This document shows, one piece after another, positions 1 through 64,000 of a stretch of 64,000 nucleotides of DNA. The first letter of the stretch is position 1. Each line of letters opens with the position of its first letter. This stretch comes from Lindgomyces ingoldianus (taxonomy: Eukaryota > Ascomycota > Dothideomycetes > Pleosporales > Lindgomycetaceae), in contig NW_022985181.1 of assembly GCF_010093535.1 (NCBI RefSeq), positions 857,333 through 921,332 of the forward strand. Reading direction: 5' to 3'. Below the pieces are notes generated by a model that was not told the DNA's origin, did no database searches, and saw only the letters and a program-made list of their open reading frames with translations. The translations under genes and the position numbers were made by a program.

Positions 1-73
1 CTCTAGTAAACATTTAGCCTATTATAACCTTTATTTTACTAAAGGTGTACATGTTATTATTTTTAATGCTATA

Positions 74-1172
74 ACGTACTTCATAGGCAAGTTGCTTACA
101 CACCTAAGTTGCTTACTTTTACTAAGACCCTACTAAGCTACTTTTTCTACACTAATGCATTTCTAACAACACTACTTAGACACACTAAAACAATGTTAAA
201 TATAGCTTACACTTTAAGCTTTTAAATAAAATATAAAACTTTTAAAAAAACATGCTGCAGCTATGTATAAAGTTTTTTAAAAAATAATAAATAACTATAG
301 CGCTAGATAACCTTTATAAGCTAATTCTATAACTAACTTACAAAGGCTAGGTAATAATAAAAAGAAGGTAATTATTAAAACTATACTTAAGCTATATGCG
401 CAAAAGATTTTCTTTTAAATAGCATTTACAGCTAATATAGCTAATTCTTTACATGCTAAGTATAATCTAAGCTATATTAGTATAAACTAGCTTAGTATGT
501 TTAGAAAGTGTTATCTAGAGCTTAAAGTAACATTTAAGTGTAGTATAACTATAAGAGAGCTCTCTATAAGAGTCTTAAAGTAATTTAAACTAGGTTTAGC
601 TCTATAGAGAATATTAAAGCTAAGTATAGCATCTAGAATAATAACATGTATAACTTTAGTAAGACAAGCTTTATTATAAGCTAAATATTTATTAACTATA
701 CTTACACTTAAAACTTTACTTTAAGCTTTAAATAATGCTTTATAAATGTACTAGGCTAGTTTATACTAATATAGCCTAAATTATGCTTAGCGTGTAAAGA
801 ATTAGCTATATTAGCTATAAATGCTATTTAAAGGGAAAATTCTTACACATATAGCTTAAGTATAGTCTTAATAATTACTTTTTTTTATTATTACCTAGCT
901 TTTGTAAGTTAGCTATAGAATTAGCTTATAAAGGTTATCTAGCACTATAGTTATTTATTATTTTTTAAAAGACTTTATACATAGCTATAGCATGTTTCTT
1001 TAAAAGTTTTATGTTTTATTTAAAAGCTTAAAGTGTAAGCTATATTTAACATTTTTTTTAGTATATTTAAGTAGTGTTGTTAGGAATATATTAGTATAAA
1101 AAGAGTAGTTTAGTAGGGTCTTAGCAAAAGTAAGTAACTTAGGTGCGTAAGCAACTCGCCTGTAAAGTACAT
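74..1172. mobile_element. Foldback (palindromic) element of family A, copy 1
   Basis: The insertion is flanked by TA and has family A termini at both ends. The left arm carries the 5' part of a family A transposon. The right arm, from about 680 on, carries the same stretch in reverse complement, including the 'gctaatatagctaattct' motif mirrored near 795-815. Length is 1099 bp, the same as three other copies in the window. It has no transposase catalytic region, so it is non-autonomous. It is nested in the family A copy at 1-1727. Confidence 0.8.
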
Positions 1173-1631
1173 TACTTAGCTTTAATATTTTTCATAAGGC
1201 TAAACTAGCTTTAAATTACTATAAAATCTTTATAAAAAATTTTATAGTTATACTTACACTTATGCTTTACTTTAAGCTTTAGATAACACTTAATAAATAT
1301 ACTAAACTAGTTTATGCTAACATAGCCTAAATTATGCTTAGTGTGTAAAGAATTAGCTATATTAGCGATAGCTACTAGCTAAAGGAAAATCTTTATCTAT
1401 TTAGCTTAAGTATATGCTTAATAGTTACCTACTTGTTATTATTATCTAGCTTATAAAAGTTATTTTATATATTAGTTATTTATTATTTTTAAAAGACTGT
1501 ATACATAGCTATAGTATGTTACTTAAAAAGTGTTATGTTTTATTTAACAGCTTAGAGTATAAGCTATATCTAATATTTTTTAATATGTTTAAGTAGTGTT
1601 ATTAGAAATGCATTAGTATAGAAAAAGTAGT

Positions 1632-1681
1632 TTAGTATAGTTTTAGTATAGTTTTAGTATAGTTTTAGTATAGTTTTAGTA
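1632..1681. repeat. 11-bp tandem repeat (tatagttttag), about 4-5 units
   Basis: A local expansion of the subterminal sequence of the surrounding family A element. Sister copies have a single unit here, so it probably arose by slippage. Confidence 0.7.
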
Positions 1682-1752
1682 AAAGTAAGCAACTTAGATT
1701 TGTAAGCAACTTGCCTATAGTGTACGTTATAGCTATTAAGTAGAAGAGTTAA

Positions 1753-2109
1753 TGTTGTATACAATTATCCGCCTATATATATATTCTTCTCCTGTGCTAG
1801 CTAGAAGGTTAACCTTTTAGCAACGCAACAGTTATAAGCCTAGTTTGCAGCGTAGTGTAGATAGTTAGCATATAAAATTTTTTACACTCTTGCTCTACTA
1901 ATAAGAACGCATTATTCTTAAACTGTATGTGTTTAATTCCTATCCTTAGCAGGAACATTTAGGTAGTGTGCTTAGTACAGAGGCTACCTTGTATTTAGAT
2001 CTCTCTCGTTCCACTGTTCGAACTAGAGAGTGTGTCGCATACAATTATCCGCCTATATATATCCTTCCGCTGCGCTAGGTAGAAGGTTAACTTTTTTAGC
2101 GAGGCTACA
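1753..2109. mobile_element. TRIM-like miniature LTR element, complete
   Basis: Two direct terminal repeats of 78 bp (1753-1830) and 79 bp (2031-2109) share the core tatatatat...tagaaggttaac. Each begins with TG and ends with CA. The unit is flanked by a perfect 5-bp duplication GTTAA (1748-1752 and 2110-2114). The 200-bp interior has no coding capacity. A related single LTR lies at 53974-54052. Very short LTRs, a tiny interior and a 5-bp duplication are the hallmarks of terminal-repeat retrotransposons in miniature. The autonomous partner is not visible here. Confidence 0.75.
2001..2030. other. 30-bp near-perfect hairpin next to the right LTR of the TRIM-like element
   Basis: An 11-bp stem (ctctctcgttc at 2001-2011, gaactagagag at 2020-2030, one mismatch) encloses an 8-bp loop. 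It includes the palindrome GTTCGAAC, which resembles a tRNA B box. It ends exactly at the LTR border, where a polypurine tract is expected. A structural or priming role is inference only. Confidence 0.5.
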
Positions 2110-2114
2110 GTTAA

Positions 2115-3175
2115 TTTATGTCTTTATTAACTATATAACTATAGTTAAGTCTTTACTAGCCTACTACATAGCATATAACACTACTTTTAGGCTAGAAAAT
2201 ATCTAAGCAGACTTTTAAAGTATAGAATTAGTTTTATTTAACTTAAAAAGTGTAATTAGAAAGCTTAATATATAATTATAAACGCTAACACCTTTTTTTA
2301 AGCTACAATAGGCTATAGCAGCCTAGAATACTATATACTATATTAAACTAACTTTATTAAAACTTAGTTAATAAAGTATTAAAATACCTTACTTAGCTTT
2401 TAATAATAAAGCTTTTAATAATATAGCTTTTAACTAGCTTATAAAAAGCGCTAAAATAATAATACATTTAGTACCCTTTTTAAAAGATTAAGTTGCAACA
2501 CTTTAAAAAGTAAAAAAAGCTACATTACAGTATAAAGTGTAAAAAAAAATTGTATTTAAAATAAAAAAACTTTTATAGTTATAGATAAAGTAGACCTAGA
2601 TTAGATATTAACTAATATGTAAGATATAAAAGAAATAGGCTAGAATAGTATAGAATTAGCTACTATACTATTAAATTAACAACGCTGTAGCTACTGCTAC
2701 TAATAAGGTTATTAAGTTAAAACTTATACTATTTATAAAGTAAATATTACAAATTAGCTTTTTTAATTATTATTTAATTAATTAATGTAGTGTTGTAGGG
2801 TAAAATATAATATAAGTATAAATTTTTTATTAGAGTAGACTATTTACTTGTGTAGACTACTTACTTATAAAATATGCTATGCTTTATAATAACTAATATT
2901 TTTTAATTTGTTAATTTTTATTAGCTAGCTTTATAATTATATTATAAAACTCTAATATTAAGTTTTTAAAAAAGTGTAGTTTTACAAACTTTATAAATTA
3001 CTATAGTAAATTAAATGCTTGAAATTCAGCTTTTTTAAGTTACTTAAAAGGTTAAAAGTATTTAACCTTCTCTATTCGTGTATTAAAGGTTAATTAGTAG
3101 ATGCATTATTAATTAAAGAACAAAGTGCTAAAATTTACAACATACTCGAATTATAACTAGAGTACATATTCCCTA
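2115..3175. other. AT-rich RIP-mutated DNA, no gene recognised
   Basis: Composition and TpA excess match the repeats on the left. No terminal repeats, motifs or open frames were found. It ends abruptly at about 3175, where normal single-copy composition begins. It is probably part of an old degraded transposon. Confidence 0.6.
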
Positions 3176-3176
3176 A

Positions 3177-3288
3177 TTAGAGACCATCTAGTCTAAATAC
3201 ACTATCGGAAATCCTCACATGTTCAAATATGTCTTTCATTTCAGTGTCTTGCGCAGCCAGATCGGGAGGAACTTGGACTATCTCCTCG
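3177..3288 (-). CDS. Possible last exon of an unrecognised gene
   Basis: On the minus strand a clean splice acceptor (pyrimidine-rich stretch, then tttcag) at about 3289-3300 is followed by a 36-codon open frame. It contains VPPDLAAQDTEMKDIFEHV and ends in TAA at 3177-3179. A CTAAG branch-like motif lies upstream of the acceptor. I could not find the preceding exon, and no family is recognised. It may be a remnant left when the flanking repeats inserted. Low confidence. Confidence 0.25.
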
Positions 3289-3513
3289 CTGAAATTGCAA
3301 AATAGTAGCACTTAGGTGTGAGGCGCATTTGCTAGACTACTGAGAATGGAAAACAATTCCTGCTTGGCCTAGCACTTGAAGATTCTTGCAATGCCTGTTA
3401 ATCAAGTTTATGTTGGGAAACCTCATTTTTAATGCAATTCCCTATAGAGATATAGTCATTAAACGTTGCAAATACATATATGAGTAGATAAAGACGACAA
3501 ATTCCTATCTACT

Positions 3514-4180
3514 ATGAAATGGGTTACAGAATGGGTGCTCGCCAATACCCTACCTAAGCCATTACGAAATCACATGGCGCTGTCACTCTCCTCTCTGGTA
3601 ACAAGTCCGAGAGAAGTGCTTGAACCTGGGATTCCGCTGGATCCAAAAGTGTGGGAGAGTCTGGAGTATGTAGCGAGTCGGGCGTTGAATTGGGGGCTCG
3701 TGGGTGTACCGATTTGTGAGTTCCGAATTCCATTTCCCGAAGGTCGCGCATGACACGTCCCAGTACGGCGGACGCCGTATGAAGGCCGGAACGAGAAGTA
3801 TCTGCATCTGTCCATGAATTATTCAAGAGCAATTATGGCGAGCCCGATTATTTCGTTCGTTCAGGATTTTCTCAAGCCAGTATTTGGACCCTTGATTGCT
3901 CGTAAGGGAATCAAGGGCTGTGAAACTTGCATCGATGTGCTGGTCCCATTATTCAAGGGGAGGATTGAAAAGTATCGTAGTAGCTTGGATGCTCCTGCAA
4001 GCTTCCCTTCTCTTTTTACCCTCACGAGAGACCTCATTAGTAATCCTACCATCAGAACGACATCATTCAATCAGTGATTCAAGGATGTTCAAACCCTCCC
4101 AATGCCGCATATATGGATCCCCAACAACTCGCCCGCAGTATCGAAGTCCTAAACTTCAATGCCGTCCCTCCAGCAGGTAT
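3514..4180 (+). pseudogene. Cytochrome P450, front fragment (split by a 38.8-kb insertion)
   Basis: This is the N-terminal to central part of a fungal E-class P450, a heme-thiolate monooxygenase normally anchored in the ER. After an open stretch from 3514, a GT-AG intron (3716-3784, 69 bp) joins a segment reading VGVPI to CRNEKYLHLSMNYSRAIM, the conserved 'CRN' region before helix F. The following segment, with FLKPVFGPLIARKGIKG then QLARSIEVLNFNAVPPAG, matches the helix F-G and I regions. One frame change lies near 4020-4060 and could be a lost codon phase or an intron. The first 100-150 residues (membrane anchor) are not seen upstream. The gene stops at the 8-bp duplication GCAGGTAT (4173-4180), and its reading frame resumes at 43039. 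I infer that it is non-functional. The substrate is unknown. Confidence 0.8.
3716..3784 (+). other. Intron in the P450 front fragment
   Basis: Donor GTGAGT at 3716 and acceptor AG at 3784. Splicing restores a continuous conserved P450 segment across the junction (VPI then CRNEKYL). This suggests the gene was functional before it was broken. Confidence 0.65.
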
Positions 4181-4200
4181 CAGTGTGTCCAACCGTTAGT

Positions 4201-4713
4201 TACGGAGCCTTTTGGAGGCTGTATAGTACAGTTACGGAAGAGGAGGCTGTTACTAACTAACTGTACAGAGGAGATGACGTTAGTGTACAGTTAGGATACA
4301 GTAACTAAAGTATATTAAAGTATTATAAAGTAATTGCGCTAAAGCTAAAGACCATACCTAATTAAAAAGTTATAATACCTCTTATAAGGTCTACTATTAT
4401 TAATCTTACTATTTTAATATACTTTATAAGCTTAGTTAGCTTACTAGTAACAGTGTTATTACATAACTAATTCTTCTATAGTTAAAAAGCCTTTATTATT
4501 AACACTAATAGTTAAAAAATTTTTATTATTATAATAGTCTTTTTAGCTTATAAGAAGCACTACTTACACTTACATAAAGTTACTAAAATTAATAAAAAAT
4601 TAAAAGTAATTTTATAAAAAATAAAGTAGTAAAGTTAACTTTACTACTACTACTACTTAAGTAGCTAAGTAAGCAGCTAATCTTTAGCATACTTATTTTT
4701 TACTAAAAAATTA
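4201..4713. other. hAT element, left internal segment
   Basis: The first 100 bp are un-mutated, with repeated GTACAGTTA motifs. From about 4290 on the sequence becomes strongly AT-rich. No open frame or recognisable protein motif survives. Confidence 0.6.
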
Positions 4714-5925
4714 ACGTACTTTATAGGCAAGTTGCTCACACACCTGAGTCGCTTACTTTTGCTAAGACCCCACCCTAACAAACTCTATTATAGCCTATAA
4801 CAACCCGCTCTAGCACTATATAGTACAGTACAGCCTAGAATATTATTTAGATACTACTTCTGCTTCTTGCTTACATGTTTGCGTGTTATACCTAGTCTAA
4901 TTACACTATCTGCAGCGTCTTTAGAATAGCTTACCTACTTTAGCTTGCACCTGCTTTTTTACTTTCTTTCTATTACTGCGCGCTTTAAACTCCTTTAAAG
5001 CTATTAAGCGCAAGCTTTTCTAAATTATTAAAGTCTTTTTTACTTTAATTTACTTTTTTTTATATAATTTATGTTACATAGCAGCCTTATTAGCTACTTA
5101 AAGCTTAGTAATTTTCTATTACACTAACACTAGCTTATGCGTAATTATTACTACTTTTGTTAAAACCTTTTTAAACACCTTAACTATAAAAGTTAGTAAA
5201 CTATTTATATGCTTTTAAATTTTTATCTTTATAAGCATTAATTATAACTTAAGTTTTAGAGTATTACTTAAAGTTTACAACTACTAGAGCTTATTATATA
5301 TAAGTAGTAGTAGTAATAGAGTGTATAACTTTACATTAAGGCTTATTATAACTTATTATAGGTTAAAAGAAACTAATCTAGCGCCTTAAAACTTTTCTTA
5401 GATATTACTAAAAGTAATTATAGCATTATAAGCTGCTTTAAAGCATAGTAGAAACTTTATTTTTATAATATAAGTAATTTAGTTATGCATAAAGTTTTTA
5501 GCTTAGCACTTATACACTTTTTTTAAAGAAGTAAAATAACCTACATTAAGTAGCTATAAAAGGTGTAATAAGTAAAAAGGTATATAAATAGTAATAATTT
5601 TATTATTTTTATAGTATTACTAAAAATAAAGTAAGTTATAGCTTTTATAGCTGTTAATAACTAGCAGACAGTAGCTACTAACAGTACACTTCTTTATATG
5701 CGCGTTAAAGTGCTTTAACTAGTCTAGACTAAGCTAATTAGTAGTCTAGCTACGCTTAGAGATTATAATAACTTAATTCTAAAGTAGATTTTTTTTTATA
5801 CTAGTTTAAAAAGTAGTTGCTACCTTAGAAAATAATAAAAAGTAGAATAGCTTACTTTTTAGAATTAATGCCCTAGATAGCTGTTGTCTACTCCTAGTTG
5901 CCTAGCTAGACTGCTTTTAGCTATC

Positions 5926-6532
5926 TGTTACAATCCTTACTTCGGGAAAATGGTATTTCTGAAGTACAACGGCCTATATAGAATTAGCGGAGAGGGGATA
6001 AGAACTTAGCTGGATCAGGTGTACAGTCTGTTAAGCAGAGTGAAGGATAGTTGGGATTCAGGGAGGCAGGCTGTGGTTTAGTCCCTATAGCTGTATAGGT
6101 AGCTGGGTTTTTACTAGTTAGGTAGATAAGGGTTAGAGGTATATATGTTGCAAGATATATAAGGCAGCTTAATCCTTTTTAGAAAGGATTTAAGCTTTTT
6201 AGTCTATTGTAAAGAATAAACTAAACATTAATTATAACCTTTAAACTATAGTTAAGATTAAGACTATATACATAGTAATTGCATGTATTGCATGTGTTGC
6301 ATGCGCTGCATGCAACACCTGCATTTACCTGCAATGCCTGCTTTGCCTGCAATACTCTAGTCCCTATTAGACAGTGCATTCTGCTAAGCATTTATCTATA
6401 AGATTGCACTATTTGTCCTCTGTTTAGTTATAGGGTCTGTTAATTGCAGAGTTAACTATTTTCTATCTACTATGCTTAGGGCTATGTGCCATAGCAAGCT
6501 AAGTTATTATAGTCTGTTTGTTAGCTGTAACA
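5926..6532 (-). repeat. gypsy-1 LTR, 3' copy
   Basis: 607 bp, TG...CA. Compared with the other LTR, its outer (left) 150 bp carry fewer C-to-T/G-to-A changes, while its inner end is heavily changed. Confidence 0.92.
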
Positions 6533-6989
6533 CGCAGGCTTCTCTTCTAGTTAGCGTCCTTGCTGTTATATTTTTCCTGTTGCAAGCGTTAGGTTTTCTC
6601 TTTAAGTAGTGTATGTCCTTCTGTAAATGCCTAGCGTATGTTTATTGCTTTTAACTATGCCTTATTAGGTTTCTTATCTTTCTGCTGTTAATTATTGTCT
6701 TTGTACTATTACTTGTCTTAGTCCTTATTGTTGTATAAAAATGCGTCCTTGTAGTCCTTGCTAGTTGCATAGTACGCCTTACGTGATGTCCTTGTTATTA
6801 GATAAGTGCGTAAAGTGTATGCAGAAAAGTAGTTGCTGCAACACTTTTGTTTCTAACGCAGCTTAGAATTGTCTAGAGCGTGAGGAAAAAAGGTTGCGTA
6901 GGGAACTAGAGGCGGCAGCAGAGAAGGAGATAAATAAGAAGGAGAGGGAGATGCAGGAGCAGGCTAAATCCTTAAGGCGTCTTTAGTCC

Positions 6990-9900
6990 TTTGTGGCTTA
7001 GCAGGAATAAGTTTAGAGACAACTAAAGGTGTTAAAGGATTAAAGGGCAAAGTATTTAGAAGGAGACCTCTTATTGCTAGATAAGCTTAAAGCGCTTAAG
7101 GCAGAGGCAGCAGGTCTTCCTCCTCCTTAGCCTGCGTTAAAGGGCTGGGGGCTTCCTACATTGCAGCTATCTAACATTGCTGCAGTTTTGTCTAGTAACA
7201 GTGTTTTCTAGTCTAGGGAGCTTTTACTAGGATAGTTTAATCTAGAAGGCGTAAGTGATATTCCTGTAGCGCCTTCTAGGCGTTTCTTAAGTTTGTAACA
7301 GGCTCCTAGGTGTTTTTATAGGTTAGGTATCCTACCTATTTTACTAGGTAATAATTTCCTTCCTTATCTAAGATCTTTTTAACTTTGTATTTAAGTTCTT
7401 TTTTATTCTATCTTTAAGTTGCTAATAGAACGCTTTTAGGCGCTAGCTCTAGTTTAGAAACGTGGAACTATAGGAAGATTCTTATGTCTTTAGGTAGTTT
7501 AAGCTTACATGCCTCTAGGCAGGTTTAGATAACCTTGTAGGGTCCTATGCGTCTTTTAGCTAGCTTTTGTGCTAGCTAAGGATTTTTAAGGTTTATAGTA
7601 TTTAAATATACATAATTATAGGGATGTATTTCTAGCACTATTTATTAATGTTAATTTGCTAATGCTTCTATAGCTTTTGTTGTAAGTTAAGCTTTTTTAC
7701 CTAATTTCTAATAAATTTCTAGAAGTTATGTTGTCTAGTTTAAGGCTTTTAGTAGGTCTATTAGCTAGGTTCTAGAGAGCTTGTATCTGTAAGGGTAGCT
7801 AAAATTTGCTTTGTACAGGGTTATTTTAGTTAAGGTAGATTATGTAGTGTTAATAGCTAACTGTGCTATTAGCAACTATTTAGGCTAGTCTGTCTGCTTA
7901 TGTAAGATGTATTTTTATAAGTACTTCTCTATTTCTATGTTTATTTGTTCTGTTTGTCTATCTGTCTAAGAGTAATAGGCTGTGGAGAGTTTGTGGGTTA
8001 TTTTAAGGTGTTAGACTACAGTTGTCTAATACTTGCTAGTAAAGAGTTTATCTTTATCTAAGATAATAATTTGCAGGCATTTGTAAGTTGCAAAGAGATT
8101 TTTTTTTAGTTTAAACATAAATTCTTTTGTAGTTATGCTTTTTTCTGTTGCCTATATAAGGATAAATTTAGTAGTTTTGTTAACTATCACTGCAATTGTG
8201 TTGCAAAGCCTTTCTATGCTAGGTTTGCAGGATAGTGGTAGTCCTGTTATAAAGTCTATTGTTATTATAGTCTAGAGTTATTTAGGTGCTATAATTAGCT
8301 AGAGTTGTCTATATAGTTTGTGTCTTTAGGGGTTGTTCTTATTGCACAGATTACATTCTTTATTTTTCTTTAGAGCAATCCTATCCTAGGGTGTCTAAAC
8401 ATTAGGGCCTTATAGTACTCTTTAATAAGGTTTTTCTATTTGTGTTTAGTAATTGTTAGGGAACAGATTAGCCCTTTAGGTTCTAGTCTATTGTATACTA
8501 GACCTTAGTTAGTTTCTTTAAAAATTGCAAATTCTTCTGTGTCTTCTTCTAATTTGTTAAAGTAGTTAAGATGTCTGCTAAGAACATCTGCTTGCTAATT
8601 ACTGCTTTTAGGGATATGCTTAATAACAAAGTTAAACTGTGCTAGCTCTATCGCCTATTATACGTGCATTAGAGAGAGTTTCTTTGTTGTTAGAAAAGTA
8701 ACTAGGTTAGCGTAGTTAGTATAGATAACAAATTATTACTTAAGTCTTTACAGTTTAACTTCTTAATTCCTATAAGCATTAACTATAGCTTTAAGTTCTT
8801 TGTCTAGTATAGTATACTTTTGTTCCGCAGGGGCAAATTTTGCTAAATAGTATGCTATAGGGTGCTAATAGCTATTTTCTTGTTTCTGTAGAAGGGCTGC
8901 CCCTTTAGCTTGTTTTAAGGCGTCTGTGTGTACTTTAGTTTTAAGAGTTAAGTTGTATATTTAGAGGACTAGGTAGCTAGTAATAATTTTTTTTAGTTCT
9001 TTAAAAAATTAGTCTATTTTAGTTATCTACTAGAACTTGTGCAATGCTTTTTCTTTTATTATAGCGTTAGTAAGTAGGAGTGCTATTTTAGAATAATCCT
9101 TAATTATCCTTTGTATATAACCTGTTAGTTTAAGGAATCCTCTAATCTTAGTAATAGATCTAGGTACAGGCTATTTAAGCACTTTAGCTACTTTTTTTAA
9201 GTCTATTTTTATCTAATTCTAGTTTATAATAAATCCTAAATATTTAGTTTCTTGTACATTAAATTTGCATTTTTCTAGTTAAAGGTGTAAGCTGTATTGC
9301 CTAAGGCGCTCTAGTACTAGTTTTACTTTTAATATGTAGTTGTTGCAGCTTTTCTTAGTGTATATTAGTATGTTGTTAAGGTATACTAATACAAATATGT
9401 TAAGGTACAGGTTTAAAGCTGTGTTAATAACTCTTTAGAAGGTTGCAGGTGTGTTAGTAAGCCTAAAGGGCATAATAAGCAGTTTGTATAGTCTTTTAGG
9501 GGTTCTAAAGGCTGTTATCTATTTATTTCCTTGTTTAATTTTTATTTTGTTAAATCTGTCTTAGACGTTAAACTTAGTAAAATGCTTAGTTCCTTTTAGT
9601 TAGTTTATAATGTCCTAGATTATTAGAAGGGGGTACTAGTCTTATATAGTGTTGTTGTTTAGAGTTTAATAGTCTTAATATACCTTTACTTTACTATTTT
9701 TCTTTTTTTATAAAGACTACTGCTAATGCTACAGGGCTGTTGCTTTCTTTAATATGCCCCTGTGATAACATCCTGTCTACGTATTCTTATAGTGCGTCTT
9801 TTTAGGCCTTAGTTAGTAGTTAGAGTTTATAAGCTTTTAGCTAAGGTTTTAGTTTAAGATTAATAGCGTAATCTTATAGCTAATGCAGAGGTAATTCTTC

Positions 9901-11750
9901 TAGGTCTTCTAGGGTTTTAAACATGTCTTTATACTCCTTATATTTTTCTAGTAGGTTTCTTGTTTTGTAGGCAATTCTATAGATTCCTATCTAGTTAAGG
10001 TCTTATTCTTTTTAGAATTCCTTAAAGAACAATTCCTCTAATTTTTTTTTTATTAAGCAGACTGCTTAGGCTTTTAGTTTTTAGCAAAGGAACTTTTTTA
10101 GTTTTCCTTTTTTAGGGAAGTATCTGCTTCCTTCCTTTGCTTATTAGTAGAAGGTGTAGGAATTGTTATAGTAGGCTAACTATGTTATATAGGCGTAGTC
10201 TTATTTTGTTACTAGGGTTATAGTCTGCTAGTTAATTATTAGGTTGTGTTTGTAAAGCTAGTTATATCTAAGTATTACTTAGTACTTTCTTCTTAGTAGT
10301 AAGATGTTAAAAGATATCTAGTTACTAGTTCCTTTAGTGTCTATAATAAGTTTATAAGTTTTAAGCTGTATCTATCCTACTCTATATTTAATTAATAAGG
10401 CGTCTGCTAGGGTTACTTTAAAGGGTTTTTCTTTGCTTTTAAAGAGTATTTGTTTTTAATTAACCTATGTAGAGTTAATTACTGTAAAGGTATAACTACT
10501 GTTTATTAGCGCAAGGCCTGTCTATTCTTGTTCTAGGCAGGAGAGAGTTATCTCTGTAGTTAGGCTTCTGCCTAGTCCTTGTCCTACAGTAACAAGGGTG
10601 TAGAGTTTATAGAGAACTTCTAGGTAGTCTATCTTGTTGTCTTTCTCTACTTTAAGAGCTTTCTCTTAATAGCTTTTAATTTAGTTAGTTTGTATTTTGT
10701 ATTTCTAATAGCCTTATATTATGCATTCTGCTACAGTGCAGTGTTAGTCTTCTACTTTGTAGTAATACAGCATTTAGTTGTTTTGTTAATAGGCTCTTTA
10801 TTAGAAGTAGTAAAACGTGTAATTTGCTTAGTTTTTACATTTTATCTAGAGTTTCTATTTGTGCTTAGTTCTAATGTTGCAGTAGGCACACTAAGGCATT
10901 TTGCAAGTTAATGCTATTTTAGGGAGTGTGTTGTTTATAAGCTTACTTGCCTAAATTCTATACAGCTACTAGCTAGCTTTATGTTTAGTTAGCTAGTGTT
11001 TTAGGCAATACTTGTTAACGCATAGGTACTAGTTATAAAGACAGTTTCTAAGGTTATTTTAGACTAGTATTAGCTAAACTTGCGTCTATCTTAGGTATTC
11101 CTTTGTTTATACTATTTATAAAGGGTAGCTTTAGTATGTGCATTAGAATTTATTATGTCTCTAGCTTCTACATAGAATGCAGTATCTATGTTGTTAGCAA
11201 GTTTCTAGGTCTTTTTATGTAATTGCTAGTGCTAGGGGGGGTGTGTTAGCTCTCTAATTGCAAGGTTTTAAAGTTATTAAAGGGGTGCATTGCTAAGTAG
11301 GACCTCTTTCTTTGTTTAAAATTTTCTAGAACATTTTCTATTATTCCTTGTTGTTTAGCACAGCGTAGTAAGTTTAAGCAATTTCCTTAATTATGCTGTA
11401 GGTGTCTGCATTATTATTAATATGTACCTTATACATTATTTTTTTGCAATTTTATAGGTTATAGGTGTTACTGTATTTCTAGCAGTTACTGTAGTTAAAT
11501 TAATACTATAGTTCTTAGGTAGAGATTCCTGTTATTAGTTATCTTAGAGAGAATAGTTTCTTCCCTTCTCTTATGTTTGCAACATATGTTGTTACTTATG
11601 TGTAGCTTTACTATTTTTTATAGACAGCTGCTTGTTCTAGTGCCTTAAATATGTTATTATTATTTTAAACTTTAACCTTCTAGTATTCTATTAGGCATCT
11701 ATTAGATTTGTAATTGCCTCTGCATTACTAGCAGAGGTTCTTGTTTAGTC
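6990..11750 (-). pseudogene. gypsy-1 pol (reverse transcriptase, RNase H, integrase), degenerate
   Basis: On the minus strand the RT active-site motif is at 9360-9386 and reads VYLNNILIY; the family motif is YxDD, so both aspartates are now asparagine, a change RIP makes (GAC to AAC). The integrase zinc-binding CxxC is at 8344-8355 (KECNLCNKNN). The first catalytic Asp region DFITGLP is at 8236-8256. A downstream stretch near 8060-8130 reads IILDKDKLFTSKY, resembling the second catalytic region. Many TAG/TAA codons replace Trp and Gln. Exact borders are approximate. Confidence 0.85.
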
Positions 11751-11799
11751 TGTCTAGGATTTCTAGTCCTGTTAGACCCTGCTCTATATGTATTGCTTT

Positions 11800-12880
11800 T
11801 ATAGTTAGTCCTTTATCTTTATTCTCTTAGTTAACAGAGTCTAGGCATTCTCTTCTATAATGTCCTACTTTTTTACAGTTAAGGCACGCTCTTTCCTTAA
11901 GCTATTTCTATTGTTTGTTACTTAGTAGCAGCTTTTTGCTATTTTAGAACTTGCTTTTTTTCTTAGTTAAGCCCTGTGTATGTTTAGCATAGCTAAGATC
12001 TATTAGTTTGCTATTAGACTGTTAAGTCTCCCTCTTCCTCTAGAATGCTTCTAGTTTCTAGGGCGTTATGCTAGGGCGCTTCTTATAAAGACGTTCCTAA
12101 TGTTAGTTATTATACATAGTTGCCTATTTTACATATTCTTTAAATTTATCTAGTTTGCTATAGTGCATAAATTTGTTTTTAATTGCGTTAGATAGTCTAT
12201 TATAGAACATTCTTCTAACAGCTGCTTTGTTAGTTTATCTGCTAATAGCTAATTATTTGCAGAAGCGTGCTGTATATAATTAGACAGTGCCCTTTTCTTA
12301 TTATAGGGTGTCTATTCTGTTAACTGCCTTTTCCTTTTAATTAGCTTAGCTATAAATTGTTGTAAGAGCTTGCTTAAAGGCATCTATACTTTAGAAAATT
12401 TCTTAAGTGTAAATAGAGGGAATTTCTCTAGTTACTTTATGCTTTATTTAATTATCTGCGTGTAGTTAGAACTATATAGCTAGGGGTCCTTCTAGGTAAA
12501 GTCCTATCTATAAGATTATTTCTTTATCTGTTTAAAAGGCGCTCTTGTTGTACTGCATGTACAGGTAGCATTAAGTAAAGAATAGCTTAAAGTCCTTAGC
12601 TATGCTGTTAAAGAATTTAGGTAGGGCTAGGCGTAGTAACTTTTTTAACTTAATGCTAGTTTTGTCTTTAGCAGCGTTGCAGAGCTTAGCAACTTCTAGA
12701 TAGAGGGTGTGTAGTTGTTAGACGTGTAGTTATTGTTAAAGCTAGGCTTTAAGTGCTTCTATTTCTTAATAAAGATATTGTATTTGTTAACTGTGTTCCT
12801 CCTTATTCCTAGATAGGGTTTTGCCAGTGCTGGCTGCACTAGCTCCTGTTATACTAATATTAAGAGAAGTGTAAGGTGCT
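11800..12880 (-). pseudogene. gypsy-1 gag, degenerate, with CCHC zinc knuckle
   Basis: The retained knuckle at 11845-11886 (minus strand) reads CLNCKKVGHYRREC, a perfect C-x2-C-x4-H-x4-C of retrotransposon nucleocapsid. Upstream capsid sequence is too mutated to delimit. Start and end are approximate. Confidence 0.75.
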
Positions 12881-12905
12881 ATACTTTTAGAGAGGTAGTA
12901 ATTAA

Positions 12906-13512
12906 TGTTACAATTCTTACTTTAGAAAAATAGTATTTCTAAAGTACAACAGCCTATATAGAATTAGCGGAGAGGGGATAAGAACTTAGCTAGATTAGGT
13001 GTACAGTCTGTTAAGCAGAGTAAAGGATAGTTAGGATTTAAAGAGGCAGGCTGTAGTTTGGTCCCTATAGCTGTATAGGTAGCTAGGTTTTTACTAGTTA
13101 GGTAGACAAGGGTTAGAGGTATATATATTGCAAGATATACAAGGCAGCTTAATCCTCTTTAGAAAGGATTTAAGCTTCTTAGTCTATTATAAAGAATAAA
13201 CTAAATGTTAATTACAACTTTTAAACTATAGTTAAGATTAAGACTATATACATAGTAATTGCATGTATTGCATGTGTTGCATGCGCTGCATGCGACACCT
13301 GCATTTACCTGCAATGCCTGCTTTGCCTGCAATGCTCTAGTCCCTATTAGACAGTGCATTCTGCTAAGCATTTATCTATAAGATTGCACTATTTGTCCTC
13401 TGTTCAGTCATAGGGTCCGTTGATCGCGGGGTTAACTGTTTTCCATCCACTGTGCTTAGGGCTGTGTGCCATAGCGAGCTGAGTCATTATAGTCTGTTCG
13501 TTGGCCGTAACA
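12906..13512 (-). repeat. gypsy-1 LTR, 5' copy
   Basis: 607 bp, TG...CA, followed by the CTATC duplication. The outer (right) 100 bp keep CpG and CpA that are lost in the matching part of the other LTR. Confidence 0.92.
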
Positions 13513-14169
13513 CTATCCTTATCTCTCTAAATCTATAATAACTGCTCTAGTAAATATCTAGCTTATTATAAACCTTATCTTATTAAAGTTGTACATGTTA
13601 TTATTCTAAATGCTATACTTAGCTTTAATATTTTTTATAAAGTTAAACTAGCTTTAAATTACTATAAGATTTTTATAAAAAGCTTTTTTATAGTTATACT
13701 TACACTTAAACTTTACTTTAAGCTTTAAGTAATACTTAATAAACATATTAGGCTAGTTTATGCTAATATAGCCTATATTATACTTAGCATGTAAAGAATT
13801 AGCTATATTAGCTATAGCTGCTAGCTAGGGGAAAATCCTTACACATTTAGCTTAAGTATGTGCTAAATAATTACCTACTTTTTATTATTATCTAGCTTTT
13901 ATAAGTTTGCTATATAATTAGCTTAGAAAGGTTATCTAGTGCGTTAGTTACTTATTATTTTTAAAAAACTCTATAAATAGCTGCAGTGTGTTGCTTAAAA
14001 AGTGTTACATTTTATTTAAAAGCTTAAAGTGTAAGCTACATTTAATGTTCTTTTAACATGTTTAAGTAGTATTATTAGAAATGCATTAGTGTAAAAAAAG
14101 TAGTGTAGTAGGGTCTTAGTAAAAGTAAGCAACTTAGGTGTGTAAGCAACTCGCCTATAAAGTACATTA

Positions 14170-15288
14170 AAGTAAAAGTTTAACTTATTAACTTTTTACT
14201 TTCTTTTTAAGCTACAACTTTTGTTATTATAGAGAATAGTAAGGTTAACTAAAAAGGCCTTTTTAAGGCGCTTATTATGTAGGTTGCTGTAAGCTACTAA
14301 AAGCTTTCTTTATAATATCTTTAGTAATACTACCTTTTTTTTTCTTAAAGATCTTTAAGTAGTGTGTATAAATCTTTTAAATAAACAACTTTATATGCTT
14401 ATACTAGAATAGGTAGTGTTTCTAGTAGTCTTTAAACTAAAAAAAGTAAAAAGATAAGTTAAAAATAGTTACTATATAGTAGTAAAAGATTTTTAGCTTT
14501 AAAATAAAAGTTTTCTAGTACACAGTAAGCTTCTTAATGCTAAAAGTAATGCTGTTTTTAAAGTAGTTGCTATAGTGCTTATAAAATAAGCACTTTTTTT
14601 ATACTTTAAGCTTGTTCTTAATTACCTATAAGTATATAATTATTTACTGTAAGCTACTGTAGCCTAATTTACTAGTGCTGCTTTTAAAGTGTTTAGTTAT
14701 TTTATAAAAAATCTTTAAAAAGTTTTTTATATGCTTTACTTTTACTTATTTATTATTAGTAAGGCTGTTAAGTAGAGAATTATAACTATTATTTTTAATA
14801 TTATTATTAACTTTATTAGTAAGGCCTATGTTATAGCGCTTAGATTAAATAAAGCGCTAAATAAGCTTTTTAAGTTTAAAATAATATAAAATTATAAAAT
14901 ACATAAAATGCTACTATACACTGCTATCTTATAGTAGATTTAGTATACTAAAGCTCTAAAAGATATCTTTCTTGCTTAGTATAGTTATAATAGCTATAAA
15001 GCTATTATAATACTTATTTAAGTAAAGAACTAAGTTATAAAAGTTATAAAGCTTTTTAACAACTTTATACTATTAATAAAGCTTAAATTAATTCTAAAAA
15101 GCTATATTAGCTAGCTCTTATTTCTATAAACTTATATTATTACTATAAATAACTGCCTTAATAATAATTTAGATAGTATAGCTAGCGTAGTGTATTTAGT
15201 TGTTACTACTAAAGTTAAAGTTTATATATAAGTTAAGATTATTAATAAGCTAAATATTATTATTTAATATATTATTTACTATAAAGTA
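14170..15288. other. hAT element, internal AT-rich segment
   Basis: Lies between two family A insertions. Heavy TpA bias, no open frame, no recognisable motif. It is probably part of the hAT coding region, by position only. Confidence 0.45.
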
Positions 15289-17154
15289 ACGTACTTCATA
15301 GGCAAGTTGCTTACACACCTAAGTTGCTTACTTTTGCTAAGACCCTACTACACTACTTTTTCTACACTAATGCATTCCTAATAACACTACTTAAACATGT
15401 TAAAGGAACATTAGATGTAGCTTACACTTTAGGCTTTTAAATAAAACATAACACTTTTTAACTAACACGCTACAGCTATCTATAAGGTTTTTTAAAAGAT
15501 AATAAGTAACTAACATGCTAGACAACTTTCTTAAGCTAATTATACAGCTAACTTATAAAAGCTAAATAATAATAAAGAGCAGGTAATTATTTAGCACATA
15601 CTTAAGCTAGATGCGCAAGGATTTCCCCCCTAGCTAGTAGCTATAGCTAATATAGCTAATTCTTTGCGCACTAAGCGTAATATAGGCTATATTAGCATAA
15701 ACTAGCCTAATATATTTGTTAAGTGTTACTTAAAGCTTAAAGTAAAGTTTAAGCGCAAGTATAACTATAAAAGAGCTTTTTATAAAAATCCTGCAGTAAT
15801 TTAAGGCTAGTTTAACCTTATAAAGAATATTAAAGCTAAGTATAGCATTTAGAATAATAACATGTACAACTTTAATAAAACAGGGTTTATAATAGGCTAG
15901 ATATCTACTAGAGCAGTTATTACAAGTTTAGAGAGACAAGAACAGCTAAAAGCAGTCTAGCTAGGCAACTAGGAGTAGACAACAGCTATCTAGGGCATTA
16001 ATGCTAAAGGGTAAGCTATTCTACTCTTTATTATCTTCTAGGGTAGTAACTACCTTTTAAACTAGTATAAAAAGGAAAATCTACTTTAGGATTAAGTTAT
16101 TACAATCTCTAAGCGCAGCTAGACTACTAATTAGCTTAGTTTAGACTAGTTAAAGCACTTTAACGCGCATATAAAGAAGTGTACTGTTAGCAGCTACTGT
16201 CTACTAGTTATTAATAGCTATAAAAGCTATAACTTACTTTATTTCTAGTAATACTATAAAGATAATAAAATTATTACTATTTATATGCTTTTTTACTTAT
16301 TACACTTTTTATAGCTACTTAATGTAAGTTATTTTACTTCTTTAAAAAAGGTGTATAAGCGCTAAGCTAAAAACCTTATGCGTAACTAGATTATTTATAT
16401 TATAAAAATAAAGTTCCTACTATGCTTTAAAGTAGCTTATAATACTGCAATTACTTTTAGTAATATCTAAGAAAAGTTCTTAGGCGCTAGATTAGTTTCT
16501 TTTAACCTATAATAAGTTATAATAGGCCTTAATGTAAAGTTGCGTACTCTATTACTACTACTACTTATATATAATAAGCCCTAGTAGTTGCAAACTTTAA
16601 GTAATACTTTAAAACTTAGGTTATAATTAATGCTTATAAAGATAAAGATTTAAAAGTATATAAATAGTTTACTAACTTCTATAGTTAAGGTGTTTAAGAA
16701 AGTTTTAAAAGGGGCAGCAATAATTACACATAAGCTAGTGTTAGTGTAATAGGAAATTACTAAGCTTTAAGTAGCTAATAAGGCTACTACATAACATAAA
16801 TTACATAAAAAAAAGTAAATTAAGGTAGAAAAGACTTTAATAATTTAAAAAAGCCTGCGCTTAACAGCTTTAAAGGAGTTTAAAGCGCGCAGTGACAGGA
16901 AGAAGGTAAAGAAGCAAGTGTAAGCTAAAGTAGGTGAGCTATCCTAAAGGCGCTGCAGACAGTGCAATTAGACTAGGCATAACGCGTAAATGTGTAAGTA
17001 AGAAGCAGAAGTAGTATCTAAATAATATTCTAGGCTGTACTATACTATATAGTGCTAGAGCAGGTTGTTATGGGCCATAATAGAGTTCGTTGGGGTGGGG
17101 TCTTGGCAAAAGTGAGCGACTCGGGTGTGTGAGCGACTCGCCCATAAAGTACGT
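15289..17154 (+). mobile_element. Fot1/pogo-like transposon, family A, full length (1866 bp), RIP-degraded
   Basis: TA-flanked family A terminal repeats. The plus-strand translation, despite many stops, follows a pogo/Fot1 DDE transposase: YNFNKTG near 15868 (family YNFDETG, first catalytic Asp now Asn), then LLVINSYKSY near 16200 (family LILDGHxSH, second Asp lost), and a basic C-terminal region near 16860-16920. Both termini are barely mutated while the interior is saturated. One of the less mutated copies here, so probably among the younger insertions. Confidence 0.88.
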
Positions 17155-17156
17155 TA

Positions 17157-17767
17157 GTAGAATTTTAACTTAATATTATACTTTTAAAAAACTTTAATAA
17201 TAATATATGCTTAATTTACGCTAGTCTTATTACTGTATAGGTTTTTAAAGCTAATAAGTAGGTCTTATAGCTAGGTGTTAGTATCTATGTACATATTTAT
17301 AAGCTATATAAGCTAAGTTTAATAAAGCTTACTTACTAATAAAATATGTAATAACTTTTAGCATTAAAAAGTAGTTAAAACTACTTTACTTATTTAAGCT
17401 TAACATAATTTTGCTATAAGCTTTATAAAATACTACAACAGTTTATAAATAATCTATAAAAGCAAAGCTTGCTTAGAGTAATTGTTGCAACTGCTAATTA
17501 GAGAGCAATAAGAAGCAAGTCTATTAACTATAAGAGGCTTATAGAGAGCTTAGGCGCTAAGTGTCTTAGGCTGCTTGTCTAAAACACAGGCGCGACACCA
17601 GGCCTATGTGCGCGACGCTAGGTCCCTGTGCTCTTCTTACGCAACAGTAATAGTTAGCGCATTAAAGTAAGTTGTCTAGGTTAAAGAATAGTTACAGTAT
17701 AATGCTTAGCAAAATAGTATTAGATAGGTAATAGATGTATAATAACAACATTTAACTATAGCATGTA
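17157..17767. other. hAT internal segment, AT-rich, with a short un-mutated patch
   Basis: No gene seen. A GC-rich patch at about 17587-17632 contains two diverged copies of a 20-22-bp unit with the core GCGCGAC. The remainder is TpA-rich. Confidence 0.45.
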
Positions 17768-17828
17768 ACTAATTACTAACACACTAATATAGCTAATGCT
17801 AATCTCTAACATACTAGTTAATATAGCT
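17768..17828. repeat. RIP-mutated block of a 30-bp tandem repeat (two units)
   Basis: Units reading roughly gctaatctctaacatacta are mutated versions of the 30-bp units at 19698-19784. The two blocks flank a composite insertion of about 1.87 kb. Confidence 0.55.
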
Positions 17829-17909
17829 AAAAAAAAAAAAGTAAATAATAGCTAGCTTTAGCTTTTAACGCGTTCCTGCTCTTATAATAGTCTTCCTTTA
17901 TTACAGTTA

Positions 17910-18333
17910 TGTTACAGCTATCTAACCCCTAAGTACCCTAAGAGCTTTGCACAGGGTATATAGGCTCCTCAGCCTCTGTACCTCTGCCTCTAACCCTAAG
18001 GTTTACTCTCTCTTGTTACCCCCCTATCCTGCATTCTCTCTCTGTGGCCTGTGTTTCCTGCTTAATACCTCTTACATCCTCCCCTTTGCACCTTGCAGTC
18101 TCTAGCGTTGTGTAATAAAGTAGACGCCCTGCCTACTAAGCTAATACTATGCAACTTTCCCTACTGTACTAAAAAGTACGCATAAGAATACTTAAGCTAA
18201 GTATTCTTGCATAGTATAATATATATATAGATAATGCTAGGGCTAGCACTAGCACTAGCAGTTGTCTCTAGTCTAGCCTAAACCTCTATAAGCAAGAGAA
18301 GGCTATGTGGTTAACTGTGCCTACCTTGTTACA
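17910..18333 (+). repeat. Possible LTR with downstream gag remnant
   Basis: 424 bp starting TGTTACAG and ending TTGTTACA, with a TATA-like GTATATAGG near 17959 and a TAATAAAG near 18113. It is pyrimidine-rich and less RIP-mutated than its surroundings. From about 18375 to 18675 a stop-interrupted plus frame (starting MPNTAI) looks like a gag N-terminal remnant. No second LTR or target duplication was found, so this is a truncated element at best. Confidence 0.4.
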
Positions 18334-18680
18334 CGTTGCGCCTGTTCCTTTCACTACCTAATACTACTACGCTATGCCTAATACTGCTATCTAATATCTT
18401 TAATTTAATTGTTTTAGCATTAAAGCTCTAGTTGTAGAGCTGCAGCTTGTGTAGTTTGTTGCCTCTGCAGGAATTTCTTAGAGTGCTAGGGAGCTCTAGC
18501 GCTGCCTCTGCATCTGCCTCTCTATCGCTGCAAAGATTAATGTAGTACATGTAATACCTTAATAAGCTGTTTTGCTTGCACAACTACTAGTTTAGCTTCT
18601 TTAACTACTGTTTAAATATAATAGGCTAATGCCTAGAGGTGTTAGTAAGAGATTACCTACTAGTGTTAAGAAATGCATGA

Positions 18681-18880
18681 AGTAAATTACAGTAAATTGT
18701 AGTAAACTACAGCAAATTTTAGTAAACTACAGTAAATTGCAGTAAACTACAGTAAATTGCAGTAAACTACAGTAAATTGCAGTAAACTACAGTAAATTGC
18801 AGTAAACTACAGCAAACTACAGCAAACTACAGCAAACTACAGCAAACTATAGTAAATTACAGCAAACTACAGTAGATTAC
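18681..18880. repeat. Minisatellite: exactly 20 units of 10 bp (agtaaaYtRc)
   Basis: Twenty 10-bp units stand in perfect register without indels. Variation is almost wholly C/T and A/G between units (agtaaactac, agtaaattgc, agcaaactac). This fits tandem amplification followed by C-to-T mutation in some units. Confidence 0.9.
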
Positions 18881-18959
18881 AGCAGCAGGTAGTAATCCCT
18901 AGTAGATATTAGTTGTGTTACAAGTAGCTCTACGTATAAAGAGGGTTATAGGGGGGTAA

Positions 18960-19696
18960 TGTCTCTAGAAAAAAAGCCTTAAAAAGGGCAGCAATAATTG
19001 TGCATAAGCTAGTTTAACGTAATAGGAAATTACTAAGCTTTAAGCAGCTAATAAGGCAGCTACATTTAGAAAGGCCTGCGCTTAACAGCTCTAAAGGAGG
19101 TTAGAGCGCGCAGTGACAGGAAGAAGGTAAAGAAGCAAGTGTAAGCTAAAGTAGGTAAGCAATCCTAAAGGCGCTGCAGATAGTGCAATTAGACTAGGCA
19201 TAACGCGCAAACGTGTAAGCAAGAAGTAGAAGTAGTATCTAAATAATATTCTAAGCTGTACTCTACTCTATAGTGCTAGAGCGGGTTGTTATAGGCTTGT
19301 TAGATTGAAGCACTGTTTCTAGGCTTCCTGAGATAAATGATAGGTTTTGGATATAATGTATAGGATAATGATTAATTGTATTAATTAATTAATGTTTCTT
19401 TTTTTTTTGTCTGCTCTTCTCCTGTTGCTTGGCTTTTGTTTTTCCAGTCCAAGTCCCTCGCGCACTAGCCCTATGCGCGACTAGTTTGCCACATGCTGCA
19501 ATTTGTTGCAAAATATTGCAAAATGCTGCAATTTGCAGCAACATACTGTTCGAGCTTATTGCTCGTACTATGTAGCAGCTTTCGTCCAGCGTTCCTCCTG
19601 TCTTGACAGTAGGTGCGCATATCTGACAAGGCTATAATAAAGTCTGTTGTGGTGTTGTCTTGGCAGGTGTGTGAGCAACTCAGGTGTGTGAGCAAC
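18960..19696 (+). mobile_element. 5'-truncated family A fragment interrupted by a solo LTR
   Basis: From about 18985 the sequence follows the transposase C-terminal region of family A. It continues through 19297 and resumes after the solo LTR at 19634, ending in a diverged terminal repeat whose 'gtgtgtgagcaact' motif is doubled (about 19674-19696). The 5' two thirds are missing. Confidence 0.7.
19298..19628 (+). mobile_element. Solo LTR, 'TGTCAGAT' family, copy 1 (331 bp)
   Basis: Starts TGTTAGAT (RIP-changed from TGTCAGAT), ends ATCTGACA, and is flanked by the 5-bp duplication AGGCT (19293-19297 and 19629-19633). It contains a short array of about 6 'tgctgcaa' units. It interrupts the family A fragment. 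No internal retrotransposon region is present. Confidence 0.85.
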
Positions 19697-19697
19697 T

Positions 19698-19784
19698 GCT
19701 AATCCCCGACACACCGATGCGGCTGATGCCAATCCCGGACACACTAATGTGGCTGATGCTAATCCCTAACACACTGATGTGGCT
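19698..19784. repeat. 30-bp tandem repeat, 2.9 units, little mutated
   Basis: Units start at 19698, 19728 and 19758 (core gctaatccc..gacacac..atg.ggct). They share the unit of the mutated block at 17768-17828. Confidence 0.75.
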
Positions 19785-20674
19785 AGAGAGGTGGAACAGA
19801 CGCAACTAACTATAATTTAAACATGTTTTACACAACGCATGCTAGAGCAAACTGCATGCAAATTAACAGAAAGGTGCACCTATATTAGGTATACATTTTT
19901 TTTTTAAAAAGAATGTAAGAAATACATAAGGTGACAGAGAAATAGCGTTACTAGGGTTTATCTAAAGAAATTCTAACTAACTAGCGCGTCTAAAAGAGGA
20001 GATTCTGCTCAACTTTTCGTTCTGCAAACCCGAATATAATAAGCAGAGCAAGCTCTGCTAATAATATAGTCTAAATTTTTTCTTTTTGCTTTATAAAACT
20101 ATTATAAAGATATTATAATAGTATAGTTAAAAAAGTAAAAAAAGTGTTAAAAAAATAAAGTTAATTTTAAGTAATAAAACTTTAATATTTAGCTAAGGTT
20201 AATTGCTATAGTAACTAATTAAATATAACTACTTAGTTAATAAACACCTACGCTAGAGCACCCTTCTGCTACAGCATATAAGCTACCTGCTGCCTTGCTT
20301 CTACTACCTTTACTGCTGCTACAAAGAGATTTAAAAGCCTTTAAGAGCTATTTAGTAGTACACTAATATTAGCATTAATTTTATAAACTACTTTAAAATG
20401 CTTTACTATATAAATGTTACTATTAGTAAGTTTAGCTACTTTTTAAACACTAGCTTTATAGTAAGCTTAATAAAGCTATAGCTACTTTTTTTTACTTACT
20501 TTAGTAATATGCTACAGATTTACACTATATTTTTATATAAATAACACTTTTTAGCGCTTAAAAGTTATAACTTATACTTTATATAATATTCTAGCTAATC
20601 TATACTTAATTTAATGCTAAAACACTATATATTATTCTAGGTAATTTTAAAGGTAATTTTAATATTATAGTAGG
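19785..20674. other. hAT internal segment, AT-rich
   Basis: No open frame. A small palindrome agcagagcaagctctgct lies at about 20041-20058. The segment runs to the copia-1 target duplication GTAGG (20670-20674), and the same sequence resumes at 42471. Confidence 0.45.
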
Positions 20675-20954
20675 TGTTGAATAGGCTCTGACAGCTAGCT
20701 GCTTATAGTATAAGCACTTAAGTAGCAAGAGTAAGAGTGGTGTACAGTGTGCACAGTGTACAAGGTAGGTAAAGTAAGGGCAACATGTTTCTAGTTCTAT
20801 TACTCTTATCTTTTCTTTATATAAAAGAAAAAGAGGATATCTAAATATTTACATATAGAGGTTTACACATAAGCATTATATAATATAGATACATAGTTCT
20901 GCTTATGCGTAATTACTTATATCTAGACTATAATGCTGCTACTATGTACAGACA
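20675..20954 (-). repeat. copia-1 LTR, 3' copy (280 bp)
   Basis: Same length as the partner LTR. Its left part is little mutated, but its right part has lost most CpG/CpA. Confidence 0.9.
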
Positions 20955-22928
20955 CTAGCAACTTTTCTTTTTATCTAAAGAGTTGCCTTTTATACACGTT
21001 ACCTCCCTTCTATCTATGTAGGTCTATCTAATTATGTTCTGCTTTTACTCTACCTTATTTATTAAAACTTGCCTTTATAATGCTGTATGTTAAAATAGGC
21101 TAGTTACACTATATAAATAGCTTTATAAATAGTGTAAAGTGTTTTAGGCTATTATTATCTAGCCTTTATATGCTTGCCTTGTAAGTAATTTAGCAGTGTA
21201 TAAACTGTTTTATGCAGAGTTTTATACTAGAATAGTGTAGGATCTTTGCGTAGGCAGGTGCGTAGGGAGGTGTATATAATAAGGTCTCTCTTTTTTTTTT
21301 TACTTTCTCTTTTTTATTCTTTACTTTTTAAGCCCTACTGTATAATTCCCTAGCTCTTTTCTTTTTTTATACAGTGCTAATAGTAACAGATACTCCTGCC
21401 TGCACACACACACACACACACAGATACAGAGAGATGTCTCTCTAGCCTTCCTTCTCTACTACTAGCGCTGTTAGTGCGGGCGTCTTTAACGTCCTTGTGC
21501 AGTCTAGCAGCCTAGGGCGCATCTGTGTTACCCTTTTAACTAGTTTTACTACTAATTAGTAGTTTATTTAGCGTCTTAGCATAAACATGTAAATTTTTTA
21601 GCTCTTTTACTTCTTTCTTATATAAAATGCTAATTATAGATAAGCTAAGAAGTAGCATGTAGCAGCTTTACTATTCTATAATATTAATATTATCTTATAT
21701 ACTAGCACTAATTTACAGCTGTAAGCAGCAAAGGTTGTGCGTTATAAGAGGTACTTTTATGCAGTTCTAGTTTAGAGTTATAGTTAGTTTTTAGTAACTC
21801 TGTGTACTTATTATTATAGTAGCACTACTAGTGCCTTTTTTTTTATTAAGTGTTGTGTGCTAGCTAACTTCTAGGCTAATGCTTACACCTTGTGCGTATA
21901 GCAGAGCTGTAGTCTGCATTGTAACTACTACATGTAAGAGGTAGTGTGTTTTTCTTTTCTTGTATACTAGATAAATAAACTATCTTTTTTACATATCCTT
22001 TTTTTCTAATCTTATAATAAGAAAAATAAGTGCGTATAATAAAAAAAAAATAAAAAAAATAGGCTTTATATAAAGGTGTTATTAGTCTAGTTAGTCTAGA
22101 GCATCTTTGCGCACAGGATCTAGCTAGTCTACAGATGCTTCTGTCTAGACAAAGAGGCAGTTAGTTAGGACTAATAATTAAAAAGCCTAGTTTAGTGTTT
22201 TCTTTATACATACATCTACTAAGTTATTTTTACTATTAATTTACTTTATCTTAGTAATTTCTTTTTTTTATATAATTTATAAAGTAACATAATGTTAATT
22301 ATAAGTTACTTTTTACTAGTAGTGCCTAGCTTAATAAGGTAATTATATAAAAACCTTAAATCTATGTAGATTACTACTAAAATTAGTAGTAGTTTAAGTG
22401 TTTATATAATTTACTATAAAGTTATGCTAAGAGTAATTATATTATTAAACTCTCTAACTATTTTATATAGTTTACTAGTAAGAACACTCCTAGTTACTTT
22501 TTTATACTTAGTAGAATTCTAGTGTATAATGTTACCTAGTATTTTAAAGTAGTTACTTTACTTTATACAGTTTTTATTACTTAATATAATTAAAAATTCT
22601 AGCTATAAGCTAAAGTTTTTATTATTAATAAATAATTTATCTGTAAAGATAAACAGCTTCACACTATTAAGCTATAATAGTAAAAAGGTAAGACTGTGCT
22701 TACTATTATCTATCTACTATTAAATTTATGTGTTAAGTGTGTTAATGTTATTATATAAAAAGTTTATAGTTTATATAGTAATAGATAAGTTAAATGCTGC
22801 CTTTAGTTAACATATAAATGTAATATATGCCTCTTTTACATATTACTTAATATATTATTATATAGCATCTTTATTCTCTAGGTTAATTATATAAAGGTAG
22901 CTTACTTATTTTTTTAAGTAAAAACTAC
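20955..22928 (-). other. copia-1 3' internal region, AT-rich
   Basis: Expected to hold the end of pol (RNase H) on the minus strand, but no motif can be read. A less mutated patch lies at about 21390-21530. Confidence 0.45.
21402..21422. repeat. (CA)n microsatellite
   Basis: About ten CA dinucleotides within copia-1. It is notable only because CpA, the favoured RIP target, survives here. Confidence 0.85.
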
Positions 22929-22930
22929 TA

Positions 22931-24045
22931 ACGTACCTAACAGGTTGGCCGGCCACACGGGTTGGCCGGCCACTTTTGCTAAGCCCCCACTAAACTCTAC
23001 CTATCTACATAATGCCTTAACAACAACACTAGATTAAATCTTCTAAAGAACGTTAGATATAGCTTGCTCTTTAGGCTTTTAAACAAGACTTAAAACTCTG
23101 CTTACAACGCGCTGCAGCTATCTATAATGTCTCTCACACAACACTAAGCAATTAACGCGCTAGACAGCCTTTACAAGCAGAATGCTAGCCTAAATTAAGG
23201 AATCTAACTAAGCTTAAAAAAAAGGTAGTTATTAAGTACATACTTAAGCTTATTACACACAGATTTCCCCCTAAGCTTACAGCTATAGCTAATATAGCTA
23301 ATTCCTTGCCTGTAGAGCGCAATCTAGGCCAGGTTAGCTTAAACTAGACTAGTATGTAGGTTAAGCACTGCCCTAAGTTTATAATAAAGTTTAATTATAA
23401 GTATAATTATAAAAGAGCGCTTTACAAGGATCTAGAGGTTATCTAGGGCTAGTTTTACCTAGTAGCTAACATAAAAGCTAAGTATAGTATTTAGAATAAA
23501 GACAGGTATAACTTTAATAAGTTAGGCTTTATAATAGGCTAGATATTAACTAGAGCAGTTATTACAGCTTTAGAGAGATAAAGACAGCTAAAGGCAATAT
23601 AGTAAAGTAATAAAGAGTAGATAACAGTTATCTAGAGCATTAACATAATAAAGTAGGCTATAAGATTATAAAGCTTTAAGCAGCAAATAAGGCTACTATG
23701 TAATGTAGATTACATAAAAGAAAGCAAATTTAGGCAGAAAAGACTTTAATAGTTAAGGATAGGGCTTGTCTAACTACTCTAAAGGAGTTTAAAGCGCGTA
23801 GTAATAGGAAGAAGCTAAAGACACAGGTGCGCGCTAAAGAAGGTAAGCTAAGTTAAAGGTAATACAAGCAGTGTAATTAGACTAAGTATAACTTACATAT
23901 ATGTAAGCAAGTAGTAAAAGTAGACTCTAAATAATATCTTATGTTGTATTACTTTATATAGGGCTAAAGTAGGCTGTTTTGCAAGAGAATAGGGTAGTTT
24001 TAGTAGGGGCTTGGCAAAAGTGGCCGGCCAACCCGTTAGGTACGT
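22931..24045 (+). mobile_element. pogo-like family B, internal-deletion derivative (1115 bp)
   Basis: TA-flanked ends ACGTACCTAACAGG with the duplicated GGTTGGCCGGCCAC motif. The 5' transposase part joins the 3' part at about 23650-23662, losing about 744 bp with the DDE core compared with the full copy at 47308-51467. The copy at 61599 shows the same junction. Confidence 0.85.
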
Positions 24046-24379
24046 TATGTTATATGTAAGTTTAATCCTTTTACTATTAAACTTAATAAGCTGCTTTTTT
24101 ACTAGAATAGTTTTACTTTTTATATAAAACTTTACTTTTTATAGTTTTTTTTTTCTTTTTACATAAAATTTTTTATTATAATGCTTAAAGTGTTATTTAT
24201 TTATAAGCTAGTAATACTAAAAGTGTGCTTTTCTTTATTAGTAATTAAAAAGTAAAGGTTATATAAAAAAAACATACATGCGCAGCTTTTCTTTATAGTA
24301 ATTATAGTATGTCTTAAACTAATATAGTTCTAATTTAGCAGCTTTATATAAGAGTTGTACAACCTAGAGTATTGTATTT

Positions 24380-24960
24380 AGTAGAAAGCTCTAGCGCATC
24401 TTCTTTAGTAGCTTTATGTACAGTGTGCGCATAAGCTTATTTATTAATTAGATGTATACTTATGTAATATTACATAGTTTAAAATGTCTTCTATACATAG
24501 CTTTTACGCTTACTTTTATAGCTAAAAGTAGTCTTTAGCTTATTCTCTAGATAGTTAGTAATTAGGTAAAAAATTCTTTTTTTGCTTTATCTAAATAGCT
24601 AGTAAACACTAGGCAGGATTTCTTATATAGTTAAGTTGTTTTACCTTTTACTTCTTATATAAAGTAAAGATTAAAAATTTAACTTTTATACTTTATTAAG
24701 TTATACACTATAACCTTAAAAGTGCTATTAGTAATTAAGGTGTCTATTTTTATATAGTCTAATTCCTTAAATAGTTTTTTAGGTGTAGTAATTACACTAT
24801 CTGTATAAAGCTTAATAAATAAAGCCTAATTATTCTTTTTTTTCTAGTTTAAAAATACCTAGTCTAGACTTTATGCAGGTTTTCTTTACTTTTTACTTCT
24901 TCTAGTATTTATATCTTCCTTTTGCACTAGTGCAGCATTGCTATCCTAAGGGGCTTAGTC
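24380..24960 (-). pseudogene. copia-1 reverse transcriptase segment, degenerate
   Basis: The minus-strand frame contains EVKGKTT at 24634-24654 inside a stretch resembling the fungal copia pattern (RIFNSRFVDEVK..., SPTIQR.SQR). Observed here as IFNLYFI-stop-EVKGKTT and later IS-stop-RLLLAI. Arg, Gln and Trp codons have become stops or Cys/Lys, as expected from RIP. Borders are approximate. Confidence 0.65.
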
Positions 24961-25054
24961 TATAGTAGGCTTTAGTTCTGCCTTTATAATATTTTTATAA
25001 GGCTGTTCTTTTTTTCTTTTGTTTAAAGAATTTTTTTATATAGAGATTAGTTTA

Positions 25055-26894
25055 ACATGGTCCACAAGCGAATGTTCAACACAAGCGAGTGTTCTGCCCC
25101 ACCACTAAATTTAACTTTAAAGACTATTAATTTAACAACGCAAAAATATACTATATAAAATAAACTACTATAAGATTATTTAATATCCTTGCATGTACAA
25201 GAGTTATGCCTAGGCTTATTACAGCGCTTGCAGCGCTGTGCGCGCACTGCGCTGCTTTTAGCAGTTAACTCCTCCTAAGGCATTTTGCTACTTCCTGCTA
25301 TACTAGTAAGCTTCTAAGTACTTAACTTAAAGCCCTAATAACCTGTTAGAGTTTCTTTTTTCTAAATTTACTTTTTTTTACGCTGCTTACGCTTTGTGGC
25401 TGCCTTACAGGCCCTCTCTAGAGCAGCTGCTTAATTATGCTATAGAACAGCAACATAAGCTATCTTAGTAGCGCCCTTACTTAGCTGCTTTGCTAGATTA
25501 AGCATAGTAAAAAAAAAAAAATTCTAATGCCTTTAAATCTAATTATATAGTAGAGTTAACTAAGCCTTAACTTTATAAGAATTACTAGGTGTTTAAGCCT
25601 CCTAGGCAGTATTTAGTAGTAGAGTAGCTAGCTAATTAGGTAGCTGTATATTAAGCTTTAAGAGCACTAGCTCTAGGTTAAATAGGACTAGTCCTGTAGC
25701 TCTAAAGCCTGCGTAGATATTATCTATTGTAATTAAGCAACTAAATGCTGCTTTAAAGGCTAGTAGAAAGGTTAGCTTATTAATATAGTTAATCTAGTAG
25801 CAGATTAACTAGCTAATCTTAGTACTGTACACGCGCTTTAACAGCAAAAAGCAGCTAACATTAAGCAGCTGTAGAATATGTGACGCGTGTGCTAGCATAC
25901 AGAGCGCTATAATACGCCTCTGCTTACAGAGCTCTAGAAATTTAACAAAGTAATAGCTCTTATAGCTATTAAAAATAAGCAGCTGCTATAAGCCTACTAA
26001 GTAATCTTTTATGTGCAGATTAAAGTGCTCTAGCTATGTAATTTTATGTTTATTAGTTATCTAGCTGTTGTTACTAACACTAATAGCCTAGTCCTTTAGT
26101 ATATCCTTATTTTTATACTAGGCAGATAGGTAATGCTTGCCTTTAAAAATTATGTACAAAGGTATTGCCTACTTATCTGCGTTAATGCCTGTAATAACTG
26201 TCACTTATTTACAGTCACCTAGCTGTATAGCCTTTAGCTAATTATGTCTATCTGTGCCTATAACAACTATTTAGCTTAATATAACCCCTATTTAAAAGCC
26301 TGTCTTATTAAAATTATATGTGTCCTAATCTATAATACTGTACTTTAATTATGTAGCCTTTATAAGCTTAAACTACTTACTTATAATTGCTAGATCTTTG
26401 TATTTTACTTATTAGTAATTATATAGTTAGCTAAGGTAGGTTTTAACTGCTAGCGTACGCGCAACAAAGTTAGATAGCTAGTTAATACCTGCTAGTAGAG
26501 CGCTGCGCTTAGTAAGAAGCTTATTAGCCATCTCTTATACAGCACCTAGAGTAGGCGCAAATCCTTAGGAATCTAGATTAAGTATATGCTTAATAATTAC
26601 CTCCTCTTCTAGCTTTGTAAGCTTTTTGTTGTTAGCTGTACAGTCACGTTGCATAGTCATCCCTGCGCGTTGTTAGCAGAGAGCCATTTAATTAACATTA
26701 TAGAGTGCTGCAGCGCGCCTTTTAGTTAAAAACATGTCTCTATTAAGAGCTTAAATAGCTAGGTTAATTCTAGCCTCTTTTAAAGATAATTAATTGTATA
26801 GTTGTTAATGCATCGCAGTTAGTAGTAGGTTAGCTGCGTTTTGGTGGTGGGGCAGAACACTCGCTTGTGTTGAACATTCGCTTGTGGACCATGT
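25055..26894 (-). mobile_element. pogo-like family C, full length (1840 bp), minus copy
   Basis: TA-flanked inverted repeats of about 50 bp (ACATGGTCCACAAGCG...) at both ends. On the minus strand the C-terminal part near 25190-25250 reads RCKRCNKPRHNSCTC, a CCHC-type zinc knuckle known from some fungal pogo transposases. The length is identical to the copy at 30956-32795. The interior is RIP-mutated and the ends intact. Confidence 0.88.
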
Positions 26895-27189
26895 TATCTA
26901 GGTTATCTATTATAAGTAAGTTGTCTTTTTTTTTCTTTATAGTACAGTTTAACCTGTGTACATTAAAGCTTTAGTAGGCTATTCTTCCTCTTAATAATAA
27001 TGTCTCTCTTTTTAATACTTTTAATCTTATATAGGCTAGTTTAGCCTTTCTTCTCCCTCTATGCTATAATCTCTAAGCTAAAAAAAAAGTTAAGAACTTT
27101 ATGTGTTATAAAGCTATTATAAGTGTTAATTATATAATTAATGTTTACTTTTATATAGTCTTTTTAAAGTATTTTTATTACTTTTTATA

Positions 27190-28289
27190 ACGTACTTCAC
27201 AGGCGAGTTGCTCACACACCTAAGTCGCTTACTTTTGCTAAGACCCTACTAAACCACCCTTCCTACACTAATGCATTCCCTACAACACTACTTAGACGCG
27301 CTAAAAGAACATTAGATACAGCTTACGCTCTAAGCTTTTAAATAAGACATAAAACTCTTAAAGAAATGTGCTGTAGCTATATGTAGAGTCTTATAAAAGA
27401 CAACAAATAACTATAGCGCTAGACAACCTTTACAAGCTAATTCTATAGCTAAATTATAGAGGCTAGGCAATAAAAAGGAGTAGGTAATTATTAAGACTAT
27501 ACTTAAGCTATATGCGCAAGGAATTTCCCCTTAGATAGCATTTATAGCTAATATAGCTAATTCTTTGCACGCTAAGCGTAATCTAGGCTATATTTACATA
27601 AACTAGCCTAGTACATTTGTAAAGCGTTATTTAGAGCTTAAAGTAATGTTTAAGTGTAAGTATAACTATAAGAGAGCCCTCTATAAGAGTCCTAGGGTAA
27701 TTTAGAGCAGGTTTAGCCTTGTAGAGAATATTAAAGCTAAGTATAGCATCTAGGATAATAACATGTACAACTTTAGTAAGACAGGGTTTATAATTAGCTA
27801 AATATCTTTTAACTATACTTGCGCTTAAAACTTTACTTTAAGCTCTAAATAACACTTTATAAATGTACTAGGCTAGTTTATATAAACATAGCCTAGATTA
27901 CGCTTAGCACGCAAAGAATTAGCTATATTAGCTATAAATGCTATCTAAGAGGAAATTCCTTATGCATATAGCTTAAGTATAGTCTTAACAATTACCTGCT
28001 CCTTTTTATTGCCTAGCCTTTGTAATTTAGCTGTAGAATTAGCTTGTAAAGGTTGCCTAGTGCTATAGTTATTTATTATCTTTTATAAAACCTTACACAT
28101 AGCTATAGCATATTTCTTTAAGAGTTTTATGTCTTGTTTAAAAGCTTAAAGCGTAAGCTGTATCTAATGTTCTTTTAGCACGTCTAAGTAGTGTTGTAGG
28201 GAATGCATTAGTGTAGGAAGAGTAGTTTAGTAGGGTCTTAGCAAAAGTAAGCAACTTAGGTGTGTAAGCAACTTGCCTGTAAAGTACGT
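27190..28289. mobile_element. Foldback element of family A, copy 2 (1100 bp)
   Basis: TA-flanked family A ends. Two long arms are inverted copies of the transposon 5' region, separated by an asymmetric central stretch (about 27640-27820). Less mutated than copy 1. Inserted in copia-1. Confidence 0.85.
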
Positions 28290-28660
28290 TATAGCACTTG
28301 CTTATGCAATAATGTTTAGTAATAGTAAAAAGTTTAAGTTAATTCTTAGGTATGCTCTAAAAACTAGCAGCGTAGGTACTAGACTGTGTAGGCTAGCTAT
28401 GTTGTTTAGAGCCTTAACTGCTATTTATAAGGTAGCCTTATTATCTATACAGTTACCTAGCTTAGTCTTTAAGATGTTAAACACTTATTAGAGAGGTGTA
28501 TGCGCACACTTAACCTTTCTAACGACCTAATATGCTTTTATAGGCATCTACCTATATGTAGCTTCTATAATCTTTATATAAGCTTAAAAATCCTTTAAAG
28601 TAAAGTTTATACTAGAGTTATGCATAATATAGTCTAAGGGTTTTTAATAGGTCTTAATCT
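28290..28660 (-). pseudogene. copia-1 integrase segment, degenerate
   Basis: The minus-strand frame reads IAVKALNNIASLHSLVPTLL followed by VFRAYLRIN (LVPTLLVF at 28359-28382). This corresponds to the well-conserved 'LVPTLLVFGAYPRM' region downstream of the integrase core in a large group of fungal copia-type polyproteins. Adjacent codons carry RIP stops. Confidence 0.7.
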
Positions 28661-30397
28661 AGCATTTGCATAGTGCATTCTAGGTATTTTATGTAGACAT
28701 AGATTTTAGGAATATAGCAGCCTAAAATAATATATCTACATTAATAATATATAAAACATCTCTATTATTAATTTATATAACATTAATAATAACTTTATAG
28801 TTAAAGTAAGTGTTATTTTTAATTATAAACTTAAATTTTTATAAAGCCTAGTTATATAATTAGTAGAGGTAGCAGAACTTCTTAATCTCTTCTAGCACTA
28901 CAGCATTAATGTTGTAGCTAGCGCTAGTTAGCATCTTCTAGAGTTTCTTTATGTAGGGGTGTCTAAATTAGCAGTAGAGGCAGTAGAGTTCTAATTTAGT
29001 AAAGAAAGATATAAATTTCTTTTTACTAATATTAAAAAAAATGTGTTCTTATTTTTATATAATAAGTATAGTAGTTTTATCTTTATATATAATAATATTT
29101 AAAATATTATTAAAGTATGCCCTAAGTTAGTTAGCATTTACTAGTAATAGTAAAAATAGTGTTAAAGTTTCTAAAATGTAGTATATAACTAGACTAATTA
29201 GGTTCTAGATTTATATAGTACTAATTAATCTTTTTAGTGTCTAGCTTTTAAAGCTAATATTTATTTAGCTAAGTGTTTAATTAATTTTTATATATAAGTT
29301 CTCTTATATGTATACCTTAAGTTAAGACTTGCTAATAGTAGAGATCTTTACTGCGCCTATGTCTTATAGTTTACCTTAGTATACTATATAGTATTAGTTA
29401 TTAAAGATAAACTGCTTAGCATACTTTTTAGGTTTAATACTATAGATGTTCTTTTCTATTACATATTGTAAATAGGCAGTAGAGGTAAGATAGTTAATAG
29501 CTTTTTTAGTATTTTTACTTTTCTATTTTATTTTCTTTATATTATGCAAATTATTTTTTTTCTTAAAGTAACTTTTAAAGTTTTAAATATATAAAGTAAT
29601 AGCTTTATATAATAAAGTCTTATTATAAAAATTTTTATATAAGGTAACATACTAGTTCTTTACTTATATATAGTTATTATAAAAGTAGTTTAATAACTAA
29701 TATTTTTTATAGTAAATAAAGCACTTTTTTATCTACATATAGTTGTCTCTAGATTATAGCCTAAACCTAAATAAAAGTCTTCTACATTATCCTCTTCTAC
29801 GCAGAGGGAAGCTTTCTTTTTATTATGTAGACTTTTGTTATGCAGAGTTATATTAGTAGTTTATATAGTATGAATTAGGCAGTTTCTAGAGGTATTAGTT
29901 TACTTTTTAGTTTATAGTAACTTAAAGTAATGCTTATAAGTTACTAAATAAGGCTTTACATAAAAGCTTAATAGTAAACATAGCATGTTTTAGTTCTAGT
30001 TATTCTTAATAAGCTTATATAATAGTAGTGTGCAGTAGAACATTCTTTTAGAATTTTATTTTTAGTGCCTTTTATATAAGTGTAAGCTTATTAATTATTA
30101 TTTTAAAAACTTTATATAAATTTTTATTAAAGTTCTTTTATTAGTATTATATAAAAGTTATTATTATTTAGTTTATTTAGTACTAGCTATAGTTTACATT
30201 AGTGTTAAAGTAACTACTTAAAGTGTTATATAAATGCTTCTAGTTATATCTAAAGCTTATGTTATACATATAGTATATATTTACCTAACCTTTTAGAATA
30301 TCTAGAAAGATGTTTACATACTAAGTTTCTTAAATATTTAGCTATTAATATAAATTAATAAAATTTTTTATTTTATTTATAAAAATATTATATAGTT
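28661..30397 (-). other. copia-1 upstream pol/gag region, AT-rich, unreadable
   Basis: The position implies gag and protease on the minus strand, but TpA saturation leaves no motif. The right edge is the assembly gap. Confidence 0.45.
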
Positions 30398-30607
30398 NNN
30401 NNNNNNNNNNNNNNNNNNNNNNNNNNNNNNNNNNNNNNNNNNNNNNNNNNNNNNNNNNNNNNNNNNNNNNNNNNNNNNNNNNNNNNNNNNNNNNNNNNNN
30501 NNNNNNNNNNNNNNNNNNNNNNNNNNNNNNNNNNNNNNNNNNNNNNNNNNNNNNNNNNNNNNNNNNNNNNNNNNNNNNNNNNNNNNNNNNNNNNNNNNNN
30601 NNNNNNN
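30398..30607. other. Assembly gap (210 N)
   Basis: A run of N in AT-rich repeat DNA. The true length is unknown. Confidence 0.99.
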
Positions 30608-30955
30608 TTTTTTAGTATAATTACTTTTTTTTATGCTATATTATATAGCTTCTAGGCTTAAGTACCTTTAGTGCCTAGCTATAGTGTAATTTCTTTATTC
30701 TTTAGCACTTATATAAGCTCTCTTTTAAATGTATAGCTAAGTGCTAAAAAGTTTTATAGTATTTATTTTTTAAAATTTTTTATATATAAACTTAGAAAAG
30801 TAGCGCTCTTTTAAGTTATTATATATAAATTAGTAATTATATAACTTATATATAATTAAGTTTATAAGCTTATTAAAGCTTTTAACATGTTAATTTTATT
30901 ATTCTAGTACTTTAGGCTAGTTTTATTTTATAGTGTTGCCTCTAATATCTCTATA

Positions 30956-32795
30956 ACATGGTCTACAAGCGAATGTTCAACACAACTAAGTGTTCCGCCC
31001 CACTACTAAAACGCAGCTAACCTACTACTAACCGCGATGCATTAACAACTATATAATTAATTATTTTTAAAAGAGGCTAGAATTAACCTAGCTATTTAAG
31101 CTCTTAATAGAGACATGTGTTTAACTAAGAGGCGCGCTGCAGCACTTTATAATGTTAATTAAATAGCTCTTTGCTAACAACGCGCAGGAATAACTATGTA
31201 ACACAACTGTACAGCTAACAACAAGAAGCTTATAAAGCTAGAAAAGAAGGTAATTATTAAGCATATACTTAATCTAAATTCCTAAGGATTTGCGCCTACT
31301 CTAGGTGCTGTATAAAAGATAGCTAACAAGCTTCTTACTAAGCGCAGCGCTCTACTAGCAGGTATTAACTAGCTATCTAACTTTGTTGCGCGTACACTAG
31401 TAGTTAAAACTTACCTTAGCTAACTATATAATTACTAATAAGCAAAATGCAAAGATTTAGTGATTATAAGTAAGTAGTTTAAGCTTATAAAGGCTACATA
31501 ATTAAAGTATAGCATTATAGATTAGGACACATATAATTTTAATAAGACAGGCTTTTAAATAGGGGTTATATTAAGCTAAATAGTTGTTACAGGCATAGAT
31601 AGACATAATTAGCTAAAGGCTATACAGCTAGGCAATTGTAAATAGGTAACAGTTATTACAGGCATTAACACAGATAAGTAGGCAATACCTTTATACATAA
31701 TCTTTAAAGGCAAGCATCACCTATCTGCCTAGTATAAGAATAAGAATATACTAAAGGACTAGGCTATTAGTGTTAGTAATAACAGCTAGACAACTAATAA
31801 ACATAAAATTACATAGCTAGAGCACTTTAATCTGCATATAAAAAATTACTTAGTAAGCTTATAGCAGCTACTTATTCTTAATAGCTATAAGAGCTATTAC
31901 TTTGTTAAATTCCTAGAGCTCTGTAAGCAGAGGCGTATTATAGCGCTCTATATGCTAGCACACGCGTCACATATTCTACAGCTGCTTAATGTTAGGTGCT
32001 TTTTACTGTTAAAGCGCGCGTACAGTACTAAAATTAGCTAGTTAATCTGCTACTAAATTAACTATATTAATAAGCTAACCTTTTTACTAGCCTTTAAAGC
32101 AGCATTTAGTTGCTTAATTATAATAGATAATATCTACGCAGGCTTTAAAGCTACAGGACTAGTCCTATTTAACCTAGAGCTAGTGCTCTTAAAGCTTAAT
32201 ATACAGCTACCTAATTAGCTAGCTACTCTACTACTAAATACTGCCTAGGAGGCTTAAACACCTAGTAATCTTTATAAAGTTAAGGCTTAGTTAACTCTAC
32301 TATATAATTAGATTTAAAGGTATTAAAATTATTTTTTTTTTACTATGCTTAATCTAGCAAAGCAGCTAAGTAAGGGCGCTACTAAGATAGCTTATGTTGC
32401 TGTTCTACAGCACAATTAAGCAGCTGCCCTAGAGAGGGCCTATAAGGCAGCTACAAAGCACAAGCAGTGTAAAAAAAAGTAAATTTAGAAAGGAAGAACT
32501 CTAATAAGTTATTAGGGCTTTAAGTTAAGTACTTAGAAGCTTACTAGTATAGTAGAAGGTAGTAAAATGCCTTAGAAGGAGTTAACTACTAAAAGCAGCG
32601 TAGCGCGCGCATAGCGCTGCAAGCGCTGCAACAAGCCTAGGCATAACTTTTATACATGCAAGGATATTAAATAATTCTATAGTAGTTTATTTTATATAGT
32701 ATATTTTTGCGTTGTTAAATTAATAGTCTTTAAAGTTAAATTTAGTGGTGGGGCGGAACACTCGCTTGTGTTGAACATTCGCTTGTGGACCATGT
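30956..32795 (+). mobile_element. pogo-like family C, full length (1840 bp), plus copy
   Basis: TA-flanked family C ends. The plus-strand translation follows a Fot1/pogo DDE transposase: YNFNKTG near 31527 (family YNFDETG), TNKHKITxLEHFNLHIKN near 31795-31850, LLILNSYKSY near 31868 (family LDGHxSH), LLNVRCFLLLKRAYS near 31980-32025, and a C-terminal zinc-knuckle region near 32600. Both visible acidic catalytic residues are lost. The left terminal repeat carries more RIP changes than the right one. It lies in opposite orientation to the copy at 25055. Confidence 0.9.
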
Positions 32796-32930
32796 TATCC
32801 TTTATAAGTTATTTATATAATAAGAATTATTTTTTATTCTTTTTATTATTACATAAAGTTATTAGTTACTAGTAAAATTTTATTATAATAGTATAGTTAA
32901 TTACTTTTTTAGTAAATTACATAGGTACTG

Positions 32931-33162
32931 CTATTGTCTAGCTGCTAGGTTGTACAGCTTTAATAGCTTTAGTGTGCGCCTTATACTATCTCCTTCTTAC
33001 TTTATATAGTAGCAGAGCTTACTATATAATGTAAAGAATTAATCTACTATTATCTAGCTACTAAGTTATATAGCTTTAATAGCTTTAGTGTGTGTTTTAC
33101 ACTATCTTCTTTTTACTTTATATAGTAGTAGAGCTTACTATATAATATAAAAAATTAATCTA
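32931..33162. repeat. 116-bp tandem duplication in the copia-1 leader
   Basis: Two units (32931-33046 and 33047-33162) differ mainly by C-to-T or G-to-A. By orientation they lie between the copia-1 5' LTR and gag, so this is untranslated leader DNA. Confidence 0.75.
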
Positions 33163-33262
33163 CTATTCTAAAAAATAGGTAACTAAATAAAGTACCTTAT
33201 AAAGTGTAAGTGCTTTGTTGTTACTCTTTTTAAACAATAAGTAATAAAATAAAGTACTTTAT

Positions 33263-33879
33263 TGTTACAATCCTTGCTTCGTGGAAGCACTCGGGTCTTA
33301 TGATATTCCAAGGGGGGGAGTTGGACAGGTAGTAGAGGCCAACTAGTAGGGTGTACAGTCCTACGTACAGGCTATTAGGCTATTAGAGGAGAGTAGGGTG
33401 ACTAGATTGTGGTTTGCCCTATGTGCAGCAGTAGGGAGGCTAGGGTTAAACAGTCCTGTTAGACAGGATTAGAGGTATATATAGTGTAAGATATATAAAT
33501 AGTATTATAGCTCTTTAAAAAGCTAAATGCTACTTAGTTTATATAAAAAATAGACTAAATGTTAAACACACTTTTTAAAGGTTATTTAATATAGGAACTA
33601 TATACATGTGCTAGGTGTGCTAAGACAAGCTTAAGTAAGTTCCTTAAGTTTAGCTATGCTAGCTGCACTGCTAACTTCTTTAGACTTACTAAACTTACTA
33701 AGGCTTACTTTAGGGCTTGTATCCTGCCTTCTTATTAGATAACGCATTCCTCTGTTATTGCAGGCAGCTGCGCTGCCTCTGTGTCCTCTAACTAGTTAAT
33801 AAGCAGGCCCTGTCCTAATCTAGCTAGATTGTGGAGCACTGCTAGTAGAGTTACGCTAGTCTAACTGTAGACTGTAACA
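33263..33879 (-). repeat. gypsy-2 LTR, 3' copy (617 bp)
   Basis: The outer (left) 80 bp retain CTTCGTGGAAGCACTCGG, whereas the inner LTR shows T/A at the same sites. Confidence 0.92.
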
Positions 33880-34439
33880 CGCTGCCCCTTCTCTCTAGCA
33901 GCGTTCTTACTGCTCTGCTTACATAACTATGTTAGTAAAAGTTTATTTATAAAGTAAGTGCTTACCTACTAGAAGGCATTTTTAACATCTATTTTTTTAT
34001 ACTAAATAGCTTGTTAGTCTTGTTTATTCTGCTATCTTTATATTACTCTTTATTTTAATTCTTTTTACTAGATAAAGATAAGGCCCTACAGCACTTACTA
34101 ACCTTTAGGGTTATTATATATGTTAATGTTGTCCTTAGATAGATATATTAAGTGTATAAAAAAAATAATAAGTGTAATACTTTTATGTCTAACACTATAT
34201 AAAAGCGCTTAAAAAAAAAGAGAGAAAGACTTTTTTATTCTACTAAAGCTTCTTAAGCTAGAGACTATGCGCTGTTAGATAAATAACTAGTTTAAAATTA
34301 TAAGCAACTTTGCTTATAAAAGAAGATGTTATAACAGAGTTAAAAGACTTTAGAGGTAAAAGATAAGAAGTGTTCTAAATAAGATTATATCTAAAAATTA
34401 TTAAATTTACTAGAGGCTTATTATGCAAAGTACTTAAAA

Positions 34440-37400
34440 GAAGACCTTTCTTTTTTAGACAAGATAAAAGCTTTTAAGGCTAAAGTAAAGGGCTATTTTT
34501 TTTCTTAGCCTTTATTAGCTAGGACTTGTCTCTAAAGGCTGCTGCTATCTAGTAATAACATAGCTGTTCTTTTTAATATAGGTGCTTTATTACTTAGCTA
34601 GTTTCTTTTAGACAAGCCTAAAGGTACCTTTATACTAACAGCTGCGCATTCCTTCGGTTCTTAGCTAGTTTTTATGTGTTTTTACTAGTAAGCTACTTTT
34701 TTTATTTTACTAAAAATTCTTTTTAGTTTTTTTAATTACTAATAATGTGTTTAACTTTATATTCTGTTTTCTTATCTTTTTATCTTTATATAGATAAAAG
34801 AATTTCTTTAAGTGCCTTTTCTAATCTAAAGATATAGAACTATAGATGTATCTTTATATGCAAGGGAAGCTTAAGCTTATAGTTGTCTTATTAGGTTTAT
34901 AAGACTTTATATAGTTTTTTTTTTTTTTTGCTAGCTTTCTAGAGGGTCTAGGTATCTTAAGGTTTTTTATGTTAAAGTACACATAATCTTCTAGGTAGAC
35001 TTTTAGTCCTAGTTACTATAATTTATTTACTTATTTCTTTATTATTTCTTTGCTAGACCTAGCTTCTATAGCTAACCTTTTATATATCTGCTATAGGTTT
35101 GTTAGCTAATCTATTAATTTCTATAAGTTTATAAGTTAGTTTTCTTATAGCGTAAAGTAAGAGTTGTACCTAAAGTTAGCTTTATATAGTGTTTTCTTTA
35201 TTATAGCTAATTCTATGTTGTTAATAGCTAGCTGTGCTATTAAAAGCTATGCTACTTAATTATTTTATGTATAAAATATATACTTTTTTAGATACTTTTT
35301 TATTTCTGCATTTACTCTTTTAGTTTAACTGTCTGTTTATAGGTAATAAGCAGTTAATAGCTTATATGTTATACTAAAGTGCCTTATTACTACTTTTTAA
35401 AAGCTGCTAGTAAACAGTTTATCTTAGTTAAAAATAATAATTTTAAAGTATTTATATACTAATATTATATTTTATTTTAATTTATAAATAAATTTTTTAG
35501 CTATTATTGTTTTTTTTAAAGGCTAAGTATATAAATATTTAGTAGTTTTATTTAGAGCTACTGTAATTATGTTGCACATTCTGTCTATTCTTAGTTCTTT
35601 AGATAGAGGTAATTCTGTAATAAAGTCTATTATAATTATTATTTATAGTAGCTTTAGTGCTTTAATTAGTTAAAAGTACCTATAAGCCTTATGCCTTTAT
35701 AAGTTATTTCTATTATAGGTGTTACATTCTCTAAGTACTTCTATACACAGCTGCTTAACTTTTAGTATTTATTATAGTATAGCAACTCTTAACTTCTTTT
35801 AAAGGGTGCCTATTTCTAGGTGTTTAAACATTAGAAAGTTATAATATTTTTAGATTAAATTTTTTTATTTTTGTTTATTTATAGTAAGCATGTAGAGTTC
35901 TTTTATAAGTTAAGGCTTGTTATAGATCTATTCTTTATTAGTTTTCTTAAAAAGTGTAAACTTTTTAGTTTTTTTTTTTTCTTTATTAAAGTAATCTAGC
36001 CTTTAGCTAAGAGCGTTAGCCTGCTAATTCTGCGTCCCTAAGACATGCTTAATAATGCAGTTAAACTGCGCAAGCTCTATTGCCTATTTTATGTGCATTA
36101 GTAACAGTTTTTTTACTGTTAAAAATGTAACTAAATTTATGTAGTCTGTTATAATGTAGAAGGGTTTTGCTATCCTGTGTAACTCTGTAGCTTATACTTT
36201 TACAGCATTTAATATTGCTTTTAATTCTTTATTAGGTATACTATAGCCTGCCTTAGGTCCTAAGAACTTAGCAGAGTAGTATGCTACTAGTTGCTATTTT
36301 TTGTTATCCTGTTTTTAATAAAGCGCGGCTCTACTAGCTCCTAGGGATGCGTCTGTATAGATCTTAGTATCTAACTATAGGTTGTACATTTTTAGCACTA
36401 GTTTAGCTGTTATAGCTTACTTTAAGGCTATAAATGCTTTGTTTATTTCTAAGGTCTAAACAAATTTTACTATAGCCTGTTCCTTAGTTATAGCATTTGT
36501 TAATAGTATAGTAATTTTAGAGTAGTTTCTAATTATTTGTCTAACATAGCTTAATAGTCTTAGAAATCCTTTTACTTCTTTAACTATTATAGGCTCTAGC
36601 TACTTAAGTACCTTCTATACTTTAGCTAGGTTAATTTTTATTTCTTTTTTATTAATTATAAATCCTAGATATTCTATTTCTGTAATGTAAAATTTACATT
36701 TAAAGAGCTATAGGTAGAGTCTGTACTTTTTAAGCTGTTCTAAGACTTTTTGTACCTTCTGTACATAGTCTTCTAGAGTATCTTTTAAGTAGATAAGGAC
36801 GTTATCTAGATATACTAGAGTAAAGACATTAAGGTATAAGTTAAGGGCTATATTAATAATTTACTAGAATGTTGCTAGGGCATTAGTTAGGCTAAACAGC
36901 ATTACTAGTAGTTTATAAAGTCTTTACAAGGTTTTAAACACTGTAAGCTACTTATCTTTTTCTTTTATTTTTATCTTATTAAATCTATCTTATATGTTAA
37001 ACTTTGTAAAGTACTAGGTTTCTTTTAATTAGTTTATAATGTCTTATATAATTAGTAAAGGGAATTAGTTTTAAATTATGTTGTTATTTAAAGTTCTATA
37101 GTTCTAATAAACTTAGATTTTTTTTTCTTTCTTTTTTGCAAAAACCACAGCTAAGGCAACTAGGCTATAGCTTTTCTAGATGTGGCTTTAGGCTAGCATT
37201 TAGTTAACATATTCCTGTAAAGCCTTTTTTTATGTCCTTGTTAGAGGACAAAGCTTATAAGTTTTTAGGTTATAATCTTTTATTAAATTAATTACATAAT
37301 TCTAAGGCTAGTGTAGTAGTAGCTCTTTTAGGTCTTTTAGTGTTTTAAACATATCCTTATAATCTTTATATTTAGCTAGAATGCTGCTTTCTTTTTAGAT

Positions 37401-38700
37401 TTAGAAAACACTAAACTATTCTATATCTTTATTAGCCTTAATTTTTTTATAAGAAACTTTTTTAAGTTTTTTTTTATTACTTTTATTACCTCGGCTTTTA
37501 GCTCTTAGCAGGGGAACTTTTAGAGTTTCCTTTTCTTAGGGTAGTAACTGCTACCCTATTTTACTTACTTATAGACTAGGCATTAGTTATTATAGCATGC
37601 AGACTAGGTTATGCGCGCGTAGTTATTAGGAGTTTCTATAGTTATAGTTCTCTAGTTAATTGCAGGATTATGTGTTCTAAGCTAGTTATAGCCTAAAATT
37701 ATGTTATACTTGCCTTTTAGTTAAAGTATGTTTATAGACCTCTAGTCTCTTATATTAGAAGTCTTAAGGTTCTTTTTATAAGTTTCTAGGTTAATCTATC
37801 CTCTGCTGTACTTAATTAATAATGTATTAGTAAGAGTTACCTTAAATAAGTTCTTTTTTACACAGAATAGTATGCTTTATTTATTTACTTAATCTTTGTC
37901 TATTATAGTAAAGGTGCAACTGCTGTCTATAAAGGCTAGTCTTAGTTATTCTTTATATGTAAAGGTAGTTATTAGGCTCTATTCTACCTTTTATTCTACT
38001 ATAATTACTGCTAATATGTTATATTTAACTTCTTTATTAAAAAGGAAATAAAGGTTAATGTCCTATAAGTTATTATTAAACTTATTTTTTTTTTCTTTAT
38101 AAATTTAATGTTCTTAATTATAACAACTAGCTGCTTTACATTTATAATCTTTAACTAGGTAATGTAATGTTAGGTAGTCTTCTTTTCTTACTGCTTTTTA
38201 CTAAAAGTAGTAGAACCTGCAACTATCTTGTTTCTTACACACTGCCTACCTCTCTTGCTTGTGTAGAGGGGCTGTCTAGCAAGTGTAATAGTTTATAGTT
38301 TTATAGGCTAAGGCTGTCCCTTACTATAGGCAACTATTATAGTTCTTCTTTTATGTAGGCTACTAGCCTGTTTAGTGCTTATTGTTCTAATGTTTTACAC
38401 AGTAACACTGTGTACATTAGTACTAGGGGTATAGACAGTTGTTAGGTCTATGTAACATGCTAAAAAGGCTCTTTTAAGTTTACTAAGAGTACTTTTATGT
38501 TTATACTATCTAAACAAGGTGCTTCTTTTATTAGTAATTATTAGTGCTATAAGTTTTATTTCTGTAGAGTGTACACTAGCTATAGCTTTATTGCATTATT
38601 AAAGCCTTTCTGCTAATTACAAGGCTTAGAAGCAGTGTCTTAGGCTTCTTAGGTACTAGCTTTAAGACTTTAAACCTAGCAGGTCTACCTAGTCTTTCTA
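34440..38700 (-). pseudogene. gypsy-2 pol, degenerate
   Basis: The RT motif at 36789-36812 (minus) reads YLDNVLIY, so the second active-site Asp is now Asn. Preceding residues LYLNVFTLV match gypsy-1 in place. Integrase sequence is expected toward 35.0-35.7 kb, but its residues could not be fixed. Frames are broken by many TAG/TAA. Borders are approximate. Confidence 0.75.
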
Positions 38701-38734
38701 GTTTCTAATCTTAGATTTTTATAAAAAACTACTA

Positions 38735-39834
38735 ACGTACTTTATAGGCGAGTTGCTCACACACCTAAGTCGCTTACTTTTGCCAAGACCCTACTAAACT
38801 ACTCTTCCTACACTAATGCATTCCCCACAACACTACTTAGACGCGCTAAAAGAACATTAGATACAGCTTACGCTCTAAGCTTTTAAATAAAACATAAAAC
38901 TTTTAAAGAAATATGCTATAGCTATGTGCAGAGTTCTATAAAAAATAATAAATAACTACAGCACTAGATAACCTTTATAAGCTAATTCTACAGCTAAATT
39001 ATAGAGGCTAGGCAATAAAAAGGAGCAGGTAATTGTTAAGACTATACTTAAGCTATATACGCAAGGAATTTCCCTTTAGATAGCATTTATAGCTAATATA
39101 GCTAATTCTTTACGCGCTAAGCGTAATCTAGGCTATGTTTACATAAACTAGCCTAGTACGTTTATAAAGCGTTATTTAGAGCTTAAAGTAACATTTAAGC
39201 GTAAGTACAACTATAAGAGAGCCCTCTGTAAGAGTCCTAGGGTAATTTAGGGCAGGTTTAGCCTTGTAGAGAATATTAAAGCTAAGTATAGCATCTAGGA
39301 TAATAACACGTATAACTTTAGTAAGATAGAGTTTATAATTAGCTAAATATCTCTTAACTATACTTGCGCTTAAAACTTTACTTTAAGCTTTAAATAACGC
39401 TTTATAAACATACTAGGCTAGTTTATGTAAACATAGCCTAGATTACGCTTAGCGCGTAAAGAATTAGCTATATTAGCTATAAATGCTATCTAAGAGAAAA
39501 TTCCTTGCGCATATAGCTTAAGTATAGTCTTAACAATCACCTGCTCCTTTTTATTGCCTAGCCTTTATAATTTAGCTGTAGAATTAGCTTATAAAGGTTA
39601 TCTAGCGCTGTAGTTATTTATTATCTTTTATAAAACTCTGCACATAGCTATAGCATATTTCTTTAAGAGTTTTATGTCTTATTTAAAAGCTTAGAGCGTA
39701 AGCTGTATCTAACGTTTTTTTAGCGCGTCTAAGTAGTGTTATAGGGAATGCATTAGTGTAGGAAGGGTAGTTTAGTAGGGTCTTAGCAAAAGTAAGCAAC
39801 TCAGGTGTGTGAGCAACTCGCCTATAAAGTACGT
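38735..39834. mobile_element. Foldback element of family A, copy 3 (1100 bp)
   Basis: TA-flanked, same length and arms as copy 2. Nested in gypsy-2 between pol and gag, which makes it one of the deepest and latest insertions of the left nest. Confidence 0.85.
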
Positions 39835-40299
39835 TATTACTTTTTTTTATCTATAATGTTATATTTAACTTTAGCTATGCGCTATATAATGTTAAATGTA
39901 AGGTAGTTATTACTAATATTTATTTAGTAAAGCATAACTATGTAATAACTTAGGTAGTTATGTTATAGACTACATTTCTAGCATTTGCATTTCTAGAACT
40001 GTCTAGAGAGCTCTCTTACTAAAGTACTAGGGGTCTAGTCTTAGAAAGGGAACTGTTTTTCTTTTTTCTAGACATTTATAATGTATCCTTAGATCTAAGT
40101 TTCTTCTTTATATCTCTTAAAAATTATAAGGTCCTGCAACACTATGTCTAGTCTACTAAAGTCTTAAATAACTACCTTCTAATATACTTTAAGGCAGTTA
40201 TTTAAAAAATAGTTTTCTTTATATTACTAGTAAAGTCTATTCTTTAATCTTTCTAATATTTTCTTATCTATAAGGCTGTATTTAGTAGTAATAGCTTTT

Positions 40300-41480
40300 A
40301 TTGTTGTAGTAGTATTTTTATTCTCCTCTTTTTAGAAGTCTAGGCAGTTTTAGCAGAAATGTCCTACTTTTTTATAGTTTAGGCAGGCCTTATCTTCTAA
40401 CTACTTTTATTATTCTTTTATTAAAGGCAGCCTATTATGTCTTAGGACTTAGTTTTTCTTTAAAGAGAGGCTTTATATATGTTTTGTGTAACTAAGGTCT
40501 ATTAGTTTTTTATTATACTATAAAGTTTTTTTTTTCTTTAGAACAAACTCTAGCTTCTAGAGAGTTCCCTTTTATTACTTTTCTCTTTTACGCTTTTTAT
40601 AATAGTTGTTATAAGTTATTACTTTTATAATGTAGTTGTCTAGTCTAGTTAGCTTGTTAACATGCATAAATTTATTTTTTACTTTATTATTTAGCCTATT
40701 ATAAAACATATAGCATAGGGCCTTCTAGTTGTTCTATCTACAGATAGCTAGTTATTTTCTAAAGTGTGCTGCGTAGTTTTAGACTATGCTGTTGCTCTGC
40801 CTTATAGTGTTTAGTTTATTAGCAGTAATTTTTTTTTTGTCTAGAGTTTTATAGATAGCTGTTAAGGCTACTTTAAAGTTTTTAACATTACTAAACACTT
40901 TCTTTATCTTAAAGTTAAGTGCTGCTTTATTAGCTCTATAATCTATTTAATTATCTATGTGTAGTTAAAACTAGATTATAAAAAGGCCTTTTAAGTGTAA
41001 TCTTATCTAGGATATTATTTTTATGTTAGTTTAAAATGCTCTTTTATTATATTACATGTAAAAGTAGCATTTTATAAAAAATAGGTAAAGGTTCTTTAGC
41101 AATTCTTTAAAAGGCTTTAAAAGGGCTAGTTTTAAAGTCTTTTTTACTATAACACTTACTTTCTTAGTAGAAATGTTCTAGATTTTTGCTAGCTTTACTT
41201 ATAGTTTATGTATTTAATAAGCTTAGTAGCTTTCTAAAAGCTTAAAAGTTTAAAAAAGTTTTATAACTTTATTACTTTTTAGTAAAAGTTAGTAATTTTT
41301 TATTTAAGTTTTAGTAGTTTACTAACCTTATTGCTAATCTGCTAGAGCTTTTTAATGTTGTCCTAAATTACATTAATCTGTTCTACTAGGACAGCTTTAC
41401 TTTAAGTAGGGACTTTTATAGATCCTAATAGCGCAGTATAGGCTATGTTAGAATCTAGGTTGTGTTAAAAGGTATCTATA
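40300..41480 (-). pseudogene. gypsy-2 gag, degenerate
   Basis: The zinc knuckle at 40344-40385 (minus) reads CLNYKKVGHFC-stop-NC, i.e. a C-x2-C-x4-H-x4-C box whose second Cys is now Tyr (TGT to TAT), plus a stop. The upstream capsid part is unreadable. Confidence 0.7.
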
Positions 41481-41504
41481 CTTTTTAAAAAAGATAGTGT
41501 TTAA

Positions 41505-42121
41505 TGTTATAATCTTTGCTTTATAAAAGCACTTAGGTCTTATAATATTCTAAAAGGGGGAGTTAGACAGGTAGTAGAGGCTAACTAGTAGGGTGTACAG
41601 TCCTACGTACAGGCTATTAGGCTATTAGAGGAGAGTAGGGTGACTAGATCATAGTTTGCCCTATATGCGGCAGTAGAAAGGCTAGGGTTAAACAGTCCTG
41701 TTAGACAGAATTAGAGGTATATATAGTGTAAGATATATAAATAGTATTATAGCTTTTTAGAAAGCTAAATGCTACTTAGTTTATATAAAAAATAGACTAA
41801 ACATTAAACACACCTTCTAAAAGTTGTTTAATGTAGGAACTATATACATGTGCTAGGTGTGCTAAGACAAGCTTAAGTAAGTTCCCTAAGTTTAGCTATG
41901 CTAGCTGCGCTACTAACTTCTTTAGACTTACTAAACTTGCTAAGGCTTACTCTAGGGCTTGTGTCCTGCCTTCCTATTAGATGACGCATTCCTCTGTTAT
42001 CGCGGGCAGCTGCGCTGCCTCTGTGTCCTCCGACTGGTCGATAAGCGGGCCCTGTCCCAATCCAGCTAGATTGTGGAGCACTGCTGGTGGAGTTACGCTG
42101 GTCCAACCGTAGACCGTAACA
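41505..42121 (-). repeat. gypsy-2 LTR, 5' copy (617 bp)
   Basis: The outer (right) 130 bp are almost unmutated (GCGGGCAGCTGCGCTGCC and similar), while its inner end is RIP-changed. Confidence 0.92.
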
Positions 42122-42190
42122 TTTATAAAGTATAAGTACTTTATTATTACTCTTACTAGTTTATAGTTAATTAAATTAACTACTAATTAG

Positions 42191-42470
42191 TGTTAAATAG
42201 GCTCTAATAGCTAGCTGCTTATAGTATAAGCACTTAAGTAGTAAAAGTAAGAGTAGTGTATAGTATACATAGTGTATAAAGTAGGTAAAGTAAAGGCAAC
42301 ATGTTTTTAGTTCTATTACTCTTATTTTTCCTTTATATAGAGGAAAAGGGGGATATTTAGATGTTTGTGCACAGAGGTTCGCGCACAAGCATTATGTGAC
42401 ATAGATACGTGGTCCTGCTTGTGCGCGATCGCTTGTATCCAGACCGTGACGCTGCTGCTGCGTACAGACA
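42191..42470 (-). repeat. copia-1 LTR, 5' copy (280 bp)
   Basis: Its right half is CpG-rich and un-mutated, its left half RIP-changed. Followed by the GTAGG duplication. Confidence 0.9.
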
Positions 42471-42475
42471 GTAGG

Positions 42476-43010
42476 CATTATTTAAGTGCTTCTTAGCCTA
42501 GGTATTTTATATATACTTTAAAAAAGTTACTTTACATAAAAATAGCATAAATAGGCTAGGTAAAGCTATGTAGGCCTTTTCTAAGTGTTAAGATAAAGCA
42601 GCATAATATATCTAAGTAGTAAAACAGCTAGATAAAGTATATAAAAATAAGGCTTATAAAAATAAAGCCTATAAAGTAGTAGCATGCTAAAATAACTATG
42701 TTATTAATTAAAATAAAAATAAAAATATTATAGTAGGTAAAAAAATAATATAAATAGCATAGTTACTAAATTTATTAAAAAATTACTAATAAAATAAGTA
42801 ATAATAGCATTCTTTACATTAATTTCTAAACATAAGCTTTTTAGCTTTTAGTAACCTACCTTTAACTACCTAAAACTACTAAAAATTTTATATAACTACT
42901 ATAAACAGTTAGTACAGCAGCCTTATGTATAGTACAGTATACTAAGTAGACGCCCTGTACATACGTACGTGACCAAAATCAGTGTACTGCAGTACTGTAC
43001 TATTAGGTGT
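42476..43010. other. hAT element, right internal segment
   Basis: AT-rich and lysine-codon-rich in places to about 42900, then about 100 bp of normal composition with GTAC-containing subterminal motifs up to the terminal repeat. No gene recognised. Confidence 0.55.
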
Positions 43011-43038
43011 ACTAACGGTTGGACACACTGGCAGGTAT

Positions 43039-43738
43039 GGCGGTTGCATGGTTGCTCCTGAATCTCCACAGCACGGCCGTAGAAGATTCGGAGAAATTCG
43101 TCCAGCAAATGCGTCAAGAATGCAACCAAGTGCTGTAGGAAACTCTCAAAGGATACTAGACTCGAGACGCTGTATCTAAACTGACGTTGGTAGATTCCGC
43201 AATGGGAGTCTATGCGCCATTCGGATTTTGGTGCGTTGGCACTTCCGCGTCGTGTTAGTCTTGAGCTTTGCATCTTGAACAGAAAGGGGAGGAAGACTCG
43301 CGATATGATACATAGGTCTCGGCACAAACTGGCACCCCCATCTCGGGAATCAAAATACCTCAAGGTATCCATATGGAAGTCCCATTCACAACATCCACAT
43401 CGACGCCGACTTCTACCCCAATCCAACATCTTTCCAACCCTTTCGATTCGCTTCCGCTTCCATCACCAATATCCCTTCCGAAGGCCTCCGCTCATCTTCC
43501 AAATCTAATGTTAACACCCCCAAGCCGCCCGTTACATGGATGAAACTTTCTCGGATTCGGGTATAGGAAAAACGGTTGCCCTAGCAGGTTCTTTCAAGCC
43601 TGTTTGATGAAGACTATAATGGCTTATATCCTCCACCATTTCGAGGTGGAGCATATCCCAGAAAGGTCGAAAGATGTATTGGTGATGGAGGTTCAAATTA
43701 CTGGCGATGATGCCACTATTCGAAATAGTAGGTCGTGA
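43039..43738 (+). pseudogene. Cytochrome P450, rear fragment (heme-binding half)
   Basis: Continues the front fragment in frame after the 8-bp duplication (PAG then MAVAWLLLNLHSTAVEDSE, helix I-J). QQMRQECNQVL is followed by in-frame TAG codons at 43136 and 43157 (TGG-to-TAG likely at the second). The helix K ExxR is ESMR at 43206-43217, reached only after a frameshift at about 43203. GTPISGIKIPQGIHMEVP and, after another frameshift, HIDADFYPNPTSFQPFRF (PERF-type motif, about 43398-43452) follow. The heme loop reads FGYRKNGCPSRFF with the Cys ligand at 43577-43579, but the family's FxxGxxxCxG glycines are replaced (G to R, G to S). It ends LHHFEVEHIPERSKDVLVME and TGA at 43736-43738. Pseudogene; the pathway is unknown. 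Confidence 0.85.
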
Positions 43739-43858
43739 TAAAGTGATGGAATGGTCCTGCAATTCGTTACCAATTAATTCACTACTTTTGCTTAGCACCC
43801 GTTAAAGTATGCTAGCACAGAACGAAACGATGTGCCTAAGTCGACAAAATAACGCGCT

Positions 43859-45125
43859 CTATGACCCCCGCTCTCCACCCTCACTAGTAACCACAACAGT
43901 ACTCTCCTTCAAGATATATCTCTGACTCTCCCCATCACTCAACTCCTCCCAATTTCTCCGAGTCCCCTCAATCTCGGTACTCACACCTGGTATTACATTC
44001 CTCCTCGCACTCCCCTTTAGAACTTCTAGTCGATGGGAAAGTTTCGGGGTGACGGGCGTCTTGCTCTTATCACCGGACGAAAAGTTAGATAGGAAGGGAA
44101 TATGTTTAATAATAGGGCGGAGTGTGGCGAGCGACCCTGCAGTGATGCCGATTCCAGATTCAGTAATGGACCAGATGCCGATGGGTGCGATGTGGTAGAG
44201 ATAGTCTTCTCCGATAGTGTAGGAGGGGAGAAATTTTAGACGCACGAGGGTGGCTGTTGAGGCACTGTGCGGAACTGTAAGCACTACTCTGTCTCGCATC
44301 GGGAAAGAAGGGGCGGAAAAGGGTGGGAGGGGAAGAGAAAGACTTACACAACACCCAGAGCTAACACTACCCCCACGCTTGCCTTTACCCTCCACTTCAG
44401 CTGAACACCCCACAAGATGAACGCCGGTAGAATCGCGCAAGTCCAGTCCGTGAGAATTGACACTGCGCTTATGAAATACGAAACGCCCGTGATCACGCTC
44501 GTAGGTGCACACGTCCCCTTTCTCTTGTCCCACGTTGCCGAAATCGGTTTGCATTGCGCGAGGACAACGATGTCGGTTGTAAGAGCAGCGAATAAGGACA
44601 GGACGATAACCATGTATAGCAGGATGCGATAGGTACGTTGAAGGGTTATACGCAAAAGGGCTACGCAGATGGAGGATTTAATTGGGACCGTTGAGGCGAC
44701 GTAGAAGAGTTGGAAGAACATGAACCACTGTCCTTGATCAGCACTATTTGAACAGTCATTTAGCAGGGACTGACTTTTGCAGCATCTCGCATCTGAGCCT
44801 CACTCAATCTTTCTACGTGGGTGCCCACGCCTTTCAAAGCTGCAAGAAGTGTCGATATGCAAGCAATGGTATAGAAAACCTATCACGCATTAGAGAGTGA
44901 AAGATGTCCGCAGATAAATCAGCATCGTCGTACCAACCCAGAGCACATCAGCCAGTCATCCGTTCCAAATGCTTTGATCTTGATCCGCACAAATATCCTC
45001 AGAATCATAGTAATATACGCCAACACAAGAAGTGCAATGGATACTACAAAAAGTGAAAGTCCAGGGCCTTTCAATTCAAGTGTGCCATTGCGACGAGAAC
45101 TCCTGGGCGGTGGAGGAGAGCCCAT
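43859..45125 (-). CDS. Rhodopsin-domain integral membrane protein (PTH11-like), four exons, 360 aa, apparently intact
   Basis: Exons on the minus strand: 45125-44934, 44879-44775, 44727-44348, 44264-43859; 1083 bp in all, a multiple of three, with no internal stop. The first in-frame ATG after an upstream TAA is at 45123-45125. Residue 13 starts an N-G-T glycosylation sequon. Helix 1 is about residues 23-42, followed by the family motif FGTDDWLM (53-60). GVGTHV lies in the first long loop, and IKSSICVALLRI (115-126) is in helix 3. Cys158 and Cys172 lie in the CKPISATWDKRKGTC loop. SILTDW..AILPAFILW follows, then IWSITESGIGI..LATLRP (256-276). A hydrophilic tail of about 80 residues ends the protein. 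This is the seven-helix fungal rhodopsin-domain family (Pfam PF20684) that includes PTH11-like putative receptors; the ligand is unknown. It converges on the P450 pseudogene 120 bp away. Confidence 0.88.
44265..44347 (-). other. Intron 3 of the membrane-protein gene (83 bp)
   Basis: Donor GTAAGT, pyrimidine-rich interior, acceptor CACAG. Splicing gives LALGVV then ASTATLVRLKF, a conserved family segment. Confidence 0.8.
44728..44774 (-). other. Intron 2 of the membrane-protein gene (47 bp)
   Basis: Donor GTCAGT, acceptor GACAG. Splicing joins ..MRDAAK to WFMFFQLFY.., matching the family. Confidence 0.78.
44880..44933 (-). other. Intron 1 of the membrane-protein gene (54 bp)
   Basis: Donor GTACGA, branch-like CTAATGC, acceptor TAG. 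Splicing joins ..WLMCSGL to VFYTIAC.. in frame. Confidence 0.8.
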
Positions 45126-46701
45126 TGGCGGAAACAAAATACTGAATGAAAGACAATTTTCAAATTATTGAGGATCAATTTTCAAGAAAGACTTCAGCGA
45201 ACAAACTCCTTCACTTTAGACTTTCGAGGGTCTAGCCAAGCCTATGGGAATCGAAGAACCACATTCAAGCAAAGGATACCGCAAGGCCCAAGTCATGCTC
45301 AACTCCTATCTAGAACCCCGAAACTAGGGACCAGAACACTCGAGGGCAGCCTGCGGAGAGACCGGACATCTCAGAAACCATGCATCCTTGACCTTATCAT
45401 GCATGCGAGTCAAATAGTTCAACTTCCCCGAACTCCATCAGATCCATCACTCCAGATCACTAGCTTGATGATTGATGGAGGGAAATCGCGTGCAGACGAT
45501 GCAAAGTCTAAATGGCGACATGAGACTACCGAAACTGGAACGAGTCAGGTCGCGGGATGGAAATCGGCCCACTATGATGGTGGATGCCCTGTGCTTGTCC
45601 AGTTCCGTATTTTCCAGCAAAGGTATGTAATTGACGTTCAATAAATCACGGCTGAACACGAGAACTGGGCGTAAGTTAGACGAGACCTTGGTGTTTCGGA
45701 ATGTTTGGAGATAAGGCTGAAGCGCTGTCGGCCCCGTACCCAATACCAAGCCTTCCAACGACCTGAATCACGATGAACGTTGGCCACTCTACGGATTACA
45801 AACTGACGAGACATATGCATATGAGAAGAGTAGCTCTCTTGACTACCTCCAAGGCCTTAGCTTTACAAACCCTTCCAGCTCGAAAATGCTGCATCACCCT
45901 TTTTTGTGATGCCCTCCTGCATTGATGTTGGCCACCCTGTTACGTGTACGTTGTTTCGCTACCAGGATACCCCGCGCTGTAAACAACTATAAAGTTTGTT
46001 GACAGCAACCTGAAGCGGAGCCCGATGGGTTGACCACGAAGTGAGCAGTCCTTTTCATTTGCGCCCAACGATAATGTGGCGTTCCGTACGACACACCGAG
46101 CCCGACGCCACCACGGGATGATCTCAACAACAACTGAGAGTGACTTATGAAGCAGAGGAAGTTCCAGGAAGGGGATCTGTAAAAGCCGGCTCCTCCTCCA
46201 CTGTCAGAAGTGGATTCTAATACTTGCGACAAATGCTGAGAAACTGGATGCAATCCGGGTCCTCTCCTTAATCCTAGCGAGAGGTTTAACAACTCAAATC
46301 TGTCCTGTGAACAGCCATGAGAAGGCGCTAACATGCAATAATAATCCAAGTTTTCTAAACATCTGCTTACTACATGTTCGCACCAATAATAGAGCATGAT
46401 GTATATTGTCGTGTTAGGGGAACGGAGACAATCTTGGTAGAACATGCTATCTTAAGTACAATCCAATTCACAACAGACATGAATATTTCCCTCCTGCTCT
46501 CCTTACCTCTAATAGGGGATTCATTAAATTTAATACACTCTAGTCATGTTTCACAATATTTGATAACGTGGGGTAATAGTACATTGAGACTGTAGGTAGT
46601 ACTTTTACTTCTGAACAACCTGAACCATCTCAAAGCGCAGCGCAGCTAATTATTGTTGCGCTGAAATCTGCCGCATGTAGCTACCTCAGGAAGTGCCCAA
46701 C
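45126..46701. other. Single-copy intergenic DNA, no gene recognised
   Basis: Normal composition and no RIP signature. It includes the upstream region of the membrane-protein gene. Several 60-150-codon open frames overlap on both strands, but none shows a domain, a convincing splice structure or a family resemblance. A decayed gene in 45.2-46.4 kb cannot be excluded. Confidence 0.55.
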
Positions 46702-46899
46702 TGTGAGAGCACTGTGAAGCAGGAAGCATGAAGCGCAGAAGAGGGTAAAGGAGAGTATTAATAGACGAATCCTTAAGGAGACTTAGGGGTTTGTGAGAGG
46801 ATATATATATACTAGGGCACGTGGCGGGACTTCATGTGCTTAGGCCGGGCTAAGGGCTCTCTAGGGAGAGTCTGAGGCATGTCTAAGTTAACTATAACA
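46702..46899 (+). repeat. Candidate LTR (198 bp) at the edge of the right-hand repeat nest
   Basis: Starts TGTGAGAGCACTG and ends ATAACA, with a TATA-like GATATATATATAC near 46800. It is directly followed by TGGCCCCCC, a plausible tRNA primer-binding position. RIP mutation starts about 15 bp later. No partner LTR was found in the window. Confidence 0.45.
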
Positions 46900-46916
46900 T
46901 GGCCCCCCTTCTTCTA

Positions 46917-47167
46917 CAGGTTGCCTTTAATTCTATAATTAGATAAGTAGAATATTATAGTAATTTAGACTAGCCTAAGGTAAACCTACAGTAGAGACTA
47001 TGTAAGTTACACCTAAGTAGTACTTATTACTAGTAACTAAACTTTAGAAAACTTTAGTAAGAAAAAACTATATTTAAAAAAGTAAAACTAAGTAATTTAA
47101 AATACTATTACTAGTGCTATAGCTACTAGTATAAAGTGTTTTTATTTTATTTAGCTTAATAAGCTAA
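46917..47167. other. AT-rich RIP-mutated DNA, possibly interior of the LTR element
   Basis: No motifs or frames. Continuous in composition with 58007-58872 beyond the nested block. Confidence 0.4.
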
Positions 47168-48026
47168 TAGTGTACACTATAGGCAAGTTGCTTACACACC
47201 TAAGTTACTTACTTTTACTAAGACCCTACTAAACTACTCTTTTTATACTAATGCATTCTTAATAACACTACTTAAATATGCTAAAAGAATATTAGATATA
47301 GCTTATAACGTACCTAACAGGTTAGCTGGCTACACAGGTTGGCTAGCTACTTTTGCTAAGCCCCTACCACACTCTACTTATCTACATAATGCCTTAACAA
47401 CAACACTAGATTAAATCTTCTAAAGAATGTTAGATATAGCTTACTTTTTAGGCTTTTAAATAAAACTTAAAACTTTTTTTATAATACACTGTAGCTATTT
47501 ATAATGTCTTTTATATAACACTAAGTAATTAACGCGCTAGATAGCTTTTATAAGTAGAATACTAGCCTAAATTAAGAAATTTAACTAAGCTTAAAAAAAA
47601 AGTAGTTATTAAGTACATACTTAAGCTTATTACACACAGATTTCCCTTTAGGCTTATAGCTATAGCTAATATAGCTAATTCCTTACACGTAGAGCGTAAT
47701 CTAGGCTAGGTTAGCTTAAACTAGCCTAGTATATAGGTTAAGCACTACCTTAAGTTTATAATAAAGTTTAATTATAAGTATAATTATAAAAGAGCACTTT
47801 ATAAGTATCTAGAGGTTGTCTAGAGCTAGTTTTACCTAGTAGCTAACATAAAAGCTAAGTATAGTATCTAAAATAAAGACATGTATAACTTTAATAAGTT
47901 AGGCTTTATAATAAGCTAGATATTAACTAGAGTAGTTATTATAGCTTTAGAGAGATAAAAACAGCTAAAGGTAATATAGTAAAGTAATAAAAAGTAGATA
48001 ATAGTTATCTAAAGCATTAATATAAT

Positions 48027-48457
48027 TGTCAGATTGAAGCACTGTTTCTAGGCTTCCTGAGATGAATGATGGGTTTGGATATGATGTATGGGATGATTGA
48101 TTGATTGTGTTGATTGTCTTGATTTATCGATCCTTTTTCTGCTCTACTCGTGTTGCTCGGCTTTTTGTTCTGCCGATCCGAGTCCCTCGCGCACTAGCCC
48201 TATGCGCGACCAGCTTGCAACATGCTGCAAAATGCTGCAATTTGCTGCAACATGCTGCAAAATGCTGCAAAATGCTGCAATTTGCTGCAACATGATGCAA
48301 AATGCTGCAAAATGCTGCAATTTGCTGCAACATGCTGCAAAATGCTGCAAAATGCAGCAATTTGCGGCAACATACTGTTCGAGCTTATTGCTCGTACTAT
48401 GTAGCAGCTTTCGTCAAACGTTCCTCCTGTCTTGACAGTAGGTGCGCATATCTGACA
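48027..48457 (+). mobile_element. Solo LTR, 'TGTCAGAT' family, copy 2 (431 bp) with long internal repeat array
   Basis: TGTCAGAT...ATCTGACA ends with the 5-bp duplication ATAAT (48022-48026 and 48458-48462). It contains about 16 units of 'tgctgcaa' with 10-bp period (about 48217-48370), grouped in 30-bp higher-order units. Lightly mutated, so recent. Confidence 0.88.
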
Positions 48458-48963
48458 ATAATAAAGTAGGCTATTTTACTCTTTATTATTTTTAAGGGCT
48501 GCTATTACTTTTTTACTTAGTATAAAAAAAATCTGCTTTAAAACTAAGTTATTATAGTCTCTAAAAATAGCTAGATAATAAATAAGCTTAGGCTGCAGTA
48601 GTTAAAGCACTTTAATAAGTATATAAAAAAAGTTATAAGCGCTTATTAGCTTTTTATTATTGATAGCTATAAAAGCTATAACTTACTTAATTTCTAGCAG
48701 TACTATAAAAAGAATAAGATTATTACTATTTACATGTTTTTACACTTATTACACTTTTTATAGCCTCTTAATATAGGTTGTTTTGCCTCTTTAAAAAAGG
48801 TGTATAAGTGCTAAGCTAAAAATTTTATATATAACTAAATTACTTATATTATAAAACTTAAGTTTCTACTATGCTTTATACACGCCTATAATGTAGTAAT
48901 TACTTTTAGTAATATTTAAAAAGGGTTTTAAAGCACTAGTTTAGTTCTATTTAACCTAAAATA

Positions 48964-50826
48964 ATGTACTTTATAGGCAAGTTGCTTACACACCTAAGTT
49001 GCTTACTTTTGCTAAGACCCTACTACACTACTTTTCTTACACTAATGCATTTCTAATAACACTACTTAGATATGTTAAAGGAACATTAAATATAGCTTAC
49101 GCTTTAAGATTTTAAATAAAATATAACACTTTTTAAGCAACACGCTGCAGCTATCTATAAGGTTTTTTAAAAGATAATAAGTAACTAACACACTAAATAA
49201 CTTTTCTAAGCTAATTATATAGCTAACTTATAAAAGCTAAATAATAATAAAAAGTAAGTAATTATTTAGCACATACTTAAGCTAAATGCATAAGGATTTC
49301 CCCTCTAGCTAGCAGCTATAGCTAATATAGCTAATTCTTTACACACTAAGTATAATATAAGCTATATTAGTATAAACTAGCTTAATATATTTATTAAGTG
49401 TTACTTAAAGCTTAAAGTAAAGTTTAAATATAAGTATAACTATAAAAAAGCTTTTTATAAAAATCTTATAGTAATTTAAAGCTAGTTTAACTTTATAAAA
49501 AATATTAAAGCTAAGTATAGCATCTAAAATAATAACATGTACAACTTTAATAAAATAAGGTTTATAATAGGCTAGATATCTACTAGAGCAGTTATTATAA
49601 GTTTAGAGAAATAAGAATAGCTAAAAGCAGTTTAGCTAGGTAACTAGAAGTAGATAACAGCTATCTAGGGCATTAATGCTAAAAAGTAGGCTATTCTACT
49701 TTTTATTATCTTTTAGAGTAGCAACTACTTTTTAAACTAGTATAAAAAAAATCTACTTTAAAATTAAGTTATTATAATCTCTAAGCGCAGCTAGACTACT
49801 AATTAGCTTAGTTTAAACTAGTTAAAGCACTTTAACGCGTATATAAAAAAGTATACTATTAGTAGCTACTATTTGCTAGTTATTAACAGCTATAAAAGCT
49901 ATAACTTACTTTATTTTTAGTAATACTATAAAAATAATAAGATTATTACTATTTATATACTTTTTTACTTATTATACTTTTTATAGCTACTTAATGTAGG
50001 TTGTTTTACTTTTTTAAAAAAAAGTGTATAAGTGCTAAGCTAAAAACCTTATATGTAACTAGATTACTTATATTATAAAAATAAAGTTTTTAATATGCTT
50101 TAAAGTAGCTTATAATGCTATAATTACTTTTAGTAATATTTAAGAAAAGTTTTAAAGCGCTAGATTAGTTTCTTTTAACCTATAATAAGTTATAATAGGC
50201 CTTAATATAAAGTTACGCACTCTATTACTACTACTACTTATATATAATAAGCCCTAGTAGTTATAAACTCTAAGTAATACTTTAAAACTTAAGTTATAAT
50301 TAATACTTATAAAAATAAAAATTTAAAAGTATATAAATAGTTTACTAACTTTTATAGTTAAAGTGTTTAAAAAAGTTTTAAAAAGAGTAGTAATAATTAT
50401 ATATAAGCTAGTATTAGTATAATAAAAAATTACTAAGCTTAAAGTAGCTAATAAGGCTACTATGTAATATAAATTACATAAAAAAAGTAAATTAAGGTAG
50501 AAAAGACTTTAATAATTTAAGAAAGCCTATGCTTAACAGCTCTAAAAAAGTTTAAAGCGCGCAGTAACAGAAAAAAGGCAAAGAAGTAAGTGTAAGCTAA
50601 AGTAGGTAAGCTATTCTAAAGGCGCTGTAGATAGTGTAATTAGACTAAGCATAACACATAAATGTGTAAGTAAGAAGCAGAAGTAGTATCTAAATAATAT
50701 TCTAGGCTGTACTGTACTATATAGTGCTAGAGCAGGTTGTTATAGGCCATAATAGAGTTTATTAGGGTGGGGTCTTAGCAAAAGTAAGCGACTTAGGTGT
50801 GTGAGCAACTTGCCCATGAAGTACGT
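48964..50826 (+). mobile_element. Fot1/pogo-like family A, full length (1863 bp), RIP-degraded
   Basis: TA-flanked family A ends. The interior is collinear with the copy at 15289-17154 but with more C-to-T and G-to-A changes. Inserted into the family B copy. Confidence 0.88.
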
Positions 50827-51869
50827 TAAGTTAAAATAGCTTTTAACATCTAGTTATATACTTTATTACTACTACTACTTATTAATAATAAGCTCTAGCA
50901 GTTGTAAACTCTAAGTAATACTCTTAAATTTAAAATATAATTAATGCTTATAAAGGTAAAAATTTAGAAGTATATAAATAGCTTACTAAAATCTATAGTA
51001 AAGGCCTTTAAAAAAGTCTTAAAAAGGGCAGCAATTATTACACATAAGCTAGTGTTAGTGTAAAAGGAGATTATAAAGCTTTAAGTAGTAAATAAGGCTG
51101 CCACATAATACAGATTACATAAAAAAAAGTAAATTTAGGTAGAAAAGACTTTAATAGTTAAGAATAGGGCTTATTTAACTACTTTAAAGGAGTTTAAAGC
51201 GCGTAGTAATAGAAAAAAGCTAAAGACACAAGTGCGCGCTAAAGAAGGTAAGCTAAGTTAAAAGTAATGCAGGTAGTGTAATTAGACTAGGCATAACTTA
51301 TATACATGTAAGAAAGTAGTAAAAGTAGACTCTAAATAATATCTTATATTATATTACTTTATATAGAGCTAAAGTAGGCTGTTTTGCGCTAGAATAGGGT
51401 GGTTTTAGTAGGGGCTTAGCAAAAGTGGCCGGCTAACCCGTGTAGCCGGCCAACCTGTTAGATACGTTACTTAAAGCTTTTAAATAAAACATAACACTTT
51501 TAAATTAACATGCTATAGCTATGTATAAAGTTTTTTAAAAGATAATAAATAACTAACACACTAGATAACTTATAAAAGCTAAATAATAATAAAAAGTAAG
51601 TAATTATTAAGTATATACTTAAGCTATATACATAAGGATTTTCCTCTTAGCTAGTAACTATAGCTAATATAGCTAATTCTTTACGCGCTAAGCATAATCT
51701 TGTAATGATTCTCATAAATCGTTCCATCTCAGGTCGCCCGGAACCTATCCAAAGGGTCCCTGTATCGGCTCTGACCCTGACTTGACCTGGCCCTAACTCT
51801 GCCCTGCCCCCTGCTGTTACCCTTATTTCCTCTATATATTTAGTCGCACCTTGCCCCTGTAGCTAGCTT

Positions 51870-52402
51870 TGTCAGATTGAAGCACTGTTTCTAGGCTTCC
51901 TAAGATGAATGATGGGTTTGGATATGATGTATGGGATGATTAATTGATTGTATTGATCGTGTTGATTTATCGATCCTTTTTCTGCTCTACTCGTGTTGCT
52001 CGGCTTTTTGTTTTGCCGATCCGAGTCCCTCGCGCACTTGCCCTATGCGCGATCAGCTTGCAACATGCTGCAATTTGCTGTTCAGGGGGATATGTAACAA
52101 CTACGCCGGATAGCGGAGCAGGAGGCATGTAAGGGCTACAAGGAGTTAAGCCATCACCAAGGAAGCGCTTAGGTAATAACGTACTAGTGCCCTCTAGGCT
52201 AGAGCCGGGCGTAATAAAGACATCATCATCAGCAATTTGCTCCAAATTGCTGCAAAATGCTGTAAAATGCTGCAACATGCTGCAAAATGCTGCAAAATGC
52301 TGCAATTTGCTGCAACATACTGTTCGAGCTTATTGCTTGTACTATGTAGCAACTTTCGTCAAGCGTTCCTCCTGTCTTGACAGTGGGTGCGCATATCTGA
52401 CA
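51870..52402 (+). mobile_element. Solo LTR, 'TGTCAGAT' family, copy 3 (533 bp), with a foreign 151-bp insert
   Basis: TGTCAGAT...ATCTGACA with the 5-bp duplication AGCTT (51865-51869 and 52403-52407). The internal 'tgctgcaa' array is interrupted by an unrelated sequence at about 52081-52231. It lies inside the left LTR of the 309-bp LTR element. Confidence 0.88.
52081..52231. other. Unrelated 151-bp insert inside the repeat array of the solo LTR
   Basis: Not found in the other three solo LTRs. Un-mutated, open on the minus strand for 50 codons (contains DDDVFITPGSSLEGTSTLL and YMPPAPLSGVVVTYPPEQ). One end reads as a TGTTACATATCCCCC-like sequence. It could be a captured piece of another retroelement or gene; the source is unknown. 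Confidence 0.55.
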
Positions 52403-52757
52403 AGCTTAGTAGTTTTCTAATATCCTTTATACAAGGCTTATAGGTGTTAAATAGAAATTCCTAGGTTCTAAGTCCCCACACACTTCTATATGCCTCTAAG
52501 TAGATTCCTACTGCATTTAGACCTATTGACTTGCCTGTGCTGTTATATTATATTAAAAAACTTACTATTACTAGTAACAGCCTTATTATAATATTACACT
52601 AATTATTTATTTAACTATGTCTAAGCTCTAAGATATGTTTAATTTAGTTTAGGTTATAATACTTACATACTATTATATTAAACTATTTAGTCTATAAACA
52701 GAATACTAGAGACTTTCTATTAACTAAAGCCTTTAAGTTTAGAACTTCCTATCCCTT

Positions 52758-53058
52758 TGTCAGATATGCGCACCTACTGTCAAGACAGGAGGAACGCTGG
52801 ACGAAAGCTGCTACATAGTACGAGCAATAAGCTCGAACAGTATGTTGCTGCAAATTGCTGCATGTTGCAGCTGGTCGCGCATAGGGCTAGTGCGCGAGGG
52901 ACTCGGACCGGAAAAACAAAAGCCGAGCAACACAAGCAGAGCAGACAAAAGAGAAAAAGAAACATTGATAATTCAATACAATCAATCATCATCCTATACA
53001 TCATATCCAAACCCATCATTCATCTTAGGAAGCCTAGAAACAGTGCTTTAATCTAACA
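52758..53058 (-). mobile_element. Solo LTR, 'TGTCAGAT' family, copy 4 (301 bp)
   Basis: Inverted relative to the others, with the 5-bp duplication CCCTT (52753-52757 and 53059-53063). Only about 3 array units, the shortest of the four. Inserted in the interior of the 309-bp LTR element. Confidence 0.87.
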
Positions 53059-53566
53059 CCCTTATAATTAAGATTGCCTTTAAAAAAGTTATATAAAATG
53101 CGCTAAGGTAAAAACTTAAAAACTACTAATAACTTATTAAAATTAAAGATAACTGCTAATGCTTAACTCTTAACTACTAACCTCTAACTACTAAATTACC
53201 TTTAATAATGCCTTAAATTACTACTGCTACCTTAGTAGTAAAAGACTTTTTAGGCACCTCTAGTAATACCTAATGCTACTTTACTAAATGCATACCTAAG
53301 ATTAATAACTGCATAAATAATAAAAAATAATAGTAAGCTTTAAAGATTAACAGGCTAGACATTATTATAGATTACTATTAAAGCAGGCGCGCACGCATAA
53401 CATTTAGTTTAGAGGACACTGCTAGCATTATAAAGAAATAATTTAGAGTAAGGACACCTAGCTAAATTAAACTAGTTTTAGTTTAAGAAGGTAGAGAACA
53501 TAATAGTAATACTTTATACTATAATTACTACTAATAAAGACTATTAGTCTACAGAGGGGGGGGTAG

Positions 53567-53875
53567 TATAACAATTTTTATAAATTGTTCTATCTTAGGT
53601 TGCCTAGAACCTATCTAAAGAGTCCCTGTATTAGCTTCAACCCTGACTTAACCTAGCCCCAACTCTGCTCTGCCCTCTACTGTTACCTCTATTTCCCCCA
53701 TGTATTTAGTTGCACCTTGCCTCTGTAGCTAGCTTAGTAGTTTTCTAATATCCTTTGTACAAGGCCTATAGGTGTTAAATGGAAATTCCTAGGTTCTAAG
53801 TCCCCACGCACTCCCATATACCTCTGAGTGGATTCCCACCGCATTCGAACCCATTTTCTTGCCTGTGCCGTTACA
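53567..53875 (+). repeat. Right LTR of the 'TGTAAC' element (309 bp)
   Basis: The start TG is now TA by RIP. Ends CCGTTACA before the AATCT duplication. The right end is little mutated and the left end more. Confidence 0.85.
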
Positions 53876-53973
53876 AATCTAGGCTATGTTAGCATAAACT
53901 AGCCTAGTATGTTTATAAAGTGTTATTTAAAGTTTAAAAAAAGTTTAACTATAACTATAACTATAAAAAAGCT

Positions 53974-54052
53974 GTTGTCGCATACAGCTATCTGTCTATA
54001 TATATCCTTCTGCTGTGCTAGCTAGAAGGTTAACCTTTTAGCAAACGCAACA
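53974..54052 (+). mobile_element. Solo 79-bp LTR of the TRIM-like family
   Basis: TGTTGTCGCATAC...CGCAACA, matching the terminal repeats at 1753-1830 and 2031-2109. It interrupts the foldback host within its sequence ctataaaaaagcttttt. No clean 5-bp duplication is visible (at most GC or GCT). Confidence 0.75.
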
Positions 54053-54345
54053 GCTTTTTATAAGAATTTTAAAGTAATTTAAAGCTAGTTTAGCCTTATA
54101 AAAAATATCAAAGCTAAGTATAGTATTTAAAATAATAATATATATAACTTTAATAAAATAAGCTTTAGAATAGGCTAAATATTTACTAACTATATTTATA
54201 CTTAAAACTTTACTTTAGGCTTTAGATAACACTTTATAAACATATTAGGCTAGTTTATACTAACATAGCCTAGATTACACTTAGTGTGTAAAGAATTAGC
54301 TATATTAGCTATAGTTACTAGCTAAGAGAAAAATTCTTATATATA

Positions 54346-57311
54346 ACGTACTTCATAGGCGAGTTGCTTACACACCTGAGTTGCTTACTTTTGCTAAGAC
54401 CCTACCCTAACAAACTCTATTATAGCCCATAACAACCCGCTCTGGCACTATATAGTATAGTACAGCTTAGAATATTATTTAGATACTACTGTTACTTCTT
54501 ACTTATACATTTGTGCGTTATGCCTAGTCTAATTACACTGTCTGCAGCGCCTTTAGAATAGCTTACCTACTTTAGCTTGCACCTGCTTCTTTGCCTTCTT
54601 CCTGTTACTACGCGCTTTAAACTCCTTTAGAGCTATTAAGCGCAGGCTTTTTTAAATTATTAAAGTCTTTTCTACTTTAATTTACTTTTTTTTATGTAAT
54701 TTATGTTACATAGCAGCCTTATTAGCTACTTTAAGCTTAGTAATTTTTTATTACACTAACACTAGCTTATACATAATTATTATTACCCCTTTTAAGACTT
54801 TTTTAAACACCTTAACTATAAAAGTTAGTAAACTATTTATATGCTTTTAAATTTTTATTTTTATAAGTATTAATTATAACCTAAGTTTTAAAGTATTACT
54901 TAGAGTTTATAACTGCTAGGGCTTATTATATATAAGTAGTAGTAGTAATAGAGTGCGCAACTTTACATTAAAGCCTATTATAACTTATTATAGGTTAAAA
55001 GGAACTAATCTAGCACCTTAGAACTTTTTTTAAATATTACTAAAAGTAATTATAGCATTATAAGCTACTTTAAAGCATAGTAAAAACTTTATTTTTATAA
55101 TATAAGTAATCTAGTTACATATAAAGTTTTTAGCTTAGCACTTATACACTTTTTTTAAAGAAGTAAAACAACCTACATTAAGTAGCTATAAAAAGTATAA
55201 TAAGTAAAAAAGCATATAAATAGTAATAATTTTATTATTTTTATAGTATTACTAAAAATAAAGTAAGTTATAGCTTTTATAGCTGTTAATAACTAGTAGA
55301 CAGTAGCTGCTAACAGTATACTTTTTTATATACATATTAAAGTGCTTTAACTAGTCTAGACTAAGCTAATTAGTAGTCTAGCTGCACTTAGAGATTATAA
55401 TAACTTAATTTTAAAGTAGATTTTTTTTTATACTAGTTTAAAAAGTAGTTGCTACCTTAAAAAATAATAAAAAGTAGAATAGCCTACTTTTTAGCATTAA
55501 TGCCTTAGATAGCTGTTGTCTACTTCTAGTTACCTAGCTAAACTACTTTTAGCTAACGTACTTCATGGGCGAGTTGCTCACACACCTGAGTTGCTCACTT
55601 TTGCTAAGACCCTACTAAACTACCCTTCCTACACTAATGCATTCCCCACAACACTACTTAGACGCGCTAAAAGAACGTTAGATACAGCTTACGCTCTAAG
55701 CTTTTAAATAAGACATAAAACTTTTAAAGAAATGTGCTATAGCTATGTACAGAGTCCTATAAAAGACAATAAATAACTACAGCGCTAGACAACCTTTATA
55801 AGCTAATTCTACAGCTAAATTACAGAGGCTAGGCAATAAAAAGGAGCAGGTGATTGTTAAGACTATACTTAAGCTATATGCGCAAGGAATTTCCCCTTAG
55901 ATAGCATTTATAGCTAATATAGCTAATTCTTTGCGCGCTAAGCGTAATCTAGGCTATGTTTACATAAACTAGCCTAGTACATTTATAAAGCGTTATTTAG
56001 AGCTTAAAGTAAAGTTTTAAGCGCAAGTATAGTTAAGAGATATCTAGCTAATTATAAACCCTGTCTTGCTAAAGTTGTACGTGTTATTATCCTAGATGCT
56101 ATACTTAGCTTTAATATTCTCTACAAGGCTAAACCTGCCCTAAATTACCCTAGGACTCTCGCAGAGAGCTCTTTTATAGTTGTACTTACGCTTAAACGTT
56201 ACTTTAAGCTCTAAATAACGCTTTATAAATGTACTAGGCTAGTTTATATAAACATGGCCTAGATTACACTTAGCGCGCAAAGAATTAGCTATATTAGCTA
56301 TAAATGCTATCTAAGGGGAAATTCCTTGCGCATATAGCTTAAGTATAGTCTTAACAATCACCTGCTCCTTTTTATTGCCTAGCCTCTGTAATTTAGCTGT
56401 AGAATTAGCTTATAAAGGTTGTCTAGCGCTGTAGTTATTTGTTATCTTTTATAGAACCCTGCATATAGCTATAGCACATTTCTTTAAGAGTTTTATGTCT
56501 TATTTAAAAGCTTAGAGTGCAAGCTGTATCTAACATTCTTTTAGCACGTCTAAGTAGTGTTGTGGGGAATGCATTAGTGTAGGAAGGGTGGTTTAGTGGG
56601 GTCTTGGCAAAAGTAAGCAACTCAGGTGTGTGAGCAACTCGCCCATGAAGTACGTTATTCTTATCTCTCTAAACTTATAATAACTGCTCTAGTAGATATT
56701 TAGCTTATTATAAACTTTATCTTATTAAAGTTATACATGTTATTATTTTAAATGCTATACTTAGCTTTAATATTTTTTATAAAGTTAAACTAGCCTTAAA
56801 TTACTATAAAATTTTTATAAAAAGCTTTTTTATAGTTATACTTACACTTAAACTTTACTTTAAGCTTTAAGTAACACTTAATAAATATATTAGGCTAGTT
56901 TATGCTAATATAGCCTATATTCTGCTTAGCGTATAAAGAATTAGCTATATTAGCTATAGCTGCTAGCTAAGAGGGAAATCCTTACATATCTAGCTTAAGT
57001 ATATGCTAAATAATTACTTATTTTTTATTATTATCTAGCTTTTATAAGTTAGCTATATAATTAGCTTAAAAAAGTTATCTAGCGTGTTAGTTGCTTATTA
57101 TTTTTTAAAAAACTTTATAAATAGCTGCAGCGTGTTAGTTAAAAAGTGTTATGTTTTATTTAAAAGCCTAAAGTATAAGCTGCATTTAATGTTCTTTTAA
57201 CATGTTTAAGTAGTGTTATTAAAAATACATTAGCGTAGAAAAAGTAGTATAGTAGGGTTTTAGCAAAAGTAAGCAACTTAGGTGTGTGAGCAACTCGCCT
57301 ATAAAGTACGT
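54346..57311 (-). mobile_element. Fot1/pogo-like family A, full length, interrupted by a foldback copy
   Basis: TA-flanked family A ends, 3' region at left. Without the foldback element the length is 1864 bp. Interior RIP-mutated, no open transposase frame. Confidence 0.87.
55556..56655. mobile_element. Foldback element of family A, copy 4 (1100 bp)
   Basis: TA-flanked. The central asymmetric part is inverted compared with copies 2 and 3, so the element was inserted in the other orientation (or its loop flipped). The least mutated foldback copy. Confidence 0.86.
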
Positions 57312-57631
57312 TATAGCTTAAGTATATACTTAATAATTACTTACTTTTTATTATTATTTAGCTTTTATAAGTTAGCTGTAGAATTAGCTTATAAAAGTTA
57401 TTTAGTATGTTAGTTATTAATTATTATTTTTAAAAAACTTTAGATATAGCTGCAGCATGTTACTTTAAAAGTATTATGTTTTATTTAAAAGCCTAAAGTG
57501 TAAGCTGTATTTAATATTCTTTTAGCACATCTAAGTAGTGTTATTAAGAATATATTAGTGTAAAAAAAGTAGTTTAGTAAAGTCTTAGCAAAAGTAAGCA
57601 ACTTAGGTATGTAACCAACTTACCTATAGTG

Positions 57632-57994
57632 TGTAACGATTCTCGTTCCATCTTGGGTCGCCCGGAACCTATCCGAAGGGTCCCTGTATCGGCTCCGACC
57701 CTGACTTGATTCTCATGAATTGTCAGGTCGCCCGGAACCTCTGGAAGGCCCCCGTATCGGCCCCGACCTCGACCTGGCCCCAACTATGCCCTGCCCCCTG
57801 CTGTTACCCCTATTCCCTTATGTATTTAGTCGCACCTCGCCCCTGTAGCTAGCTTAGTAGTTTTCTAATATCCTTTTATACAAGGCCTATAGGTGTCAAT
57901 GGCATTCCCAGGTTCAGAGTCCCCACGCACTCCCATATGCCTCTGAGTGGATTCCCACCGCATTCGGACCCATTGTCTTGCCTGTGCCGTTACA
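57632..57994 (+). mobile_element. Solo LTR, 'TGTAAC' family (363 bp)
   Basis: TGTAACG...CCGTTACA with the 5-bp duplication TAGTG (57627-57631 and 57995-57999). It is 54 bp longer than the 309-bp LTRs because its 5' part (ggtcgcccggaacct region) is duplicated. It sits inside the right terminal repeat of the host foldback element. Nearly un-mutated. Confidence 0.88.
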
Positions 57995-58006
57995 TAGTGT
58001 ACGTTA

Positions 58007-58872
58007 AGTAAAAACTTTACTTTTATAAAAGTAGCTTAAAATTATAACTTTGTTTTTACTATTTAGTTAAAGCTTGCTTTTAAAGTTTTAAAGTTTTAGT
58101 ATTAGTACTTATAAGTATTATAAACTATTTATAAATATACTACTTTTATATACGTAGTTTTTTTATATATAGTAGTTAATTACTATGTTTCTTTATAAAA
58201 TATTATTATTAAGCTTATAGTTTTGTAATTTTATATAAAATAGCTTAAAGTTTTAATATATTACTAAAATTATTTTAAATTTAGCGCTATAAAGCTTTTA
58301 AAACTAAGTTTATAATTACTTTAGTTTAAAATACAAATGCTAAATAAAAACGTATGGTGTTATATAAGTAAAGTACTTTAATAATTTTTTAAGTACTAAT
58401 AAATTAGTGTGTTAAAAATATATTTATATAGAAAATGCTTAAAAATAATACTTTTAATATAACTATTACTATGTACTAAAAGTAGTTACTTTTTTAGTTA
58501 GTTAAGTATAAGCATAAGTAAGAATTTTTAAGCTATTTATATATATTACCTTTTTAACATTTTATACTAACTAGGTTGTAGGTAGTTAGGCTTTAAAGTA
58601 ATACTAGACTTTGTATAAAGTAAAAAATAAAAGGTAGGTATAAAGCTAAGTATAAAACGCTATTTTACTACTTCTAAACTGTTTTTTTTAACTTTTACTT
58701 TAGCCTTTTTAAACTAGTTTTTTAAGTATAGCTTTATTTTTTTTACTTAGTGCTTTAAAAGAGAGAATCTTATATATATTTATAAGGTTTTACTTTATGT
58801 AAAGCTTTAGCTACTACTTATTTAAAAATAGTACTATAGCTATGTTTTTATACTATTACTTAAAAAAAGTTA
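58007..58872. other. AT-rich RIP-mutated DNA, no gene recognised
   Basis: Strong TpA bias, no motifs or terminal repeats. Likely part of the same old element as 46917-47167. Confidence 0.5.
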
Positions 58873-59107
58873 TAGCGTATACTATAGGCAAGTTGCTTAC
58901 ACACCTAAGTTATTTAATTTTATTAAAACTACACTAAACTACTTTTTTATACTAATACATTTGTAATAACACTACTTAGATAAGTTAAAAAAATTAAATA
59001 TAGTATACACTTTAAGCTTTTAAATAAAACGTAACACTTTTTAAGTAGCATGCTATAGCTATATAAAGTCTTTTAAAAAAAATAACTAATATACTAAATA
59101 ACATTTA

Positions 59108-60973
59108 ACGTACTTCATAGGCGAGTCGCTCACACACCCGAGTCGCTCACTTTTGCCAAGACCCCACCCTAACAAACTCTATTATAGCCTATAACAACCC
59201 GCTCTAGCACTATATAGTACAGTACAGCCTAGAATATTATTTAGATACTACTTCTGCTTCTTGCTTACATGTTTGCACGTTATGCCTAGTCTAATTGCAC
59301 TATCTATAGCGCCTTTAGGATAGCTTACCTACTTTAGCTTACACCTACTTCTTTGCCTTCTTCCTGTTACTGCGCGCTTTAAACTCCTTTAGAGCTGTTA
59401 AGCGTAGGCTTTCTTAAATTATTAAAGTCTTTTCTGCCTTAATTTACTTTTTTTTATGTAATTTACATTATGTAGCAGCCTTATTAGCTGCTTAAAGCTT
59501 AGTAATTTTCTATTACACTAACACTAGCTTATGCGTAATTATTACTGCCCCTTTTAAAACTTTCTTAAACACCTTAACTATAAAAGTTAGTAAACTATTT
59601 ATATGCTTTTAAATTTTTATCTTTATAAGCATTAATTATAACTTAAGTTCTAAGGTATTACTTAGGGTTTATAACTACTAAGGCTTGTTATATACAAGTA
59701 GTAGTAGTAATAAAGTGCGCAACTTTACATTAAGGCCTATTATAACTTATTATAGGTTAAAAGGAACTAATCTAGCGCCTTAGAACCCTATTTAGATATT
59801 ACTAAAAGTAATTATAGCATTATAAGCTACTTTAAAGCATAGCAGGAACTTTATCTTTATAATATAAGTAATCTAGTTATGTATAAGGTTTTTAGCTTAG
59901 CACTTATACACCTTTTTTAAAGAAGCAAAACAACTTACATTAAGTAGCTATAAAAAGTGCAATAAGTAAAAAAGCATATAAATAGTAATAATCTTATTAT
60001 TTTTATAGTATTACTAAAAATAAAGTAAGTTATAGCTCTTATAGCTGTTAATAACTAGCAGACAGTAGCTGCTAACAGTACACTTCTTTATATGCACATT
60101 AAAGTGCTTTAACTAGTCTAGACTAAGCTAATTAGTAGTCTAGCTGCGCTTAGAGATTGCAATAACTTAATTCTAGAGTAGATTTTCCTTTTTATACTAG
60201 TTTAAAAGGTAGTTGCTACTTTAGAAGATAATAAAAAGCAGAATAGCCTACCCTTTAGCATTAATGCCCTAGATAGCTGTTGTCTACTCCTAGTTACCTA
60301 GCTAGACTGCTTTTAGCTATTCTTATCTCTCTAAACCTATAACAACTGCTCTAGTAGATATCTAGCCTATTATAAACTCTGTCTTGTTAAAGTTATACAT
60401 GTTATTATTCTAGATACTATACTTAGCTTTAATATTTTTTATAAAGTTAAACTAGTCTTAAATTACTATAAAATTTTTATAAAAAGCTTTTTTATTGTTA
60501 TACTTGCGCTTAAACTTTACTTTAAGCTTTAAGTAACACTTAATAAATATATTAAGCTAGTTTATGCTAACATAGCCTATATTATGCTTAGTGTGTAAAG
60601 AATTAGCTATATTAGCTATAGCTGCTAGCTAAAGAGGAAATCCTTACGCATCTAGCTTAAGTATGTGCTAAATAATTACTTACTTTTTATTATTATCTAG
60701 CTTCTATAAGTTAGCTATATAATTAGCTTAAAAAAGTTATCTAGCGCGTTAGTTGCTTATTATTTTTTAAAAGACCCTATAAATAGCTATAGTATGTTAG
60801 TTAAAAAGTGTTGCGTTTTATTTAAAAGCCTAAAGTATAAGCTACATCTAATATTCTTTTAACATGTTTAAGTAGTGTTATTAGAAATACATTAGTGTAG
60901 AAAGAGTAGTGTAGTAGGGTCTTAGCAAAAGTAAGCAACTTAGGTGTGTAAGCAACTTGCCTATAAAGTACGT
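59108..60973 (-). mobile_element. Fot1/pogo-like family A, full length (1866 bp)
   Basis: TA-flanked. The left terminal repeat is pristine (gagtcgctcac doubled) and the right one lightly mutated. The 3' transposase region at left reads like the copy at 15289 in reverse. No open frame, but among the less mutated copies. Confidence 0.88.
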
Positions 60974-61191
60974 TATAAGCTAATTTTATAGCTAAGTTAT
61001 AAAAGCTAGATAATAATAGAAAGTAGGTAATTATTAAGCACATAAGCTAAATGTGTAAGAATTTTTCTCTTAGCTAGTAGCTATAGCTAATATAGTTAAT
61101 TCTTTACAGACTAAGTATAATTTTAACTATATTAGTATAAACTAGCTTAGTATATTTATTAAGTGTTATTTAAAGCTTAAAGTAAAGTTTA

Positions 61192-61482
61192 TGTAACAGC
61201 GCAGGCAAGACAATAGATCTAAATGCCGTAGGAATCCACTTAGAGGCATATAGAAGTGCGTATAGACTTAATAACCTAGGAATACTATTAAAACCTATAG
61301 TCCTTGTACAAAAGGATATTAGAAAACTACTAAGCTAGCTAAGAAGAGAGGTGCGACTAAATACTTAGGGAAATAGAGGTAACAGCAGGGGGCAGGGCCA
61401 AGTCAGGGTTGGGGCTAATGCGGGGACCCTTTAGATAGGTTCTAGAAAACCTAAGATAGAACAATTTATAACAATTGTTATA
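61192..61482 (-). mobile_element. Solo LTR, 'TGTAAC' family, inverted (291 bp)
   Basis: Starts TGTAACAG, its last CA is now TA, and it has the 5-bp duplication GTTTA (61187-61191 and 61483-61487). Moderately mutated. Confidence 0.83.
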
Positions 61483-62567
61483 GTTTAAGCATAACTATAA
61501 CTATAAAAAAGCTTTTTATTAAAAATTTAAAGTAATTTAAAGCTAATTTAGCCTTATAAACAATATTAAAGCTAAGTATAGTACTTAAAATAATAATAAC
61601 GTACCTAACAGGTTAGCCGGCCACACAGGTTGGCCGGCCACTTTTGCTAAGCCCCCACTAAACTCTACCTATCTACATAATGCCTTAACAACAACACTAG
61701 ATTAAATCTTCTAAAGAACATTAGATACAGCTTGCTCTTTAGGCTCTTAAATAAGACTTAAAACTCTTCTTATAACGCGCTGCAGCTATCTATAATGTCT
61801 TTTACACAACACTAAGCAATTAACGCGCTAGACAGCTTTTATGAGCAGAATGCTAGCCTAAATTAAGAAATCTAACTAAGCTTAAAAAAGAGGTAGTTAT
61901 TAAGTATATACTTAAGCTTATTACACACAGATTTCCCTCTAGGCTTGCAGCTGTAGCTAATATAGCTAATTCCTTACCTACAAAGCGCAATCTAGGCTAG
62001 GTTAGCTTAAACTAGCCTAGTATATAGGTTAAGCACTGCCCTAAGTTTATAATAAAGTTTAATTATAAGTATAATTATAAAAGAGCACTTTATAAGAATC
62101 TAGAGGTTATCTAGGGCTAGTTTTACCTAGTAGCTAACATAAAAGCTAAGTACAGTATCTAGAATAAAGACAGGTATAACTTTAACAAGTTAGGCTTTAT
62201 AATAAGCTATATATTAACTAGAGCAGTTGTTACAGCTTTAGAGAGATAAGAACAGCTAAAAGCAATATAGTAAAGTAATAAAAAGTAGATAATAGTTATC
62301 TAAGGCATTAATATAATAGGGTAGGCTATAAAATTATAGAGCTTTAAGCAGCAAATAAAGCTACTACATAACATAGATTGCATAAAAGAAAGCAGATTTA
62401 GGCAGAAAAGACTTTAATAGTTAAAGATAAGGCTTATCTAACTACTTTAAAGGAGTTTAGAGCGCGTAGTAATAGAAAGAAGCTAAAGACGCAGGTGCGC
62501 GCTAAAGAAGGTAAGCTAAGTTAAAGGCAATGCAGGCAGTGCAATTAGACTAGGCATAACTTACATA

Positions 62568-64000
62568 ATGTACTTTATAGGCGAGTTGCTTACACACCTA
62601 AGTTGCTTACTTTTGCTAAGACCCTACTACACTACTTTTTTTATACTAATGTATTTCTAACAACACTACTTACACATGTTAAAAGAATGTTAGATATAGC
62701 TTACACTTTAAGCTTTTAAATAAAATGTAACACTTTTTAAGTAACATGCTACAGCTATTTATAAGGTTTTTTAAAAAATAATAAGTAACTAACGCGCTAA
62801 ATAACCTTTTTAAGCTAATTATATAGCTAACTTATAAAAGCTAAATAATAATAAAAAGCAGGTAATTATTTAGCACATACTTAAGCTAAATGCGCAAGAA
62901 TTTCCCCTCTAGCTAGCAGCTATAGCTAATATAGCTAATTCTTTATGTGCTAAGCATAATATAGGCTATATTAGCATAAACTAGCTTAATATATTTATTA
63001 AGTGTTACTTAAAGCTTAAAGTAAAGTTTAAGTATAAGTATAACTATAAAAAAGCTTTTTATAAAAATCTTATAGTAATTTAAAGCTAGTTTAACCTTAT
63101 AAAGAATATTAAAGCTAAGTATAGCATTTAAAATAATAACACATATAATTTTAATAAAATAAAGTTTATAATAGGCTAGATATCTACTAGAGCAGTTATT
63201 ATAAGTTTAAAAAGATAAGAACAGCTAAAAGTAGTCTAGCTAGGTAACTAAAAGTAGATAACAGCTATCTAAGGCATTAATACTAAAAAGTAGGCTATTT
63301 TACTTTTTATTATTTTCTAAAGTAGTAACTACTTTTTAAACTAGTATAAAAAAAAATTTACTTTAAAATTAAGTTATTATAATCTCTAAGTGTAGCTAGA
63401 CTACTAATTAGCTTAGTCTAGACTAGTTAAAGCACTTTAATGTGTATATAAAAAAGTGTACTATTAGTAGCTACTATTTACTAGTTATTAATAGCTATAA
63501 AAGCTATAACTTACTTTATTTCTAGTAATACTATAAAGATAATAAAATTATTACTATTAGCAGCTACTATCTACTAGTTATTAATAGCTATAAAAGCTAT
63601 AACTTACTTTATTTCTAGTAATACTATAAAGATAATAAAATTATTACTATTTATATACTTTTTTACTTATTACACCTTTTATAGCTACTAAATATAGGTT
63701 ATTTTACTTTTTTAAAAAAGGTATATAAGTGCTAAGCTAAAAACTTTATGCATAACTAAATTACTTATATTATAAAAATAAAGTTCTTACTATGCTTTAA
63801 AGTAGCTTATTATGCTATAATTACTTTTAGTAATATCTAAGAAAAGTTTTAAGGCGCTAAATTAGTTTTTTTTAACTTATAATAAGTTATAATAGACTTT
63901 AATGTAAAGTTGCGCACTCTATTACTACTACTACTTATATATAATAAGCCTTAGTAGTTGTAAACTCTAAGTAATACTTTAAAACTTAAGTTATAATTAA
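62568..64000 (+). mobile_element. Fot1/pogo-like family A, truncated by window edge
   Basis: TA-flanked left end (first C now T), collinear with the copy at 15289 up to the end of the window. Heavily RIP-mutated. Contains a 93-bp tandem duplication. Confidence 0.83.
63461..63646. repeat. 93-bp tandem duplication inside a family A copy
   Basis: Two units, 63461-63553 and 63554-63646, nearly identical and absent from the other full-length copies. It shifts the (already dead) transposase region around the second catalytic Asp. Confidence 0.8.

Follow-up and report, generated by a model that had tools for sequence, protein, structure and literature searches.

The DNA transposons of the hAT superfamily known from fungi include Restless and Tfo1, and terminal inverted repeats (TIRs) in this superfamily begin with CAGNG. 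The element described here is similar in its 8-bp target duplications, in its short TIRs starting with CAGTG, and in having relatives in the same genome that carry PF05699. Unlike them, it belongs to a family in which no intact transposase frame was found among the eight copies with listed ORFs (the longest is 119 aa, in L058), and the copy studied is split by four first-order insertions.

The comparisons with repeat-induced point mutation (RIP) in other fungi refer to excerpts of the cited papers. The lichen fungus of Cladonia rangiformis has a sharp border between gene space and RIP-mutated transposable elements. A high GC content is mostly retained there in two families of DNA transposons about 730 bp long, which according to the authors may reflect their small size (PMC12542154). 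The sharp borders are seen here as well, whereas the excerpt of that account contains no description of an edge zone free of mutations or of insertions being ordered by such a zone. In Zymoseptoria tritici, de novo RIP falls on transposable elements without leakage into the flanks, as at our locus. However, the most distal windows of its LTR elements are the most mutated (PMC10294615), whereas here the outer 100 bp carry no changes. RIP in Neurospora is likewise limited to the extent of shared homology, and according to a figure legend one distal stretch of a reference sequence escapes RIP in one construct (PMC4858203); a general edge zone is not stated in the excerpt of that paper. The context in Neurospora is CpA (PMC10787394), as opposed to YCR here. 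Titles and abstract openings among the matches listed do not report edge sparing, which is not proof of its being unpublished.

We analysed a window of 64,000 nt from Lindgomyces ingoldianus (GCF_010093535.1, NW_022985181.1, positions 857,333-921,332, forward strand). It contains a cytochrome P450 gene in two fragments separated by 38.85 kb (Table 1). The preliminary description had ascribed this to a single hAT-family insertion that split one P450 gene and was later enlarged by nesting. This is supported by the P450 fragments, which match adjoining parts of one profile, and by three uninterrupted copies of the element (L053, L054, L056) of about 3.1 kb, which align end to end with five collinear blocks of the window. 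Approximately 35.7 kb of the 38.85 kb are nested insertions. The 8-bp duplication and the perfect 20-bp inverted repeats (CAGTGTGTCCAACCGTTAGT, reversed at the right end) are present as described. The first 10 bases of CAGTGTGTCCAACCGTTAGT occur within the window at these two sites only; genome-wide, the TIR has 61 forward and 62 reverse matches with at most two mismatches, and the pattern read backwards does not occur. The frame is the same on both sides, as had been claimed: the left piece ends with GCA GGT (..NFNAVPPAG) and the right one opens with GCA GGT ATG GCG (AGMAVAW..).

Table 1. Features of the interrupted P450 locus, in window positions. The strand of a hAT block is that of the transposase remnant; block 1 opens with the TIR at 4181-4200 and block 5 closes with the TIR at 43011-43030.
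Feature	Positions	Strand	Basis or remarks
Upstream P450 exon remnant (profile 102-163)	3159-3344	+	hmmsearch of X-masked frames, i-E 4.1e-9
P450 left fragment	3514-4180	+	profile 169-308 in its second part
Target duplication GCAGGTAT, left	4173-4180		sequence match
hAT block 1 (element 1 to about 533)	4181-4713	-	92-94% to 3.1-kb copies L053, L054, L056
N1, Tc1/mariner-like	4714-14167		ends ACGTACTTTATAGGC.. and TA duplication; split by LTR-A
LTR-A element within N1	5926-13512	+	LTRs about 608 bp; CTATC flanking both sides (read by eye)
hAT block 2 (element about 534-1660)	14168-15288	-	alignment to 3.1-kb copies
N2, 1,866-bp Tc1/mariner-like	15289-17154		ends and TA duplication
hAT block 3 (element 1659-1934)	17155-17430	-	alignment to 3.1-kb copies
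N3, unclassified 2.6-kb insertion	17431-20060		10-bp-unit tandem repeat at about 18.64-18.93 kb
hAT block 4 (element 1931-2545)	20061-20674	-	alignment to 3.1-kb copies
N4, LTR-B element	20675-42470		TG..CA, GTAGG duplication, LTRs 20675-20958 and 42190-42470
Inverted pair of 1,845-bp arms within LTR-B	25053-32797		encloses 1.1-kb element 27187-28291
LTR-C element within LTR-B	33263-42121	+	TTTAT flanking (read by eye); 1.1-kb element at 38733-39836 inside
hAT block 5 (element about 2541-3115)	42471-43030	-	alignment to 3.1-kb copies
Target duplication GCAGGTAT, right	43031-43038		sequence match
P450 right fragment	43031-43738	+	profile 313-510; two in-frame TAGs, frameshifts, haem-loop G>R and G>S

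The best explanation, to which we assign a probability of about 0.92, is one hAT insertion into the P450 gene, followed by RIP and then by nesting, with RIP limited at the edges of elements. A hAT-family transposon of about 3.1 kb entered the helix-I coding region once, with duplication of 8 bp, and its body was mutated by RIP. Probably after this, four insertions struck the hAT element: two that are Tc1/mariner-like, one unclassified stretch and one LTR element. Small DNA elements and additional LTR elements entered those inserts in turn, bringing the total to 38.85 kb. RIP halted at the element borders without entering the P450 gene, and it spared the outer 100 bp or so of LTR elements. It also changed the hAT ends only slightly, and this would account for the TIRs having remained perfect.

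The P450 profile was built solely from proteins retrieved with the right fragment (21 homologues, 31-45% identical to it). Nevertheless, it matches the left fragment too, at adjoining positions (169-308 versus 313-510), with a score of 75.6 bits against 3.2 bits for the best of 2000 shuffles; thus, the two fragments do not match different P450 families. The left fragment produced no match in PDB or Pfam, and none of the 527 candidates from a search of 5.8 billion proteins was homologous to it. Five single P450 pieces had no P450 match in Pfam; a sixth was left out because its reading contained stops. No RNA families were found within the window. The exon remnant upstream of the left fragment had been missed in the preliminary description, and the P450 gene begins 5' of 3514. 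Profile positions 1-101 were not found in the upstream stretch searched (window 1-4180), and the first 243 residues of P0004, used as a query for the missing 5' part, matched seven places in the genome, none of them on C20.

The left fragment has one frameshift, near 4035, and a probable intron at about 3715-3785, with GTGAGT at 3715 (read by eye). The TGA at 3751 is probably located within this intron, and thus is not a clear sign of decay. In the right fragment, all the lesions listed earlier were found: both TAGs, the frameshifts, and the substitutions of haem-loop glycines, which relative to the homologue profile are replaced by Arg and Ser while the Cys is retained. The haem-binding loop expected of a working enzyme is therefore not intact, and from its sequence the locus is classified as a pseudogene of the cytochrome P450 family. 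Read by eye, the second TAG is a change of the TGG-to-TAG type, and so are the two haem-loop substitutions. The assertion that this decay followed the insertion is unsupported, as the P450 flanks show no bulk RIP; for the same reason, judged by RIP index and hot sites, leakage of RIP was rejected as the main cause of the decay. One possibility is that the P450 gene had become a pseudogene before the hAT element arrived, and so was not killed by it. The frameshifts and stops agree with this, as do the missing 5' part and the DNA just below about 3000, which lacks RIP hot sites in the way that mutated repeats do. However, the insertion alone would inactivate the gene, and although nothing is decisive against an earlier loss, we consider it rather doubtful.

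Of 20 loci of the hAT family fetched from elsewhere, 17 hold copies bounded by TIRs, and in 15 of these, as in the window copy, the 8-bp duplications are identical. The bounded copies L059 and L061 have no matching 8-bp flanks; for L053, the duplication is also supported by comparison of flanks. CAGTG is present at 23 of the 24 TIR ends inspected, the exception being L014, which forms the left end of the L053 copy and has CAGTA, and the TIR is changed in two of 12 left ends and in none of 12 right ends. The minus-strand transposase remnant of the 3.1-kb copies matches one ORF of L073 (E 1.6e-40) and, with E 4.4e-16, a second one that carries PF05699 (7.9e-20). The remnant itself had no match in Pfam; one PF05699 match (E 6.8e-4) lies between two TIRs at C14:324997-325152.

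The repeats are mutated by transitions alone, C-to-T (and G-to-A), and the P450 flanks are unaffected. RIP indices are 1.4-2.0 in the five hAT blocks versus -0.7 in both P450 pieces. In four stretches of the hAT body, none of 604 YCR and YTR sites is still a hot YCR site, compared with about half in the P450 flanks. Each of 13 LTR pairs, 10 of them from elsewhere in the genome, has 36-57 transitions and no transversions (47 and 0 in LTR-A; one transversion for LTR-C in another register). The changes affect 159/251 CG, 163/341 CA, 23/330 CC and 11/346 CT dinucleotides, and the rates of.89 (CCA),.97 (CCG),.82 (TCA) and.98 (TCG), against.23 (ACA) and.12 (GCA), define the context YCR and not a CpA preference of the Neurospora type. 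RIP is a premeiotic process that depends on the RID methyltransferase. PF00145 DNA methylase matches are present at two loci of the genome. We infer that the process is RIP proper, that is, premeiotic.

The hAT copy could instead have been dead from RIP before it jumped into the P450 gene, having been mobilised in trans. Of the 57 stop codons in the transposase remnant of L054, 46 are stops in all five copies compared; among 19 aligned Trp codons of the outgroup, not selected for stops, 14 are stops in all five copies, two in some and three in none. In cold contexts, eight of 248 sites are converted in all five copies against 0.09 expected under independence (outgroup L068), and four other outgroups give 3, 2, 5 and 6 such sites against at most 0.08. 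However, TGG codons sit on the hot CCA site, so that the shared stops are no longer decisive. Many of the stops lie at hot sites, which saturate independently, with 33 of 45 converted in all five copies against 29 expected (L068), 26 of 27 against 26 (L067) and 25 of 26 against 25 (L070); L065, with only seven hot sites, has four fully converted against 1.4. The cold sites are graded (125, 42, 30, 25, 18 and 8 sites converted in 0 to 5 copies, L068), and differing site rates could also produce this. We consider death before the jump unlikely.

A split gene by itself is ordinary genome decay; the distribution of mutations at element edges is not. The outermost 100 bp of the 13 LTR pairs contain no RIP-type changes, versus 356 where that sequence occupies the inner side of the partner LTR, and at all 26 LTR-element edges the first change is at least 106 bp from the outer edge. 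This suggests that, in retrotransposons of this fungus, the outer hundred bases escape the mutation system directed at repeats. The effect is weaker in DNA transposons. It is partial in the hAT copies (10 pairs of five copies): the outer 50 bp have 4 and 0 transitions at the two ends and positions 50-100 have 10 and 22, against 45 per 50 bp mid-element. No such sparing is evident when three mariner-like copies are compared among themselves, as 50-bp segments from the ends have 4, 10 and 16, 12 transitions and the middle has 11.9 per 50 bp. Selection for mobility or bound proteins, rather than position in the repeat, might keep the ends unmutated: a hAT TIR must be intact for movement, and our TIR pattern search admitted at most two mismatches. 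However, in both LTRs one and the same sequence has escaped mutation where it is outermost but not where it is inner (0 versus 356), which excludes selection on a fixed sequence for the LTRs and makes this account quite improbable.

The means by which RIP recognises repeats in the absence of recombination, and the factors that set its borders, are open questions; the unmutated zone of about 100 bp at 26 of 26 edges directly constrains the mechanism. A cytosine would be mutated only when flanked on each side by about 100 bp of homology. Whether the zone is an absolute blind zone, with cytosines within about 100 bp of a repeat end unmutated in any transposon class, we regard as evenly balanced; paired homology would then probably have to extend about 100 bp past the cytosine in both directions. 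In that case, changes at DNA-transposon ends would be ordinary mutations, or the flanks would themselves be repeated; short elements would largely escape RIP; and transposon ends would be nearly immune, so that elements with dead genes could remain mobile in trans. The edge rule could also account for the survival of transposon ends under a defence that destroys transposon genes.

Three of the four first-order insertions have recognisable ends and duplications; some hold further elements, LTR-B among them. LTR-A has the paired TG..CA LTRs and 5-bp duplication (the latter read by eye) of an LTR retrotransposon; its heavily mutated interior (6534-12905, three plus-strand frames, stops as X) yielded no Pfam families. 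An older insertion at the N3 site, common to L058, was rejected, as the L058 insert has different ends. That the locus reflects a single giant hAT-like unit, about 39 kb long, which jumped with its interior as cargo, is extremely improbable, for although TIRs and the 8-bp duplication enclose the full 38.85 kb and C5 has a 22.8-kb TIR pair with matching octamers, the interior consists of collinear blocks parted by such insertions, which the three 3.1-kb copies lack. Equally remote is the idea that the P450 fragments are unrelated, or that the hAT ends come from two insertions joined by rearrangement: the left fragment has no homologue on its own, but the adjoining profile positions, the shared duplication and frame, and the order of the five blocks stand against it.

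At the interior junctions, the host side had no RIP hot sites in all 18 cases tested, and thus the insertions of the nest can be ordered. The insert side had at least one hot site at 16 of 18 junctions and at least three at 14, compared with 22% and 8% of random 100-bp stretches; sparing is missing at two insert sides and weak (one site) at two more. As the hAT blocks have no hot spots at the nested junctions, the edge rule indicates that the hAT element was probably mutated before the nested insertions. The earlier proposal that the beginning of the nest is dated by this event therefore holds as a relative order, but not beyond that, since some nested insertion could predate the jump, inside a donor copy. 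If the blind zone is real, a zone surviving on one side of a junction dates nested insertions, providing a stratigraphy of transposon nests from sequence alone. LTR divergence, on the other hand, is unsafe for dating fungal LTR elements, because the 13 LTR pairs differ by about 6-19% with no or almost no transversions.

The two P450 fragments of the window (C20:857333-921332 of an assembly of 68.4 Mb in 99 contigs) are adjoining parts of one P450. Both copies of the 8-bp duplication and perfect 20-bp inverted repeats were located where the preliminary description had placed them, and the reading frame is continuous across the insertion, as claimed. With stops entered as X, the right piece matched 21 of 275 candidate proteins (E <= 0.001). 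All 21 contain PF00067, and those with an organism name are all fungal, so that the host is presumably a fungus too; the top-scoring one is from a lichen-fungus MAG (Pyrenula), the second from Dirinaria, and several are Fusarium proteins named ent-kaurene oxidase. No homologue of the left piece used alone was found in Pfam, PDB, or a protein search with 527 candidates. Both pieces matched a P450 profile built only from the 21 proteins retrieved with the right one: the left piece at positions 169-308, scoring 75.6 bits against at most 3.2 bits in 2000 shuffles, and its counterpart at positions 313-510 (193.7 bits), bearing out that the fragments are neighbouring.

The profile search yielded one further exon. 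Profile positions 1-101 had no match in 1-4180, and no hot sites of repeat-induced point mutation (RIP; YCR context) were observed in 2600-2999; thus the 5' end of the gene was probably lost to another repeat. Strong hot-site depletion was observed in the DNA flanking the locus on both sides, and the left depleted block seems to cut the 5' end. A pair of overlapping ORFs has matches to PF20684, a fungal rhodopsin domain, one with E 4.3e-22, the other with E 7.8e-5, slightly below the curated score cut-off; possibly they form one interrupted gene adjoining the P450.

Coordinates of features in the window
Feature	Position	Strand	Remark
Flanking DNA, left	1-3158		hot-site fraction 0.02
Further P450 exon	3159-3344		profile search
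P450, left piece	3514-4180
N1	4714-14167		insertion in hAT
LTR-A	5926-13512		in N1
N2	15289-17154		insertion in hAT
N3	17431-20060		insertion in hAT
Tandem repeat	18640-18930		in N3
N4 (LTR-B)	20675-42470		insertion in hAT
LTR-C	33263-42121		in N4
P450, right piece	43031-43738
PF20684 ORFs	43862-44799	-	two, overlapping
Flanking DNA, right	47301-64000		hot-site fraction 0.06

The proposal of a single hAT insertion enlarged by nesting holds in its core. Over its full length the window copy aligns, as five collinear blocks, with copies elsewhere in the genome (L053 and L054, 3,115 bp; L056, 3,129 bp), and the gaps between the blocks are insertions. N1 and N2 have ends in common, ACGTACTTTATAGGC, and TA duplications, and are candidate Tc1/mariner-like elements, judged from these features. 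N4, an LTR element, has TG..CA termini and GTAGG duplications. N3 is unclassified; its tandem repeat has a 10-bp unit resembling TACAGTAAAT. LTR-A interrupts N1. N4 contains an inverted pair of 1.8-kb arms, between which lies a 1.1-kb element whose ends are mariner-like; it also contains LTR-C, itself carrying another 1.1-kb element. The nest holds further repeats, e.g. at 22.9-24.0 kb.

Copies bounded by the terminal inverted repeats (TIRs), with their own 8-bp duplications, are scattered genome-wide: both exact TIRs lie within the fetched stretch at 17 of 20 loci, 15 of these 17 having identical flanking octamers. Transposase remnants on the minus strand of the family resemble ORFs near PF05699 hits in this genome (E 1.6e-40; PF05699 in the related locus L073, 7.9e-20); the remnant itself has no Pfam match. 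Growth of hAT copies occurs at other loci as well. TIR pairs spanning 22.8 kb on contig C5 and 10.3 kb on C14 have matching octamers; those of a 14.7-kb pair on C4 do not match exactly.

Differences among five hAT copies are almost exclusively transitions (216-355 versus 1-12 transversions per pair; 10 pairs), and the process is called RIP on the basis of its mutation pattern. Matches to DNA methylases were found at two loci of the genome. Taking the base of the spared copy as ancestral, we observed in 13 LTR pairs (window and L081-L100) that the hot context is YCR (CCA 76/85, CCG 78/80, TCA 47/57, TCG 51/52 mutated), as opposed to ACA 34/147, GCA 6/52, ACG 16/65 and GCG 14/54. After a pyrimidine, CpA and CpG are mutated alike, and thus the context is not plain CpA. 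The five hAT blocks have composite RIP indices of 1.4-2.0, the two P450 pieces about -0.7 each, and eight comparison P450 loci of the same genome -0.05 to -0.68. Across four stretches of hAT body, hot sites constitute 0/604 of YCR+YTR; in the P450 they make up about half, as far as the duplication itself (last 200 bp 24/47, first 200 bp 23/48). Bulk leakage of RIP is thereby ruled out as the source of the decay said to have followed the insertion.

The three LTR pairs within the nest have RIP-type changes that stay clear of the element's outermost stretch. Ten further LTR-A-family pairs were picked among the matches listed, the criteria being orientation and a distance of about 7 kb; candidate pairs spaced otherwise, e.g. 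on C30 and C49, were left out. The outermost 100 bp contain no changes in 13/13 pairs, versus a total of 356 in the same sequence at the partner's inner position. The change closest to the outer edge lies at 106-480 bp (median about 200; 26 edges), that at the inner copy at 4-17 bp. Since LTRs of one element are normally identical upon insertion, this asymmetry is positional. The comparison is blind to changes common to both LTRs; however, each outermost 100 bp of an LTR element in the window retains 3-15 hot sites, which argues that such changes are not general there. LTR-A and LTR-C begin alike, and thus the sample represents two families, not many. A limited literature search found no description of this edge rule as a property of RIP; for another fungus, one study describes the reverse at the ends of LTR elements (PMC10294615). 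The rule lifts the finding and is readily testable in other genomes.

Were RIP to leave about 100 bp unmutated next to a break of homology, a host element mutated before the insertion would have no spared zone at the junction, and the insert would have one. The host side has zero hot sites per 100 bp at 18/18 listed interior junctions, whereas the insert side has at least one at 16/18 and at least three at 14/18; the two insert sides without any belong to N3 (left end) and to the element at 27187-28291 (right end). Among random 100-bp stretches of the nest, 22% have at least one and 8% at least three. Thus the inserts seem to have landed in already mutated DNA, and the junctions independently support an order in which the hAT came first, N1-N4 next and the inner elements last. 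Transversions point the same way: the window hAT copy has 9-12 relative to others in about 3.08 kb, versus none or almost none within LTR pairs.

Sparing is weaker in DNA transposons. Transitions among the five hAT copies (10 pairs) number 4 and 0 in the terminal 50 bp of the two ends, 10 and 22 in the next 50 bp, and 45 per 50 bp in the middle. Changes in the TIRs were observed in 2/12 left and 0/12 right ends inspected. Mutual comparison of three mariner-like copies demonstrated no clear edge sparing, perhaps because some flanks are themselves repeats. Given spared edges, short elements are expected to retain hot sites, and the body of L067 (C4:1382494-1383150), the one 657-bp hAT derivative inspected, has a hot-site fraction of 0.24 versus 0.00-0.03 in four 3.1-kb copies. 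Such derivatives form a size class, with at least 14 TIR pairs at this spacing. Two other short derivatives, L066 and L071, contain runs of N (185 and 300 bases). Locus L058 carries a different insertion, TGTCAGAT..CTGACA, at element position 1774-2189 or so, a few bases at most from the site of N3 in the window copy.
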